Below are positions 1 to 64,000 of a DNA stretch of 64,000 bases, piece by piece. The notes below the pieces were generated by a model that searched no databases, was not told the origin of the DNA, and saw nothing but the letters and a program-made list of their open reading frames with translations. The position numbers and the translations under genes are program-made. Where the stretch lies: contig NW_027506915.1 of NCBI RefSeq assembly GCF_052324685.1, positions 310,001-374,000 on the forward strand, given 5' to 3'. This DNA is from Brachyhypopomus gauderio (lineage: Eukaryota > Chordata > Actinopteri > Gymnotiformes > Hypopomidae). Numbering within the stretch: position 1 is the stretch's first letter; each line of letters opens with the position of its first letter.

Positions 1-254
1 TTCTCAAAAAGCAATTCAAATTGTTCTAACCATTGGTGGGACCAACCCGTGGCCTTTTACCATCCACGTGTCCAAAATGCAGTACGCATGCCAATGTTGT
101 TAACAGACATACGTGTTGGTAGCTCTACATGTCCAACTGGTACAGTGTGAGGTTTCCTCTTTGGTGGACCTTAAAGAGTTGAAAAAGCCACAACCGAACT
201 GGTATCTTTGTCAACGTCCTTGTTTCTGGATCTATGCTGCATGTGCGTCAGAAT
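1..254. other. Spacer upstream of tRNA-Tyr (unit 1 example)
   Basis: No gene is supported here. It holds a CACGTG at 65-70 that is CACATG or CATGTG in some units, and several CATG-centred words. The short open frame starting at 113 runs into tRNA-Tyr and recurs in every unit only because the DNA recurs. The spacer is nearly invariant between units. The main exception is the 46-bp deletion in units 53 and 59. Confidence 0.8.
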
Positions 255-341
255 CCTTCGGTAGCTCAGATGGTAGAGCGGAGGACTGTAGAGGTTAAAG
301 CAGCAATCCTTAGGCCACCGGTTCAAATCCGGTTCGAAGGA
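255..341 (+). tRNA. tRNA-Tyr-GTA: tRNA-Tyr (GUA) with 14-nt intron, unit 1
   Basis: Decodes UAC and UAU as tyrosine; transcribed by RNA polymerase III. The 87-bp gene gives a 73-nt mature tRNA. The acceptor stem pairs CCTTCGG with TCGAAGG (G7-U66 wobble) and the discriminator is A73. The D stem is GCTC/GAGC, the anticodon stem GAGGA/TCCTT with loop CTGTAGA, and the T stem ACCGG/CCGGT with loop TTCAAAT. The intron is 292-305, directly after G37, the usual eukaryotic place, so tRNA splicing endonuclease is needed. The internal promoter is an A box at 262-273 (TAGCTCAGATGG) and a B box at 320-330 (GGTTCAAATCC). No CCA is encoded. It faces the Glu gene across 63 bp. I am very sure of the identity; whether this copy is expressed cannot be seen. 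Confidence 0.98.
292..305 (+). other. Intron of tRNA-Tyr (unit 1)
   Basis: These 14 nt lie between positions 37 and 38 of the tRNA. Removing them restores a 7-nt anticodon loop and a 5-bp anticodon stem. The intron is the same in all units, including the seven with broken Tyr genes, except for one T to C change in units 43, 53 and 59. Confidence 0.93.
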
Positions 342-347
342 AGCTTC

Positions 348-355
348 TTTTTTTT
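348..355 (+). terminator. Pol III terminator of tRNA-Tyr (T8, unit 1)
   Basis: A run of eight T begins 7 nt after the discriminator base. A run of this length is a strong Pol III stop. The same site has 7 to 10 T in other units, as expected from slippage of a homopolymer, and always stays above the usual four-T minimum. Confidence 0.93.
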
Positions 356-389
356 CCAGGATATTACTGCCCTTAATGTCATGATGAGC

Positions 390-394
390 AAAAA
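390..394 (-). terminator. Pol III terminator of tRNA-Glu (T5 on minus strand, unit 1)
   Basis: AAAAA on + is five T on -, beginning 11 nt past the Glu discriminator. It shares the 63-bp convergent spacer with the Tyr terminator. In units 33, 36, 38 and 39 it is AAAGA, which leaves only three T. Confidence 0.88.
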
Positions 395-404
395 GTTTTC
401 TGAT

Positions 405-476
405 TTCCCTGACCGGGAATCGAACCCGGGCCGCGGCGGTGAGAGCGCCGAATCCTAGCCACTAGACCATCAGGGA
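405..476 (-). tRNA. tRNA-Glu-CTC: tRNA-Glu (CUC), unit 1
   Basis: Decodes GAG as glutamate. Read on -, the 72-nt gene starts TCCCTGA at 476 and pairs it with TCAGGGA near 406-412. The discriminator is A, the complement of T405. The anticodon stem is CGGCG/CGCCG around loop CTCTCAC, with anticodon CTC. The T stem is CCGGG/CCCGG around TTCGATT. The B box is GGTTCGATTCC (416-426 on -). No intron and no encoded CCA. Compared with human tRNA-Glu-CTC as I recall it, only position 7 (A, giving a Watson-Crick A7-U66 pair) and one D-loop base differ. It converges with Tyr and diverges from Lys. Identity is very secure. Confidence 0.98.
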
Positions 477-680
477 CAGCTATGTTATGCTAATGAATGA
501 AGGCTTTTTCATGAGTTCTGGCTGGCCGTTATTCATGAGTGAAGAAAGACCAGAATGTGGGTTATTCGTGACCACACCAGAACATGTGGACCTTTTTGTG
601 TCAAGACTGTCAAATGCTTCCCATGTCAGAGGTCAAGAATATCTGGACATGTTCTGAATCACAGAGCAAGGATAAACGTA
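477..680. promoter_or_regulatory. Divergent spacer between tRNA-Glu (-) and tRNA-Lys (+), unit 1
   Basis: This 204-bp stretch is the 5' flank of both Glu and Lys. It contains a perfect 10-bp inverted repeat, CAGAACATGT at 578-587 and ACATGTTCTG at 647-656, with 59 bp between the arms and the second arm ending 24 bp before Lys. Eight or so units have CAGAACAAGT in the first arm, so the pairing is not strictly kept. Units 7, 16 and 26 lack 2 bp (GT) here. Tyr, Glu and Lys promoters are internal, so a regulatory role is only a possibility. Confidence 0.4.
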
Positions 681-753
681 GCCTGGATAGCTCAGTCGGT
701 AGAGCATCAGACTTTTAATCTGAGGGTCCAGGGTTCAAGTCCCTGTTCAGGCG
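681..753 (+). tRNA. tRNA-Lys-TTT: tRNA-Lys (UUU), unit 1
   Basis: Decodes AAA and AAG as lysine. The 73-nt gene has acceptor stem GCCTGGA/TTCAGGC (G6-U67 wobble), discriminator G, D stem GCTC/GAGC, anticodon stem TCAGA/TCTGA around loop CTTTTAA (anticodon TTT), and T stem CAGGG/CCCTG around TTCAAGT. The A box is 688-699 (TAGCTCAGTCGG) and the B box 732-742 (GGTTCAAGTCC). No intron and no CCA. It differs from the human Lys-TTT I recall at pair 4-69, U-A in place of C-G, a compensated change. No T run of four or more follows within 50 bp, unlike Tyr and Glu. Confidence 0.98.
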
Positions 754-818
754 TTGAACTTTACATGACCGTCAGCTCTTGAGCACCGTTCACTCATCGT
801 CAGGCAGGCTATTGGATT

Positions 819-836
819 AAGCTGAACTTCCAGCTT
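819..836 (+). other. Short hairpin in the Lys trailer (unit 1)
   Basis: AAGCTG and CAGCTT pair perfectly over 6 bp with a 6-nt loop. Looser flanking complementarity (CAGGCAGGC against GTCTGCCTACCTG) could lengthen it. In units 2, 11, 20 and 30 a G to T change (CATCTT) breaks one stem pair. Function unknown. Confidence 0.35.
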
Positions 837-873
837 TACGTCTGCCTACCTGTGACTTCCTTGTCATTAATTC

Positions 874-877
874 TTTT
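874..877 (+). terminator. First T4 downstream of tRNA-Lys in unit 1 (possible Pol III stop)
   Basis: In unit 1 the first run of four T after Lys is 121 bp downstream. Most other units have an extra T4 at 57 bp downstream (for example 2751-2754 in unit 3), which unit 1 lacks because it reads CTATTGG there. Four T is a weak stop in vertebrates. Confidence 0.4.
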
Positions 878-929
878 GTCTATGTCCTTGTTAATGATGA
901 CAAAAAAAACACCAATTAAAGCCACTCAG

Positions 930-951
930 CCTTTCCTTTCTCTCTCTCTCT
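930..951 (+). repeat. Pyrimidine tract with (TC)6 (unit 1)
   Basis: A simple-sequence stretch of C and T near the unit end. It recurs at the same place in every unit, with a C to T change in its first part in units 41, 46, 50 and 56 and in units 62 and 65. Confidence 0.85.
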
Positions 952-1225
952 ATGTGACATCACAATAGATTTTCTCAAAAAGCAATTCAAATTGTTCTAA
1001 CCATTGGTGGGACCAACCCGTGGCCTTTTACCATCCACGTGTCCAAAATGCAGTACGCATGCCAATGTTGTTAACAGACATACGTGTTGGTAGCTCTACA
1101 TGTCCAACTGGTACAGTGTGAGGTTTCCTCTTTGGTGGACCTTAAAGAGTTGAAAAAGCCACAACCGAACTGGTATCTTTGTCAACGTCCTTGTTTCTGG
1201 ATCTATGCTGCATGTGCGTCAGAAT

Positions 1226-1312
1226 CCTTCGGTAGCTCATATGGTAGAGCGGAGGACTGTAGAGGTTAAAGCAGCAATCCTTAGGCCACCGGTTCAAATC
1301 CGGTTCGAAGGA
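1226..1312 (+). tRNA. tRNA-Tyr-GTA: tRNA-Tyr, unit 2, U15 variant
   Basis: G15 is replaced by T (CTCATATGG). This loses the G15-C48 tertiary pair and the AG of the A box; all stems still pair. May be weaker than the unit 1 form. Confidence 0.85.
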
Positions 1313-1374
1313 AGCTTCTTTTTTTCCAGGATATTACTGCCTTTAATGTCATGATGAGCAAAAAGTTTTCTGTT

Positions 1375-1446
1375 TTCCCTGACCGGGAATCGAACCCGGG
1401 CCGCGGCGGTGAGAGCGCCGAATCATAGCCACTAGACCATCAGGGA
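1375..1446 (-). tRNA. tRNA-Glu-CTC: tRNA-Glu, unit 2, U22 variant
   Basis: G22 in the D stem is U. The rest, including anticodon and B box, is as in unit 1. Confidence 0.85.
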
Positions 1447-1650
1447 CAGCGATGGAATGCTAATGAATGAAGGCTTTTACATGAGTTCTGGCTGGCCGTT
1501 ATTCATGAGTGAAGAAAGACCAGAATGTGGGTTATTCGTGACCACACCAGAACATGTGGACCTTTTTGTGTCAAGACTGTCAAATGCTTCCCATGTCAGA
1601 GGTCAAGAATATCTGGACATGTTCTGAATCACAGAGCAAGGTTAAACGTA

Positions 1651-1723
1651 GCCTGGATAGCTCAGTCGGCAGAGCATCAGACTTTTAATCTGAGGGTCCA
1701 GGGTTCAAGTCCCTGTTCAGGCG
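1651..1723 (+). tRNA. tRNA-Lys-TTT: tRNA-Lys, unit 2, C20 variant
   Basis: One D-loop change (T20 to C). A T4 at 1747-1750, absent in most units, lies 24 bp downstream. Confidence 0.93.
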
Positions 1724-2195
1724 TTGAACTTTACATGACCGTCAGCTTTTGAGCACCGTTCACTCATCGTCAGGCAGGCTTTTGGATTAAGCTGAACTTC
1801 CATCTTTACGTCTGCCTACCTGTGACTTCCTTGTCATTAATTATTTTGTCTATGTCCTTGTTAATGATGACAAAAAAAACAACAATTAAAGCCACTCAGC
1901 CTTTCCTTTCTCTCTCTCTCTATGTGACATCACAATAGATTTTCTCAAAAAGCAATTCAAATTGTTCTAACCATTGGTGGGACCAACCCGTGGCCTTTTA
2001 CCATCCACGTGTCCAAAATGCAGTACGCATGCCAATGTTGTTAACAGACATACGTGTTGGTAGCTCTACATGTCCAACTGGTACAGTGTGAGGTTTCCTC
2101 TTTGGTGGACCTTAAAGAGTTGAAAAAGCCACAACCGAACTGGTATCTTTGTCAACGTCCTTGTTTCTGGATCTATGCTGCATGTGCGTCAGAAT

Positions 2196-2282
2196 CCTTC
2201 GGTAGCTCAGATGGTAGAGCGGAGGACTGTAGAGGTTAAAGCAGCAATCCTTAGGCCACCGGTTCAAATCCGGTTCGAAGGA
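2196..2282 (+). tRNA. tRNA-Tyr-GTA: tRNA-Tyr, unit 3
   Basis: No change seen. The terminator T run ends in TCAGG instead of TCCAGG. Confidence 0.96.
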
Positions 2283-2345
2283 AGCTTCTTTTTTTTTCAG
2301 GATATTACTGCCTTTAATGTCATGATGAGCAAAAAGTTTTCTGTT

Positions 2346-2417
2346 TCCCCTGACCGGGAATCGAACCCGGGCCACGGCGGTGAGAGCGCCGAATCCTAGC
2401 CACTAGACCATCAGGGA
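2346..2417 (-). tRNA. tRNA-Glu-CTC: tRNA-Glu, unit 3, G72/U44 variant
   Basis: A72 is G, making a terminal U1-G72 wobble; C44 in the variable region is U. Probably still functional. Confidence 0.9.
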
Positions 2418-2621
2418 CAGCGATGTTATGCTAATGGATGAAGGCCTTTACATGAGTTCTGGCTGGCCGTTATTCATGAGTGAAGAAAGACCAGAATGTG
2501 GGTTATTCGTGACCACACCAGAACAAGTGGACCTTTTTGTGTCAAGACTGTCAAATGCTTCCCATGTCAGAGGTCAAGAATATCTGGACATGTTCTGAAT
2601 CACAGAGCAAGGCTAAACGTA

Positions 2622-2694
2622 GCCTGGATAGCTCAGTCGGTAGAGCATCAGACTTTTAATCTGAGGGTCCAGGGTTCAAGTCCCTGTTCAGGCG
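2622..2694 (+). tRNA. tRNA-Lys-TTT: tRNA-Lys, unit 3
   Basis: No change seen. T4 at 2751-2754 is the nearest possible terminator, 57 bp downstream. Confidence 0.97.
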
Positions 2695-3166
2695 TTGAAC
2701 TTTACATGACCGTCAGCTCTTGAGCACCGTTCAGTCATCGTCAGGCAGGCTTTTGGATTAAGCTGAACTTCCAGCTTTACGTCTGCCTACCTGTGACTTC
2801 CTTGTCATTAATTATTTTGTCTATGTCCTTGTTAATGATGACAAAAAAAACAACAATTAAAGCCACTCAGCCTTTCCTTTCTCTCTCTCTCTATGTGACA
2901 TCACAATAGATTTTCTCAAAAAGCAATTCAAATTGTTCTAACCATTGGTGGGACCAACCCGTGGCCTTTTACCATCCACGTGTCCAAAATGCAGTACGCA
3001 TGCCAATGTTGTTAACAGACATACGTGTTGGTAGCTCTACATGTCCAACTGGTACAGTGTGAGGTTTCCTCTTTGGTGGACCTTAAAGAGTTGAAAAAGC
3101 CACAACCGAACTGGTATCTTTGTCAACGTCCTTGTTTCTGGATCTATGCTGCATGTGCATCAGAAT

Positions 3167-3253
3167 CCTTCGGTAGCTCAGATGGTAGAGCGGAGGACTG
3201 TAGAGGTTAAAGCAGCAATCCTTAGGCCACCGGTTCAAATCCGGTTCGAAGGA
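3167..3253 (+). tRNA. tRNA-Tyr-GTA: tRNA-Tyr, unit 4
   Basis: No change seen in the gene; the 5' flank has GTGCATCAG. Confidence 0.96.
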
Positions 3254-3316
3254 AGCTTCTTTTTTTTCCAGGATATTACTGCCTTTAATGTCATGATGAG
3301 CAAAAAGTTTTCTGTT

Positions 3317-3388
3317 TTCCCTGACCGGGAATCGAACCCGGGCCGCGGCGGTGAGAGCGCCGAATCCTAGCCACTAGACCATCAGGGA
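3317..3388 (-). tRNA. tRNA-Glu-CTC: tRNA-Glu, unit 4
   Basis: No change seen. Confidence 0.96.
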
Positions 3389-3592
3389 CAGCGATGTTAT
3401 GCTAATGGATGAAGGCCTTTACATGAGTTCTGGCTGGCCGTTATTCATGAGTGAAGAAAGACCAGAATGTGGGTTATTCGTGACCACACCAGAACATGTG
3501 GACCTTTTTGTGTCAAGACTGTCAAATGCTTCCCATGTCAGAGGTCAAGAATATCTGGACATGTTCTGAATCACAGAGCAAGGCTAAACGTA

Positions 3593-3665
3593 GCCTGGAT
3601 AGCTCAGTAGGTAGAGCATCAGACTTTTAATCTGAGGGTCCAGGGTTCAAGTCCCTGTTCAGGCG
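3593..3665 (+). tRNA. tRNA-Lys-TTT: tRNA-Lys, unit 4, A17 variant
   Basis: D loop reads AGTAGGTA, C17 to A; neutral in most tRNAs. Confidence 0.95.
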
Positions 3666-4137
3666 TTGAACTTTACATGACCGTCAGCTCTTGAGCACCG
3701 TTCAGTCATCGTCAGGCAGGCTTTTGGATTAAGCTGAACTTCCAGCTTTACGTCTGCCTACCTGTGACTTCCTTGTCATTAATTATTTTGTCTATGTCCT
3801 TGTTAATGATGACAAAAAAAACAACAATTAAAGCCACTCAGCCTTTCCTTTCTCTCTCTCTCTATGTGACATCACAATAGATTTTCTCAAAAAGCAATTC
3901 AAATTGTTCTAACCATTGGTGGGACCAACCCGTGGCCTTTTACCATCCACGTGTCCAAAATGCAGTACGCATGCCAATGTTGTTAACAGACATACGTGTT
4001 GGTAGCTCTACATGTCCAACTGGTACAGTGTGAGGTTTCCTCTTTGGTGGACCTTAAAGAGTTGAAAAAGCCACAACCGAACTGGTATCTTTGTCAACGT
4101 CCTTGTTTCTGGATCTATGCTGCATGTGCATCAGAAT

Positions 4138-4224
4138 CCTTCGGTAGCTCAGATGGTAGAGCGGAGGACTGTAGAGGTTAAAGCAGCAATCCTTAGGCCA
4201 CCGGTTCAAATCCGGTTCGAAGGA
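4138..4224 (+). tRNA. tRNA-Tyr-GTA: tRNA-Tyr, unit 5
   Basis: No change seen. Confidence 0.96.
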
Positions 4225-4287
4225 AGCTTCTTTTTTTTCCAGGATATTACTGCCTTTAATGTCATGATGAGCAAAAAGTTTTCTGTT

Positions 4288-4359
4288 TTCCCTGACCGGG
4301 AATCGAACCCGGGCCGCGGCGGTGAGAGCGCCGAATCCTAGCCACTAGACCATCAGGGA
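4288..4359 (-). tRNA. tRNA-Glu-CTC: tRNA-Glu, unit 5
   Basis: No change seen. Confidence 0.96.
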
Positions 4360-4563
4360 CAGCGATGTTATGCTAATGGATGAAGGCCTTTACATGAGTT
4401 CTGGCTGGCCGTTATTCATGAGTGAAGAAAGACCAGAATGTGGGTTATTCGTGACCACACCAGAACATGTGGACCTTTTTGTGTCAAGACTGTCAAATGC
4501 TTCCCATGTCAGAGGTCAAGAATATCTGGACATGTTCTGAATCACAGAGCAAGGCTAAACGTA

Positions 4564-4636
4564 GCCTGGATAGCTCAGTAGGTAGAGCATCAGACTTTTA
4601 ATCTGAGGGTCCAGGGTTCAAGTCCCTGTTCAGGCG
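4564..4636 (+). tRNA. tRNA-Lys-TTT: tRNA-Lys, unit 5, A17 variant
   Basis: C17 to A in the D loop, as in unit 4. The T4 at +57 is missing (CTATTGG). Confidence 0.95.
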
Positions 4637-5108
4637 TTGAACTTTACATGACCGTCAGCTCTTGAGCACCGTTCACTCATCGTCAGGCAGGCTATTGGAT
4701 TAAGCTGAACTTCCAGCTTTACGTCTGCCTACCTGTGACTTCCTTGTCATTAATTCTTTTGTCTATGTCCTTGTTAATGATGACAAAAAAAACAACAATT
4801 AAAGCCACTCAGCCTTTCCTTTCTCTCTCTCTCTATGTGACATCACAATAGATTTTCTCAAAAAGCAATTCAAATTGTTCTAACCATTGGTGGGACCAAC
4901 CCGTGGCCTTTTACCATCCACGTGTCCAAAATGCAGTACGCATGCCAATGTTGTTAACAGACATACGTGTTGGTAGCTCTACATGTCCAACTGGTACAGT
5001 GTGAGGTTTCCTCTTTGGTGGACCTTAAAGAGTTGAAAAAGCCACAACCGAACTGGTATCTTTGTCAACGTCCTTGTTTCTGGATCTATGCTGCATGTGC
5101 GTCAGAAT

Positions 5109-5195
5109 CCTTCGGTAGCTCAGATGGTAGAGCGGAGGACTGTAGAGGTTAAAGCAGCAATCCTTAGGCCACCGGTTCAAATCCGGTTCGAAGGA
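5109..5195 (+). tRNA. tRNA-Tyr-GTA: tRNA-Tyr, unit 6
   Basis: No change seen. Confidence 0.96.
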
Positions 5196-5258
5196 AGCTT
5201 CTTTTTTTTTCAGGATATTACTGCCTTTAATGTCATGATGAGCAAAAAGTTTTCTGTT

Positions 5259-5330
5259 TCCCCTGACCGGGAATCAAACCCGGGCCACGGCGGTGAGAGC
5301 GCCGAATCCCAGCCACTAGACCATCAGGGA
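5259..5330 (-). tRNA. tRNA-Glu-CTC: tRNA-Glu, unit 6, four changes
   Basis: U1-G72 wobble, U44, A21 to G and C56 to U. C56 is nearly invariant (it pairs with G19) and lies in the B box, so this copy is probably impaired. Confidence 0.65.
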
Positions 5331-5534
5331 CAGCGATGTTATGCTAATGGATGAAGGCCTTTACATGAGTTCTGGCTGGCCGTTATTCATGAGTGAAGAA
5401 AGACCAGAATGTGGGTTATTCGTGACCACACCAGAACAAGTGGACCTTTTTGTGTCAAGACTGTCAAATGCTTCCCATGTCAGAGGTCAAGAATATCTGG
5501 ACATGTTCTGAATCACAGAGCAAGGCTAAACAAA

Positions 5535-5607
5535 GCCTGGATAGCTCAGTCGGTAGAGCATCAGACTTTTAATCTGAGGGTCCAGGGTTCAAGTCCCTGT
5601 TCAGGCG
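5535..5607 (+). tRNA. tRNA-Lys-TTT: tRNA-Lys, unit 6
   Basis: No change seen in the gene; the flank reads AAACAAA where others have AAACGTA. Confidence 0.96.
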
Positions 5608-6079
5608 TTGAACTTTACATGACCGTCAGCTCTTGAGCACCGTTCAGTCATCGTCAGGCAGGCTTTTGGATTAAGCTGAACTTCCAGCTTTACGTCTGCC
5701 TACCTGTGACTTCCTTGTCATTAATTATTTTGTCTATGTCCTTGTTAATGATGACAAAAAAAACAACAATTAAAGCCACTCAGCCTTTCCTTTCTCTCTC
5801 TCTCTATGTGACATCACAATAGATTTTCTCAAAAAGCAATTCAAATTGTTCTAACCATTGGTGGGACCAACCCGTGGCCTTTTACCATCCACGTGTCCAA
5901 AATGCAGTACGCATGCCAATGTTGTTAACAGACATACGTGTTGGTAGCTCTACATGTCCAACTGGTACAGTGTGAGGTTTCCTCTTTGGTGGACCTTAAA
6001 GAGTTGAAAAAGCCACAACCGAACTGGTATCTTTGTCAACGTCCTTGTTTCTGGATCTATGCTGCATGTGCGTCAGAAT

Positions 6080-6166
6080 CCTTCGGTAGCTCAGATGGTA
6101 GAGCGGAGGACTGTAGAGGTTAAAGCAGCAATCCTTAGGCCACCGGTTCAAATCCGGTTCGAAGGA
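6080..6166 (+). tRNA. tRNA-Tyr-GTA: tRNA-Tyr, unit 7
   Basis: No change seen. Confidence 0.96.
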
Positions 6167-6229
6167 AGCTTCTTTTTTTTCCAGGATATTACTGCCTTTA
6201 ATGTCATGATGAGCAAAAAGTTTTCTGTT

Positions 6230-6301
6230 TTCCCTGACCGGGAATCGAACCCGGGCCACGGCGGTGAGAGCGCCGAATCCTAGCCACTAGACCATCAGGG
6301 A
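6230..6301 (-). tRNA. tRNA-Glu-CTC: tRNA-Glu, unit 7, U44 variant
   Basis: Single variable-region change C44 to U. Confidence 0.94.
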
Positions 6302-6503
6302 CAGCTATGTTATGCTAATGAATGAAGGCTTTTTCATGAGTTCTGGCTGGCCGTTATTCATGAGTGAAGAAAGACCAGAATGTGGGTTATTCGTGACCAC
6401 ACCAGAACATGTGGACCTTTTTGTCAAGACTGTCAAATGCTTCCCATGTCAGAGGTCAAGAATATCTGGACATGTTCTGAATCACAGAGCAAGGCTAAAC
6501 GTA

Positions 6504-6576
6504 GCCTGGATAGCTCAGTCGGTAGAGCATCAGACTTTTAATCTGAGGGTCCAGGGTTCAAGTCCCTATTCAGGCG
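6504..6576 (+). tRNA. tRNA-Lys-TTT: tRNA-Lys, unit 7, A65 variant
   Basis: G65 to A makes a C49-A65 mismatch at the T-stem base. Seen only in this copy. The flank has the 2-bp GT deletion. Confidence 0.85.
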
Positions 6577-7048
6577 TTGAACTTTACATGACCGTCAGCT
6601 CTTGAGCACCGTTCAGTCATCGTCAGGCAGGCTATTGGATTAGGCTGAACTTCCAGCTTTACGTCTGCCTACCTGTGACTTCCTTGTCATTAATTATTTT
6701 GTCTATGTCCTTGTTAATGATGACAAAAAAAACAACAATTAAAGCCACTCAGCCTTTCCTTTCTCTCTCTCTCTATGTGACATCACAATAGATTTTCTCA
6801 AAAAGCAATTCAAATTGTTCTAACCATTGGTGGGACCAACCCGTGGCCTTTTACCATCCACGTGTCCAAAATGCAGTACACATGCCAATGTTGTTAACAG
6901 ACATACGTGTTGGTAGCTCTACATGTCCAACTGGTACAGTGTGAGGTTTCCTCTTTGGTGGACCTTAAAGAGTTGAAAAAGCCACAACCGAACTGGTATC
7001 TTTGTCAACGTCCTTGTTTCTGGATCTATGCTGCATGTGCGTCAGAAT

Positions 7049-7135
7049 CCTTCGGTAGCTCAGATGGTAGAGCGGAGGACTGTAGAGGTTAAAGCAGCAA
7101 TCCTTAGGCCACCGGTTCAAATCCGGTTCGAAGGA
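7049..7135 (+). tRNA. tRNA-Tyr-GTA: tRNA-Tyr, unit 8
   Basis: No change seen. Confidence 0.96.
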
Positions 7136-7198
7136 AGCTTCTTTTTTTTCCAGGATATTACTGCCCTTAATGTCAAGATGAGCAAAAAGTTTTCTGTT

Positions 7199-7270
7199 TT
7201 CCCTGACCGGGAATCGAACCCGGGCCGCGGCGGTGAGAGCGCCGAATCCTAGCCACTAGACCATCAGGGA
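7199..7270 (-). tRNA. tRNA-Glu-CTC: tRNA-Glu, unit 8
   Basis: No change seen. Confidence 0.96.
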
Positions 7271-7474
7271 CAGCGATGGAATGCTAATGAATGAAGGCTT
7301 TTACATGAGTTCTGGCTGGCCGTTATTCATGAGTGAAGAAAGACCAGAATGTGGGTTATTCGTGACCACACCAGAACATGTGGACCTTTTTGTGTCAAGA
7401 CTGTCAAATGCTTCCCATGTCAGAGGTTAAGAATATCTGGACATGTTCTGAATCACAGAGCAAGGTTAAACGTA

Positions 7475-7547
7475 GCCTGGATAGCTCAGTCGGTAGAGCA
7501 TCAGACTTTTAATCTGAGGGTCCAGGGTTCAAGTCCCTGTTCAGGCG
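7475..7547 (+). tRNA. tRNA-Lys-TTT: tRNA-Lys, unit 8
   Basis: No change seen. Confidence 0.97.
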
Positions 7548-8019
7548 TTGAACTTTACATGACCGTCAGCTCTTGAGCACCGTTCAGTCATCGTCAGGCA
7601 GACTTTTGGATTAAGCTGAACTTCCAGCTTTACGTCTGCCTACCTGTGACTTCCTTGTCATTAATTATTTTGTCTATGTCCTTGTTAATGATGACAAAAA
7701 AAACACCAATTAAAGCCACTCAGCCTTTCCTTTCTCTCTCTCTCTATGTGACATCACAATAGATTTTCTCAAAAAGCAATTCAAATTGTTCTAACCATTG
7801 GTGGGACCAACCCGTGGCCTTTTACCATCCACGTGTCCAAAATGCAGTACGCATGCCAATGTTGTTAACAGACATACGTGTTGGTAGCTCTACATGTCCA
7901 ACTGGTACAGTGTGAGGTTTCCTCTTTGGTGGACCTTAAAGAGTTGAAAAAGCCACAACCGAACTGGTATCTTTGTCAACGTCCTTGTTTCTGGATCTAT
8001 GCTGCATGTGAGTCAGGAT

Positions 8020-8106
8020 CCTTCGGTAGCTCAGATGGTAGAGCGGAGGACTGTAGAGGTTAAAGCAGCAATCCTTAGGCCACCGGTTCAAATCCGGTTC
8101 GAAGGA
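8020..8106 (+). tRNA. tRNA-Tyr-GTA: tRNA-Tyr, unit 9
   Basis: No change seen in the gene; the flank has the type-H GGATCC word overlapping its first bases. Confidence 0.96.
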
Positions 8107-8169
8107 AGCTTCTTTTTTTTCCAGGATATTACTGCCCTTAATGTCATGATGAGCAAAAAGTTTTCTGTT

Positions 8170-8241
8170 TTCCCTGACCGGGAATCGAACCCGGGCCGCG
8201 GCGGTGAGAGCGCCGAATCCTAGCCACTAGACCATCAGGGA
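8170..8241 (-). tRNA. tRNA-Glu-CTC: tRNA-Glu, unit 9
   Basis: No change seen. Confidence 0.96.
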
Positions 8242-8445
8242 CAGCTATGTTATGCTAATGAATGAAGGCTTTTTCATGAGTTCTGGCTGGCCGTTATTCA
8301 TGAGTGAAGAAAGACCAGAATGTGGGTTATTCGTGACCACACCAGAACATGTGGACCTTTTTGTGTCAAGACTGTCAAATGCTTCCCATGTCAGAGGTTA
8401 AGAATATCTGGACATGTTCTGAATCACAGAGCAAGGTTAAACGTA

Positions 8446-8518
8446 GCCTGGATAGCTCAGTCGGTAGAGCATCAGACTTTTAATCTGAGGGTCCAGGGTT
8501 CAAGTCCCTGTTCAGGCG
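8446..8518 (+). tRNA. tRNA-Lys-TTT: tRNA-Lys, unit 9
   Basis: No change seen. Confidence 0.97.
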
Positions 8519-8990
8519 TTGAACTTTACATGACCGTCAGCTCTTGAGCACCGTTCAGTCATCGTCAGGCAGACTTTTGGATTAAGCTGAACTTCCAGCT
8601 TTACGTCTGCCTACCTGTGACTTCCTTGTCATTAATTATTTTGTCTATGTCCTTGTTAATGATGACAAAAAAAACACCAATTAAAGCCACTCAGCCTTTC
8701 CTTTCTCTCTCTCTCTATGTGACATCACAATAGATTTTCTCAAAAAGCAATTCAAATTGTTCTAACCATTGGTGGGACCAACCCGTGGCCTTTTACCATC
8801 CACGTGTCCAAAATGCAGTACGCATGCCAATGTTGTTAACAGACATACGTGTTGGTAGCTCTACATGTCCAACTGGTACAGTGTGAGGTTTCCTCTTTGG
8901 TGGACCTTAAAGAGTTGAAAAAGCCACAACCGAACTGGTATCTTTGTCAACGTCCTTGTTTCTGGATCTATGCTGCATGTGCGTCAGAAT

Positions 8991-9077
8991 CCTTCGGTAG
9001 CTCAGATGGTAGAGCGGAGGACTGTAGAGGTTAAAGCAGCAATCCTTAGGCCACCGGTTCAAATCCGGTTCGAAGGA
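8991..9077 (+). tRNA. tRNA-Tyr-GTA: tRNA-Tyr, unit 10
   Basis: No change seen. Confidence 0.96.
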
Positions 9078-9140
9078 AGCTTCTTTTTTTTCCAGGATAT
9101 TACTGCCCTTAATGTCATGATGAGCAAAAAGTTTTCTGAT

Positions 9141-9212
9141 TTCCCTGACCGGGAATCGAACCCGGGCCGCGGCGGTGAGAGCGCCGAATCCTAGCCACTA
9201 GACCATCAGGGA
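9141..9212 (-). tRNA. tRNA-Glu-CTC: tRNA-Glu, unit 10
   Basis: No change seen. Confidence 0.96.
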
Positions 9213-9416
9213 CAGCTATGTTATGCTAATGAATGAAGGCTTTTTCATGAGTTCTGGCTGGCCGTTATTCATGAGTGAAGAAAGACCAGAATGTGGGTTA
9301 TTCGTGACCACACCAGAACATGTGGACCTTTTTGTGTCAAGACTGTCAAATGCTTCCCATGTCAGAGGTCAAGAATATCTGGACATGTTCTGAATCACAG
9401 AGCAAGGATAAACGTA

Positions 9417-9489
9417 GCCTGGATAGCTCAGTCGGTAGAGCATCAGACTTTTAATCTGAGGGTCCAGGGTTCAAGTCCCTGTTCAGGCG
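9417..9489 (+). tRNA. tRNA-Lys-TTT: tRNA-Lys, unit 10
   Basis: No change seen. Confidence 0.97.
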
Positions 9490-9961
9490 TTGAACTTTAC
9501 ATGACCGTCAGCTCTTGAGCACCGTTCACTCATCGTCAGGCAGGCTATTGGATTAAGCTGAACTTCCAGCTTTACGTCTGCCTACCTGTGACTTCCTTGT
9601 CATTAATTCTTTTGTCTATGTCCTTGTTAATGATGACAAAAAAAACACCAATTAAAGCCACTCAGCCTTTCCTTTCTCTCTCTCTCTATGTGACATCACA
9701 ATAGATTTTCTCAAAAAGCAATTCAAATTGTTCTAACCATTGGTGGGACCAACCCGTGGCCTTTTACCATCCACGTGTCCAAAATGCAGTACGCATGCCA
9801 ATGTTGTTAACAGACATACGTGTTGGTAGCTCTACATGTCCAACTGGTACAGTGTGAGGTTTCCTCTTTGGTGGACCTTAAAGAGTTGAAAAAGCCACAA
9901 CCGAACTGGTATCTTTGTCAACGTCCTTGTTTCTGGATCTATGCTGCATGTGCGTCAGAAT

Positions 9962-10048
9962 CCTTCGGTAGCTCATATGGTAGAGCGGAGGACTGTAGAG
10001 GTTAAAGCAGCAATCCTTAGGCCACCGGTTCAAATCCGGTTCGAAGGA
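9962..10048 (+). tRNA. tRNA-Tyr-GTA: tRNA-Tyr, unit 11, U15 variant
   Basis: G15 to T, as in unit 2. Confidence 0.85.
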
Positions 10049-10110
10049 AGCTTCTTTTTTTCCAGGATATTACTGCCTTTAATGTCATGATGAGCAAAAA
10101 GTTTTCTGTT

Positions 10111-10182
10111 TTCCCTGACCGGGAATCGAACCCGGGCCGCGGCGGTGAGAGCGCCGAATCATAGCCACTAGACCATCAGGGA
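10111..10182 (-). tRNA. tRNA-Glu-CTC: tRNA-Glu, unit 11, U22 variant
   Basis: G22 to U in the D stem, as in unit 2. Confidence 0.85.
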
Positions 10183-10386
10183 CAGCGATGGAATGCTAAT
10201 GAATGAAGGCTTTTACATGAGTTCTGGCTGGCCGTTATTCATGAGTGAAGAAAGACCAGAATGTGGGTTATTCGTGACCACACCAGAACATGTGGACCTT
10301 TTTGTGTCAAGACTGTCAAATGCTTCCCATGTCAGAGGTCAAGAATATCTGGACATGTTCTGAATCACAGAGCAAGGTTAAACGTA

Positions 10387-10459
10387 GCCTGGATAGCTCA
10401 GTCGGCAGAGCATCAGACTTTTAATCTGAGGGTCCAGGGTTCAAGTCCCTGTTCAGGCG
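10387..10459 (+). tRNA. tRNA-Lys-TTT: tRNA-Lys, unit 11, C20 variant
   Basis: T20 to C in the D loop, as in unit 2. Confidence 0.93.
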
Positions 10460-10931
10460 TTGAACTTTACATGACCGTCAGCTTTTGAGCACCGTTCACT
10501 CATCGTCAGGCAGGCTTTTGGATTAAGCTGAACTTCCATCTTTACGTCTGCCTACCTGTGACTTCCTTGTCATTAATTATTTTGTCTATGTCCTTGTTAA
10601 TGATGACAAAAAAAACAACAATTAAAGCCACTCAGCCTTTCCTTTCTCTCTCTCTCTATGTGACATCACAATAGATTTTCTCAAAAAGCAATTCAAATTG
10701 TTCTAACCATTGGTGGGACCAACCCGTGGCCTTTTACCATCCACGTGTCCAAAATGCAGTACGCATGCCAATGTTGTTAACAGACATACGTGTTGGTAGC
10801 TCTACATGTCCAACTGGTACAGTGTGAGGTTTCCTCTTTGGTGGACCTTAAAGAGTTGAAAAAGCCACAACCGAACTGGTATCTTTGTCAACGTCCTTGT
10901 TTCTGGATCTATGCTGCATGTGCGTCAGAAT

Positions 10932-11018
10932 CCTTCGGTAGCTCAGATGGTAGAGCGGAGGACTGTAGAGGTTAAAGCAGCAATCCTTAGGCCACCGGTT
11001 CAAATCCGGTTCGAAGGA
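10932..11018 (+). tRNA. tRNA-Tyr-GTA: tRNA-Tyr, unit 12
   Basis: No change seen. Confidence 0.96.
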
Positions 11019-11081
11019 AGCTTCTTTTTTTTTCAGGATATTACTGCCTTTAATGTCATGATGAGCAAAAAGTTTTCTGTT

Positions 11082-11153
11082 TCCCCTGACCGGGAATCGA
11101 ACCCGGGCCACGGCGGTGAGAGCGCCGAATCCTAGCCACTAGACCATCAGGGA
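11082..11153 (-). tRNA. tRNA-Glu-CTC: tRNA-Glu, unit 12, G72/U44 variant
   Basis: U1-G72 wobble and U44, as in unit 3. Confidence 0.9.
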
Positions 11154-11357
11154 CAGCGATGTTATGCTAATGGATGAAGGCCTTTACATGAGTTCTGGCT
11201 GGCCGTTATTCATGAGTGAAGAAAGACCAGAATGTGGGTTATTCGTGACCACACCAGAACAAGTGGACCTTTTTGTGTCAAGACTGTCAAATGCTTCCCA
11301 TGTCAGAGGTCAAGAATATCTGGACATGTTCTGAATCACAGAGCAAGGCTAAATGTA

Positions 11358-11430
11358 GCCTGGATAGCTCAGTCGGTAGAGCATCAGACTTTTAATCTGA
11401 GGGTCCAGGGTTCAAGTCCCTGTTCAGGCG
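11358..11430 (+). tRNA. tRNA-Lys-TTT: tRNA-Lys, unit 12
   Basis: No change seen in the gene; flank AAATGTA. Confidence 0.97.
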
Positions 11431-11902
11431 TTGAACTTTACATGACCGTCAGCTCTTGAGCACCGTTCAGTCATCGTCAGGCAGGCTTTTGGATTAAGCT
11501 GAACTTCCAGCTTTACGTCTGCCTACCTGTGACTTCCTTGTCATTAATTATTTTGTCTATGTCCTTGTTAATGATGACAAAAAAAACAACAATTAAAGCC
11601 ACTCAGCCTTTCCTTTCTCTCTCTCTCTATGTGACATCACAATAGATTTTCTCAAAAAGCAATTCAAATTGTTCTAACCATTGGTGGGACCAACCCGTGG
11701 CCTTTTACCATCCACGTGTCCAAAATGCAGTACGCATGCCAATGTTGTTAACAGACATACGTGTTGGTAGCTCTACATGTCCAACTGGTACAGTGTGAGG
11801 TTTCCTCTTTGGTGGACCTTAAAGAGTTGAAAAAGCCACAACCGAACTGGTATCTTTGTCAACGTCCTTGTTTCTGGATCTATGCTGCATGTGCATCAGA
11901 AT

Positions 11903-11989
11903 CCTTCGGTAGCTCAGATGGTAGAGCGGAGGACTGTAGAGGTTAAAGCAGCAATCCTTAGGCCACCGGTTCAAATCCGGTTCGAAGGA
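11903..11989 (+). tRNA. tRNA-Tyr-GTA: tRNA-Tyr, unit 13
   Basis: No change seen. Confidence 0.96.
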
Positions 11990-12052
11990 AGCTTCTTTTT
12001 TTTCCAGGATATTACTGCCTTTAATGTCATGATGAGCAAAAAGTTTTCTGTT

Positions 12053-12124
12053 TTCCCTGACCGGGAATCGAACCCGGGCCGCGGCGGTGAGAGCGCCGAA
12101 TCCTAGCCACTAGACCATCAGGGA
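12053..12124 (-). tRNA. tRNA-Glu-CTC: tRNA-Glu, unit 13
   Basis: No change seen. Confidence 0.96.
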
Positions 12125-12328
12125 CAGCGATGTTATGCTAATGGATGAAGGCCTTTACATGAGTTCTGGCTGGCCGTTATTCATGAGTGAAGAAAGACCA
12201 GAATGTGGGTTATTCGTGACCACACCAGAACATGTGGACCTTTTTGTGTCAAGACTGTCAAATGCTTCCCATGTCAGAGGTCAAGAATATCTGGACATGT
12301 TCTGAATCACAGAGCAAGGCTAAACGTA

Positions 12329-12401
12329 GCCTGGATAGCTCAGTAGGTAGAGCATCAGACTTTTAATCTGAGGGTCCAGGGTTCAAGTCCCTGTTCAGGC
12401 G
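12329..12401 (+). tRNA. tRNA-Lys-TTT: tRNA-Lys, unit 13, A17 variant
   Basis: C17 to A in the D loop. Confidence 0.95.
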
Positions 12402-12873
12402 TTGAACTTTACATGACCGTCAGCTCTTGAGCACCGTTCACTCATCGTCAGGCAGGCTATTGGATTAAGCTGAACTTCCAGCTTTACGTCTGCCTACCTG
12501 TGACTTCCTTGTCATTAATTCTTTTGTCTATGTCCTTGTTAATGATGACAAAAAAAACAACAATTAAAGCCACTCAGCCTTTCCTTTCTCTCTCTCTCTA
12601 TGTGACATCACAATAGATTTTCTCAAAAAGCAATTCAAATTGTTCTAACCATTGGTGGGACCAACCCGTGGCCTTTTACCATCCACGTGTCCAAAATGCA
12701 GTACGCATGCCAATGTTGTTAACAGACATACGTGTTGGTAGCTCTACATGTCCAACTGGTACAGTGTGAGGTTTCCTCTTTGGTGGACCTTAAAGAGTTG
12801 AAAAAGCCACAACCGAACTGGTATCTTTGTCAACGTCCTTGTTTCTGGATCTATGCTGCATGTGCGTCAGAAT

Positions 12874-12960
12874 CCTTCGGTAGCTCAGATGGTAGAGCGG
12901 AGGACTGTAGAGGTTAAAGCAGCAATCCTTAGGCCACCGGTTCAAATCCGGTTCGAAGGA
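12874..12960 (+). tRNA. tRNA-Tyr-GTA: tRNA-Tyr, unit 14
   Basis: No change seen. Confidence 0.96.
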
Positions 12961-13023
12961 AGCTTCTTTTTTTTTCAGGATATTACTGCCTTTAATGTCA
13001 TGATGAGCAAAAAGTTTTCTGTT

Positions 13024-13095
13024 TCCCCTGACCGGGAATCGAACCCGGGCCACGGCGGTGAGAGCGCCGAATCCCAGCCACTAGACCATCAGGGA
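13024..13095 (-). tRNA. tRNA-Glu-CTC: tRNA-Glu, unit 14, G72/U44/G21
   Basis: U1-G72 wobble, U44 and A21 to G. Lacks the C56 change of unit 6. Confidence 0.8.
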
Positions 13096-13299
13096 CAGCG
13101 ATGTTATGCTAATGGATGAAGGCCTTTACATGAGTTCTGGCTGGCCGTTATTCATGAGTGAAGAAAGACCAGAATGTGGGTTATTCGTGACCACACCAGA
13201 ACAAGTGGACCTTTTTGTGTCAAGACTGTCAAATGCTTCCCATGTCAGAGGTCAAGAATATCTGGACATGTTCTGAATCACAGAGCAAGGCTAAACGTA

Positions 13300-13372
13300 G
13301 CCTGGATAGCTCAGTCGGTAGAGCATCAGACTTTTAATCTGAGGGTCCAGGGTTCAAGTCCCTGTTCAGGCG
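13300..13372 (+). tRNA. tRNA-Lys-TTT: tRNA-Lys, unit 14
   Basis: No change seen. Confidence 0.97.
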
Positions 13373-13844
13373 TTGAACTTTACATGACCGTCAGCTCTTG
13401 AGCACCGTTCAGTCATCGTCAGGCAGGCTTTTGGATTAAGCTGAACTTCCAGCTTTACGTCTGCCTACCTGTGACTTCCTTGTCATTAATTATTTTGTCT
13501 ATGTCCTTGTTAATGATGACAAAAAAAACAACAATTAAAGCCACTCAGCCTTTCCTTTCTCTCTCTCTCTATGTGACATCACAATAGATTTTCTCAAAAA
13601 GCAATTCAAATTGTTCTAACCATTGGTGGGACCAACCCGTGGCCTTTTACCATCCACGTGTCCAAAATGCAGTACGCATGCCAATGTTGTTAACAGACAT
13701 ACGTGTTGGTAGCTCTACATGTCCAACTGGTACAGTGTGAGGTTTCCTCTTTGGTGGACCTTAAAGAGTTGAAAAAGCCACAACCGAACTGGTATCTTTG
13801 TCAACGTCCTTGTTTCTGGATCTATGCTGCATGTGCGTCAGAAT

Positions 13845-13931
13845 CCTTCGGTAGCTCATATGGTAGAGCGGAGGACTGTAGAGGTTAAAGCAGCAATCCT
13901 TAGGCCACCGGTTCAAATCCGGTTCGAAGGA
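13845..13931 (+). tRNA. tRNA-Tyr-GTA: tRNA-Tyr, unit 15, U15 variant
   Basis: G15 to T. Confidence 0.85.
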
Positions 13932-13993
13932 AGCTTCTTTTTTTCCAGGATATTACTGCCTTTAATGTCATGATGAGCAAAAAGTTTTCTGTT

Positions 13994-14065
13994 TTCCCTG
14001 ACCGGGAATCGAACCCGGGCCACGGCGGTGAGAGCGCCGAATCCTAGCCACTAGACCATCAGGGA
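13994..14065 (-). tRNA. tRNA-Glu-CTC: tRNA-Glu, unit 15, U44 variant
   Basis: C44 to U only; unlike the type-B units 2 and 11, G22 is kept. Confidence 0.94.
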
Positions 14066-14269
14066 CAGCGATGGAATGCTAATGAATGAAGGCTTTTACA
14101 TGAGTTCTGGCTGGCCGTTATTCATGAGTGAAGAAAGACCAGAATGTGGGTTATTCGTGACCACACCAGAACATGTGGACCTTTTTGTGTCAAGACTGTC
14201 AAATGCTTCCCATGTCAGAGGTCAAGAATATCTGGACATGTTCTGAATCACAGAGCAAGGTTAAACGTA

Positions 14270-14342
14270 GCCTGGATAGCTCAGTCGGTAGAGCATCAGA
14301 CTTTTAATCTGAGGGTCCAGGGTTCAAGTCCCTGTTCAGGCG
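14270..14342 (+). tRNA. tRNA-Lys-TTT: tRNA-Lys, unit 15
   Basis: No change seen; T20 is kept, unlike units 2 and 11. Confidence 0.97.
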
Positions 14343-14814
14343 TTGAACTTTACATGACCGTCAGCTCTTGAGCACCGTTCAGTCATCGTCAGGCAGGCTT
14401 TTGGATTAAGCTGAACTTCCAGCTTTACGTCTGCCTACCTGTGACTTCCTTGTCATTAATTATTTTGTCTATGTCCTTGTTAATGATGACAAAAAAAACA
14501 ACAATTAAAGCCACTCAGCCTTTCCTTTCTCTCTCTCTCTATGTGACATCACAATAGATTTTCTCAAAAAGCAATTCAAATTGTTCTAACCATTGGTGGG
14601 ACCAACCCGTGGCCTTTTACCATCCACGTGTCCAAAATGCAGTACGCATGCCAATGTTGTTAACAGACATACGTGTTGGTAGCTCTACATGTCCAACTGG
14701 TACAGTGTGAGGTTTCCTCTTTGGTGGACCTTAAAGAGTTGAAAAAGCCACAACCGAACTGGTATCTTTGTCAACGTCCTTGTTTCTGGATCTATGCTGC
14801 ATGTGCGTCAGAAT

Positions 14815-14901
14815 CCTTCGGTAGCTCAGATGGTAGAGCGAAGGACTGTAGAGGTTAAAGCAGCAATCCTTAGGCCACCGGTTCAAATCCGGTTCGAAGG
14901 A
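14815..14901 (+). tRNA. tRNA-Tyr-GTA: tRNA-Tyr, unit 16, A27 variant
   Basis: G27 to A turns the G27-U43 wobble into a Watson-Crick A-U pair, so the anticodon stem is, if anything, better paired. Confidence 0.94.
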
Positions 14902-14964
14902 AGCTTCTTTTTTTTCCAGGATATTACTGCCTTTAATGTCATGATGAGCAAAAAGTTTTCTGTT

Positions 14965-15036
14965 TTCCCTGACCGGGAATCGAACCCGGGCCACGGCGGT
15001 GAGAGCGCCGAATCCTAGCCACTAGACCATCAGGGA
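14965..15036 (-). tRNA. tRNA-Glu-CTC: tRNA-Glu, unit 16, U44 variant
   Basis: C44 to U only. Confidence 0.94.
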
Positions 15037-15238
15037 CAGCTATGTTATGCTAATGAATGAAGGCTTTTTCATGAGTTCTGGCTGGCCGTTATTCATGAGT
15101 GAAGAAAGACCAGAATGTGGGTTATTCGTGACCACACCAGAACATGTGGACCTTTTTGTCAAGACTGTCAAATGCTTCCCATGTCAGAGGTCAAGAATAT
15201 CTGGACATGTTCTGAATCACAGAGCAAGGCTAAACGTA

Positions 15239-15311
15239 GCCTGGATAGCTCAGTCGGTAGAGCATCAGACTTTTAATCTGAGGGTCCAGGGTTCAAGTCC
15301 CTGTTCAGGCG
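15239..15311 (+). tRNA. tRNA-Lys-TTT: tRNA-Lys, unit 16
   Basis: No change seen. Flank has the 2-bp GT deletion of type F. Confidence 0.97.
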
Positions 15312-15783
15312 TTGAACTTTACATGACCGTCAGCTCTTGAGCACCGTTCAGTCATCGTCAGGCAGGCTATTGGATTAGGCTGAACTTCCAGCTTTACGTC
15401 TGCCTACCTGTGACTTCCTTGTCATTAATTATTTTGTCTATGTCCTTGTTAATGATGACAAAAAAAACAACAATTAAAGCCACTCAGCCTTTCCTTTCTC
15501 TCTCTCTCTATGTGACATCACAATAGATTTTCTCAAAAAGCAATTCAAATTGTTCTAACCATTGGTGGGACCAACCCGTGGCCTTTTACCATCCACGTGT
15601 CCAAAATGCAGTACACATGCCAATGTTGTTAACAGACATACGTGTTGGTAGCTCTACATGTCCAACTGGTACAGTGTGAGGTTTCCTCTTTGGTGGACCT
15701 TAAAGAGTTGAAAAAGCCACAACCGAACTGGTATCTTTGTCAACGTCCTTGTTTCTGGATCTATGCTGCATGTGCGTCAGAAT

Positions 15784-15870
15784 CCTTCGGTAGCTCAGAT
15801 GGTAGAGCGGAGGACTGTAGAGGTTAAAGCAGCAATCCTTAGGCCACCGGTTCAAATCCGGTTCGAAGGA
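15784..15870 (+). tRNA. tRNA-Tyr-GTA: tRNA-Tyr, unit 17
   Basis: No change seen. Confidence 0.96.
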
Positions 15871-15933
15871 AGCTTCTTTTTTTTCCAGGATATTACTGCC
15901 CTTAATGTCAAGATGAGCAAAAAGTTTTCTGTT

Positions 15934-16005
15934 TTCCCTGACCGGGAATCGAACCCGGGCCGCGGCGGTGAGAGCGCCGAATCCTAGCCACTAGACCATC
16001 AGGGA
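15934..16005 (-). tRNA. tRNA-Glu-CTC: tRNA-Glu, unit 17
   Basis: No change seen. Confidence 0.96.
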
Positions 16006-16209
16006 CAGCGATGGAATGCTAATGAATGAAGGCTTTTACATGAGTTCTGGCTGGCCGTTATTCATGAGTGAAGAAAGACCAGAATGTGGGTTATTCGTGA
16101 CCACACCAGAACATGTGGACCTTTTTGTGTCAAGACTGTCAAATGCTTCCCATGTCAGAGGTTAAGAATATCTGGACATGTTCTGAATCACAGAGCAAGG
16201 TTAAACGTA

Positions 16210-16282
16210 GCCTGGATAGCTCAGTCGGTAGAGCATCAGACTTTTAATCTGAGGGTCCAGGGTTCAAGTCCCTGTTCAGGCG
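16210..16282 (+). tRNA. tRNA-Lys-TTT: tRNA-Lys, unit 17
   Basis: No change seen. Confidence 0.97.
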
Positions 16283-16754
16283 TTGAACTTTACATGACCG
16301 TCAGCTCTTGAGCACCGTTCAGTCATCGTCAGGCAGACTTTTGGATTAAGCTGAACTTCCAGCTTTACGTCTGCCTACCTGTGACTTCCTTGTCATTAAT
16401 TATTTTGTCTATGTCCTTGTTAATGATGACAAAAAAAACACCAATTAAAGCCACTCAGCCTTTCCTTTCTCTCTCTCTCTATGTGACATCACAATAGATT
16501 TTCTCAAAAAGCAATTCAAATTGTTCTAACCATTGGTGGGACCAACCCGTGGCCTTTTACCATCCACGTGTCCAAAATGCAGTACGCATGCCAATGTTGT
16601 TAACAGACATACGTGTTGGTAGCTCTACATGTCCAACTGGTACAGTGTGAGGTTTCCTCTTTGGTGGACCTTAAAGAGTTGAAAAAGCCACAACCGAACT
16701 GGTATCTTTGTCAACGTCCTTGTTTCTGGATCTATGCTGCATGTGAGTCAGGAT

Positions 16755-16841
16755 CCTTCGGTAGCTCAGATGGTAGAGCGGAGGACTGTAGAGGTTAAAG
16801 CAGCAATCCTTAGGCCACCGGTTCAAATCCGGTTCGAAGGA
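16755..16841 (+). tRNA. tRNA-Tyr-GTA: tRNA-Tyr, unit 18
   Basis: No change seen; type-H GGATCC at the 5' edge. Confidence 0.96.
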
Positions 16842-16904
16842 AGCTTCTTTTTTTTCCAGGATATTACTGCCCTTAATGTCATGATGAGCAAAAAGTTTTC
16901 TGTT

Positions 16905-16976
16905 TTCCCTGACCGGGAATCGAACCCGGGCCGCGGCGGTGAGAGCGCCGAATCCTAGCCACTAGACCATCAGGGA
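16905..16976 (-). tRNA. tRNA-Glu-CTC: tRNA-Glu, unit 18
   Basis: No change seen. Confidence 0.96.
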
Positions 16977-17180
16977 CAGCTATGTTATGCTAATGAATGA
17001 AGGCTTTTTCATGAGTTCTGGCTGGCCGTTATTCATGAGTGAAGAAAGACCAGAATGTGGGTTATTCGTGACCACACCAGAACATGTGGACCTTTTTGTG
17101 TCAAGACTGTCAAATGCTTCCCATGTCAGAGGTTAAGAATATCTGGACATGTTCTGAATCACAGAGCAAGGTTAAACGTA

Positions 17181-17253
17181 GCCTGGATAGCTCAGTCGGT
17201 AGAGCATCAGACTTTTAATCTGAGGGTCCAGGGTTCAAGTCCCTGTTCAGGCG
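17181..17253 (+). tRNA. tRNA-Lys-TTT: tRNA-Lys, unit 18
   Basis: No change seen. Confidence 0.97.
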
Positions 17254-17725
17254 TTGAACTTTACATGACCGTCAGCTCTTGAGCACCGTTCAGTCATCGT
17301 CAGGCAGACTTTTGGATTAAGCTGAACTTCCAGCTTTACGTCTGCCTACCTGTGACTTCCTTGTCATTAATTATTTTGTCTATGTCCTTGTTAATGATGA
17401 CAAAAAAAACACCAATTAAAGCCACTCAGCCTTTCCTTTCTCTCTCTCTCTATGTGACATCACAATAGATTTTCTCAAAAAGCAATTCAAATTGTTCTAA
17501 CCATTGGTGGGACCAACCCGTGGCCTTTTACCATCCACATGTCCAAAATGCAGTACGCATGCCAATGTTGTTAACAGACATACGTGTTGGTAGCTCTACA
17601 TGTCCAACTGGTACAGTGTGAGGTTTCCTCTTTGGTGGACCTTAAAGAGTTGAAAAAGCCACAACCGAACTGGTATCTTTGTCAACGTCCTTGTTTCTGG
17701 ATCTATGCTGCATGTGCGTCAGAAT

Positions 17726-17812
17726 CCTTCGGTAGCTCAGATGGTAGAGCGGAGGACTGTAGAGGTTAAAGCAGCAATCCTTAGGCCACCGGTTCAAATC
17801 CGGTTCGAAGGA
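17726..17812 (+). tRNA. tRNA-Tyr-GTA: tRNA-Tyr, unit 19
   Basis: No change seen. Confidence 0.96.
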
Positions 17813-17875
17813 AGCTTCTTTTTTTTCCAGGATATTACTGCCCTTAATGTCATGATGAGCAAAAAGTTTTCTGAT

Positions 17876-17947
17876 TTCCCTGACCGGGAATCGAACCCGG
17901 GCCGCGGCGGTGAGAGCGCCGAATCCTAGCCACTAGACCATCAGGGA
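17876..17947 (-). tRNA. tRNA-Glu-CTC: tRNA-Glu, unit 19
   Basis: No change seen. Confidence 0.96.
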
Positions 17948-18151
17948 CAGCTATGTTATGCTAATGAATGAAGGCTTTTTCATGAGTTCTGGCTGGCCGT
18001 TATTCATGAGTGAAGAAAGACCAGAATGTGGGTTATTCGTGACCACACCAGAACATGTGGACCTTTTTGTGTCAAGACTGTCAAATGCTTCCCATGTCAG
18101 AGGTCAAGAATATCTGGACATGTTCTGAATCACAGAGCAAGGATAAACGTA

Positions 18152-18224
18152 GCCTGGATAGCTCAGTCGGTAGAGCATCAGACTTTTAATCTGAGGGTCC
18201 AGGGTTCAAGTCCCTGTTCAGGCG
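18152..18224 (+). tRNA. tRNA-Lys-TTT: tRNA-Lys, unit 19
   Basis: No change seen. Confidence 0.97.
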
Positions 18225-18696
18225 TTGAACTTTACATGACCGTCAGCTCTTGAGCACCGTTCACTCATCGTCAGGCAGGCTATTGGATTAAGCTGAACTT
18301 CCAGCTTTACGTCTGCCTACCTGTGACTTCCTTGTCATTAATTCTTTTGTCTATGTCCTTGTTAATGATGACAAAAAAAACACCAATTAAAGCCACTCAG
18401 CCTTTCCTTTCTCTCTCTCTCTATGTGACATCACAATAGATTTTCTCAAAAAGCAATTCAAATTGTTCTAACCATTGGTGGGACCAACCCGTGGCCTTTT
18501 ACCATCCACGTGTCCAAAATGCAGTACGCATGCCAATGTTGTTAACAGACATACGTGTTGGTAGCTCTACATGTCCAACTGGTACAGTGTGAGGTTTCCT
18601 CTTTGGTGGACCTTAAAGAGTTGAAAAAGCCACAACCGAACTGGTATCTTTGTCAACGTCCTTGTTTCTGGATCTATGCTGCATGTGCGTCAGAAT

Positions 18697-18783
18697 CCTT
18701 CGGTAGCTCATATGGTAGAGCGGAGGACTGTAGAGGTTAAAGCAGCAATCCTTAGGCCACCGGTTCAAATCCGGTTCGAAGGA
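18697..18783 (+). tRNA. tRNA-Tyr-GTA: tRNA-Tyr, unit 20, U15 variant
   Basis: G15 to T. Confidence 0.85.
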
Positions 18784-18845
18784 AGCTTCTTTTTTTCCAG
18801 GATATTACTGCCTTTAATGTCATGATGAGCAAAAAGTTTTCTGTT

Positions 18846-18917
18846 TTCCCTGACCGGGAATCGAACCCGGGCCGCGGCGGTGAGAGCGCCGAATCATAGC
18901 CACTAGACCATCAGGGA
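18846..18917 (-). tRNA. tRNA-Glu-CTC: tRNA-Glu, unit 20, U22 variant
   Basis: G22 to U in the D stem. Confidence 0.85.
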
Positions 18918-19121
18918 CAGCGATGGAATGCTAATGAATGAAGGCTTTTACATGAGTTCTGGCTGGCCGTTATTCATGAGTGAAGAAAGACCAGAATGTG
19001 GGTTATTCGTGACCACACCAGAACATGTGGACCTTTTTGTGTCAAGACTGTCAAATGCTTCCCATGTCAGAGGTCAAGAATATCTGGACATGTTCTGAAT
19101 CACAGAGCAAGGTTAAACGTA

Positions 19122-19194
19122 GCCTGGATAGCTCAGTCGGCAGAGCATCAGACTTTTAATCTGAGGGTCCAGGGTTCAAGTCCCTGTTCAGGCG
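19122..19194 (+). tRNA. tRNA-Lys-TTT: tRNA-Lys, unit 20, C20 variant
   Basis: T20 to C in the D loop. Confidence 0.93.
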
Positions 19195-19665
19195 TTGAAC
19201 TTTACATGACCGTCAGCTTTTGAGCACCGTTCACTCATCGTCAGGCAGGCTTTTGGATTAAGCTGAACTTCCATCTTTACGTCTGCCTACCTGTGACTTC
19301 CTTGTCATTAATTATTTTGTCTATGTCCTTGTTAATGATGACAAAAAAACAACAATTAAAGCCACTCAGCCTTTCCTTTCTCTCTCTCTCTATGTGACAT
19401 CACAATAGATTTTCTCAAAAAGCAATTCAAATTGTTCTAACCATTGGTGGGACCAACCCGTGGCCTTTTACCATCCACGTGTCCAAAATGCAGTACGCAT
19501 GCCAATGTTGTTAACAGACATACGTGTTGGTAGCTCTACATGTCCAACTGGTACAGTGTGAGGTTTCCTCTTTGGTGGACCTTAAAGAGTTGAAAAAGCC
19601 ACAACCGAACTGGTATCTTTGTCAACGTCCTTGTTTCTGGATCTATGCTGCATGTGCGTCAGAAT

Positions 19666-19752
19666 CCTTCGGTAGCTCAGATGGTAGAGCGGAGGACTGT
19701 AGAGGTTAAAGCAGCAATCCTTAGGCCACCGGTTCAAATCCGGTTCGAAGGA
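19666..19752 (+). tRNA. tRNA-Tyr-GTA: tRNA-Tyr, unit 21
   Basis: No change seen. Confidence 0.96.
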
Positions 19753-19815
19753 AGCTTCTTTTTTTTTCAGGATATTACTGCCTTTAATGTCATGATGAGC
19801 AAAAAGTTTTCTGTT

Positions 19816-19887
19816 TCCCCTGACCGGGAATCGAACCCGGGCCACGGCGGTGAGAGCGCCGAATCCTAGCCACTAGACCATCAGGGA
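19816..19887 (-). tRNA. tRNA-Glu-CTC: tRNA-Glu, unit 21, G72/U44 variant
   Basis: U1-G72 wobble and U44. Confidence 0.9.
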
Positions 19888-20091
19888 CAGCGATGTTATG
19901 CTAATGGATGAAGGCCTTTACATGAGTTCTGGCTGGCCGTTATTCATGAGTGAAGAAAGACCAGAATGTGGGTTATTCGTGACCACACCAGAACAAGTGG
20001 ACCTTTTTGTGTCAAGACTGTCAAATGCTTCCCATGTCAGAGGTCAAGAATATCTGGACATGTTCTGAATCACAGAGCAAGGCTAAATGTA

Positions 20092-20164
20092 GCCTGGATA
20101 GCTCAGTCGGTAGAGCATCAGACTTTTAATCTGAGGGTCCAGGGTTCAAGTCCCTGTTCAGGCG
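20092..20164 (+). tRNA. tRNA-Lys-TTT: tRNA-Lys, unit 21
   Basis: No change seen; flank AAATGTA as in unit 12. Confidence 0.97.
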
Positions 20165-20636
20165 TTGAACTTTACATGACCGTCAGCTCTTGAGCACCGT
20201 TCAGTCATCGTCAGGCAGGCTTTTGGATTAAGCTGAACTTCCAGCTTTACGTCTGCCTACCTGTGACTTCCTTGTCATTAATTATTTTGTCTATGTCCTT
20301 GTTAATGATGACAAAAAAAACAACAATTAAAGCCACTCAGCCTTTCCTTTCTCTCTCTCTCTATGTGACATCACAATAGATTTTCTCAAAAAGCAATTCA
20401 AATTGTTCTAACCATTGGTGGGACCAACCCGTGGCCTTTTACCATCCACGTGTCCAAAATGCAGTACGCATGCCAATGTTGTTAACAGACATACGTGTTG
20501 GTAGCTCTACATGTCCAACTGGTACAGTGTGAGGTTTCCTCTTTGGTGGACCTTAAAGAGTTGAAAAAGCCACAACCGAACTGGTATCTTTGTCAACGTC
20601 CTTGTTTCTGGATCTATGCTGCATGTGCATCAGAAT

Positions 20637-20723
20637 CCTTCGGTAGCTCAGATGGTAGAGCGGAGGACTGTAGAGGTTAAAGCAGCAATCCTTAGGCCAC
20701 CGGTTCAAATCCGGTTCGAAGGA
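20637..20723 (+). tRNA. tRNA-Tyr-GTA: tRNA-Tyr, unit 22
   Basis: No change seen. Confidence 0.96.
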
Positions 20724-20786
20724 AGCTTCTTTTTTTTCCAGGATATTACTGCCTTTAATGTCATGATGAGCAAAAAGTTTTCTGTT

Positions 20787-20858
20787 TTCCCTGACCGGGA
20801 ATCGAACCCGGGCCGCGGCGGTGAGAGCGCCGAATCCTAGCCACTAGACCATCAGGGA
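20787..20858 (-). tRNA. tRNA-Glu-CTC: tRNA-Glu, unit 22
   Basis: No change seen. Confidence 0.96.
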
Positions 20859-21062
20859 CAGCGATGTTATGCTAATGGATGAAGGCCTTTACATGAGTTC
20901 TGGCTGGCCGTTATTCATGAGTGAAGAAAGACCAGAATGTGGGTTATTCGTGACCACACCAGAACATGTGGACCTTTTTGTGTCAAGACTGTCAAATGCT
21001 TCCCATGTCAGAGGTCAAGAATATCTGGACATGTTCTGAATCACAGAGCAAGGCTAAACGTA

Positions 21063-21135
21063 GCCTGGATAGCTCAGTAGGTAGAGCATCAGACTTTTAA
21101 TCTGAGGGTCCAGGGTTCAAGTCCCTGTTCAGGCG
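21063..21135 (+). tRNA. tRNA-Lys-TTT: tRNA-Lys, unit 22, A17 variant
   Basis: C17 to A in the D loop. Confidence 0.95.
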
Positions 21136-21607
21136 TTGAACTTTACATGACCGTCAGCTCTTGAGCACCGTTCACTCATCGTCAGGCAGGCTATTGGATT
21201 AAGCTGAACTTCCAGCTTTACGTCTGCCTACCTGTGACTTCCTTGTCATTAATTCTTTTGTCTATGTCCTTGTTAATGATGACAAAAAAAACAACAATTA
21301 AAGCCACTCAGCCTTTCCTTTCTCTCTCTCTCTATGTGACATCACAATAGATTTTCTCAAAAAGCAATTCAAATTGTTCTAACCATTGGTGGGACCAACC
21401 CGTGGCCTTTTACCATCCACGTGTCCAAAATGCAGTACGCATGCCAATGTTGTTAACAGACATACGTGTTGGTAGCTCTACATGTCCAACTGGTACAGTG
21501 TGAGGTTTCCTCTTTGGTGGACCTTAAAGAGTTGAAAAAGCCACAACCGAACTGGTATCTTTGTCAACGTCCTTGTTTCTGGATCTATGCTGCATGTGCG
21601 TCAGAAT

Positions 21608-21694
21608 CCTTCGGTAGCTCAGATGGTAGAGCGGAGGACTGTAGAGGTTAAAGCAGCAATCCTTAGGCCACCGGTTCAAATCCGGTTCGAAGGA
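21608..21694 (+). tRNA. tRNA-Tyr-GTA: tRNA-Tyr, unit 23
   Basis: No change seen. Confidence 0.96.
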
Positions 21695-21757
21695 AGCTTC
21701 TTTTTTTTTCAGGATATTACTGCCTTTAATGTCATGATGAGCAAAAAGTTTTCTGTT

Positions 21758-21829
21758 TCCCCTGACCGGGAATCGAACCCGGGCCACGGCGGTGAGAGCG
21801 CCGAATCCCAGCCACTAGACCATCAGGGA
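21758..21829 (-). tRNA. tRNA-Glu-CTC: tRNA-Glu, unit 23, G72/U44/G21
   Basis: Same three changes as unit 14. Confidence 0.8.
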
Positions 21830-22033
21830 CAGCGATGTTATGCTAATGGATGAAGGCCTTTACATGAGTTCTGGCTGGCCGTTATTCATGAGTGAAGAAA
21901 GACCAGAATGTGGGTTATTCGTGACCACACCAGAACAAGTGGACCTTTTTGTGTCAAGACTGTCAAATGCTTCCCATGTCAGAGGTCAAGAATATCTGGA
22001 CATGTTCTGAATCACAGAGCAAGGCTAAACGTA

Positions 22034-22106
22034 GCCTGGATAGCTCAGTCGGTAGAGCATCAGACTTTTAATCTGAGGGTCCAGGGTTCAAGTCCCTGTT
22101 CAGGCG
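22034..22106 (+). tRNA. tRNA-Lys-TTT: tRNA-Lys, unit 23
   Basis: No change seen. Confidence 0.97.
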
Positions 22107-22578
22107 TTGAACTTTACATGACCGTCAGCTCTTGAGCACCGTTCAGTCATCGTCAGGCAGGCTTTTGGATTAAGCTGAACTTCCAGCTTTACGTCTGCCT
22201 ACCTGTGACTTCCTTGTCATTAATTATTTTGTCTATGTCCTTGTTAATGATGACAAAAAAAACAACAATTAAAGCCACTCAGCCTTTCCTTTCTCTCTCT
22301 CTCTATGTGACATCACAATAGATTTTCTCAAAAAGCAATTCAAATTGTTCTAACCATTGGTGGGACCAACCCGTGGCCTTTTACCATCCACGTGTCCAAA
22401 ATGCAGTACGCATGCCAATGTTGTTAACAGACATACGTGTTGGTAGCTCTACATGTCCAACTGGTACAGTGTGAGGTTTCCTCTTTGGTGGACCTTAAAG
22501 AGTTGAAAAAGCCACAACCGAACTGGTATCTTTGTCAACGTCCTTGTTTCTGGATCTATGCTGCATGTGCGTCAGAAT

Positions 22579-22665
22579 CCTTCGGTAGCTCATATGGTAG
22601 AGCGGAGGACTGTAGAGGTTAAAGCAGCAATCCTTAGGCCACCGGTTCAAATCCGGTTCGAAGGA
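22579..22665 (+). tRNA. tRNA-Tyr-GTA: tRNA-Tyr, unit 24, U15 variant
   Basis: G15 to T. Confidence 0.85.
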
Positions 22666-22727
22666 AGCTTCTTTTTTTCCAGGATATTACTGCCTTTAAT
22701 GTCATGATGAGCAAAAAGTTTTCTGTT

Positions 22728-22799
22728 TTCCCTGACCGGGAATCGAACCCGGGCCACGGCGGTGAGAGCGCCGAATCCTAGCCACTAGACCATCAGGGA
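22728..22799 (-). tRNA. tRNA-Glu-CTC: tRNA-Glu, unit 24, U44 variant
   Basis: C44 to U only. Confidence 0.94.
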
Positions 22800-23003
22800 C
22801 AGCGATGGAATGCTAATGAATGAAGGCTTTTACATGAGTTCTGGCTGGCCGTTATTCATGAGTGAAGAAAGACCAGAATGTGGGTTATTCGTGACCACAC
22901 CAGAACATGTGGACCTTTTTGTGTCAAGACTGTCAAATGCTTCCCATGTCAGAGGTCAAGAATATCTGGACATGTTCTGAATCACAGAGCAAGGTTAAAC
23001 GTA

Positions 23004-23076
23004 GCCTGGATAGCTCAGTCGGTAGAGCATCAGACTTTTAATCTGAGGGTCCAGGGTTCAAGTCCCTGTTCAGGCG
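23004..23076 (+). tRNA. tRNA-Lys-TTT: tRNA-Lys, unit 24
   Basis: No change seen. Confidence 0.97.
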
Positions 23077-23548
23077 TTGAACTTTACATGACCGTCAGCT
23101 CTTGAGCACCGTTCAGTCATCGTCAGGCAGGCTTTTGGATTAAGCTGAACTTCCAGCTTTACGTCTGCCTACCTGTGACTTCCTTGTCATTAATTATTTT
23201 GTCTATGTCCTTGTTAATGATGACAAAAAAAACAACAATTAAAGCCACTCAGCCTTTCCTTTCTCTCTCTCTCTATGTGACATCACAATAGATTTTCTCA
23301 AAAAGCAATTCAAATTGTTCTAACCATTGGTGGGACCAACCCGTGGCCTTTTACCATCCACGTGTCCAAAATGCAGTACGCATGCCAATGTTGTTAACAG
23401 ACATACGTGTTGGTAGCTCTACATGTCCAACTGGTACAGTGTGAGGTTTCCTCTTTGGTGGACCTTAAAGAGTTGAAAAAGCCACAACCGAACTGGTATC
23501 TTTGTCAACGTCCTTGTTTCTGGATCTATGCTGCATGTGCGTCAGAAT

Positions 23549-23635
23549 CCTTCGGTAGCTCAGATGGTAGAGCGAAGGACTGTAGAGGTTAAAGCAGCAA
23601 TCCTTAGGCCACCGGTCCAAATCCGGTTCGAAGGA
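23549..23635 (+). tRNA. tRNA-Tyr-GTA: tRNA-Tyr, unit 25, A27 and C55
   Basis: A27 as in unit 16. In addition T55 is C (GGTCCAAATCC), which removes the universal pseudouridine-55 site and alters the B box, so transcription and folding are probably reduced. Confidence 0.65.
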
Positions 23636-23698
23636 AGCTTCTTTTTTTTTCAGGATATTACTGCCTTTAATGTCATGATGAGCAAAAAGTTTTCTGTT

Positions 23699-23770
23699 TC
23701 CCCTGACCGGGAATCGAACCCGGGCCACGGCGGTGAGAGCACCGAATCCTAGCCACTAGACCATCAGGGA
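23699..23770 (-). tRNA. tRNA-Glu-CTC: tRNA-Glu, unit 25, G72/U44/U30
   Basis: U1-G72 wobble, U44, and C30 to U giving a U30-G40 wobble in the anticodon stem. Confidence 0.82.
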
Positions 23771-23974
23771 CAGCGATGTTATGCTAATGGATGAAGGCCT
23801 TTACATGAGTTCTGGCTGGCCGTTATTCATGAGTGAAGAAAGACCAGAATGTGGGTTATTCGTGACCACACCAGAACAAGTGGACCTTTTTGTGTCAAGA
23901 CTGTCAAATGCTTCCCATGTCAGAGGTCAAGAATATCTGGACATGTTCTGAATCACAGAGCAAGGCTAAACGTA

Positions 23975-24047
23975 GCCTGGATAGCTCAGTCGGTAGAGCA
24001 TCAGACTTTTAATCTGAGGGTCCAGGGTTCAAGTCCCTGTTCAGGCG
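23975..24047 (+). tRNA. tRNA-Lys-TTT: tRNA-Lys, unit 25
   Basis: No change seen. Confidence 0.97.
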
Positions 24048-24519
24048 TTGAACTTTACATGACCGTCAGCTCTTGAGCACCGTTCACTCATCGTCAGGCA
24101 GGCTTTTGGATTAAGCTGAACTTCCAGCTTTACGTCTGCCTACCTGTGACTTCCTTGTCATTAATTATTTTGTCTATGTCCTTGTTAATGATGACAAAAA
24201 AAACAACAATTAAAGCCACTCAGCCTTTCCTTTCTCTCTCTCTCTATGTGACATCACAATAGATTTTCTCAAAAAGCAATTCAAATTGTTCTAACCATTG
24301 GTGGGACCAACCCGTGGCCTTTTACCATCCACGTGTCCAAAATGCAGTACGCATGCCAATGTTGTTAACAGACATACGTGTTGGTAGCTCTACATGTCCA
24401 ACTGGTACAGTGTGAGGTTTCCTCTTTGGTGGACCTTAAAGAGTTGAAAAAGCCACAACCGAACTGGTATCTTTGTCAACGTCCTTGTTTCTGGATCTAT
24501 GCTGCATGTGCATCAGAAT

Positions 24520-24606
24520 CCTTCGGTAGCTCAGATGGTAGAGCGGAGGACTGTAGAGGTTAAAGCAGCAATCCTTAGGCCACCGGTTCAAATCCGGTTC
24601 GAAGGA
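24520..24606 (+). tRNA. tRNA-Tyr-GTA: tRNA-Tyr, unit 26
   Basis: No change seen; the flank is type D (GTGCATCAG). Confidence 0.96.
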
Positions 24607-24669
24607 AGCTTCTTTTTTTTCCAGGATATTACTGCCTTTAATGTCATGATGAGCAAAAAGTTTTCTGTT

Positions 24670-24741
24670 TTCCCTGACCGGGAATCGAACCCGGGCCGCG
24701 GCGGTGAGAGCGCCGAATCCTAGCCACTAGACCATCAGGGA
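24670..24741 (-). tRNA. tRNA-Glu-CTC: tRNA-Glu, unit 26
   Basis: No change seen; C44 is of the D kind, so the switch to type F sequence in this chimeric unit falls just after this gene. Confidence 0.96.
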
Positions 24742-24943
24742 CAGCTATGTTATGCTAATGAATGAAGGCTTTTTCATGAGTTCTGGCTGGCCGTTATTCA
24801 TGAGTGAAGAAAGACCAGAATGTGGGTTATTCGTGACCACACCAGAACATGTGGACCTTTTTGTCAAGACTGTCAAATGCTTCCCATGTCAGAGGTCAAG
24901 AATATCTGGACATGTTCTGAATCACAGAGCAAGGCTAAACGTA

Positions 24944-25016
24944 GCCTGGATAGCTCAGTCGGTAGAGCATCAGACTTTTAATCTGAGGGTCCAGGGTTCA
25001 AGTCCCTGTTCAGGCG
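24944..25016 (+). tRNA. tRNA-Lys-TTT: tRNA-Lys, unit 26
   Basis: No change seen; the flank is type F (2-bp GT deletion), and C17 is kept. Confidence 0.97.
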
Positions 25017-25488
25017 TTGAACTTTACATGACCGTCAGCTCTTGAGCACCGTTCAGTCATCGTCAGGCAGGCTATTGGATTAGGCTGAACTTCCAGCTTT
25101 ACGTCTGCCTACCTGTGACTTCCTTGTCATTAATTATTTTGTCTATGTCCTTGTTAATGATGACAAAAAAAACAACAATTAAAGCCACTCAGCCTTTCCT
25201 TTCTCTCTCTCTCTATGTGACATCACAATAGATTTTCTCAAAAAGCAATTCAAATTGTTCTAACCATTGGTGGGACCAACCCGTGGCCTTTTACCATCCA
25301 CGTGTCCAAAATGCAGTACACATGCCAATGTTGTTAACAGACATACGTGTTGGTAGCTCTACATGTCCAACTGGTACAGTGTGAGGTTTCCTCTTTGGTG
25401 GACCTTAAAGAGTTGAAAAAGCCACAACCGAACTGGTATCTTTGTCAACGTCCTTGTTTCTGGATCTATGCTGCATGTGCGTCAGAAT

Positions 25489-25575
25489 CCTTCGGTAGCT
25501 CAGATGGTAGAGCGGAGGACTGTAGAGGTTAAAGCAGCAATCCTTAGGCCACCGGTTCAAATCCGGTTCGAAGGA
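25489..25575 (+). tRNA. tRNA-Tyr-GTA: tRNA-Tyr, unit 27
   Basis: No change seen. Confidence 0.96.
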
Positions 25576-25638
25576 AGCTTCTTTTTTTTCCAGGATATTA
25601 CTGCCCTTAATGTCAAGATGAGCAAAAAGTTTTCTGTT

Positions 25639-25710
25639 TTCCCTGACCGGGAATCGAACCCGGGCCGCGGCGGTGAGAGCGCCGAATCCTAGCCACTAGA
25701 CCATCAGGGA
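25639..25710 (-). tRNA. tRNA-Glu-CTC: tRNA-Glu, unit 27
   Basis: No change seen. Confidence 0.96.
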
Positions 25711-25914
25711 CAGCGATGGAATGCTAATGAATGAAGGCTTTTACATGAGTTCTGGCTGGCCGTTATTCATGAGTGAAGAAAGACCAGAATGTGGGTTATT
25801 CGTGACCACACCAGAACATGTGGACCTTTTTGTGTCAAGACTGTCAAATGCTTCCCATGTCAGAGGTTAAGAATATCTGGACATGTTCTGAATCACAGAG
25901 CAAGGTTAAACGTA

Positions 25915-25987
25915 GCCTGGATAGCTCAGTCGGTAGAGCATCAGACTTTTAATCTGAGGGTCCAGGGTTCAAGTCCCTGTTCAGGCG
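25915..25987 (+). tRNA. tRNA-Lys-TTT: tRNA-Lys, unit 27
   Basis: No change seen. Confidence 0.97.
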
Positions 25988-26459
25988 TTGAACTTTACAT
26001 GACCGTCAGCTCTTGAGCACCGTTCAGTCATCGTCAGGCAGACTTTTGGATTAAGCTGAACTTCCAGCTTTACGTCTGCCTACCTGTGACTTCCTTGTCA
26101 TTAATTATTTTGTCTATGTCCTTGTTAATGATGACAAAAAAAACACCAATTAAAGCCACTCAGCCTTTCCTTTCTCTCTCTCTCTATGTGACATCACAAT
26201 AGATTTTCTCAAAAAGCAATTCAAATTGTTCTAACCATTGGTGGGACCAACCCGTGGCCTTTTACCATCCACGTGTCCAAAATGCAGTACGCATGCCAAT
26301 GTTGTTAACAGACATACGTGTTGGTAGCTCTACATGTCCAACTGGTACAGTGTGAGGTTTCCTCTTTGGTGGACCTTAAAGAGTTGAAAAAGCCACAACC
26401 GAACTGGTATCTTTGTCAACGTCCTTGTTTCTGGATCTATGCTGCATGTGAGTCAGGAT

Positions 26460-26546
26460 CCTTCGGTAGCTCAGATGGTAGAGCGGAGGACTGTAGAGGT
26501 TAAAGCAGCAATCCTTAGGCCACCGGTTCAAATCCGGTTCGAAGGA
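26460..26546 (+). tRNA. tRNA-Tyr-GTA: tRNA-Tyr, unit 28
   Basis: No change seen; type-H GGATCC at the 5' edge. Confidence 0.96.
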
Positions 26547-26609
26547 AGCTTCTTTTTTTTCCAGGATATTACTGCCCTTAATGTCATGATGAGCAAAAAG
26601 TTTTCTGTT

Positions 26610-26681
26610 TTCCCTGACCGGGAATCGAACCCGGGCCGCGGCGGTGAGAGCGCCGAATCCTAGCCACTAGACCATCAGGGA
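26610..26681 (-). tRNA. tRNA-Glu-CTC: tRNA-Glu, unit 28
   Basis: No change seen. Confidence 0.96.
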
Positions 26682-26885
26682 CAGCTATGTTATGCTAATG
26701 AATGAAGGCTTTTTCATGAGTTCTGGCTGGCCGTTATTCATGAGTGAAGAAAGACCAGAATGTGGGTTATTCGTGACCACACCAGAACATGTGGACCTTT
26801 TTGTGTCAAGACTGTCAAATGCTTCCCATGTCAGAGGTTAAGAATATCTGGACATGTTCTGAATCACAGAGCAAGGTTAAATGTA

Positions 26886-26958
26886 GCCTGGATAGCTCAG
26901 TCGGTAGAGCATCAGACTTTTAATCTGAGGGTCCAGGGTTCAAGTCCCTGTTCAGGCG
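26886..26958 (+). tRNA. tRNA-Lys-TTT: tRNA-Lys, unit 28
   Basis: No change seen; flank AAATGTA. Confidence 0.97.
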
Positions 26959-27430
26959 TTGAACTTTACATGACCGTCAGCTCTTGAGCACCGTTCAGTC
27001 ATCGTCAGGCAGACTTTTGGATTAAGCTGAACTTCCAGCTTTACGTCTGCCTACCTGTGACTTCCTTGTCATTAATTATTTTGTCTATGTCCTTGTTAAT
27101 GATGACAAAAAAAACACCAATTAAAGCCACTCAGCCTTTCCTTTCTCTCTCTCTCTATGTGACATCACAATAGATTTTCTCAAAAAGCAATTCAAATTGT
27201 TCTAACCATTGGTGGGACCAACCCGTGGCCTTTTACCATCCACGTGTCCAAAATGCAGTACGCATGCCAATGTTGTTAACAGACATACGTGTTGGTAGCT
27301 CTACATGTCCAACTGGTACAGTGTGAGGTTTCCTCTTTGGTGGACCTTAAAGAGTTGAAAAAGCCACAACCGAACTGGTATCTTTGTCAACGTCCTTGTT
27401 TCTGGATCTATGCTGCATGTGCGTCAGAAT

Positions 27431-27517
27431 CCTTCGGTAGCTCAGATGGTAGAGCGGAGGACTGTAGAGGTTAAAGCAGCAATCCTTAGGCCACCGGTTC
27501 AAATCCGGTTCGAAGGA
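27431..27517 (+). tRNA. tRNA-Tyr-GTA: tRNA-Tyr, unit 29
   Basis: No change seen. Confidence 0.96.
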
Positions 27518-27580
27518 AGCTTCTTTTTTTTCCAGGATATTACTGCCCTTAATGTCATGATGAGCAAAAAGTTTTCTGAT

Positions 27581-27652
27581 TTCCCTGACCGGGAATCGAA
27601 CCCGGGCCGCGGCGGTGAGAGCGCCGAATCCTAGCCACTAGACCATCAGGGA
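27581..27652 (-). tRNA. tRNA-Glu-CTC: tRNA-Glu, unit 29
   Basis: No change seen. Confidence 0.96.
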
Positions 27653-27856
27653 CAGCTATGTTATGCTAATGAATGAAGGCTTTTTCATGAGTTCTGGCTG
27701 GCCGTTATTCATGAGTGAAGAAAGACCAGAATGTGGGTTATTCGTGACCACACCAGAACATGTGGACCTTTTTGTGTCAAGACTGTCAAATGCTTCCCAT
27801 GTCAGAGGTCAAGAATATCTGGACATGTTCTGAATCACAGAGCAAGGATAAACGTA

Positions 27857-27929
27857 GCCTGGATAGCTCAGTCGGTAGAGCATCAGACTTTTAATCTGAG
27901 GGTCCAGGGTTCAAGTCCCTGTTCAGGCG
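27857..27929 (+). tRNA. tRNA-Lys-TTT: tRNA-Lys, unit 29
   Basis: No change seen; trailer has GACCATCAG, a marker shared with units 32, 35 and 37. Confidence 0.97.
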
Positions 27930-28401
27930 TTGAACTTTACATGACCATCAGCTCTTGAGCACCGTTCACTCATCGTCAGGCAGGCTATTGGATTAAGCTG
28001 AACTTCCAGCTTTACGTCTGCCTACCTGTGACTTCCTTGTCATTAATTCTTTTGTCTATGTCCTTGTTAATGATGACAAAAAAAACACCAATTAAAGCCA
28101 CTCAGCCTTTCCTTTCTCTCTCTCTCTATGTGACATCACAATAGATTTTCTCAAAAAGCAATTCAAATTGTTCTAACCATTGGTGGGACCAACCCGTGGC
28201 CTTTTACCATCCACGTGTCCAAAATGCAGTACGCATGCCAATGTTGTTAACAGACATACGTGTTGGTAGCTCTACATGTCCAACTGGTACAGTGTGAGGT
28301 TTCCTCTTTGGTGGACCTTAAAGAGTTGAAAAAGCCACAACCGAACTGGTATCTTTGTCAACGTCCTTGTTTCTGGATCTATGCTGCATGTGCGTCAGAA
28401 T

Positions 28402-28488
28402 CCTTCGGTAGCTCATATGGTAGAGCGGAGGACTGTAGAGGTTAAAGCAGCAATCCTTAGGCCACCGGTTCAAATCCGGTTCGAAGGA
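28402..28488 (+). tRNA. tRNA-Tyr-GTA: tRNA-Tyr, unit 30, U15 variant
   Basis: G15 to T. Confidence 0.85.
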
Positions 28489-28550
28489 AGCTTCTTTTTT
28501 TCCAGGATATTACTGCCTTTAATGTCATGATGAGCAAAAAGTTTTCTGTT

Positions 28551-28622
28551 TTCCCTGACCGGGAATCGAACCCGGGCCGCGGCGGTGAGAGCGCCGAATC
28601 ATAGCCACTAGACCATCAGGGA
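28551..28622 (-). tRNA. tRNA-Glu-CTC: tRNA-Glu, unit 30, U22 variant
   Basis: G22 to U in the D stem. Confidence 0.85.
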
Positions 28623-28826
28623 CAGCGATGGAATGCTAATGAATGAAGGCTTTTACATGAGTTCTGGCTGGCCGTTATTCATGAGTGAAGAAAGACCAGA
28701 ATGTGGGTTATTCGTGACCACACCAGAACATGTGGACCTTTTTGTGTCAAGACTGTCAAATGCTTCCCATGTCAGAGGTCAAGAATATCTGGACATGTTC
28801 TGAATCACAGAGCAAGGTTAAACGTA

Positions 28827-28899
28827 GCCTGGATAGCTCAGTCGGCAGAGCATCAGACTTTTAATCTGAGGGTCCAGGGTTCAAGTCCCTGTTCAGGCG
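28827..28899 (+). tRNA. tRNA-Lys-TTT: tRNA-Lys, unit 30, C20 variant
   Basis: T20 to C in the D loop. Confidence 0.93.
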
Positions 28900-29371
28900 T
28901 TGAACTTTACATGACCGTCAGCTTTTGAGCACCGTTCACTCATCGTCAGGCAGGCTTTTGGATTAAGCTGAACTTCCATCTTTACGTCTGCCTACCTGTG
29001 ACTTCCTTGTCATTAATTATTTTGTCTATGTCCTTGTTAATGATGACAAAAAAAACAACAATTAAAGCCACTCAGCCTTTCCTTTCTCTCTCTCTCTATG
29101 TGACATCACAATAGATTTTCTCAAAAAGCAATTCAAATTGTTCTAACCATTGGTGGGACCAACCCGTGGCCTTTTACCATCCACGTGTCCAAAATGCAGT
29201 ACGCATGCCAATGTTGTTAACAGACATACGTGTTGGTAGCTCTACATGTCCAACTGGTACAGTGTGAGGTTTCCTCTTTGGTGGACCTTAAAGAGTTGAA
29301 AAAGCCACAACCGAACTGGTATCTTTGTCAACGTCCTTGTTTCTGGATCTATGCTGCATGTGCGTCAGAAT

Positions 29372-29458
29372 CCTTCGGTAGCTCATATGGTAGAGCGGAG
29401 GACTGTAGAGGTTAAAGCAGCAATCCTTAGGCCACCGGTTCAAATCCGGTTCGAAGGA
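29372..29458 (+). tRNA. tRNA-Tyr-GTA: tRNA-Tyr, unit 31, U15 variant
   Basis: G15 to T. Confidence 0.85.
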
Positions 29459-29520
29459 AGCTTCTTTTTTTCCAGGATATTACTGCCTTTAATGTCATGA
29501 TGAGCAAAAAGTTTTCTGTT

Positions 29521-29592
29521 TTCCCTGACCGGGAATCAAACCCGGGCCGCGGCGGTGAGAGCGCCGAATCCTAGCCACTAGACCATCAGGGA
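29521..29592 (-). tRNA. tRNA-Glu-CTC: tRNA-Glu, unit 31, U56 variant
   Basis: C56 to U (B box GGTTTGATTCC). Loses the G19-C56 pair, so probably weakened. Confidence 0.75.
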
Positions 29593-29796
29593 CAGCGATG
29601 GAATGCTAATGAATGAAGGCTTTTACATGAGTTCTGGCTGGCCGTTATTCATGAGTGAAGAAAGACCAGAATGTGGGTTATTCGTGACCACACCAGAACA
29701 TGTGGACCTTTTTGTGTCAAGACTGTCAAATGCTTCCCATGTCAGAGGTCAAGAATATCTGGACATGTTCTGAATCACAGAGCAAGGTTAAACGTA

Positions 29797-29869
29797 GCCT
29801 GGATAGCTCAGTCGGTAGAGCATCAGACTTTTAATCTGAGGGTCCAGGGTTCAAGTCCCTGTTCAGGCG
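29797..29869 (+). tRNA. tRNA-Lys-TTT: tRNA-Lys, unit 31
   Basis: No change seen. Confidence 0.97.
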
Positions 29870-30341
29870 TTGAACTTTACATGACCGTCAGCTCTTGAGC
29901 ACCGTTCAGTCATCGTCAGGCAGGCTTTTGGATTAAGCTGAACTTCCAGCTTTACGTCTGCCTACCTGTGACTTCCTTGTCATTAATTATTTTGTCTATG
30001 TCCTTGTTAATGATGACAAAAAAAACAACAATTAAAGCCACTCAGCCTTTCCTTTCTCTCTCTCTCTATGTGACATCACAATAGATTTTCTCAAAAAGCA
30101 ATTCAAATTGTTCTAACCATTGGTGGGACCAACCCGTGGCCTTTTACCATCCACGTGTCCAAAATGCAGTACGCATGCCAATGTTGTTAACAGACATACG
30201 TGTTGGTAGCTCTACATGTCCAACTGGTACAGTGTGAGGTTTCCTCTTTGGTGGACCTTAAAGAGTTGAAAAAGCCACAACCGAACTGGTATCTTTGTCA
30301 ACGTCCTTGTTTCTGGATCTATGCTGCATGTGCGTCAGAAT

Positions 30342-30428
30342 CCTTCGGTAGCTCAGATGGTAGAGCGGAGGACTGTAGAGGTTAAAGCAGCAATCCTTAG
30401 GCCACCGGTTCAAATCCGGTTCGAAGGA
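30342..30428 (+). tRNA. tRNA-Tyr-GTA: tRNA-Tyr, unit 32
   Basis: No change seen. Last whole Tyr gene before the broken block. Confidence 0.96.
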
Positions 30429-30491
30429 AGCTTCTTTTTTTTTCAGGATATTACTGCCTTTAATGTCATGATGAGCAAAAAGTTTTCTGTT

Positions 30492-30563
30492 TCCCCTGAC
30501 CGGGAATCGAACCCGGGCCGCGGCGGTGAGAGCGCCGAATCCTAGCCACTAGACCATCAGGGA
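30492..30563 (-). tRNA. tRNA-Glu-CTC: tRNA-Glu, unit 32, G72 variant
   Basis: U1-G72 wobble, but C44 is kept; the only copy that separates these two usually linked changes. Confidence 0.92.
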
Positions 30564-30767
30564 CAGCCATGTTATGCTAATGGATGAAGGCCTTTACATG
30601 AGTTCTGGCTGGCCGTTATTCATGAGTGAAGAAAGACCAGAATGTGGGTTATTCGTGACCACACCAGAACAAGTGGACCTTTTTGTGTCAAGACTGTCAA
30701 ATGCTTCCCATGTCAGAGGTCAAGAATATCTGGACATGTTCTGAATCACAGAGCAAGGCTAAACGTA

Positions 30768-30840
30768 GCCTGGATAGCTCAGTCGGTAGAGCATCAGACT
30801 TTTAATCTGAGGGTCCAGGGTTCAAGTCCCTGTTCAGGCG
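30768..30840 (+). tRNA. tRNA-Lys-TTT: tRNA-Lys, unit 32
   Basis: No change seen. Confidence 0.97.
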
Positions 30841-31312
30841 TTGAACTTTACATGACCATCAGCTCTTGAGCACCGTTCACTCATCGTCAGGCAGGCTTTT
30901 GGATTAAGCTGAACTTCCAGCTTTACGTCTGCCTACCTGTGACTTTCTTGTCATTAATTCTTTTGTCTATGTCCTTGTTAATGATGACAAAAAAAACACC
31001 AATTAAAGCCACTCAGCCTTTCCTTTCTCTCTCTCTCTATGTGACATCACAATAGATTTTCTCAAAAAGCAATTCAAATTGTTCTAACCATTGGTGGGAC
31101 CAACCCGTGGCCTTTTACCATCCACGTGTCCAAAATGCAGTACGCATGCCAATGTTGTTAACAGACATACGTGTTGGTAGCTCTACATGTCCAACTGGTA
31201 CAGTGTGAGGTTTCCTCTTTGGTGGACCTTAAAGAGTTGAAAAAGCCACAACCGAACTGGTATCTTTGTCAACGTCCTTGTTTCTGGATCTATGCTGCAT
31301 GTGCGTCAGAAT

Positions 31313-31388
31313 CCTTCGGTAGCTCAGATGGTAGAGCGGAGGACTGTAGAGGTTAAAGCAGCAATCCTTAGGCCACCGGTTCAAAGGA
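31313..31388 (+). pseudogene. tRNA-Tyr pseudogene, unit 33 (I deletion)
   Basis: An 11-bp deletion right after GGTTCAAA removes the 3' side of the T stem and the first half of the 3' acceptor strand, and truncates the B box. D arm, anticodon arm and intron are intact. It cannot form a cloverleaf. The T-run terminator remains. Confidence 0.93.
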
Positions 31389-31450
31389 AGCTTCTTTTTT
31401 TCCAGGATATTACTACCTTTAATGTCATGATGAGCAAAGAGTTTTCTGTT

Positions 31451-31522
31451 TTCCCTGACCGGGAATCGAACCCGGGCCGCGGCGGTGAGAGCGCCGAATC
31501 CTAGCCACTAGACCATCAGGGA
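31451..31522 (-). tRNA. tRNA-Glu-CTC: tRNA-Glu, unit 33, terminator lost
   Basis: Gene unchanged, but the usual downstream AAAAA on + is AAAGA at 31436-31440, so transcripts may run on antisense to the Tyr pseudogene. Confidence 0.94.
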
Positions 31523-31726
31523 CAGCGATGTTATGCTAATGAATGAAGGCTTTTACATGAGTTCTGGCTGGCCGTTATTCATGAGTGAAGAAAGACCAGA
31601 ATGTGGGTTATTCGTGACCACACCAGAACATGTGGACCTTTTTGTGTCAAGACTGTCAAATGCTTCCCATGTCAGAGGTCAAGAATATCTGGACATGTTC
31701 TGAATCACAGAGCAAGTTTAAACGTA

Positions 31727-31799
31727 GCCTGGATAGCTCAGTCGGTAGAGCATCAGACTTTTAATCTGAGGGTCCAGGGTTCAAGTCCCTGTTCAGGCG
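31727..31799 (+). tRNA. tRNA-Lys-TTT: tRNA-Lys, unit 33
   Basis: No change seen. Confidence 0.97.
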
Positions 31800-32271
31800 T
31801 TGAACTTTACATGACCGTCAGCTCTTGAGCACCGTTCACTCATCGTCAGGCAGGCTTTTGGATTAAGCTGAACTTCCAGCTTTACGTCTGCCTACCTGTG
31901 ACTTCCTTATCATTAATTCTTTTGTCTATGTCCTTGTTAATGATGACAAAAAAAACACCAATTAAAGCCACTCAGCCTTTCCTTTCTCTCTCTCTCTATG
32001 TGACATCACAATAGATTTTCTCAAAAAGCAATTCAAATTGTTCTAACCATTGGTGGGACCAACCCGTGGCCTTTTACCATCCACATGTCCAAAATGCAGT
32101 ACGCATGCCAATGTTGTTAACAGACATACGTGTTGGTAGCTCTACATGTCCAACTGGTACAGTGTGAGGTTTCCTCTTTGGTGGACCTTAAAGAGTTGAA
32201 AAAGCCACAACCGAACTGGTATCTTTGTCAACGTCCTTGTTTCTGGATCTATGCTGCATGTGCGTCAGAAT

Positions 32272-32347
32272 CCTTCGGTAGCTCAGATGGTAGAGCGGAG
32301 GACTGTAGAGGTTAAAGCAGCAATCCTTAGGCCTCCGGTTCGAAGGA
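32272..32347 (+). pseudogene. tRNA-Tyr pseudogene, unit 34 (J deletion)
   Basis: A different 11-bp deletion, right after TTAGGCC, removes the 5' T stem and T loop together with most of the B box. Both acceptor strands survive, but there is no T arm. A GGTTCGAAGGA word remains that only partly resembles a B box. The T run is 10 long. Confidence 0.93.
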
Positions 32348-32412
32348 AGCTTCTTTTTTTTTTCCAGGATATTACTGCCTTTAATGTCATGATGAGCAAA
32401 AAGTTTTCTGTT

Positions 32413-32484
32413 TTCCCTGACCGGGAATCGAACCCGGGCCGCGGCGGTGAGAGCGCCGAATCCTAGCCACTAGACCATCAGGGA
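32413..32484 (-). tRNA. tRNA-Glu-CTC: tRNA-Glu, unit 34
   Basis: No change seen; terminator AAAAA kept. Confidence 0.96.
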
Positions 32485-32688
32485 CAGCGATGTTATGCTA
32501 ATGGATGAAGGCCTTTACATGAGTTCTGGCTGGCCGTTATTCATGAGTGAAGAAAGACCAGAATGTGGGTTATTCGTGACCACACCAGAACATGTGGACC
32601 TTTTTGTGTCAAGACTGTCAAATGCTTCCCATGTCAGAGGTCAAGAATATCTGGACATGTTCTGAATCACAGAGCAAGGTTAAACGTA

Positions 32689-32761
32689 GCCTGGATAGCT
32701 CAGTCGGTAGAGCATCAGACTTTTAATCTGAGGGTCCAGGGTTCAAGTCCCTGTTCAGGCG
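32689..32761 (+). tRNA. tRNA-Lys-TTT: tRNA-Lys, unit 34
   Basis: No change seen. Confidence 0.97.
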
Positions 32762-33233
32762 TTGAACTTTACATGACCGTCAGCTCTTGAGCACCGTTCA
32801 GTCATCATCAGGCAGGCTTTTGGATTAAGCTGAACTTCCAGCTTTACGTCTGCCTACCTGTGACTTCCTTATCATTAATTCTTTTGTCTATGTCCTTGTT
32901 AATGATGACAAAAAAAACACCAATTAAAGCCACTCAGCCTTTCCTTTCTCTCTCTCTCTATGTGACATCACAATAGATTTTCTCAAAAAGCAATTCAAAT
33001 TGTTCTAACCATTGGTGGGACCAACCCGTGGCCTTTTACCATCCACATGTCCAAAATGCAGTACGCATGCCAATGTTGTTAACAGACATACGTGTTGGTA
33101 GCTCTACATGTCCAACTGGTACAGTGTGAGGTTTCCTCTTTGGTGGACCTTAAAGAGTTGAAAAAGCCACAACCGAACTGGTATCTTTGTCAACGTCCTT
33201 GTTTCTGGATCTATGCTGCATGTGCGTCAGAAT

Positions 33234-33309
33234 CCTTCGGTAGCTCAGATGGTAGAGCGGAGGACTGTAGAGGTTAAAGCAGCAATCCTTAGGCCTCCGG
33301 TTCGAAGGA
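33234..33309 (+). pseudogene. tRNA-Tyr pseudogene, unit 35 (J deletion)
   Basis: Same deletion as unit 34. Confidence 0.93.
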
Positions 33310-33374
33310 AGCTTCTTTTTTTTTTCCAGGATATTACTGCCTTTAATGTCATGATGAGCAAAAAGTTTTCTGTT

Positions 33375-33446
33375 TTCCCTGACCGGGAATCGAACCCGGG
33401 CCGCGGCGGTGAGAGCGCCGAATCCTAGCCACTAGACCATCAGGGA
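33375..33446 (-). tRNA. tRNA-Glu-CTC: tRNA-Glu, unit 35
   Basis: No change seen. Confidence 0.96.
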
Positions 33447-33650
33447 CAGCGATGTTATGCTAATGGATGAAGGCCTTTACATGAGTTCTGGCTGGCCGTT
33501 ATTCATGAGTGAAGAAAGACCAGAATGTGGGTTATTCGTGACCACACCAGAACATGTGGACCTTTTTGTGTCAAGACTGTCAAATGCTTCCCATGTCAGA
33601 GGTCAAGAATATCTGGACATGTTCTGAATCACAGAGCAAGGTTAAACGTA

Positions 33651-33723
33651 GCCTGGATAGCTCAGTCGGTAGAGCATCAGACTTTTAATCTGAGGGTCCA
33701 GGGTTCAAGTCCCTGTTCAGGCG
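33651..33723 (+). tRNA. tRNA-Lys-TTT: tRNA-Lys, unit 35
   Basis: No change seen. Confidence 0.97.
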
Positions 33724-34195
33724 TTGAACTTTACATGACCATCAGCTCTTGAGCACCGTTCACTCATCGTCAGGCAGGCTTTTGGATTAAGCTGAACTTC
33801 CAGCTTTACGTCTGCCTACCTGTGACTTTCTTGTCATTAATTCTTTTGTCTATGTCCTTGTTAATGATGACAAAAAAAACACCAATTAAAGCCACTCAGC
33901 CTTTCCTTTCTCTCTCTCTCTATGTGACATCACAATAGATTTTCTCAAAAAGCAATTCAAATTGTTCTAACCATTGGTGGGACCAACCCGTGGCCTTTTA
34001 CCATCCACGTGTCCAAAATGCAGTACGCATGCCAATGTTGTTAACAGACATACGTGTTGGTAGCTCTACATGTCCAACTGGTACAGTGTGAGGTTTCCTC
34101 TTTGGTGGACCTTAAAGAGTTGAAAAAGCCACAACCGAACTGGTATCTTTGTCAACGTCCTTGTTTCTGGATCTATGCTGCATGTGCGTCAGAAT

Positions 34196-34271
34196 CCTTC
34201 GGTAGCTCAGATGGTAGAGCGGAGGACTGTAGAGGTTAAAGCAGCAATCCTTAGGCCACCGGTTCAAAGGA
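34196..34271 (+). pseudogene. tRNA-Tyr pseudogene, unit 36 (I deletion)
   Basis: Same deletion as unit 33. Confidence 0.93.
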
Positions 34272-34333
34272 AGCTTCTTTTTTTCCAGGATATTACTACC
34301 TTTAATGTCATGATGAGCAAAGAGTTTTCTGTT

Positions 34334-34405
34334 TTCCCTGACCGGGAATCGAACCCGGGCCGCGGCGGTGAGAGCGCCGAATCCTAGCCACTAGACCATC
34401 AGGGA
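34334..34405 (-). tRNA. tRNA-Glu-CTC: tRNA-Glu, unit 36, terminator lost
   Basis: Gene unchanged; AAAGA at 34319-34323 in place of AAAAA. Confidence 0.94.
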
Positions 34406-34609
34406 CAGCGATGTTATGCTAATGGATGAAGGCCTTTACATGAGTTCTGGCTGGCCGTTATTCATGAGTGAAGAAAGACCAGAATGTGGGTTATTCGTGA
34501 CCACACCAGAACATGTGGACCTTTTTGTGTCAAGACTGTCAAATGCTTCCCATGTCAGAGGTCAAGAATATCTGGACATGTTCTGAATCACAGAGCAAGG
34601 TTAAACGTA

Positions 34610-34682
34610 GCCTGGATAGCTCAGTCGGTAGAGCATCAGACTTTTAATCTGAGGGTCCAGGGTTCAAGTCCCTGTTCAGGCG
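34610..34682 (+). tRNA. tRNA-Lys-TTT: tRNA-Lys, unit 36
   Basis: No change seen. Confidence 0.97.
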
Positions 34683-35154
34683 TTGAACTTTACATGACCG
34701 TCAGCTCTTGAGCACCGTTCAGTCATCATCAGGCAGGCTTTTGGATTAAGCTGAACTTCCAGCTTTACGTCTGCCTACCTGTGACTTCCTTGTCATTAAT
34801 TCTTTTGTCTATGTCCTTGTTAATGATGACAAAAAAAACACCAATTAAAGCCACTCAGCCTTTCCTTTCTCTCTCTCTCTATGTGACATCACAATAGATT
34901 TTCTCAAAAAGCAATTCAAATTGTTCTAACCATTGGTGGGACCAACCCGTGGCCTTTTACCATCCACATGTCCAAAATGCAGTACGCATGCCAATGTTGT
35001 TAACAGACATACGTGTTGGTAGCTCTACATGTCCAACTGGTACAGTGTGAGGTTTCCTCTTTGGTGGACCTTAAAGAGTTGAAAAAGCCACAACCGAACT
35101 GGTATCTTTGTCAACGTCCTTGTTTCTGGATCTATGCTGCATGTGCGTCAGAAT

Positions 35155-35230
35155 CCTTCGGTAGCTCAGATGGTAGAGCGGAGGACTGTAGAGGTTAAAG
35201 CAGCAATCCTTAGGCCTCCGGTTCGAAGGA
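35155..35230 (+). pseudogene. tRNA-Tyr pseudogene, unit 37 (J deletion)
   Basis: Same deletion as unit 34. Confidence 0.93.
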
Positions 35231-35295
35231 AGCTTCTTTTTTTTTTCCAGGATATTACTGCCTTTAATGTCATGATGAGCAAAAAGTTTTCTGTT

Positions 35296-35367
35296 TTCCC
35301 TGACCGGGAATCGAACCCGGGCCGCGGCGGTGAGAGCGCCGAATCCTAGCCACTAGACCATCAGGGA
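35296..35367 (-). tRNA. tRNA-Glu-CTC: tRNA-Glu, unit 37
   Basis: No change seen. Confidence 0.96.
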
Positions 35368-35571
35368 CAGCGATGTTATGCTAATGGATGAAGGCCTTTA
35401 CATGAGTTCTGGCTGGCCGTTATTCATGAGTGAAGAAAGACCAGAATGTGGGTTATTCGTGACCACACCAGAACATGTGGACCTTTTTGTGTCAAGACTG
35501 TCAAATGCTTCCCATGTCAGAGGTCAAGAATATCTGGACATGTTCTGAATCACAGAGCAAGGTTAAACGTA

Positions 35572-35644
35572 GCCTGGATAGCTCAGTCGGTAGAGCATCA
35601 GACTTTTAATCTGAGGGTCCAGGGTTCAAGTCCCTGTTCAGGCG
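35572..35644 (+). tRNA. tRNA-Lys-TTT: tRNA-Lys, unit 37
   Basis: No change seen. Confidence 0.97.
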
Positions 35645-36116
35645 TTGAACTTTACATGACCATCAGCTCTTGAGCACCGTTCACTCATCGTCAGGCAGGC
35701 TTTTGGATTAAGCTGAACTTCCAGCTTTACGTCTGCCTACCTGTGACTTTCTTGTCATTAATTCTTTTGTCTATGTCCTTGTTAATGATGACAAAAAAAA
35801 CACCAATTAAAGCCACTCAGCCTTTCCTTTCTCTCTCTCTCTATGTGACATCACAATAGATTTTCTCAAAAAGCAATTCAAATTGTTCTAACCATTGGTG
35901 GGACCAACCCGTGGCCTTTTACCATCCACGTGTCCAAAATGCAGTACGCATGCCAATGTTGTTAACAGACATACGTGTTGGTAGCTCTACATGTCCAACT
36001 GGTACAGTGTGAGGTTTCCTCTTTGGTGGACCTTAAAGAGTTGAAAAAGCCACAACCGAACTGGTATCTTTGTCAACGTCCTTGTTTCTGGATCTATGCT
36101 GCATGTGCGTCAGAAT

Positions 36117-36192
36117 CCTTCGGTAGCTCAGATGGTAGAGCGGAGGACTGTAGAGGTTAAAGCAGCAATCCTTAGGCCACCGGTTCAAAGGA
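36117..36192 (+). pseudogene. tRNA-Tyr pseudogene, unit 38 (I deletion)
   Basis: Same deletion as unit 33. Confidence 0.93.
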
Positions 36193-36254
36193 AGCTTCTT
36201 TTTTTCCAGGATATTACTACCTTTAATGTCATGATGAGCAAAGAGTTTTCTGTT

Positions 36255-36326
36255 TTCCCTGACCGGGAATCGAACCCGGGCCGCGGCGGTGAGAGCGCCG
36301 AATCCTAGCCACTAGACCATCAGGGA
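36255..36326 (-). tRNA. tRNA-Glu-CTC: tRNA-Glu, unit 38, terminator lost
   Basis: Gene unchanged; AAAGA at 36240-36244 in place of AAAAA. Confidence 0.94.
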
Positions 36327-36530
36327 CAGCGATGTTATGCTAATGGATGAAGGCCTTTACATGAGTTCTGGCTGGCCGTTATTCATGAGTGAAGAAAGAC
36401 CAGAATGTGGGTTATTCGTGACCACACCAGAACATGTGGACCTTTTTGTGTCAAGACTGTCAAATGCTTCCCATGTCAGAGGTCAAGAATATCTGGACAT
36501 GTTCTGAATCACAGAGCAAGGTTAAACGTA

Positions 36531-36603
36531 GCCTGGATAGCTCAGTCGGTAGAGCATCAGACTTTTAATCTGAGGGTCCAGGGTTCAAGTCCCTGTTCAG
36601 GCG
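36531..36603 (+). tRNA. tRNA-Lys-TTT: tRNA-Lys, unit 38
   Basis: No change seen. Confidence 0.97.
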
Positions 36604-37075
36604 TTGAACTTTACATGACCGTCAGCTCTTGAGCACCGTTCAGTCATCATCAGGCAGGCTTTTGGATTAAGCTGAACTTCCAGCTTTACGTCTGCCTACC
36701 TGTGACTTCCTTGTCATTAATTCTTTTGTCTATGTCCTTGTTAATGATGACAAAAAAAACACCAATTAAAGCCACTCAGCCTTTCCTTTCTCTCTCTCTC
36801 TATGTGACATCACAATAGATTTTCTCAAAAAGCAATTCAAATTGTTCTAACCATTGGTGGGACCAACCCGTGGCCTTTTACCATCCACGTGTCCAAAATG
36901 CAGTACGCATGCCAATGTTGTTAACAGACATACGTGTTGGTAGCTCTACATGTCCAACTGGTACAGTGTGAGGTTTCCTCTTTGGTGGACCTTAAAGAGT
37001 TGAAAAAGCCACAACCGAACTGGTATCTTTGTCAACGTCCTTGTTTCTGGATCTATGCTGCATGTGCGTCAGAAT

Positions 37076-37151
37076 CCTTCGGTAGCTCAGATGGTAGAGC
37101 GGAGGACTGTAGAGGTTAAAGCAGCAATCCTTAGGCCACCGGTTCAAAGGA
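37076..37151 (+). pseudogene. tRNA-Tyr pseudogene, unit 39 (I deletion)
   Basis: Same deletion as unit 33. Confidence 0.93.
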
Positions 37152-37213
37152 AGCTTCTTTTTTTCCAGGATATTACTACCTTTAATGTCATGATGAGCAA
37201 AGAGTTTTCTGTT

Positions 37214-37285
37214 TTCCCTGACCGGGAATCGAACCCGGGCCGCGGCGGTGAGAGCGCCAAATCCTAGCCACTAGACCATCAGGGA
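37214..37285 (-). tRNA. tRNA-Glu-CTC: tRNA-Glu, unit 39, U27 and terminator lost
   Basis: C27 to U gives a U27-G43 wobble in the anticodon stem. AAAGA at 37199-37203 replaces the terminator. Confidence 0.88.
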
Positions 37286-37489
37286 CAGCGATGTTATGCT
37301 AATGAATGAAGGCTTTTACATGAGTTCTGGCTGGCCGTTATTCATGAGTGAAGAAAGACCAGAATGTGGGTTATTCGTGACCACACCAGAACATGTGGAC
37401 CTTTTTGTGTCAAGACTGTCAAATGCTTCCCATGTCAGAGGTCAAGAATATCTGGACATGTTCTGAATCACAGAGCAAGTCTAAACGTA

Positions 37490-37562
37490 GCCTGGATAGC
37501 TCAGTCGGTAGAGCATCAGACTTTTAATCTGAGGGTCCAGGGTTCAAGTCCCTGTTCAGGCG
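37490..37562 (+). tRNA. tRNA-Lys-TTT: tRNA-Lys, unit 39
   Basis: No change seen. Confidence 0.97.
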
Positions 37563-38035
37563 TTGAACTTTACATGACCGTCAGCTCTTGAGCACCGTTC
37601 ACTCATCGTCAGGCAGGCTTTTGGATTAAGCTGAACTTCCAGCTTTACGTCTGCCTACCTGTGACTTCCTTGTCATTAATTCTTTTGTCTATGTCCTTGT
37701 TAATGATGACAAAAAAAACACCAATTAAAGCCACTCAGCCTTTCCTTTCTCTCTCTCTCTATGTGACATCACAATAGATTTTTCTCAAAAAGCAATTCAA
37801 ATTGTTCTAACCATTGGTGGGACCAACCCGTGGCCTTTTACCATCCACATGTCCAAAATGCAGTACGCATGCCAATGTTGTTAACAGACATACGTGTTGG
37901 TAGCTCTACATGTCCAACTGGTACAGTGTGAGGTTTCCTCTTTGGTGGACCTTAAAGAGTTGAAAAAGCCACAACCGAACTGGTATCTTTGTCAACGTCC
38001 TTGTTTCTGGATCTATGCTGCGTGTGCGTCAGAAT

Positions 38036-38122
38036 CCTTCGGTAGCTCAGATGGTAGAGCGGAGGACTGTAGAGGTTAAAGCAGCAATCCTTAGGCCACC
38101 GGTTCAAATCCGGTTCGAAGGA
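38036..38122 (+). tRNA. tRNA-Tyr-GTA: tRNA-Tyr, unit 40
   Basis: No change seen in the gene. First whole Tyr copy after the broken block. Confidence 0.96.
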
Positions 38123-38185
38123 AGCTTCTTTTTTTTCCAGGATATTACTGCCTTTAATGTCATGATGAGCAAAAAGTTTTCTGTT

Positions 38186-38257
38186 TTCCCTGACCGGGAA
38201 TCGAACCCGGGCCGTGGCCGTGAGAGCGCCGAATCCTAGCCACTAGACCATCAGGGA
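38186..38257 (-). tRNA. tRNA-Glu-CTC: tRNA-Glu, unit 40, damaged anticodon stem (K type)
   Basis: The 3' strand of the anticodon stem reads GGCCA instead of CGCCG: C39 to G makes a G31-G39 clash next to the loop, and G43 to A a C27-A43 mismatch. Anticodon and B box remain. Folding is probably poor. Confidence 0.6.
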
Positions 38258-38461
38258 CAGCGATGTTATGCTAATGGATGAAGGCCTTTACATGAGTTCT
38301 GGCTGGCCGTTATTCATGAGTGAAGAAAGACCAGAATGTGGGTTATTCGTGACCACACCAGAACATGTGGACCTTTTTGTGTCAAGACTGTCAAATGCTT
38401 CCCATGTCAGAGGTCAAGAATATCTGGACATGTTCTGAATCACAGAGCAAGGTTAAACGTA

Positions 38462-38534
38462 GCCTGGATAGCTCAGTCGGTAGAGCATCAGACTTTTAAT
38501 CTGAGGGTCCAGGGTTCAAGTCCCTGTTCAGGCG
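38462..38534 (+). tRNA. tRNA-Lys-TTT: tRNA-Lys, unit 40
   Basis: No change seen. Confidence 0.97.
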
Positions 38535-39006
38535 TTGAACTTTACATGACCGTCAGCTCTTGAGCACCGTTCAGTCATCATCAGGCAGGCTTTTGGATTA
38601 AGCTGAACTTCCAGCTTTACGTCTGCCTACCTGTGACTTCCTTGTCATTAATTCTTTTGTCTATGTCCTTGTTAATGATGACAAAAAAAACACCAATTAA
38701 AGCCACTCAGCCTTTCCTTTCTCTCTCTCTCTATGTGACATCACAATAGATTTTCTCAAAAAGCAATTCAAATTGTTCTAACCATTGGTGGTACCAACCC
38801 GTGGCCTTTTACCATCCACGTGTCCAAAATGCAGTACGCATGCCAATGTTGTTAACAGACATACGTGTTGGTAGCTCTACATGTCCAACTGGTACAGTGT
38901 GAGGTTTCCTCTTTGGTGGACCTTAAAGAGTTGAAAAAGCCACAACCGAACTGGTATCTTTGTCAACGTCCTTGTTTCTGGATCTATGCTGCATGTGCGT
39001 CAGAAT

Positions 39007-39093
39007 CCTTCGGTAGCTCAGATGGTAGAGTGGAGGACTGTAGAGGTTAAAGCAGCAATCCTTAGGCCACCGGTTCAAATCCGGTTCGAAGGA
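39007..39093 (+). tRNA. tRNA-Tyr-GTA: tRNA-Tyr, unit 41, U25 variant
   Basis: C25 to T gives a G10-U25 wobble in the D stem. Confidence 0.9.
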
Positions 39094-39155
39094 AGCTTCT
39101 TTTTTTCCAGGATATTACTGCCTTTAATGTCATGATGAGCAAAAAGTTTTCTGTT

Positions 39156-39227
39156 TTCCCTGACCGGGAATCAAACCCTGGCCGCGGCGGTGAGAGCGCC
39201 GAATCCTAGCAACTAGACCATCAGGGA
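39156..39227 (-). pseudogene. Probable tRNA-Glu pseudogene, unit 41 (L type)
   Basis: Three changes at conserved places: G18 to U in the D loop, C50 to A (A50-G64 mismatch in the T stem) and C56 to U in the T loop and B box. The D-loop/T-loop contact is lost from both sides. Anticodon stem is intact. Confidence 0.7.
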
Positions 39228-39431
39228 CAGCGATGTTATGCTAATGGATGAAGGCTTTTACATGAGTTCTGGCTGGCCGTTATTCATGAGTGAATAAAGA
39301 CCAGAATGTGGGTTATTCGTGACCACACCAGAACATGTGGACCTTTTTGTGTCAAGACTGTCAAATGCTTCCCATGTCAGAGGTCAAGAATATCTGGACA
39401 TGTTCTGAATCACAGAGCAAGGCTAAACGTA

Positions 39432-39504
39432 GCCTGGATAGCTCAGTCGGTAGAGCATCAGACTTTTAATCTGAGGGTCCAAGGTTCAAGTACCTGTTCA
39501 GGCG
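39432..39504 (+). pseudogene. Probable tRNA-Lys pseudogene, unit 41 (L type)
   Basis: T stem reads CAAGG/ACCTG: A51-C63 and G53-A61 are mismatched. G53-C61 is nearly invariant in tRNAs, and the B box becomes GGTTCAAGTAC. Acceptor, D and anticodon arms are intact. Confidence 0.65.
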
Positions 39505-39975
39505 TTGAACTTTACATGACCGTCAGCTCTTGAGCACCATTCACTCATCGTCAGGCAGGCTTTTGGATTAAGCTGAACTTCCAGCTTTACGTCTGCCTAC
39601 CTGTGACTTCCTTGTCATTAATTATTTTGTCTATGTCCTTGTTAATGATGACAAAAAAACAACAATTAAAGCCACTCAGCCTTTTCTTTCTCTCTCTCTC
39701 TATGTGACATCACAATAGATTTTCTCAAAAAGCAATTCAAATTGTTCTAACCATTGGTGGGACCAACCCGTGGCCTTTTACCATCCACGTGTCCAAAATG
39801 CAGTACGCATGCCAATGTTGTTAACAGACATACGTGTTGGTAGCTCTACATGTCCAACTGGTACAGTGTGAGGTTTCCTCTTTGGTGGACCTTAAAGAGT
39901 TGAAAAAGCCACAACCGAACTGGTATCTTTGTCAACGTCCTTGTTTCTGGATCTATGCTGCATGTGCGTCAGAAT

Positions 39976-40062
39976 CCTTCGGTAGCTCAGATGGTAGAGC
40001 GGAGGACTGTAGAGGTTAAAGCAGCAATCCTTAGGCCACCGGTTCAAATCCGGTTCGAAGGA
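39976..40062 (+). tRNA. tRNA-Tyr-GTA: tRNA-Tyr, unit 42
   Basis: No change seen. Confidence 0.96.
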
Positions 40063-40125
40063 AGCTTCTTTTTTTTCCAGGATATTACTGCCTTTAATGT
40101 CATGATGAGCAAAAAGTTTTCTGTT

Positions 40126-40197
40126 TTCCCTGACCGGGAATCGAACCCGGGCCGTGGCCGTGAGAGCGCCGAATCCTAGCCACTAGACCATCAGGGA
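40126..40197 (-). tRNA. tRNA-Glu-CTC: tRNA-Glu, unit 42, damaged anticodon stem (K type)
   Basis: G39 and A43 changes as in unit 40. Confidence 0.6.
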
Positions 40198-40401
40198 CAG
40201 CGATGTTATGCTAATGGATGAAGGCCTTTACATGAGTTCTGGCTGGCTGTTATTCATGAGTGAAGAAAGACCAGAATGTGGGTTATTCGTGACCACACCA
40301 GAACATGTGGACCTTTTTGTGTCAAGACTGTCAAATGCTTCCCATGTCAGAGGTCAAGAATATCTGGACATGTTCTGAATCACAGAGCAAGGCTAAACGT
40401 A

Positions 40402-40474
40402 GCCTGGATAGCTCAGTCGGTAGAGCATCAGACTTTTAATCTGAGGGTCCAGGGTTCAAGTCCCTGTTCAGGCG
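40402..40474 (+). tRNA. tRNA-Lys-TTT: tRNA-Lys, unit 42
   Basis: No change seen. Confidence 0.97.
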
Positions 40475-40946
40475 TTGAACTTTACATGACCGTCAGCTCT
40501 TGAGCACCGTTCACTCATCGTCAGGCAGGCTTTTGGATTAAGCTGAACTTCCAGCTTTACGTCTGCCTACCTGTGACTTCCTTGTCATTAATTATTTTGT
40601 CTATGTCCTTGTTAATGATGACAAAAAAAACACCAATTAAAGCCACTCAGCCTTTCCTTTCTCTCTCTCTCTATGTGACATCACAATAGATTTTCTCAAA
40701 AAGCAATTCAAATTGTTCTAACCATTGGTGGGACCAACCCGTGGCCTTTTACCATCCACGTGTCCAAAATGCAGTACGCATGCCAATGTTGTTAACAGAC
40801 ATACGTGTTGGTAGCTCTACATGTCCAACTGGTACAGTGTGAGGTTTCCTCTTTGGTGGACCTTAAAGAGTTGAAAAAGCCACAACCGAACTGGTATCTT
40901 TGTCAACGTCCTTGTTTCTGGATCTATGCTGCATGTGTGTCAGAAT

Positions 40947-41033
40947 CCTTTGGTAGCTCAGATGGTAGAGCGGAGGACTGTAGAGGTCAAAGCAGCAATC
41001 CTTAGGCCACCGGTTCAAATCCGGTTCGAAGGA
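40947..41033 (+). tRNA. tRNA-Tyr-GTA: tRNA-Tyr, unit 43, U5 variant (M type)
   Basis: C5 to T gives a U5-G68 wobble in the acceptor stem. The intron carries a T to C change (AGGTCAAAG). Confidence 0.88.
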
Positions 41034-41096
41034 AGCTTCTTTTTTTTCCAGGATATTACTGCCTTTAATGTCATGATGAGCAAAAAGTTTTCTGTT

Positions 41097-41168
41097 TTCC
41101 CTGACCGGGAATCGAACCCGGGCCGCGGCGGTGAGAGCGCCGAATCCTAGCCACTAGACCATCAGGGA
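41097..41168 (-). tRNA. tRNA-Glu-CTC: tRNA-Glu, unit 43
   Basis: No change seen. Confidence 0.96.
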
Positions 41169-41372
41169 CAGCGATGTTATGCTAATGAATGAAGGCTTTT
41201 ACATGAGTTCTGGCTGGCCGTTATTCATGAGTGAAGAAAGACCAGAATGTGGGTTATTCGTGACCACACCAGAACATGTGGACCTTTTTGTGTCAAGACT
41301 GTCAAATGCTTCCCATGTCAGAGGTCAAGAATATCTGGACATGTTCTGAATCACAGAGCAAGACTAAACGTA

Positions 41373-41445
41373 GCCTGGATAGCTCAGTCGGTAGAGCATC
41401 AGACTTTTAATCTGAGGGTCCAGCGTTCAAGTCCCTGTTCAGGCG
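41373..41445 (+). tRNA. tRNA-Lys-TTT: tRNA-Lys, unit 43, C52 variant
   Basis: G52 to C makes a C52-C62 clash in the T stem and changes the first base of the B box (CGTTCAAGTCC). Probably weakened. Confidence 0.7.
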
Positions 41446-41916
41446 TTGAACTTTACATGACCGTCAGCTCTTGAGCACCGTTCACTCATCGTCAGGCAGG
41501 CTTTTGGATTAAGCTGAACTTCCAGCTTTACGTCTGCCTACCTGTGACTTCCTTGTCATTAATTATTTTGTCTATGTCCTTGTTAATGATGACAAAAAAA
41601 CACCAATTAAAGCCACTCAGCCTTTCCTTTCTCTCTCTCTCTATGTGACATCACAATAGATTTTCTCAAAAAGCAATTCAAATTGTTCTAACCATTGGTG
41701 GGACCAACCCGTGGCCTTTTACCATCCACGTGTCCAAAATGCAGTACGCATGCCAATGTTGTTAACAGACATACGTGTTGGTAGCTCTACATGTCCAACT
41801 GGTACAGTGTGAGGTTTCCTCTTTGGTGGACCCTAAAGAGTTGAAAAAGCCACAACCGAACTGGTATCTTTGTCAACATCCTTGTTTCTGGATCTATGCT
41901 GCATGTGCGTCAGAAT

Positions 41917-42003
41917 CCTTCGGTAGCTCAGATGGTAGAGCGGAGGACTGTAGAGGTTAAAGCAGCAATCCTTAGGCCACCGGTTCAAATCCGGTTCGAA
42001 GGA
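41917..42003 (+). tRNA. tRNA-Tyr-GTA: tRNA-Tyr, unit 44
   Basis: No change seen; flank has GACCCTAAAG and CAACATCC, the N-type markers. Confidence 0.96.
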
Positions 42004-42066
42004 AGCTTCTTTTTTTTCCAGGATATTACTGCCTTTAATGTCATGATGAGCAAAAAGTTTTCTGTT

Positions 42067-42138
42067 TTCCCTGACCGGGAATCGAACCCGGGCCGCGGCG
42101 GTGAGAGCGCCGAATCCTAGCCACTAGACCATCAGGGA
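42067..42138 (-). tRNA. tRNA-Glu-CTC: tRNA-Glu, unit 44
   Basis: No change seen. Confidence 0.96.
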
Positions 42139-42342
42139 CAGCGATGTTATGCTAATGAATGAAGGCTTTTACATGAGTTCTGGCTGGCCGTTATTCATGA
42201 GTGAAGAAAGACCAGAATGTGGGTTATTCGTGACCACACCAGAACATGTGGACCTTTTTGTGTCAAGACTGTCAAATGCTTCCCATGTCAGAGGTCAAGA
42301 ATATCTGGACATGTTCTGAATCACAGAGCAAGCCTAAACGTA

Positions 42343-42415
42343 GCCTGGATAGCTCAGTCGGTAGAGCATCAGACTTTTAATCTGAGGGTCCAGCGTTCAA
42401 GTCCCTGTTCAGGCG
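42343..42415 (+). tRNA. tRNA-Lys-TTT: tRNA-Lys, unit 44, C52 variant
   Basis: G52 to C, as in unit 43. Confidence 0.7.
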
Positions 42416-42886
42416 TTGAACTTTACATGACCGTCAGCTCTTGAGCACCGTTCACTCATCGTCAGGCAGGCTTTTGGATTAAGCTGAACTTCCAGCTTTA
42501 CGTCTGCCTACCTGTGACTTCCTTGTCATTAATTATTTTGTCTATGTCCTTGTTAATGATGACAAAAAAACACCAATTAAAGCCACTCAGCCTTTCCTTT
42601 CTCTCTCTCTCTATGTGACATCACAATAGATTTTCTCAAAAAGCAATTCAAATTGTTCTAACCATTGGTGGGACCAACCCGTGGCCTTTTACCATCCACG
42701 TGTCCAAAATGCAGTACGCATGCCAATGTTGTTAACAGACATACGTGTTGGTAGCTCTACATGTCCAACTGGTACAGTGTGAGGTTTCCTCTTTGGTGGA
42801 CCCTAAAGAGTTGAAAAAGCCACAACCGAACTGGTATCTTTGTCAACATCCTTGTTTCTGGATCTATGCTGCATGTGCGTCAGAAT

Positions 42887-42973
42887 CCTTCGGTAGCTCA
42901 GATGGTAGAGCGGAGGACTGTAGAGGTTAAAGCAGCAATCCTTAGGCCACCGGTTCAAATCCGGTTCGAAGGA
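42887..42973 (+). tRNA. tRNA-Tyr-GTA: tRNA-Tyr, unit 45
   Basis: No change seen; T run of 9. Confidence 0.96.
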
Positions 42974-43037
42974 AGCTTCTTTTTTTTTCCAGGATATTAC
43001 TGCCTTTAATGTCATGATGAGCAAAAAGTTTTCTGTT

Positions 43038-43109
43038 TTCCCTGACCGGGAATCGAACCCGGGCCGCGGCGGTGAGAGCGCCGAATCCTAGCCACTAGAC
43101 CATCAGGGA
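43038..43109 (-). tRNA. tRNA-Glu-CTC: tRNA-Glu, unit 45
   Basis: No change seen. Confidence 0.96.
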
Positions 43110-43313
43110 CAGCGATGTTATGCTAATGGATGAAGGCCTTTACATGAGTTCTGGCTGGCCGTTATTCATGAGTGAAGAAAGACCAGAATGTGGGTTATTC
43201 GTGACCACACCAGAACATGTGGACCTTTTTGTGTCAAGACTGTCAAATGCTTCCCATGTCAGAGGTCAAGAATATCTGGACATGTTCTGAATCACAGAGC
43301 AAGGTTAAACGTA

Positions 43314-43386
43314 GCCTGGATAGCTCAGTCGGTAGAGCATCAGACTTTTAATCTGAGGGTCCAGGGTTCAAGTCCCTGTTCAGGCG
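43314..43386 (+). tRNA. tRNA-Lys-TTT: tRNA-Lys, unit 45
   Basis: No change seen. Confidence 0.97.
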
Positions 43387-43858
43387 TTGAACTTTACATG
43401 ACCGTCAGCTCTTGAGCACCGTTCAGTCATCATCAGGCAGGCTTTTGGATTAAGCTGAACTTCCAGCTTTACGTCTGCCTACCTGTGACTTCCTTGTCAT
43501 TAATTCTTTTGTCTATGTCCTTGTTAATGATGACAAAAAAAACACCAATTAAAGCCACTCAGCCTTTCCTTTCTCTCTCTCTCTATGTGACATCACAATA
43601 GATTTTCTCAAAAAGCAATTCAAATTGTTCTAACCATTGGTGGTACCAACCCGTGGCCTTTTACCATCCACGTGTCCAAAATGCAGTACGCATGCCAATG
43701 TTGTTAACAGACATACGTGTTGGTAGCTCTACATGTCCAACTGGTACAGTGTGAGGTTTCCTCTTTGGTGGACCTTAAAGAGTTGAAAAAGCCACAACCG
43801 AACTGGTATCTTTGTCAACGTCCTTGTTTCTGGATCTATGCTGCATGTGCGTCAGAAT

Positions 43859-43945
43859 CCTTCGGTAGCTCAGATGGTAGAGTGGAGGACTGTAGAGGTT
43901 AAAGCAGCAATCCTTAGGCCACCGGTTCAAATCCGGTTCGAAGGA
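43859..43945 (+). tRNA. tRNA-Tyr-GTA: tRNA-Tyr, unit 46, U25 variant
   Basis: G10-U25 wobble, as in unit 41. Confidence 0.9.
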
Positions 43946-44007
43946 AGCTTCTTTTTTTCCAGGATATTACTGCCTTTAATGTCATGATGAGCAAAAAGTT
44001 TTCTGTT

Positions 44008-44079
44008 TTCCCTGACCGGGAATCAAACCCTGGCCGCGGCGGTGAGAGCGCCGAATCCTAGCAACTAGACCATCAGGGA
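44008..44079 (-). pseudogene. Probable tRNA-Glu pseudogene, unit 46 (L type)
   Basis: U18, A50 and U56, as in unit 41. Confidence 0.7.
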
Positions 44080-44283
44080 CAGCGATGTTATGCTAATGGA
44101 TGAAGGCTTTTACATGAGTTCTGGCTGGCCGTTATTCATGAGTGAAGAAAGACCAGAATGTGGGTTATTCGTGACCACACCAGAACATGTGGACCTTTTT
44201 GTGTCAAGACTGTCAAATGCTTCCCATGTCAGAGGTCAAGAATATCTGGACATGTTCTGAATCACAGAGCAAGGCTAAACGTA

Positions 44284-44356
44284 GCCTGGATAGCTCAGTC
44301 GGTAGAGCATCAGACTTTTAATCTGAGGGTCCAAGGTTCAAGTACCTGTTCAGGCG
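44284..44356 (+). pseudogene. Probable tRNA-Lys pseudogene, unit 46 (L type)
   Basis: A51 and A61, as in unit 41. Confidence 0.65.
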
Positions 44357-44827
44357 TTGAACTTTACATGACCGTCAGCTCTTGAGCACCGTTCACTCAT
44401 CGTCAGGCAGGCTTTTGGATTAAGCTGAACTTCCAGCTTTACGTCTGCCTACCTGTGACTTCCTTGTCATTAATTATTTTGTCTATGTCCTTGTTAATGA
44501 TGACAAAAAAACAACAATTAAAGCCACTCAGCCTTTTCTTTCTCTCTCTCTCTATGTGACATCACAATAGATTTTCTCAAAAAGCAATTCAAATTGTTCT
44601 AACCATTGGTGGGACCAACCCGTGGCCTTTTACCATCCACGTGTCCAAAATGCAGTACGCATGCCAATGTTGTTAACAGACATACGTGTTGGTAGCTCTA
44701 CATGTCCAACTGGTACAGTGTGAGGTTTCCTCTTTGGTGGACCTTAAAGAGTTGAAAAAGCCACAACCGAACTGGTATCTTTGTCAACGTCCTTGTTTCT
44801 GGATCTATGCTGCATGTGCGTCAGAAT

Positions 44828-44914
44828 CCTTCGGTAGCTCAGATGGTAGAGCGGAGGACTGTAGAGGTTAAAGCAGCAATCCTTAGGCCACCGGTTCAAA
44901 TCCGGTTCGAAGGA
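44828..44914 (+). tRNA. tRNA-Tyr-GTA: tRNA-Tyr, unit 47
   Basis: No change seen. Confidence 0.96.
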
Positions 44915-44977
44915 AGCTTCTTTTTTTTCCAGGATATTACTGCCTTTAATGTCATGATGAGCAAAAAGTTTTCTGTT

Positions 44978-45049
44978 TTCCCTGACCGGGAATCGAACCC
45001 GGGCCGTGGCCGTGAGAGCGCCGAATCCTAGCCACTAGACCATCAGGGA
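44978..45049 (-). tRNA. tRNA-Glu-CTC: tRNA-Glu, unit 47, damaged anticodon stem (K type)
   Basis: G39 and A43, as in unit 40. Confidence 0.6.
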
Positions 45050-45253
45050 CAGCGATGTTATGCTAATGGATGAAGGCCTTTACATGAGTTCTGGCTGGCT
45101 GTTATTCATGAGTGAAGAAAGACCAGAATGTGGGTTATTCGTGACCACACCAGAACATGTGGACCTTTTTGTGTCAAGACTGTCAAATGCTTCCCATGTC
45201 AGAGGTCAAGAATATCTGGACATGTTCTGAATCACAGAGCAAGGCTAAACGTA

Positions 45254-45326
45254 GCCTGGATAGCTCAGTCGGTAGAGCATCAGACTTTTAATCTGAGGGT
45301 CCAGGGTTCAAGTCCCTGTTCAGGCG
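45254..45326 (+). tRNA. tRNA-Lys-TTT: tRNA-Lys, unit 47
   Basis: No change seen. Confidence 0.97.
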
Positions 45327-45798
45327 TTGAACTTTACATGACCGTCAGCTCTTGAGCACCGTTCACTCATCGTCAGGCAGGCTTTTGGATTAAGCTGAAC
45401 TTCCAGCTTTACGTCTGCCTACCTGTGACTTCCTTGTCATTAATTATTTTGTCTATGTCCTTGTTAATGATGACAAAAAAAACACCAATTAAAGCCACTC
45501 AGCCTTTCCTTTCTCTCTCTCTCTATGTGACATCACAATAGATTTTCTCAAAAAGCAATTCAAATTGTTCTAACCATTGGTGGGACCAACCCGTGGCCTT
45601 TTACCATCCACGTGTCCAAAATGCAGTACGCATGCCAATGTTGTTAACAGACATACGTGTTGGTAGCTCTACATGTCCAACTGGTACAGTGTGAGGTTTC
45701 CTCTTTGGTGGACCCTAAAGAGTTGAAAAAGCCACAACCGAACTGGTATCTTTGTCAACATCCTTGTTTCTGGATCTATGCTGCATGTGCGTCAGAAT

Positions 45799-45885
45799 CC
45801 TTCGGTAGCTCAGATGGTAGAGCGGAGGACTGTAGAGGTTAAAGCAGCAATCCTTAGGCCACCGGTTCAAATCCGGTTCGAAGGA
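45799..45885 (+). tRNA. tRNA-Tyr-GTA: tRNA-Tyr, unit 48
   Basis: No change seen. Confidence 0.96.
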
Positions 45886-45949
45886 AGCTTCTTTTTTTTT
45901 CCAGGATATTACTGCCTTTAATGTCATGATGAGCAAAAAGTTTTCTGTT

Positions 45950-46021
45950 TTCCCTGACCGGGAATCGAACCCGGGCCGCGGCGGTGAGAGCGCCGAATCC
46001 TAGCCACTAGACCATCAGGGA
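45950..46021 (-). tRNA. tRNA-Glu-CTC: tRNA-Glu, unit 48
   Basis: No change seen. Confidence 0.96.
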
Positions 46022-46225
46022 CAGCGATGTTATGCTAATGGATGAAGGCCTTTACATGAGTTCTGGCTGGCCGTTATTCATGAGTGAAGAAAGACCAGAA
46101 TGTGGGTTATTCGTGACCACACCAGAACATGTGGACCTTTTTGTGTCAAGACTGTCAAATGCTTCCCATGTCAGAGGTCAAGAATATCTGGACATGTTCT
46201 GAATCACAGAGCAAGCCTAAACGTA

Positions 46226-46298
46226 GCCTGGATAGCTCAGTCGGTAGAGCATCAGACTTTTAATCTGAGGGTCCAGCGTTCAAGTCCCTGTTCAGGCG
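46226..46298 (+). tRNA. tRNA-Lys-TTT: tRNA-Lys, unit 48, C52 variant
   Basis: G52 to C. Confidence 0.7.
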
Positions 46299-46769
46299 TT
46301 GAACTTTACATGACCGTCAGCTCTTGAGCACCGTTCACTCATCGTCAGGCAGGCTTTTGGATTAAGCTGAACTTCCAGCTTTACGTCTGCCTACCTGTGA
46401 CTTCCTTGTCATTAATTATTTTGTCTATGTCCTTGTTAATGATGACAAAAAAACACCAATTAAAGCCACTCAGCCTTTCCTTTCTCTCTCTCTCTATGTG
46501 ACATCACAATAGATTTTCTCAAAAAGCAATTCAAATTGTTCTAACCATTGGTGGGACCAACCCGTGGCCTTTTACCATCCACGTGTCCAAAATGCAGTAC
46601 GCATGCCAATGTTGTTAACAGACATACGTGTTGGTAGCTCTACATGTCCAACTGGTACAGTGTGAGGTTTCCTCTTTGGTGGACCCTAAAGAGTTGAAAA
46701 AGCCACAACCGAACTGGTATCTTTGTCAACATCCTTGTTTCTGGATCTATGCTGCATGTGCGTCAGAAT

Positions 46770-46856
46770 CCTTCGGTAGCTCAGATGGTAGAGCGGAGGA
46801 CTGTAGAGGTTAAAGCAGCAATCCTTAGGCCACCGGTTCAAATCCGGTTCGAAGGA
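46770..46856 (+). tRNA. tRNA-Tyr-GTA: tRNA-Tyr, unit 49
   Basis: No change seen. Confidence 0.96.
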
Positions 46857-46920
46857 AGCTTCTTTTTTTTTCCAGGATATTACTGCCTTTAATGTCATGA
46901 TGAGCAAAAAGTTTTCTGTT

Positions 46921-46992
46921 TTCCCTGACCGGGAATCGAACCCGGGCCGCGGCGGTGAGAGCGCCGAATCCTAGCCACTAGACCATCAGGGA
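46921..46992 (-). tRNA. tRNA-Glu-CTC: tRNA-Glu, unit 49
   Basis: No change seen. Confidence 0.96.
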
Positions 46993-47196
46993 CAGCGATG
47001 TTATGCTAATGGATGAAGGCCTTTACATGAGTTCTGGCTGGCCGTTATTCATGAGTGAAGAAAGACCAGAATGTGGGTTATTCGTGACCACACCAGAACA
47101 TGTGGACCTTTTTGTGTCAAGACTGTCAAATGCTTCCCATGTCAGAGGTCAAGAATATCTGGACATGTTCTGAATCACAGAGCAAGGTTAAACGTA

Positions 47197-47269
47197 GCCT
47201 GGATAGCTCAGTCGGTAGAGCATCAGACTTTTAATCTGAGGGTCCAGGGTTCAAGTCCCTGTTCAGGCG
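47197..47269 (+). tRNA. tRNA-Lys-TTT: tRNA-Lys, unit 49
   Basis: No change seen. Confidence 0.97.
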
Positions 47270-47741
47270 TTGAACTTTACATGACCGTCAGCTCTTGAGC
47301 ACCGTTCAGTCATCATCAGGCAGGCTTTTGGATTAAGCTGAACTTCCAGCTTTACGTCTGCCTACCTGTGACTTCCTTGTCATTAATTCTTTTGTCTATG
47401 TCCTTGTTAATGATGACAAAAAAAACACCAATTAAAGCCACTCAGCCTTTCCTTTCTCTCTCTCTCTATGTGACATCACAATAGATTTTCTCAAAAAGCA
47501 ATTCAAATTGTTCTAACCATTGGTGGTACCAACCCGTGGCCTTTTACCATCCACGTGTCCAAAATGCAGTACGCATGCCAATGTTGTTAACAGACATACG
47601 TGTTGGTAGCTCTACATGTCCAACTGGTACAGTGTGAGGTTTCCTCTTTGGTGGACCTTAAAGAGTTGAAAAAGCCACAACCGAACTGGTATCTTTGTCA
47701 ACGTCCTTGTTTCTGGATCTATGCTGCATGTGCGTCAGAAT

Positions 47742-47828
47742 CCTTCGGTAGCTCAGATGGTAGAGTGGAGGACTGTAGAGGTTAAAGCAGCAATCCTTAG
47801 GCCACCGGTTCAAATCCAGTTCGAAGGA
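47742..47828 (+). tRNA. tRNA-Tyr-GTA: tRNA-Tyr, unit 50, U25 and A63
   Basis: Besides the U25 wobble, G63 to A makes a C51-A63 mismatch in the T stem, found only here. Unit 50 is the most decayed unit of the window. Confidence 0.7.
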
Positions 47829-47890
47829 AGCTTCTTTTTTTCCAGGATATTACTGCCTTTAATGTCATGATGAGCAAAAAGTTTTCTGTT

Positions 47891-47962
47891 TTCCCTGACC
47901 GGGAATCAAACCCTGGCCGCGGCGGTGAGAGCGCCGAATCCTAGCAACTAGACCATCAGGGA
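47891..47962 (-). pseudogene. Probable tRNA-Glu pseudogene, unit 50 (L type)
   Basis: U18, A50 and U56, as in unit 41. Confidence 0.7.
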
Positions 47963-48166
47963 CAGCGATGTTATGCTAATGGATGAAGGCTTTTACATGA
48001 GTTCTGGCTGGCCGTTATTCATGAGTGAAGAAAGACCAGAATGTGGGTTATTCGTGACCACACCAGAACATGTGGACCTTTTTGTGTCAAGACTGTCAAA
48101 TGCTTCCCATGTCAGAGGTCAAGAATATCTGGACATGTTCTGAATCACAGAGCAAGGCTAAACGTA

Positions 48167-48239
48167 GCCTGGATAGCTCAGTCGGTAGAGCATCAGACTT
48201 TTAATCTGAGGGTCCAAGGTTCAAGTACCTGTTCAGGCG
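48167..48239 (+). pseudogene. Probable tRNA-Lys pseudogene, unit 50 (L type)
   Basis: A51 and A61, as in unit 41. Confidence 0.65.
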
Positions 48240-48710
48240 TTGAACTTTACATGACCGTCAGCTCTTGAGCACCGTTCACTCATCGTCAGGCAGGCTTTTG
48301 GATTAAGCTGAACTTCCAGCTTTACGTCTGCCTACCTGTGACTTCCTTGTCATTAATTATTTTGTCTATGTCCTTGTTAATGATGACAAAAAAACAACAA
48401 TTAAAGCCACTCAGCCTTTTCTTTCTCTCTCTCTCTATGTGACATCACAATAGATTTTCTCAAAAAGCAATTCAAATTGTTCTAACCATTGGTGGGACCA
48501 ACCCGTGGCCTTTTACCATCCACGTGTCCAAAATGCAGTACGCATGCCAATGTTGTTAACAGACATACGTGTTGGTAGCTCTACATGTCCAACTGGTACA
48601 GTGTGAGGTTTCCTCTTTGGTGGACCTTAAAGAGTTGAAAAAGCCACAACCGAACTGGTATCTTTGTCAACGTCCTTGTTTCTGGATCTATGCTGCATGT
48701 GCGTCAGAAT

Positions 48711-48797
48711 CCTTCGGTAGCTCAGATGGTAGAGCGGAGGACTGTAGAGGTTAAAGCAGCAATCCTTAGGCCACCGGTTCAAATCCGGTTCGAAGGA
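48711..48797 (+). tRNA. tRNA-Tyr-GTA: tRNA-Tyr, unit 51
   Basis: No change seen. Confidence 0.96.
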
Positions 48798-48860
48798 AGC
48801 TTCTTTTTTTTCCAGGATATTACTGCCTTTAATGTCATGATGAGCAAAAAGTTTTCTGTT

Positions 48861-48932
48861 TTCCCTGACCGGGAATCGAACCCGGGCCGTGGCCGTGAGA
48901 GCGCCGAATCCTAGCCACTAGACCATCAGGGA
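48861..48932 (-). tRNA. tRNA-Glu-CTC: tRNA-Glu, unit 51, damaged anticodon stem (K type)
   Basis: G39 and A43. Confidence 0.6.
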
Positions 48933-49136
48933 CAGCGATGTTATGCTAATGGATGAAGGCCTTTACATGAGTTCTGGCTGGCTGTTATTCATGAGTGAAG
49001 AAAGACCAGAATGTGGGTTATTCGTGACCACACCAGAACATGTGGACCTTTTTGTGTCAAGACTGTCAAATGCTTCCCATGTCAGAGGTCAAGAATATCT
49101 GGACATGTTCTGAATCACAGAGCAAGGCTAAACGTA

Positions 49137-49209
49137 GCCTGGATAGCTCAGTCGGTAGAGCATCAGACTTTTAATCTGAGGGTCCAGGGTTCAAGTGCCT
49201 GTTCAGGCG
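49137..49209 (+). tRNA. tRNA-Lys-TTT: tRNA-Lys, unit 51, G61 variant
   Basis: C61 to G breaks the nearly invariant G53-C61 pair and changes the B box (GGTTCAAGTGC). Only in this copy. Confidence 0.65.
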
Positions 49210-49681
49210 TTGAACTTTACATGACCGTCAGCTCTTGAGCACCGTTCACTCATCGTCAGGCAGGCTTTTGGATTAAGCTGAACTTCCAGCTTTACGTCTG
49301 CCTACCTGTGACTTCCTTGTCATTAATTATTTTGTCTATGTCCTTGTTAATGATGACAAAAAAAACACCAATTAAAGCCACTCAGCCTTTCCTTTCTCTC
49401 TCTCTCTATGTGACATCACAATAGATTTTCTCAAAAAGCAATTCAAATTGTTCTAACCATTGGTGGGACCAACCCGTGGCCTTTTACCATCCACGTGTCC
49501 AAAATGCAGTACGCATGCCAATGTTGTTAACAGACATACGTGTTGGTAGCTCTACATGTCCAACTGGTACAGTGTGAGGTTTCCTCTTTGGTGGACCTTA
49601 AAGAGTTGAAAAAGCCACAACCGAACTGGTATCTTTGTCAACGTCCTTGTTTCTGGATCTATGCTGCATGTGCGTCAGAAT

Positions 49682-49768
49682 CCTTCGGTAGCTCAGATGG
49701 TAGAGCGGAGGACTGTAGAGGTTAAAGCAGCAATCCTTAGGCCACCGGTTCAAATCCGGTTCGAAGGA
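49682..49768 (+). tRNA. tRNA-Tyr-GTA: tRNA-Tyr, unit 52
   Basis: No change seen. Confidence 0.96.
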
Positions 49769-49830
49769 AGCTTCTTTTTTTCCAGGATATTACTGCCTTT
49801 AATGTCATGATGAGCAAAAAGTTTTCTGTT

Positions 49831-49902
49831 TTCCCTGACCGGGAATCGAACCCGGGCCGCGGCGGTGAGAGCGCCGAATACTAGCCACTAGACCATCAGG
49901 GA
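49831..49902 (-). tRNA. tRNA-Glu-CTC: tRNA-Glu, unit 52, U23 variant
   Basis: G23 to U makes a C12-U23 mismatch in the D stem. Confidence 0.75.
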
Positions 49903-50106
49903 CAGCGATGGAATGCTAATGAATGAAGGCTTTTACATGAGTTCTGGCTGGCCGTTATTCATGAGTGAAGAAAGACCAGAATGTGGGTTATTCGTGACCA
50001 CACCAGAACATGTAGACCTTTTTGTGTCAAGACTGTCAAATGCTTCCCATGTCAGAGGTCAAGAATATCTGGACATGTTCTGAATCACAGAGCAAGGTTA
50101 AACGTA

Positions 50107-50179
50107 GCCTGGATAGCTCAGTCGGTAGAGCATCAGACTTTTAATCTGAGGGTCCAGGGTTCAAGTCCCTGTTCAGGCG
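50107..50179 (+). tRNA. tRNA-Lys-TTT: tRNA-Lys, unit 52
   Basis: No change seen. Confidence 0.97.
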
Positions 50180-50604
50180 TTGAACTTTACATGACCGTCA
50201 GCTCTTGAGCACCGTTCACTCATCGTCAGGCAGGCTTTTGGATTAAGCTGAACTTCCAGCTTTACGTCTGCCTACCTGTGACTTCCTTGTCATTAATTAT
50301 TTTGTCTATGTCCTTGTTAATGATGACAAAAAAACACCAATTAAAGCCACTCAGCCTTTCCTTTCTCTCTCTCTCTATGTGACATCACAATAGATTTTCT
50401 CAAAAAGCAATTCAAATTGTTCCAAAATGCAGTACGCATGCCAATGTTGTTAACAGACATACGTGTTGGTAGCTCTACATGTCCAACTGGTACAGTGTGA
50501 GGTTTCCTCTTTGGTGGACCTTAAAGAGTTGAAAAAGCCACAACCGAACTGGTATCTTTGTCAACGTCCTTGTTTCTGGATCTATGCTGCATGTGTGTCA
50601 GAAT

Positions 50605-50691
50605 CCTTTGGTAGCTCAGATGGTAGAGCGGAGGACTGTAGAGGTCAAAGCAGCAATCCTTAGGCCACCGGTTCAAATCCGGTTCGAAGGA
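50605..50691 (+). tRNA. tRNA-Tyr-GTA: tRNA-Tyr, unit 53, U5 variant (M type)
   Basis: U5-G68 wobble and the intron change of unit 43. A 46-bp deletion lies about 180 bp upstream. Confidence 0.88.
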
Positions 50692-50754
50692 AGCTTCTTT
50701 TTTTTCCAGGATATTACTGCCTTTAATGTCATGATGAGCAAAAAGTTTTCTGTT

Positions 50755-50826
50755 TTCCCTGACCGGGAATCGAACCCGGGCCGCGGCGGTGAGAGCGCCG
50801 AATCCTAGCCACTAGACCATCAGGGA
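50755..50826 (-). tRNA. tRNA-Glu-CTC: tRNA-Glu, unit 53
   Basis: No change seen. Confidence 0.96.
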
Positions 50827-51030
50827 CAGCGATGTTATGCTAATGGATGAAGGCCTTTACATGAGTTCTGGCTGGCCGTTATTCATGAGTGAAGAAAGAC
50901 CAGAATGTGGGTTATTCGTGACCACACCAGAACATGTGGACCTTTTTGTGTCAAGACTGTCAAATGCTTCCCATGTCAGAGGTCAAGAATATCTGGACAT
51001 GTTCTGAATCACAGAGCAAGGCTAAACGTA

Positions 51031-51103
51031 GCCTGGATAGCTCAGTCGGTAGAGCATCAGACTTTTAATCTGAGGGTCCAGGGTTCAAGTCCCTGTTCAG
51101 GTG
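51031..51103 (+). tRNA. tRNA-Lys-TTT: tRNA-Lys, unit 53, U72 variant
   Basis: C72 to T leaves a G1-U72 wobble at the acceptor end. Confidence 0.88.
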
Positions 51104-51575
51104 TTGAACTTTACATGACCGTCAGCTCTTGAGCACCGTTCAGTCATCGTCAGGCAGGCTTTTGGATTAAGCTGAACTTCCAGCTTTACGTCTGCCTACA
51201 TGTGACTTCCTTGTCATTAATTATTTTGTCTATGTCCTTGTTAATGATGACAAAAAAAACAACAATTAAAGCCACTCAGCCTTTCCTTTCTCTCTCTCTC
51301 TATGTGACATCACAATAGATTTTCTCAAAAAGCAATTCAAATTGTTCTAACCATTGGTGGGACCAACCCGTGGCCTTTTACCATCCACGTGTCCAAAATG
51401 CAGTACGCATGCCAATGTTGTTAACAGACATACGTGTTGGTAGCTCTACATGTCCAACTGGTACAGTGTGAGGTTTCCTCTTTGGTGGACCCTAAAGAGT
51501 TGAAAAAGCCACAACCGAACTGGTATCTTTGTCAACATCCTTGTTTCTGGATCTATGCTGCATGTGCGTCAGAAT

Positions 51576-51662
51576 CCTTCGGTAGCTCAGATGGTAGAGC
51601 GGAGGACTGTAGAGGTTAAAGCAGCAATCCTTAGGCCACCGGTTCAAATCCGGTTCGAAGGA
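51576..51662 (+). tRNA. tRNA-Tyr-GTA: tRNA-Tyr, unit 54
   Basis: No change seen. Confidence 0.96.
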
Positions 51663-51725
51663 AGCTTCTTTTTTTTCCAGGATATTACTGCCTTTAATGT
51701 CATGATGAGCAAAAAGTTTTCTGTT

Positions 51726-51797
51726 TTCCCTGACCGGGAATCGAACCCGGGCCGCGGCGGTGAGAGCGCCGAATCCTAGCCACTAGACCATCAGGGA
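51726..51797 (-). tRNA. tRNA-Glu-CTC: tRNA-Glu, unit 54
   Basis: No change seen. Confidence 0.96.
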
Positions 51798-52001
51798 CAG
51801 CGATGTTATGCTAATGAATGAAGGCTTTTACATGAGTTCTGGCTGGCCGTTATTCATGAGTGAAGAAAGACCAGAATGTGGGTTATTCGTGACCACACCA
51901 GAACATGTGGACCTTTTTGTGTCAAGACTGTCAAATGCTTCCCATGTCAGAGGTCAAGAATATCTGGACATGTTCTGAATCACAGAGCAAGCCTAAACGT
52001 A

Positions 52002-52074
52002 GCCTGGATAGCTCAGTCGGTAGAGCATCAGACTTTTAATCTGAGGGTCCAGCGTTCAAGTCCCTGTTCAGGCG
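52002..52074 (+). tRNA. tRNA-Lys-TTT: tRNA-Lys, unit 54, C52 variant
   Basis: G52 to C. Confidence 0.7.
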
Positions 52075-52545
52075 TTGAACTTTACATGACCGTCAGCTCT
52101 TGAGCACCGTTCACTCATCGTCAGGCAGGCTTTTGGATTAAGCTGAACTTCCAGCTTTACGTCTGCCTACCTGTGACTTCCTTGTCATTAATTATTTTGT
52201 CTATGTCCTTGTTAATGATGACAAAAAAACACCAATTAAAGCCACTCAGCCTTTCCTTTCTCTCTCTCTCTATGTGACATCACAATAGATTTTCTCAAAA
52301 AGCAATTCAAATTGTTCTAACCATTGGTGGGACCAACCCGTGGCCTTTTACCATCCACGTGTCCAAAATGCAGTACGCATGCCAATGTTGGTAACAGACA
52401 TACGTGTTGGTAGCTCTACATGTCCAACTGGTACAGTGTGAGGTTTCCTCTTTGGTGGACCCTAAAGAGTTGAAAAAGCCACAACCGAACTGGTATCTTT
52501 GTCAACATCCTTGTTTCTGGATCTATGCTGCATGTGCGTCAGAAT

Positions 52546-52632
52546 CCTTCGGTAGCTCAGATGGTAGAGCGGAGGACTGTAGAGGTTAAAGCAGCAATCC
52601 TTAGGCCACCGGTTCAAATCCGGTTCGAAGGA
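52546..52632 (+). tRNA. tRNA-Tyr-GTA: tRNA-Tyr, unit 55
   Basis: No change seen. Confidence 0.96.
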
Positions 52633-52695
52633 AGCTTCTTTTTTTTCCAGGATATTACTGCCTTTAATGTCATGATGAGCAAAAAGTTTTCTGTT

Positions 52696-52767
52696 TTCCC
52701 TGACCGGGAATCGAACCCGGGCCGCGGCGGTGAGAGCGCCGAATCCTAGCCACTAGACCATCAGGGA
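52696..52767 (-). tRNA. tRNA-Glu-CTC: tRNA-Glu, unit 55
   Basis: No change seen. Confidence 0.96.
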
Positions 52768-52971
52768 CAGCGATGTTATGCTAATGAATGAAGGCTTTTA
52801 CATGAGTTCTGGCTGGCCGTTATTCATGAGTGAAGAAAGACCAGAATGTGGGTTATTCGTGACCACACCAGAACATGTGGACCTTTTTGTGTCAAGACTG
52901 TCAAATGCTTCCCATGTCAGAGGTCAAGAATATCTGGACATGTTCTGAATCACAGAGCAAGCCTAAACGTA

Positions 52972-53044
52972 GCCTGGATAGCTCAGTCGGTAGAGCATCA
53001 GACTTTTAATCTGAGGGTCCAGCGTTCAAGTCCCTGTTCAGGCG
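52972..53044 (+). tRNA. tRNA-Lys-TTT: tRNA-Lys, unit 55, C52 variant
   Basis: G52 to C. Confidence 0.7.
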
Positions 53045-53515
53045 TTGAACTTTACATGACCGTCAGCTCTTGAGCACCGTTCACTCATCGTCAGGCAGGC
53101 TTTTGGATTAAGCTGAACTTCCAGCTTTACGTCTGCCTACCTGTGACTTCCTTGTCATTAATTATTTTGTCTATGTCCTTGTTAATGATGACAAAAAAAC
53201 ACCAATTAAAGCCACTCAGCCTTTCCTTTCTCTCTCTCTCTATGTGACATCACAATAGATTTTCTCAAAAAGCAATTCAAATTGTTCTAACCATTGGTGG
53301 GACCAACCCGTGGCCTTTTACCATCCACGTGTCCAAAATGCAGTACGCATGCCAATGTTGTTAACAGACATACGTGTTGGTAGCTCTACATGTCCAACTG
53401 GTACAGTGTGAGGTTTCCTCTTTGGTGGACCCTAAAGAGTTGAAAAAGCCACAACCGAACTGGTATCTTTGTCAACATCCTTGTTTCTGGATCTATGCTG
53501 CATGTGCGTCAGAAT

Positions 53516-53602
53516 CCTTCGGTAGCTCAGATGGTAGAGCGGAGGACTGTAGAGGTTAAAGCAGCAATCCTTAGGCCACCGGTTCAAATCCGGTTCGAAG
53601 GA
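53516..53602 (+). tRNA. tRNA-Tyr-GTA: tRNA-Tyr, unit 56
   Basis: No change seen; flank is N type. Confidence 0.96.
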
Positions 53603-53665
53603 AGCTTCTTTTTTTTCCAGGATATTACTGCCTTTAATGTCATGATGAGCAAAAAGTTTTCTGTT

Positions 53666-53737
53666 TTCCCTGACCGGGAATCGAACCCGGGCCGTGGCCG
53701 TGAGAGCGCCGAATCCTAGCCACTAGACCATCAGGGA
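53666..53737 (-). tRNA. tRNA-Glu-CTC: tRNA-Glu, unit 56, damaged anticodon stem (K type)
   Basis: G39 and A43, although the preceding Tyr flank is N type: part of a chimeric unit. Confidence 0.6.
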
Positions 53738-53941
53738 CAGCGATGTTATGCTAATGGATGAAGGCCTTTACATGAGTTCTGGCTGGCTGTTATTCATGAG
53801 TGAAGAAAGACCAGAATGTGGGTTATTCGTGACCACACCAGAACATGTGGACCTTTTTGTGTCAAGACTGTCAAATGCTTCCCATGTCAGAGGTCAAGAA
53901 TATCTGGACATGTTCTGAATCACAGAGCAAGGCTAAACGTA

Positions 53942-54014
53942 GCCTGGATAGCTCAGTCGGTAGAGCATCAGACTTTTAATCTGAGGGTCCAAGGTTCAAG
54001 TACCTGTTCAGGCG
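53942..54014 (+). pseudogene. Probable tRNA-Lys pseudogene, unit 56 (L type)
   Basis: A51 and A61, as in unit 41, but joined here to an N-type Tyr and K-type Glu. Confidence 0.65.
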
Positions 54015-54485
54015 TTGAACTTTACATGACCGTCAGCTCTTGAGCACCGTTCACTCATCGTCAGGCAGGCTTTTGGATTAAGCTGAACTTCCAGCTTTAC
54101 GTCTGCCTACCTGTGACTTCCTTGTCATTAATTATTTTGTCTATGTCCTTGTTAATGATGACAAAAAAACAACAATTAAAGCCACTCAGCCTTTTCTTTC
54201 TCTCTCTCTCTATGTGACATCACAATAGATTTTCTCAAAAAGCAATTCAAATTGTTCTAACCATTGGTGGGACCAACCCGTGGCCTTTTACCATCCACGT
54301 GTCCAAAATGCAGTACGCATGCCAATGTTGTTAACAGACATACGTGTTGGTAGCTCTACATGTCCAACTGGTACAGTGTGAGGTTTCCTCTTTGGTGGAC
54401 CTTAAAGAGTTGAAAAAGCCACAACCGAACTGGTATCTTTGTCAACGTCCTTGTTTCTGGATCTATGCTGCATGTGCGTCAGAAT

Positions 54486-54572
54486 CCTTCGGTAGCTCAG
54501 ATGGTAGAGCGGAGGACTGTAGAGGTTAAAGCAGCAATCCTTAGGCCACCGGTTCAAATCCGGTTCGAAGGA
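54486..54572 (+). tRNA. tRNA-Tyr-GTA: tRNA-Tyr, unit 57
   Basis: No change seen. Confidence 0.96.
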
Positions 54573-54635
54573 AGCTTCTTTTTTTTCCAGGATATTACTG
54601 CCTTTAATGTCATGATGAGCAAAAAGTTTTCTGTT

Positions 54636-54707
54636 TTCCCTGACCGGGAATCGAACCCGGGCCGTGGCCGTGAGAGCGCCGAATCCTAGCCACTAGACCA
54701 TCAGGGA
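54636..54707 (-). tRNA. tRNA-Glu-CTC: tRNA-Glu, unit 57, damaged anticodon stem (K type)
   Basis: G39 and A43. Confidence 0.6.
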
Positions 54708-54911
54708 CAGCGATGTTATGCTAATGGATGAAGGCCTTTACATGAGTTCTGGCTGGCTGTTATTCATGAGTGAAGAAAGACCAGAATGTGGGTTATTCGT
54801 GACCACACCAGAACATGTGGACCTTTTTGTGTCAAGACTGTCAAATGCTTCCCATGTCAGAGGTCAAGAATATCTGGACATGTTCTGAATCACAGAGCAA
54901 GGCTAAACGTA

Positions 54912-54984
54912 GCCTGGATAGCTCAGTCGGTAGAGCATCAGACTTTTAATCTGAGGGTCCAGGGTTCAAGTCCCTGTTCAGGCG
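54912..54984 (+). tRNA. tRNA-Lys-TTT: tRNA-Lys, unit 57
   Basis: No change seen; lacks the G61 change of its partner in unit 51. Confidence 0.97.
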
Positions 54985-55456
54985 TTGAACTTTACATGAC
55001 CGTCAGCTCTTGAGCACCGTTCACTCATCGTCAGGCAGGCTTTTGGATTAAGCTGAACTTCCAGCTTTACGTCTGCCTACCTGTGACTTCCTTGTCATTA
55101 ATTATTTTGTCTATGTCCTTGTTAATGATGACAAAAAAAACACCAATTAAAGCCACTCAGCCTTTCCTTTCTCTCTCTCTCTATGTGACATCACAATAGA
55201 TTTTCTCAAAAAGCAATTCAAATTGTTCTAACCATTGGTGGGACCAACCCGTGGCCTTTTACCATCCACGTGTCCAAAATGCAGTACGCATGCCAATGTT
55301 GTTAACAGACATACGTGTTGGTAGCTCTACATGTCCAACTGGTACAGTGTGAGGTTTCCTCTTTGGTGGACCTTAAAGAGTTGAAAAAGCCACAACCGAA
55401 CTGGTATCTTTGTCAACGTCCTTGTTTCTGGATCTATGCTGCATGTGCGTCAGAAT

Positions 55457-55543
55457 CCTTCGGTAGCTCAGATGGTAGAGCGGAGGACTGTAGAGGTTAA
55501 AGCAGCAATCCTTAGGCCACCGGTTCAAATCCGGTTCGAAGGA
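55457..55543 (+). tRNA. tRNA-Tyr-GTA: tRNA-Tyr, unit 58
   Basis: No change seen. Confidence 0.96.
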
Positions 55544-55605
55544 AGCTTCTTTTTTTCCAGGATATTACTGCCTTTAATGTCATGATGAGCAAAAAGTTTT
55601 CTGTT

Positions 55606-55677
55606 TTCCCTGACCGGGAATCGAACCCGGGCCGCGGCGGTGAGAGCGCCGAATACTAGCCACTAGACCATCAGGGA
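55606..55677 (-). tRNA. tRNA-Glu-CTC: tRNA-Glu, unit 58, U23 variant
   Basis: C12-U23 mismatch, as in unit 52. Confidence 0.75.
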
Positions 55678-55881
55678 CAGCGATGGAATGCTAATGAATG
55701 AAGGCTTTTACATGAGTTCTGGCTGGCCGTTATTCATGAGTGAAGAAAGACCAGAATGTGGGTTATTCGTGACCACACCAGAACATGTAGACCTTTTTGT
55801 GTCAAGACTGTCAAATGCTTCCCATGTCAGAGGTCAAGAATATCTGGACATGTTCTGAATCACAGAGCAAGGTTAAACGTA

Positions 55882-55954
55882 GCCTGGATAGCTCAGTCGG
55901 TAGAGCATCAGACTTTTAATCTGAGGGTCCAGGGTTCAAGTCCCTGTTCAGGCG
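55882..55954 (+). tRNA. tRNA-Lys-TTT: tRNA-Lys, unit 58
   Basis: No change seen. Confidence 0.97.
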
Positions 55955-56379
55955 TTGAACTTTACATGACCGTCAGCTCTTGAGCACCGTTCACTCATCG
56001 TCAGGCAGGCTTTTGGATTAAGCTGAACTTCCAGCTTTACGTCTGCCTACCTGTGACTTCCTTGTCATTAATTATTTTGTCTATGTCCTTGTTAATGATG
56101 ACAAAAAAACACCAATTAAAGCCACTCAGCCTTTCCTTTCTCTCTCTCTCTATGTGACATCACAATAGATTTTCTCAAAAAGCAATTCAAATTGTTCCAA
56201 AATGCAGTACGCATGCCAATGTTGTTAACAGACATACGTGTTGGTAGCTCTACATGTCCAACTGGTACAGTGTGAGGTTTCCTCTTTGGTGGACCTTAAA
56301 GAGTTGAAAAAGCCACAACCGAACTGGTATCTTTGTCAACGTCCTTGTTTCTGGATCTATGCTGCATGTGTGTCAGAAT

Positions 56380-56466
56380 CCTTTGGTAGCTCAGATGGTA
56401 GAGCGGAGGACTGTAGAGGTCAAAGCAGCAATCCTTAGGCCACCGGTTCAAATCCGGTTCGAAGGA
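56380..56466 (+). tRNA. tRNA-Tyr-GTA: tRNA-Tyr, unit 59, U5 variant (M type)
   Basis: As unit 53, including the intron change and the upstream 46-bp deletion. Confidence 0.88.
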
Positions 56467-56529
56467 AGCTTCTTTTTTTTCCAGGATATTACTGCCTTTA
56501 ATGTCATGATGAGCAAAAAGTTTTCTGTT

Positions 56530-56601
56530 TTCCCTGACCGGGAATCGAACCCGGGCCGCGGCGGTGAGAGCGCCGAATCCTAGCCACTAGACCATCAGGG
56601 A
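56530..56601 (-). tRNA. tRNA-Glu-CTC: tRNA-Glu, unit 59
   Basis: No change seen. Confidence 0.96.
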
Positions 56602-56805
56602 CAGCGATGTTATGCTAATGGATGAAGGCCTTTACATGAGTTCTGGCTGGCCGTTATTCATGAGTGAAGAAAGACCAGAATGTGGGTTATTCGTGACCAC
56701 ACCAGAACATGTGGACCTTTTTGTGTCAAGACTGTCAAATGCTTCCCATGTCAGAGGTCAAGAATATCTGGACATGTTCTGAATCACAGAGCAAGGCTAA
56801 ACGTA

Positions 56806-56878
56806 GCCTGGATAGCTCAGTCGGTAGAGCATCAGACTTTTAATCTGAGGGTCCAGGGTTCAAGTCCCTGTTCAGGTG
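56806..56878 (+). tRNA. tRNA-Lys-TTT: tRNA-Lys, unit 59, U72 variant
   Basis: G1-U72 wobble, as in unit 53. Confidence 0.88.
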
Positions 56879-57350
56879 TTGAACTTTACATGACCGTCAG
56901 CTCTTGAGCACCGTTCAGTCATCGTCAGGCAGGCTTTTGGATTAAGCTGAACTTCCAGCTTTACGTCTGCCTACATGTGACTTCCTTGTCATTAATTATT
57001 TTGTCTATGTCCTTGTTAATGATGACAAAAAAAACAACAATTAAAGCCACTCAGCCTTTCCTTTCTCTCTCTCTCTATGTGACATCACAATAGATTTTCT
57101 CAAAAAGCAATTCAAATTGTTCTAACCATTGGTGGGACCAACCCGTGGCCTTTTACCATCCACGTGTCCAAAATGCAGTACGCATGCCAATGTTGTTAAC
57201 AGACATACGTGTTGGTAGCTCTACATGTCCAACTGGTACAGTGTGAGGTTTCCTCTTTGGTGGACCCTAAAGAGTTGAAAAAGCCACAACCGAACTGGTA
57301 TCTTTGTCAACATCCTTGTTTCTGGATCTATGCTGCATGTGCGTCAGAAT

Positions 57351-57437
57351 CCTTCGGTAGCTCAGATGGTAGAGCGGAGGACTGTAGAGGTTAAAGCAGC
57401 AATCCTTAGGCCACCGGTTCAAATCCGGTTCGAAGGA
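57351..57437 (+). tRNA. tRNA-Tyr-GTA: tRNA-Tyr, unit 60
   Basis: No change seen. Confidence 0.96.
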
Positions 57438-57500
57438 AGCTTCTTTTTTTTCCAGGATATTACTGCCTTTAATGTCATGATGAGCAAAAAGTTTTCTGTT

Positions 57501-57572
57501 TTCCCTGACCGGGAATCGAACCCGGGCCGCGGCGGTGAGAGCGCCGAATCCTAGCCACTAGACCATCAGGGA
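57501..57572 (-). tRNA. tRNA-Glu-CTC: tRNA-Glu, unit 60
   Basis: No change seen. Confidence 0.96.
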
Positions 57573-57776
57573 CAGCGATGTTATGCTAATGAATGAAGGC
57601 TTTTACATGAGTTCTGGCTGGCCGTTATTCATGAGTGAAGAAAGACCAGAATGTGGGTTATTCGTGACCACACCAGAACATGTGGACCTTTTTGTGTCAA
57701 GACTGTCAAATGCTTCCCATGTCAGAGGTCAAGAATATCTGGACATGTTCTGAATCACAGAGCAAGACTAAACGTA

Positions 57777-57849
57777 GCCTGGATAGCTCAGTCGGTAGAG
57801 CATCAGACTTTTAATCTGAGGGTCCAGCGTTCAAGTCCCTGTTCAGGCG
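57777..57849 (+). tRNA. tRNA-Lys-TTT: tRNA-Lys, unit 60, C52 variant
   Basis: G52 to C; flank AGACTAAACG as in unit 43. Confidence 0.7.
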
Positions 57850-58320
57850 TTGAACTTTACATGACCGTCAGCTCTTGAGCACCGTTCACTCATCGTCAGG
57901 CAGGCTTTTGGATTAAGCTGAACTTCCAGCTTTACGTCTGCCTACCTGTGACTTCCTTGTCATTAATTATTTTGTCTATGTCCTTGTTAATGATGACAAA
58001 AAAACACCAATTAAAGCCACTCAGCCTTTCCTTTCTCTCTCTCTCTATGTGACATCACAATAGATTTTCTCAAAAAGCAATTCAAATTGTTCTAACCATT
58101 GGTGGGACCAACCCGTGGCCTTTTACCATCCACGTGTCCAAAATGCAGTACGCATGCCAATGTTGGTAACAGACATACGTGTTGGTAGCTCTACATGTCC
58201 AACTGGTACAGTGTGAGGTTTCCTCTTTGGTGGACCCTAAAGAGTTGAAAAAGCCACAACCGAACTGGTATCTTTGTCAACATCCTTGTTTCTGGATCTA
58301 TGCTGCATGTGCGTCAGAAT

Positions 58321-58407
58321 CCTTCGGTAGCTCAGATGGTAGAGCGGAGGACTGTAGAGGTTAAAGCAGCAATCCTTAGGCCACCGGTTCAAATCCGGTT
58401 CGAAGGA
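58321..58407 (+). tRNA. tRNA-Tyr-GTA: tRNA-Tyr, unit 61
   Basis: No change seen. Confidence 0.96.
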
Positions 58408-58470
58408 AGCTTCTTTTTTTTCCAGGATATTACTGCCTTTAATGTCATGATGAGCAAAAAGTTTTCTGTT

Positions 58471-58542
58471 TTCCCTGACCGGGAATCGAACCCGGGCCGC
58501 GGCGGTGAGAGCGCCGAATCCTAGCCACTAGACCATCAGGGA
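58471..58542 (-). tRNA. tRNA-Glu-CTC: tRNA-Glu, unit 61
   Basis: No change seen. Confidence 0.96.
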
Positions 58543-58746
58543 CAGCGATGTTATGCTAATGAATGAAGGCTTTTACATGAGTTCTGGCTGGCCGTTATTC
58601 ATGAGTGAAGAAAGACCAGAATGTGGGTTATTCGTGACCACACCAGAACATGTGGACCTTTTTGTGTCAAGACTGTCAAATGCTTCCCATGTCAGAGGTC
58701 AAGAATATCTGGACATGTTCTGAATCACAGAGCAAGCCTAAACGTA

Positions 58747-58819
58747 GCCTGGATAGCTCAGTCGGTAGAGCATCAGACTTTTAATCTGAGGGTCCAGCGT
58801 TCAAGTCCCTGTTCAGGCG
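58747..58819 (+). tRNA. tRNA-Lys-TTT: tRNA-Lys, unit 61, C52 variant
   Basis: G52 to C. Confidence 0.7.
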
Positions 58820-59290
58820 TTGAACTTTACATGACCGTCAGCTCTTGAGCACCGTTCACTCATCGTCAGGCAGGCTTTTGGATTAAGCTGAACTTCCAGC
58901 TTTACGTCTGCCTACCTGTGACTTCCTTGTCATTAATTATTTTGTCTATGTCCTTGTTAATGATGACAAAAAAACACCAATTAAAGCCACTCAGCCTTTC
59001 CTTTCTCTCTCTCTCTATGTGACATCACAATAGATTTTCTCAAAAAGCAATTCAAATTGTTCTAACCATTGGTGGGACCAACCCGTGGCCTTTTACCATC
59101 CACGTGTCCAAAATGCAGTACGCATGCCAATGTTGTTAACAGACATACGTGTTGGTAGCTCTACATGTCCAACTGGTACAGTGTGAGGTTTCCTCTTTGG
59201 TGGACCCTAAAGAGTTGAAAAAGCCACAACCGAACTGGTATCTTTGTCAACATCCTTGTTTCTGGATCTATGCTGCATGTGCGTCAGAAT

Positions 59291-59377
59291 CCTTCGGTAG
59301 CTCAGATGGTAGAGCGGAGGACTGTAGAGGTTAAAGCAGCAATCCTTAGGCCACCGGTTCAAATCCGGTTCGAAGGA
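59291..59377 (+). tRNA. tRNA-Tyr-GTA: tRNA-Tyr, unit 62
   Basis: No change seen. Confidence 0.96.
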
Positions 59378-59440
59378 AGCTTCTTTTTTTTCCAGGATAT
59401 TACTGCCTTTAATGTCATGATGAGCAAAAAGTTTTCTGTT

Positions 59441-59512
59441 TTCCCTGACCGGGAATCGAACCCGGGCCGCGGCGGTGAGAGCGCCGAATCCTAGCCACTA
59501 GACCATCAGGGA
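59441..59512 (-). tRNA. tRNA-Glu-CTC: tRNA-Glu, unit 62
   Basis: No change seen. Confidence 0.96.
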
Positions 59513-59716
59513 CAGCGATGTTATGCTAATGGATGAAGGCCTTTACATGAGTTCTGGCTGGCAGTTATTCATGAGTGAAGAAAGACCAGAATGTGGGTTA
59601 TTCGTGACCACACCAGAACATGTGGACCTTTTTGTGTCAAGACTGTCAAATGCTTCCCATGTCAGAGGTCAAGAATATCTGGACATGTTCTGAATCACAG
59701 AGCAAAGCTAAACGTA

Positions 59717-59789
59717 GCCTGGATAGCTCAGTCGGTAGAGCATCAGACTTTTAATCTGAGGGTCCAGCGTTCAAGTCCCTGTTCAGGCG
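59717..59789 (+). tRNA. tRNA-Lys-TTT: tRNA-Lys, unit 62, C52 variant
   Basis: G52 to C; flank AAAGCTAAACG shared with unit 65. Confidence 0.7.
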
Positions 59790-60260
59790 TTGAACTTTAC
59801 ATGACCGTCAGCTCTTGAGCACCGTTCAGTCATCGTCAGGCAGGCTTTTGGATTAAGCTGAACTTCCAGCTTTACGTCTGCCTACATGTGACTTCCTTGT
59901 CATTAATTATTTTGTCTATGTCCTTGTTAATGATGACAAAAAAACAACAATTAAAGCCACTCAGCTTTTCCTTTCTCTCTCTCTCTATGTGACATCACAA
60001 TAGATTTTCTCAAAAAGCAATTCAAATTGTTCTAACCATTGGTGGGACCAACCCGTGGCCTTTTACCATCCACGTGTCCAAAATGCAGTACGCATGCCAA
60101 TGTTGTTAACAGACATACGTGTTGGTAGCTCTACATGTCCAACTGGTACAGTGTGAGGTTTCCTCTTTGGTGGACCCTAAAGAGTTGAAAAAGCCACAAC
60201 CGAACTGGTATCTTTGTCAACATCCTTGTTTCTGGATCTATGCTGCATGTGCGTCAGAAT

Positions 60261-60347
60261 CCTTCGGTAGCTCAGATGGTAGAGCGGAGGACTGTAGAGG
60301 TTAAAGCAGCAATCCTTAGGCCACCGGTTCAAATCCGGTTCGAAGGA
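60261..60347 (+). tRNA. tRNA-Tyr-GTA: tRNA-Tyr, unit 63
   Basis: No change seen. Confidence 0.96.
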
Positions 60348-60410
60348 AGCTTCTTTTTTTTCCAGGATATTACTGCCTTTAATGTCATGATGAGCAAAAA
60401 GTTTTCTGTT

Positions 60411-60482
60411 TTCCCTGACCGGGAATCGAACCCGGGCCGCGGCGGTGAGAGCGCCGAATCCTAGCCACTAGACCATCAGGGA
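60411..60482 (-). tRNA. tRNA-Glu-CTC: tRNA-Glu, unit 63
   Basis: No change seen. Confidence 0.96.
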
Positions 60483-60686
60483 CAGCGATGTTATGCTAAT
60501 GGATGAAGGCCTTTACATGAGTTCTGGCTGGCAGTTATTCATGAGTGAAGAAAGACCAGAATGTGGGTTATTCGTGACCACACCAGAACATGTGGACCTT
60601 TTTGTGTCAAGACTGTCAAATGCTTCCCATGTCAGAGGTCAAGAATATCTGGACATGTTCTGAATCACAGAGCAAGGCTAAACGTA

Positions 60687-60759
60687 GCCTGGATAGCTCA
60701 GTCGGTAGAGCATCAGACTTTTAATCTGAGGGTCCAGGGTTCAAGTCCCTGTTCAGGCG
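60687..60759 (+). tRNA. tRNA-Lys-TTT: tRNA-Lys, unit 63
   Basis: No change seen. Confidence 0.97.
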
Positions 60760-61231
60760 TTGAACTTTACATGACCGTCAGCTCTTGAGCACCGTTCACT
60801 CATCGTCAGGCAGGCTTTTGGATTAAGCTGAACTTCCAGCTTTACGTCTGCCTACCTGTGACTTCCTTGTCATTAATTATTTTGTCTATGTCCTTGTTAA
60901 TGATGACAAAAAAAACAACAATTAAAGCCACTCAGCCTTTCCTTTCTCTCTCTCTCTATGTGACATCACAATAGATTTTCTCAAAAAGCAATTCAAATTG
61001 TTCTAACCATTGGTGGGACCAACCCGTGGCCTTTTACCATCCATGTGTCCAAAATGCAGTACGCATGCCAATGTTGTTAACAGACATACGTGTTGGTAGC
61101 TCTACATGTCCAACTGGTACAGTGTGAGGTTTCCTCTTTGGTGGACCTTAAAGAGTTGAAAAAGCCACAACCGAACTGGTATCTTTGTCAACGTCCTTGT
61201 TTCTGGATCTATGCTGCATGTGCGTCAGAAT

Positions 61232-61318
61232 CCTTCGGTAGCTCAGATGGTAGAGCGGAGGACTGTAGAGGTTAAAGCAGCAATCCTTAGGCCACCGGTT
61301 CAAATCCGGTTCGAAGGA
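61232..61318 (+). tRNA. tRNA-Tyr-GTA: tRNA-Tyr, unit 64
   Basis: No change seen. Confidence 0.96.
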
Positions 61319-61381
61319 AGCTTCTTTTTTTTCCAGGATATTACTGCCTTTAATGTCATGATGAGCAAAAAGTTTTCTGTT

Positions 61382-61453
61382 TTCCCTGACCGGGAATCGA
61401 ACCCGGGCCGCGGCGGTGAGAGCGCCGAATCCTAGCCACTAGACCATCAGGGA
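61382..61453 (-). tRNA. tRNA-Glu-CTC: tRNA-Glu, unit 64
   Basis: No change seen. Confidence 0.96.
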
Positions 61454-61657
61454 CAGCGATGTTATGCTAATGGATGAAGGCCTTTACATGAGTTCTGGCT
61501 GGCCGTTATTCATGAGTGAAGAAAGACCAGAATGTGGGTTATTCGTGACCACACCAGAACATGTGGACCTTTTTGTGTCAAGACTGTCAAATGCTTCCCA
61601 TGTCAGAGGTCAAGAATATCTGGACATGTTCTGAATCACAGAGCAAGGCTAAACGTA

Positions 61658-61730
61658 GCCTGGATAGCTCAGTCGGTAGAGCATCAGACTTTTAATCTGA
61701 GGGTCCAGGGTTCAAGTCCCTGTTCAGGTG
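61658..61730 (+). tRNA. tRNA-Lys-TTT: tRNA-Lys, unit 64, U72 variant
   Basis: G1-U72 wobble, as in units 53 and 59. Confidence 0.88.
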
Positions 61731-62203
61731 TTGAACTTTACATGACCGTCAGCTCTTGAGCACCGTTCACTCATCGTCAGGCAGGCTTTTGGATTAAGCT
61801 GAACTTCCAGCTTTACGTCTGCCTACCTGTGACTTCCTTGTCATTAATTCTTTTGTCTATGTCCTTGTTAATGATGACAAAAAAAAACACCAATTAAAGC
61901 CACTCAGCCTTTCCTTTCTCTCTCTCTCTATGTGACATCACAATAGATTTTCTCAAAAAGCAATTCAAATTGTTCTAACCATTGGTGGGACCAACCCGTG
62001 GCCTTTTACCATCCACGTGTCCAAAATGCAGTACGCATGCCAATGTTGTTAACAGACATACGTGTTGGTAGCTCTACATGTCCAACTGGTACAGTGTGAG
62101 GTTTCCTCTTTGGTGGACCTTAAAGAGTTGAAAAAGCCACAACCGAACTGGTATCTTTGTCAACGTCCTTGTTTCTGGATCTATGCTGCATGTGCGTCAG
62201 AAT

Positions 62204-62290
62204 CCTTCGGTAGCTCAGATGGTAGAGCGGAGGACTGTAGAGGTTAAAGCAGCAATCCTTAGGCCACCGGTTCAAATCCGGTTCGAAGGA
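62204..62290 (+). tRNA. tRNA-Tyr-GTA: tRNA-Tyr, unit 65
   Basis: No change seen. Confidence 0.96.
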
Positions 62291-62353
62291 AGCTTCTTTT
62301 TTTTCCAGGATATTACTGCCTTTAATGTCATGATGAGCAAAAAGTTTTCTGTT

Positions 62354-62425
62354 TTCCCTGACCGGGAATCGAACCCGGGCCGCGGCGGTGAGAGCGCCGA
62401 ATCCTAGCCACTAGACCATCAGGGA
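62354..62425 (-). tRNA. tRNA-Glu-CTC: tRNA-Glu, unit 65
   Basis: No change seen. Confidence 0.96.
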
Positions 62426-62629
62426 CAGCGATGTTATGCTAATGGATGAAGGCCTTTACATGAGTTCTGGCTGGCCGTTATTCATGAGTGAAGAAAGACC
62501 AGAATGTGGGTTATTCGTGACCACACCAGAACATGTGGACCTTTTTGTGTCAAGACTGTCAAATGCTTCCCATGTCAGAGGTCAAGAATATCTGGACATG
62601 TTCTGAATCACAGAGCAAAGCTAAACGTA

Positions 62630-62702
62630 GCCTGGATAGCTCAGTCGGTAGAGCATCAGACTTTTAATCTGAGGGTCCAGCGTTCAAGTCCCTGTTCAGG
62701 CG
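62630..62702 (+). tRNA. tRNA-Lys-TTT: tRNA-Lys, unit 65, C52 variant
   Basis: G52 to C. Confidence 0.7.
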
Positions 62703-63173
62703 TTGAACTTTACATGACCGTCAGCTCTTGAGCACCGTTCAGTCATCGTCAGGCAGGCTTTTGGATTAAGCTGAACTTCCAGCTTTACGTCTGCCTACAT
62801 GTGACTTCCTTGTCATTAATTATTTTGTCTATGTCCTTGTTAATGATGACAAAAAAACAACAATTAAAGCCACTCAGCTTTTCCTTTCTCTCTCTCTCTA
62901 TGTGACAACACAATAGATTTTCTCAAAAAGCAATTCAAATTGTTCTAACCATTGGTGGGACCAACTCGTGGCCTTTTACCATCCACGTGTCCAAAATGCA
63001 GTACGCATGCCAATGTTGTTAACAGACATACGTGTTGGTAGCTCTACATGTCCAACTGGTACAGTGTGAGGTTTCCTCTTTGGTGGACCCTAAAGAGTTG
63101 AAAAAGCCACAACCGAACTGGTATCTTTGTCAACATCCTTGTTTCTGGATCTATGCTGCATGTGCGTCAGAAT

Positions 63174-63260
63174 CCTTCGGTAGCTCAGATGGTAGAGCGG
63201 AGGACTGTAGAGGTTAAAGCAGCAATCCTTAGGCCACCGGTTCAAATCCGGTTCGAAGGA
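63174..63260 (+). tRNA. tRNA-Tyr-GTA: tRNA-Tyr, unit 66
   Basis: No change seen. Confidence 0.96.
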
Positions 63261-63323
63261 AGCTTCTTTTTTTTCCAGGATATTACTGCCTTTAATGTCA
63301 TGATGAGCAAAAAGTTTTCTGTT

Positions 63324-63395
63324 TTCCCTGACCGGGAATCGAACCCGGGCCGCGGCGGTGAGAGCGCCGAATCCTAGCCACTAGACCATCAGGGA
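63324..63395 (-). tRNA. tRNA-Glu-CTC: tRNA-Glu, unit 66
   Basis: No change seen. Confidence 0.96.
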
Positions 63396-63599
63396 CAGCG
63401 ATGTTATGCTAATGGATGAAGGCCTTTACATGAGTTCTGGCTGGCAGTTATTCATGAGTGAAGAAAGACCAGAATGTGGGTTATTCGTGACCACACCAGA
63501 ACATGTGGACCTTTTTGTGTCAAGACTGTCAAATGCTTCCCATGTCAGAGGTCAAGAATATCTGGACATGTTCTGAATCACAGAGCAAGGCTAAACGTA

Positions 63600-63672
63600 G
63601 CCTGGATAGCTCAGTCGGTAGAGCATCAGACTTTTAATCTGAGGGTCCAGGGTTCAAGTCCCTGTTCAGGCG
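63600..63672 (+). tRNA. tRNA-Lys-TTT: tRNA-Lys, unit 66
   Basis: No change seen. Last tRNA of the window. Confidence 0.97.
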
Positions 63673-63890
63673 TTGAACTTTACATGACCGTCAGCTCTTG
63701 AGCACCGTTCACTCATCGTCAGGCAGGCTTTTGGATTAAGCTGAACTTCCAGCTTTACGTCTGCCTACCTGTGACTTCCTTGTCATTAATTATTTTGTCT
63801 ATGTCCTTGTTAATGATGACAAAAAAAACAACAATTAAAGCCACTCAGCCTTTCCTTTCTCTCTCTCTCTATGTGACATCACAATAGATT

Positions 63891-64000
63891 TTCTCAAAAA
63901 GCAATTCAAATTGTTCTAACCATTGGTGGGACCAACCCGTGGCCTTTTACCATCCATGTGTCCAAAATGCAGTACGCATGCCAATGTTGTTAACAGACAT
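63891..64000 (+). repeat. Start of unit 67, cut by the window end
   Basis: Only the spacer upstream of tRNA-Tyr is present; the array continues beyond the window. Confidence 0.97.

Follow-up and report, generated by a model that had tools for sequence, protein, structure and literature searches.

A 64-kb tandem array of Tyr, Glu and Lys tRNA genes in Brachyhypopomus gauderio

Introduction

Tandemly repeated tRNA genes (tDNA) are a familiar feature of some vertebrate genomes. In Xenopus laevis, a 3.18-kb unit with eight tRNA genes is repeated in large tandem arrays, and oocyte-type Tyr genes are among its members. In the available text of a survey of tDNA pairs, nearly all pairs in Xenopus and Danio are parallel, and the commonest Danio pairs (K-N, K-S and R-T) follow the same pattern (Bermudez-Santana et al., PMC2888827). 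The human 1q23.3 VNTR is described as a GC-rich 7.3-kb unit that carries Leu, Gly, Glu, Gly and Asp genes together with a CTCF site and is present in 9-43 units per allele (PMC4041453). Outside the vertebrates, nearly every tRNA gene of E. histolytica is reported to be arrayed, with short tandem repeats between the genes (PMC2652664).

Here, a 64,000-nucleotide stretch of the Brachyhypopomus gauderio genome (contig NW_027506915.1, positions 310,001 to 374,000), referred to below as the window, is described as an array of units with three tRNA genes each. Judged by sequence, the array appears to be of an already known kind, tandem tDNA, with a gene combination that we did not find described. 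An earlier sequence-only reading had not recognised a compact three-gene unit of this composition; in the open-licence literature on tandem tRNA arrays, no Tyr/Glu/Lys unit was found among the matches listed.

Architecture of the array

The whole window is a single tandem array of 66 uninterrupted head-to-tail units, as traced by BLASTN with the first 971 bases as query. The match extends over the full length of 64 of the 66 units, the first 70 bases being missing from it in the other two, and identity to unit 1 ranges from 97.4 to 100%. These 66 consecutive matches and the tail that follows them uphold the sequence-only reading of an unbroken array with open ends and its count of 66 units, while its unit length of 971 bp holds only as the mode (30/66 units; range 925-972 bp). 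The units comprise 46 distinct sequences and the GC content is 45%. One set of tRNA genes is common to the head-to-tail units, which makes the window a multi-gene tandem tDNA array and supports its earlier description as a tandem tRNA array. Tandem Repeats Finder, whose longest detectable period is 500, gave no output for the array. A search for protein relatives of a reading frame in the window, mostly spacer, found none, and a putative conserved spacer element, the longest stretch without substitutions (101-170), was rejected as within chance (P = 0.15). A 31-base spacer piece had no exact match in viral and prokaryote collections, nor had the Tyr intron region in viral contigs, which carries little weight given that animal DNA is not expected there.

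Table 1. Positions in the window of the array, the genes of unit 1 and the larger rearrangements.
Feature	Position	Strand	Evidence
Tandem array, 66 units (modal 971 bp) and 110-bp tail, both ends open	1..64000	.	BLASTN and unit lengths
tRNA-Tyr(GUA), unit 1; 14-nt intron after position 37; gene at the corresponding place of every unit	255..341	+	Rfam RF00005, 57.5 bits; anticodon and intron read from sequence; predicted fold with four arms
Candidate Pol III terminator, T8 run 7 nt past Tyr	348..355	+	T7-T10 at +7 in 66/66 units
Candidate Pol III terminator, T5 run 11 nt past Glu	390..394	-	Present in 62/66 units
tRNA-Glu(CUC), unit 1	405..476	-	ARAGORN; Rfam 58 bits
tRNA-Lys(UUU), unit 1	681..753	+	ARAGORN; Rfam 73.9 bits (58-74 over 66 units)
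Units 8-15, again at 15530-23294 (units 17-24; lag nine units)	6795..14560	.	2/7,766 alignment columns differ
Seven units (33-39), Tyr lacking 11 bp of T-arm and B box, flanked by short direct repeats	31059..37781	+	
Units 51-55, again at 54232-59036 (lag six units)	48457..53261	.	2/4,805 columns differ
925-bp unit, 46-bp spacer deletion; second copy at 56172-57096	50397..51321	.	

The three genes and their signals

Each unit carries a Tyr(GUA) gene with a 14-nt intron on the plus strand, a Glu(CUC) gene on the minus strand and a Lys(UUU) gene on the plus strand, a set and arrangement that had been correctly recognised from the sequence. Tyr and Glu converge, Glu and Lys diverge from a 204-bp spacer, and the three adjacent pairs are one tail-to-tail, one head-to-head and one parallel. 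The consensus of each gene contains an A box and a B box, and these internal boxes, along with the T-runs, are candidate signals for Pol III. In the four units without the T-run of Glu, no run of four or more T was found in the 63-bp Tyr-Glu spacer. For Lys the nearest T4 run is not close, its distance being 57 nt in most units (52/66), 121 nt in ten and 24 nt in the other four. Against shuffled sequences, the gain in the predicted folds is only moderate in Tyr (z -1.7) and in Glu (z -0.9) and larger in Lys (z -3.5); the minimum-energy folds of Glu and Lys partly deviate from the cloverleaf.

The Rfam tRNA model gives 191 matches above cut-off in the window, so that the 198 tRNA loci first proposed were an overstatement. 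The split of these matches into 66 Lys, 66 Glu and 59 Tyr is partly inferred, all 66 Lys being counted within the best 150 of the 191 and the Glu/Tyr part deduced from 59 full-length Tyr copies and seven with an 11-bp deletion. ARAGORN in bacterial mode reports 182 genes; Glu and Lys account for 66 each, and the other 50 are Tyr copies wrongly labelled Leu. The entire output of its intron mode, 59 Tyr copies called as Asp, was rejected as the product of a misplaced intron. Rfam Plastid-ycf2 matches on the antisense strand of Lys fall below cut-off and were also rejected.

When intactness is defined by stem pairing and the B box, 157 of the 198 copies are intact (Tyr 57/66, Glu 49/66, Lys 51/66) and 41 fail, with all three genes intact in 31/66 units. 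The commonest allele of each gene (Tyr 44/66, Glu 37/66, Lys 40/66) has every stem pair standard and the B box present. The core B-box pattern by itself is found in 180/198 copies (Tyr 58/66, Glu 61/66, Lys 61/66) and lost in 18.

Block rearrangement and a dead Tyr gene

Block identities, taken from the unit alignment, reveal a higher order in the array: multi-unit blocks at lags of nine and six units are more alike than neighbouring units, as in higher-order satellites. Near-identical units recur at a single lag in runs of up to eight, compared with a maximum of three when unit order was shuffled 500 times, and units 35-36 and 37-38 are identical over 1,921 columns (0 differences). The sequence supports reshuffling of the array in blocks of one to about 10 units, most simply by unequal exchange. 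Whole stretches are thus copied jointly, dead genes included. The Tyr deletion, absent from 59/66 units, is a case in point: as far as its sequence tells, the Tyr gene of units 33-39 is an amplified dead gene, and the two of its seven copies that were scored directly reach 27.3 and 27.7 bits against the Rfam cut-off of 29.

Variation between units

Between units, 29 gene alleles are observed compared with 29.0 expected from spacer rates, and 15/29 are disruptive compared with 14.8 by chance. If the seven units with the deletion contribute no Tyr alleles, 27 gene alleles remain, 14/27 of them disruptive compared with 13.9 expected. Gene variation between units therefore matches spacer variation, and many copies decay as if individually dispensable. 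A TpG/CpA-type allele is present at 21/60 CpG positions and the same change at 18/381 other C/G positions (odds ratio 10.9), deamination-type changes being about seven times commoner at CpG. This CpG decay suggests germ-line methylation of the array. Transcription-associated mutation near the genes was also considered; non-CpG variable sites number 22/285 within 60 bp of a gene, 7/156 at 61-100 bp and 10/268 beyond 100 bp, and the near-far difference (p = 0.047) is too slight to support an argument. The earlier reading made no mention of the higher-order blocks, the CpG decay, the dead Tyr gene and its block, or the fact that genes are not conserved between units.

Discussion

The explanation favoured here, with moderate confidence, is that the window belongs to a tDNA array like those of Xenopus and zebrafish, recombining and methylated, that probably serves as a tRNA source in oocytes or early embryos. 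In such a nuclear array, with its units rearranged by unequal exchange, the three Pol III genes of each unit would be read by means of the A and B boxes inside them. Transcription of Tyr and Glu would converge on T-run terminators close by, and that of Glu and Lys would set out in opposite directions from their common spacer. The array would be CpG-methylated in the germ line, as the CpG decay implies, and silent in most cells, to be read at times of heavy demand for tRNA, with the growing oocyte or the early embryo as the likeliest setting. A functional consensus may be maintained through turnover; in an array of 66 copies or more, any one of them would be under selection too weak to see. Bulk supply of tRNA to the oocyte, also suggested by the sequence-only reading, is plausible by the parallel with zebrafish. 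In zebrafish, early isodecoders are reported in repetitive regions while late ones are isolated (PMC11417395). Counting against the tRNA-source explanation, methylation is cited as causing 80% inhibition of tRNA-Lys genes in Xenopus oocytes (as cited in PMC12308677). The genes also vary like spacers and about a fifth fail the intactness rule, as would be expected of a useless array too; Lys lacks a close T4 run, and the Tyr and Glu folds only moderately beat their shuffles.

A serious rival, possible though the less probable account, is that the array is selectively slack satellite DNA that carries tRNA genes incidentally, a once-functional cluster amplified by recombination, mostly silent now and without a selected role as a tRNA source. 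The agreement of gene and disruptive alleles with their expectations, the dead Tyr gene across seven consecutive units and the methylation suggested by CpG decay all favour it, but the consensus of the three genes is intact, nearly half of the units keep all three, and neutral variation between units is equally expected in a useful, redundant array. The allele test cannot separate the two, because both predict neutral variation. A further idea, which seems unlikely, is a tRNA satellite with an alpha-satellite-like higher order in which selection acts on the whole array (copy number, homogenisation, TFIIIC-site density) instead of single genes, so that methylated, partly dead genes would make up either a developmental switch or a domain of the chromosome.

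It is quite unlikely that the array is primarily a chromatin element, an idea also raised by the sequence-only reading as a Pol III-bound domain; some 180 closely packed TFIIIC/Pol III sites would then work as a boundary or clustering domain, and tRNA output would be secondary. Barrier and boundary roles have been proposed for tDNA repeats, the human 1q23.3 array included, in the available text of PMC4041453, and most copies retain the core B box. However, that box is gone in the remaining copies, disruptive changes occur at chance frequency, and the window holds the array only, the flanking domains being outside view. A CTCF site in each unit, as in human 1q23.3-type boundary VNTRs, was not found: the CTCF core, a general consensus and not the 24-bp site of the human repeat, has 0 matches with up to two mismatches in the 64-kb window, a weak point, as the window consists of repeats of one unit and chance would yield only about half a match in each. 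Finally, an assembly artefact, in which a few real units were duplicated many times, could be read from the identity of some blocks such as units 35-36 and 37-38, but more than two thirds of the units are distinct and bear substitutions and deletions of their own, ordered in blocks, and this explanation is highly improbable. The exact copy number of the array could nevertheless be wrong.

Copy-number filters can drop very high-copy tRNA genes from tRNA annotation, according to the available text of PMC11417395. The array contains natural tags in its Tyr, Glu and Lys variants, the Tyr intron and the dead Tyr block, by which RNA sequencing could show if and where the arrayed genes are read and whether dead blocks are silent. 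Its tRNA copies vary to the same extent as its spacers, which makes the array a worked example and a caution against equating copy number with tRNA dosage.

Comparison with known tDNA arrays

The Xenopus laevis repeat, as generally known, resembles this array as a vertebrate-type tandem unit with several tRNA genes, Tyr and Lys included; by description, the present unit is set apart by its three genes in 971 bp, the inclusion of Glu and mixed orientations. The present array departs from the Xenopus and Danio pairs of PMC2888827, as far as these are described in the available text, in that a single pair out of three runs parallel. Zebrafish chromosome 4 and other repetitive clusters are likewise large and mixed, the zebrafish ones being tied to maternal isodecoders, whereas a Y/E/K unit does not appear among them in the available parts of the sources (PMC11417395; PMC2888827). 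Tandem tRNA genes are also shared with the Entamoeba tRNA arrays (PMC2652664) and the Hydractinia and Nematostella RNA arrays (PMC11067881), which, as these accounts present them, belong to other lineages. The human 1q23.3 VNTR is similar in its tandem unit of several genes on both strands and its block instability, as far as it is described in PMC4041453, and differs from the 971-bp unit with 45% GC and no CTCF core match seen here. The Arabidopsis SYY cluster, although a plant system of Ser and Tyr genes, is like this array in being a methylated tandem tDNA array with an intron-bearing Tyr gene and both core and decayed copies (PMC12308677).

Array Organization and Unit Blocks

The entire window is a single tandem array. 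When bases 1-971 were aligned to it with BLASTN, the matches comprised 66 units in succession followed by a 110-bp tail, all on the plus strand and 97.4-100% identical to unit 1. This bears out the sequence-only reading, in which 66 units fill the window without a break and both ends are open; the array runs to both window edges, and copy number is at least 66 units. The length of 971 bp given there holds for 30 units, the others being 970 bp (15 units), 969 bp (9) or various lengths within 925-972 bp (12). The match covers the whole unit in 64/66 cases, and the remaining two have a 46-bp deletion near the unit start. There are 46 distinct sequences among the 66 units, with a mean of 12.3 and a maximum of 22 substitutions per unit pair.

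Near-identical units are arranged in blocks. Units 8-15 and 17-24 differ at 2/7,766 columns, units 51-55 and 57-61 at 2/4,805, and units 35-36 and 37-38 at 0/1,921. Counting unit pairs with at most one substitution as matching, the longest run of matching units is 8, while 500 shuffles of unit order never gave more than 3. Divergence climbs only slightly with distance (Spearman 0.14, over pairs that are non-independent). The simplest process that would produce this pattern is repeated unequal exchange of multi-unit blocks.

tRNA Genes and Transcription Signals

Each unit carries genes for tRNA-Tyr(GUA), tRNA-Glu(CUC) and tRNA-Lys(UUU), hereafter Tyr, Glu and Lys; the last resembles vertebrate Lys tRNAs.

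Positions of the unit 1 genes and of the spacer motif in the window
Feature	Positions	Strand	Source	Location
Tyr, unit 1	255-341	+	Rfam	
Glu, unit 1	405-476	-	ARAGORN, Rfam	
Lys, unit 1	681-753	+	ARAGORN, Rfam	
18-nt motif	875-892 and 1178-1195; also 207-224, 1845-1862			Lys-Tyr spacer

Tyr is interrupted after position 37 by a 14-nt intron; once this is taken out, the tRNA is 73 nt long with anticodon GTA, and 58 of the 59 full-length copies have only standard pairs in their stems. ARAGORN mislabels 50/66 Tyr copies as Leu in bacterial mode and, with a misplaced intron, 59 as Asp in intron mode. In isolation, the minimum-energy fold of unit 1 Tyr displays four arms, and those of Glu and Lys depart partially from the cloverleaf. 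The earlier count of 198 tRNA loci is too high, as Rfam finds 191. The shortfall of seven would correspond to Tyr in units 33-39, where an 11-bp deletion affects the T-arm and B box; the two of these seven that were tested both fall slightly under the Rfam cut-off. By our own rule, built on conventional tRNA numbering and demanding standard pairing in every stem plus a B-box match, 57/66 Tyr, 49/66 Glu and 51/66 Lys copies are intact, with all three genes intact in 31/66 units and none in 1/66.

Patterns for the A and B boxes match in the consensus of all three genes, and the core B-box pattern is retained in 180/198 gene copies. A T7-T10 run begins 7 nt 3' of Tyr in 66/66 units and a T5 lies 11 nt 3' of Glu in 62/66. 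No T4 run follows Lys closely in any of the 66 units, the first lying at 57 nt in 52, 24 nt in 4 and 121 nt in 10, so that termination of Lys is doubtful or depends on a weaker signal. Lys transcripts may extend into a long 3' trailer or stop at such a signal. The region concerned is 754-900 of unit 1, and the equivalent place in every unit is likewise without a nearby T4 terminator of the kind predicted for Tyr and Glu. In units 1-2, the two examined, each Lys-Tyr spacer has two copies of the 18-nt motif, 303 bp apart and with 89% identity, perhaps by chance or perhaps as a shared element.

CpG Decay and Tests for Selection on the Genes

A TpG/CpA-type allele is present at 21/60 CpG positions of the unit (35%), and the equivalent change at 18/381 other C/G positions (4.7%; odds ratio 10.9, p = 2e-10), and CpG observed/expected is 0.47 in the spacer and 0.81 in the genes. 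Such decay is the usual footprint of CpG methylated in the germ line, from which we infer that the CpG of the array are probably methylated there. Taken with the tRNA sequences, it points to a vertebrate as the source.

Expected numbers of gene alleles were derived from spacer mutation rates, separated by CpG and base. The genes hold 29 substitution alleles against 29.0 expected, and 15 disrupt a pair or invariant position against 14.8. If Tyr alleles from units 33-39 are left out, the figures are 27 vs. 29.0, with 14/27 disruptive vs. 13.9. The Poisson 5% point, which leaves out spacer-rate error, is 20 alleles, and thus the smallest detectable effect is a loss of about a third of alleles. 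Over all sites, the genes are more variable than the spacer (28/232 vs. 52/739, p = 0.02), in line with their richness in CpG; CpG sites are variable to a like degree (12/30 vs. 13/30), and non-CpG sites do not clearly differ (16/202 vs. 39/709, p = 0.24). Nucleotide diversity is 0.012 in both the spacer and Lys, 0.009 in Tyr and 0.021 in Glu; for this measure the ends of Glu and Lys were drawn one base too short. The longest substitution-free stretch over the 66 units is 70 bp (101-170), a length within chance expectation given 80 variable sites (P = 0.15).

Likely Role of the Array

Single gene copies look dispensable, which fits equally well with a useful, redundant array and with a useless one. 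A selectively slack satellite is a serious rival to a functional reading. In zebrafish, isodecoders of eggs and early embryos are reported to originate in highly repetitive regions, whereas late isodecoders are encoded by isolated genes and all-stage isodecoders have copies in both (PMC11417395). By analogy, burst supply of tRNA in the oocyte or early embryo would be the most likely role of the present array.

Comparison With Known tRNA Arrays

Arrays of tandem tRNA genes form a recognized class of locus, and one is known in Xenopus. The human 1q23.3 repeat is described as having a CTCF site, whereas no match to a CTCF core with up to 2 mismatches was found in the window. A Tyr/Glu/Lys unit was not found in literature searches limited to open-licence papers or in the accounts that describe tandem tRNA arrays in Entamoeba (PMC2652664), at human 1q23.3 (PMC4041453) and in Hydractinia and Nematostella (PMC11067881), and large tRNA gene clusters in teleosts (PMC2888827).
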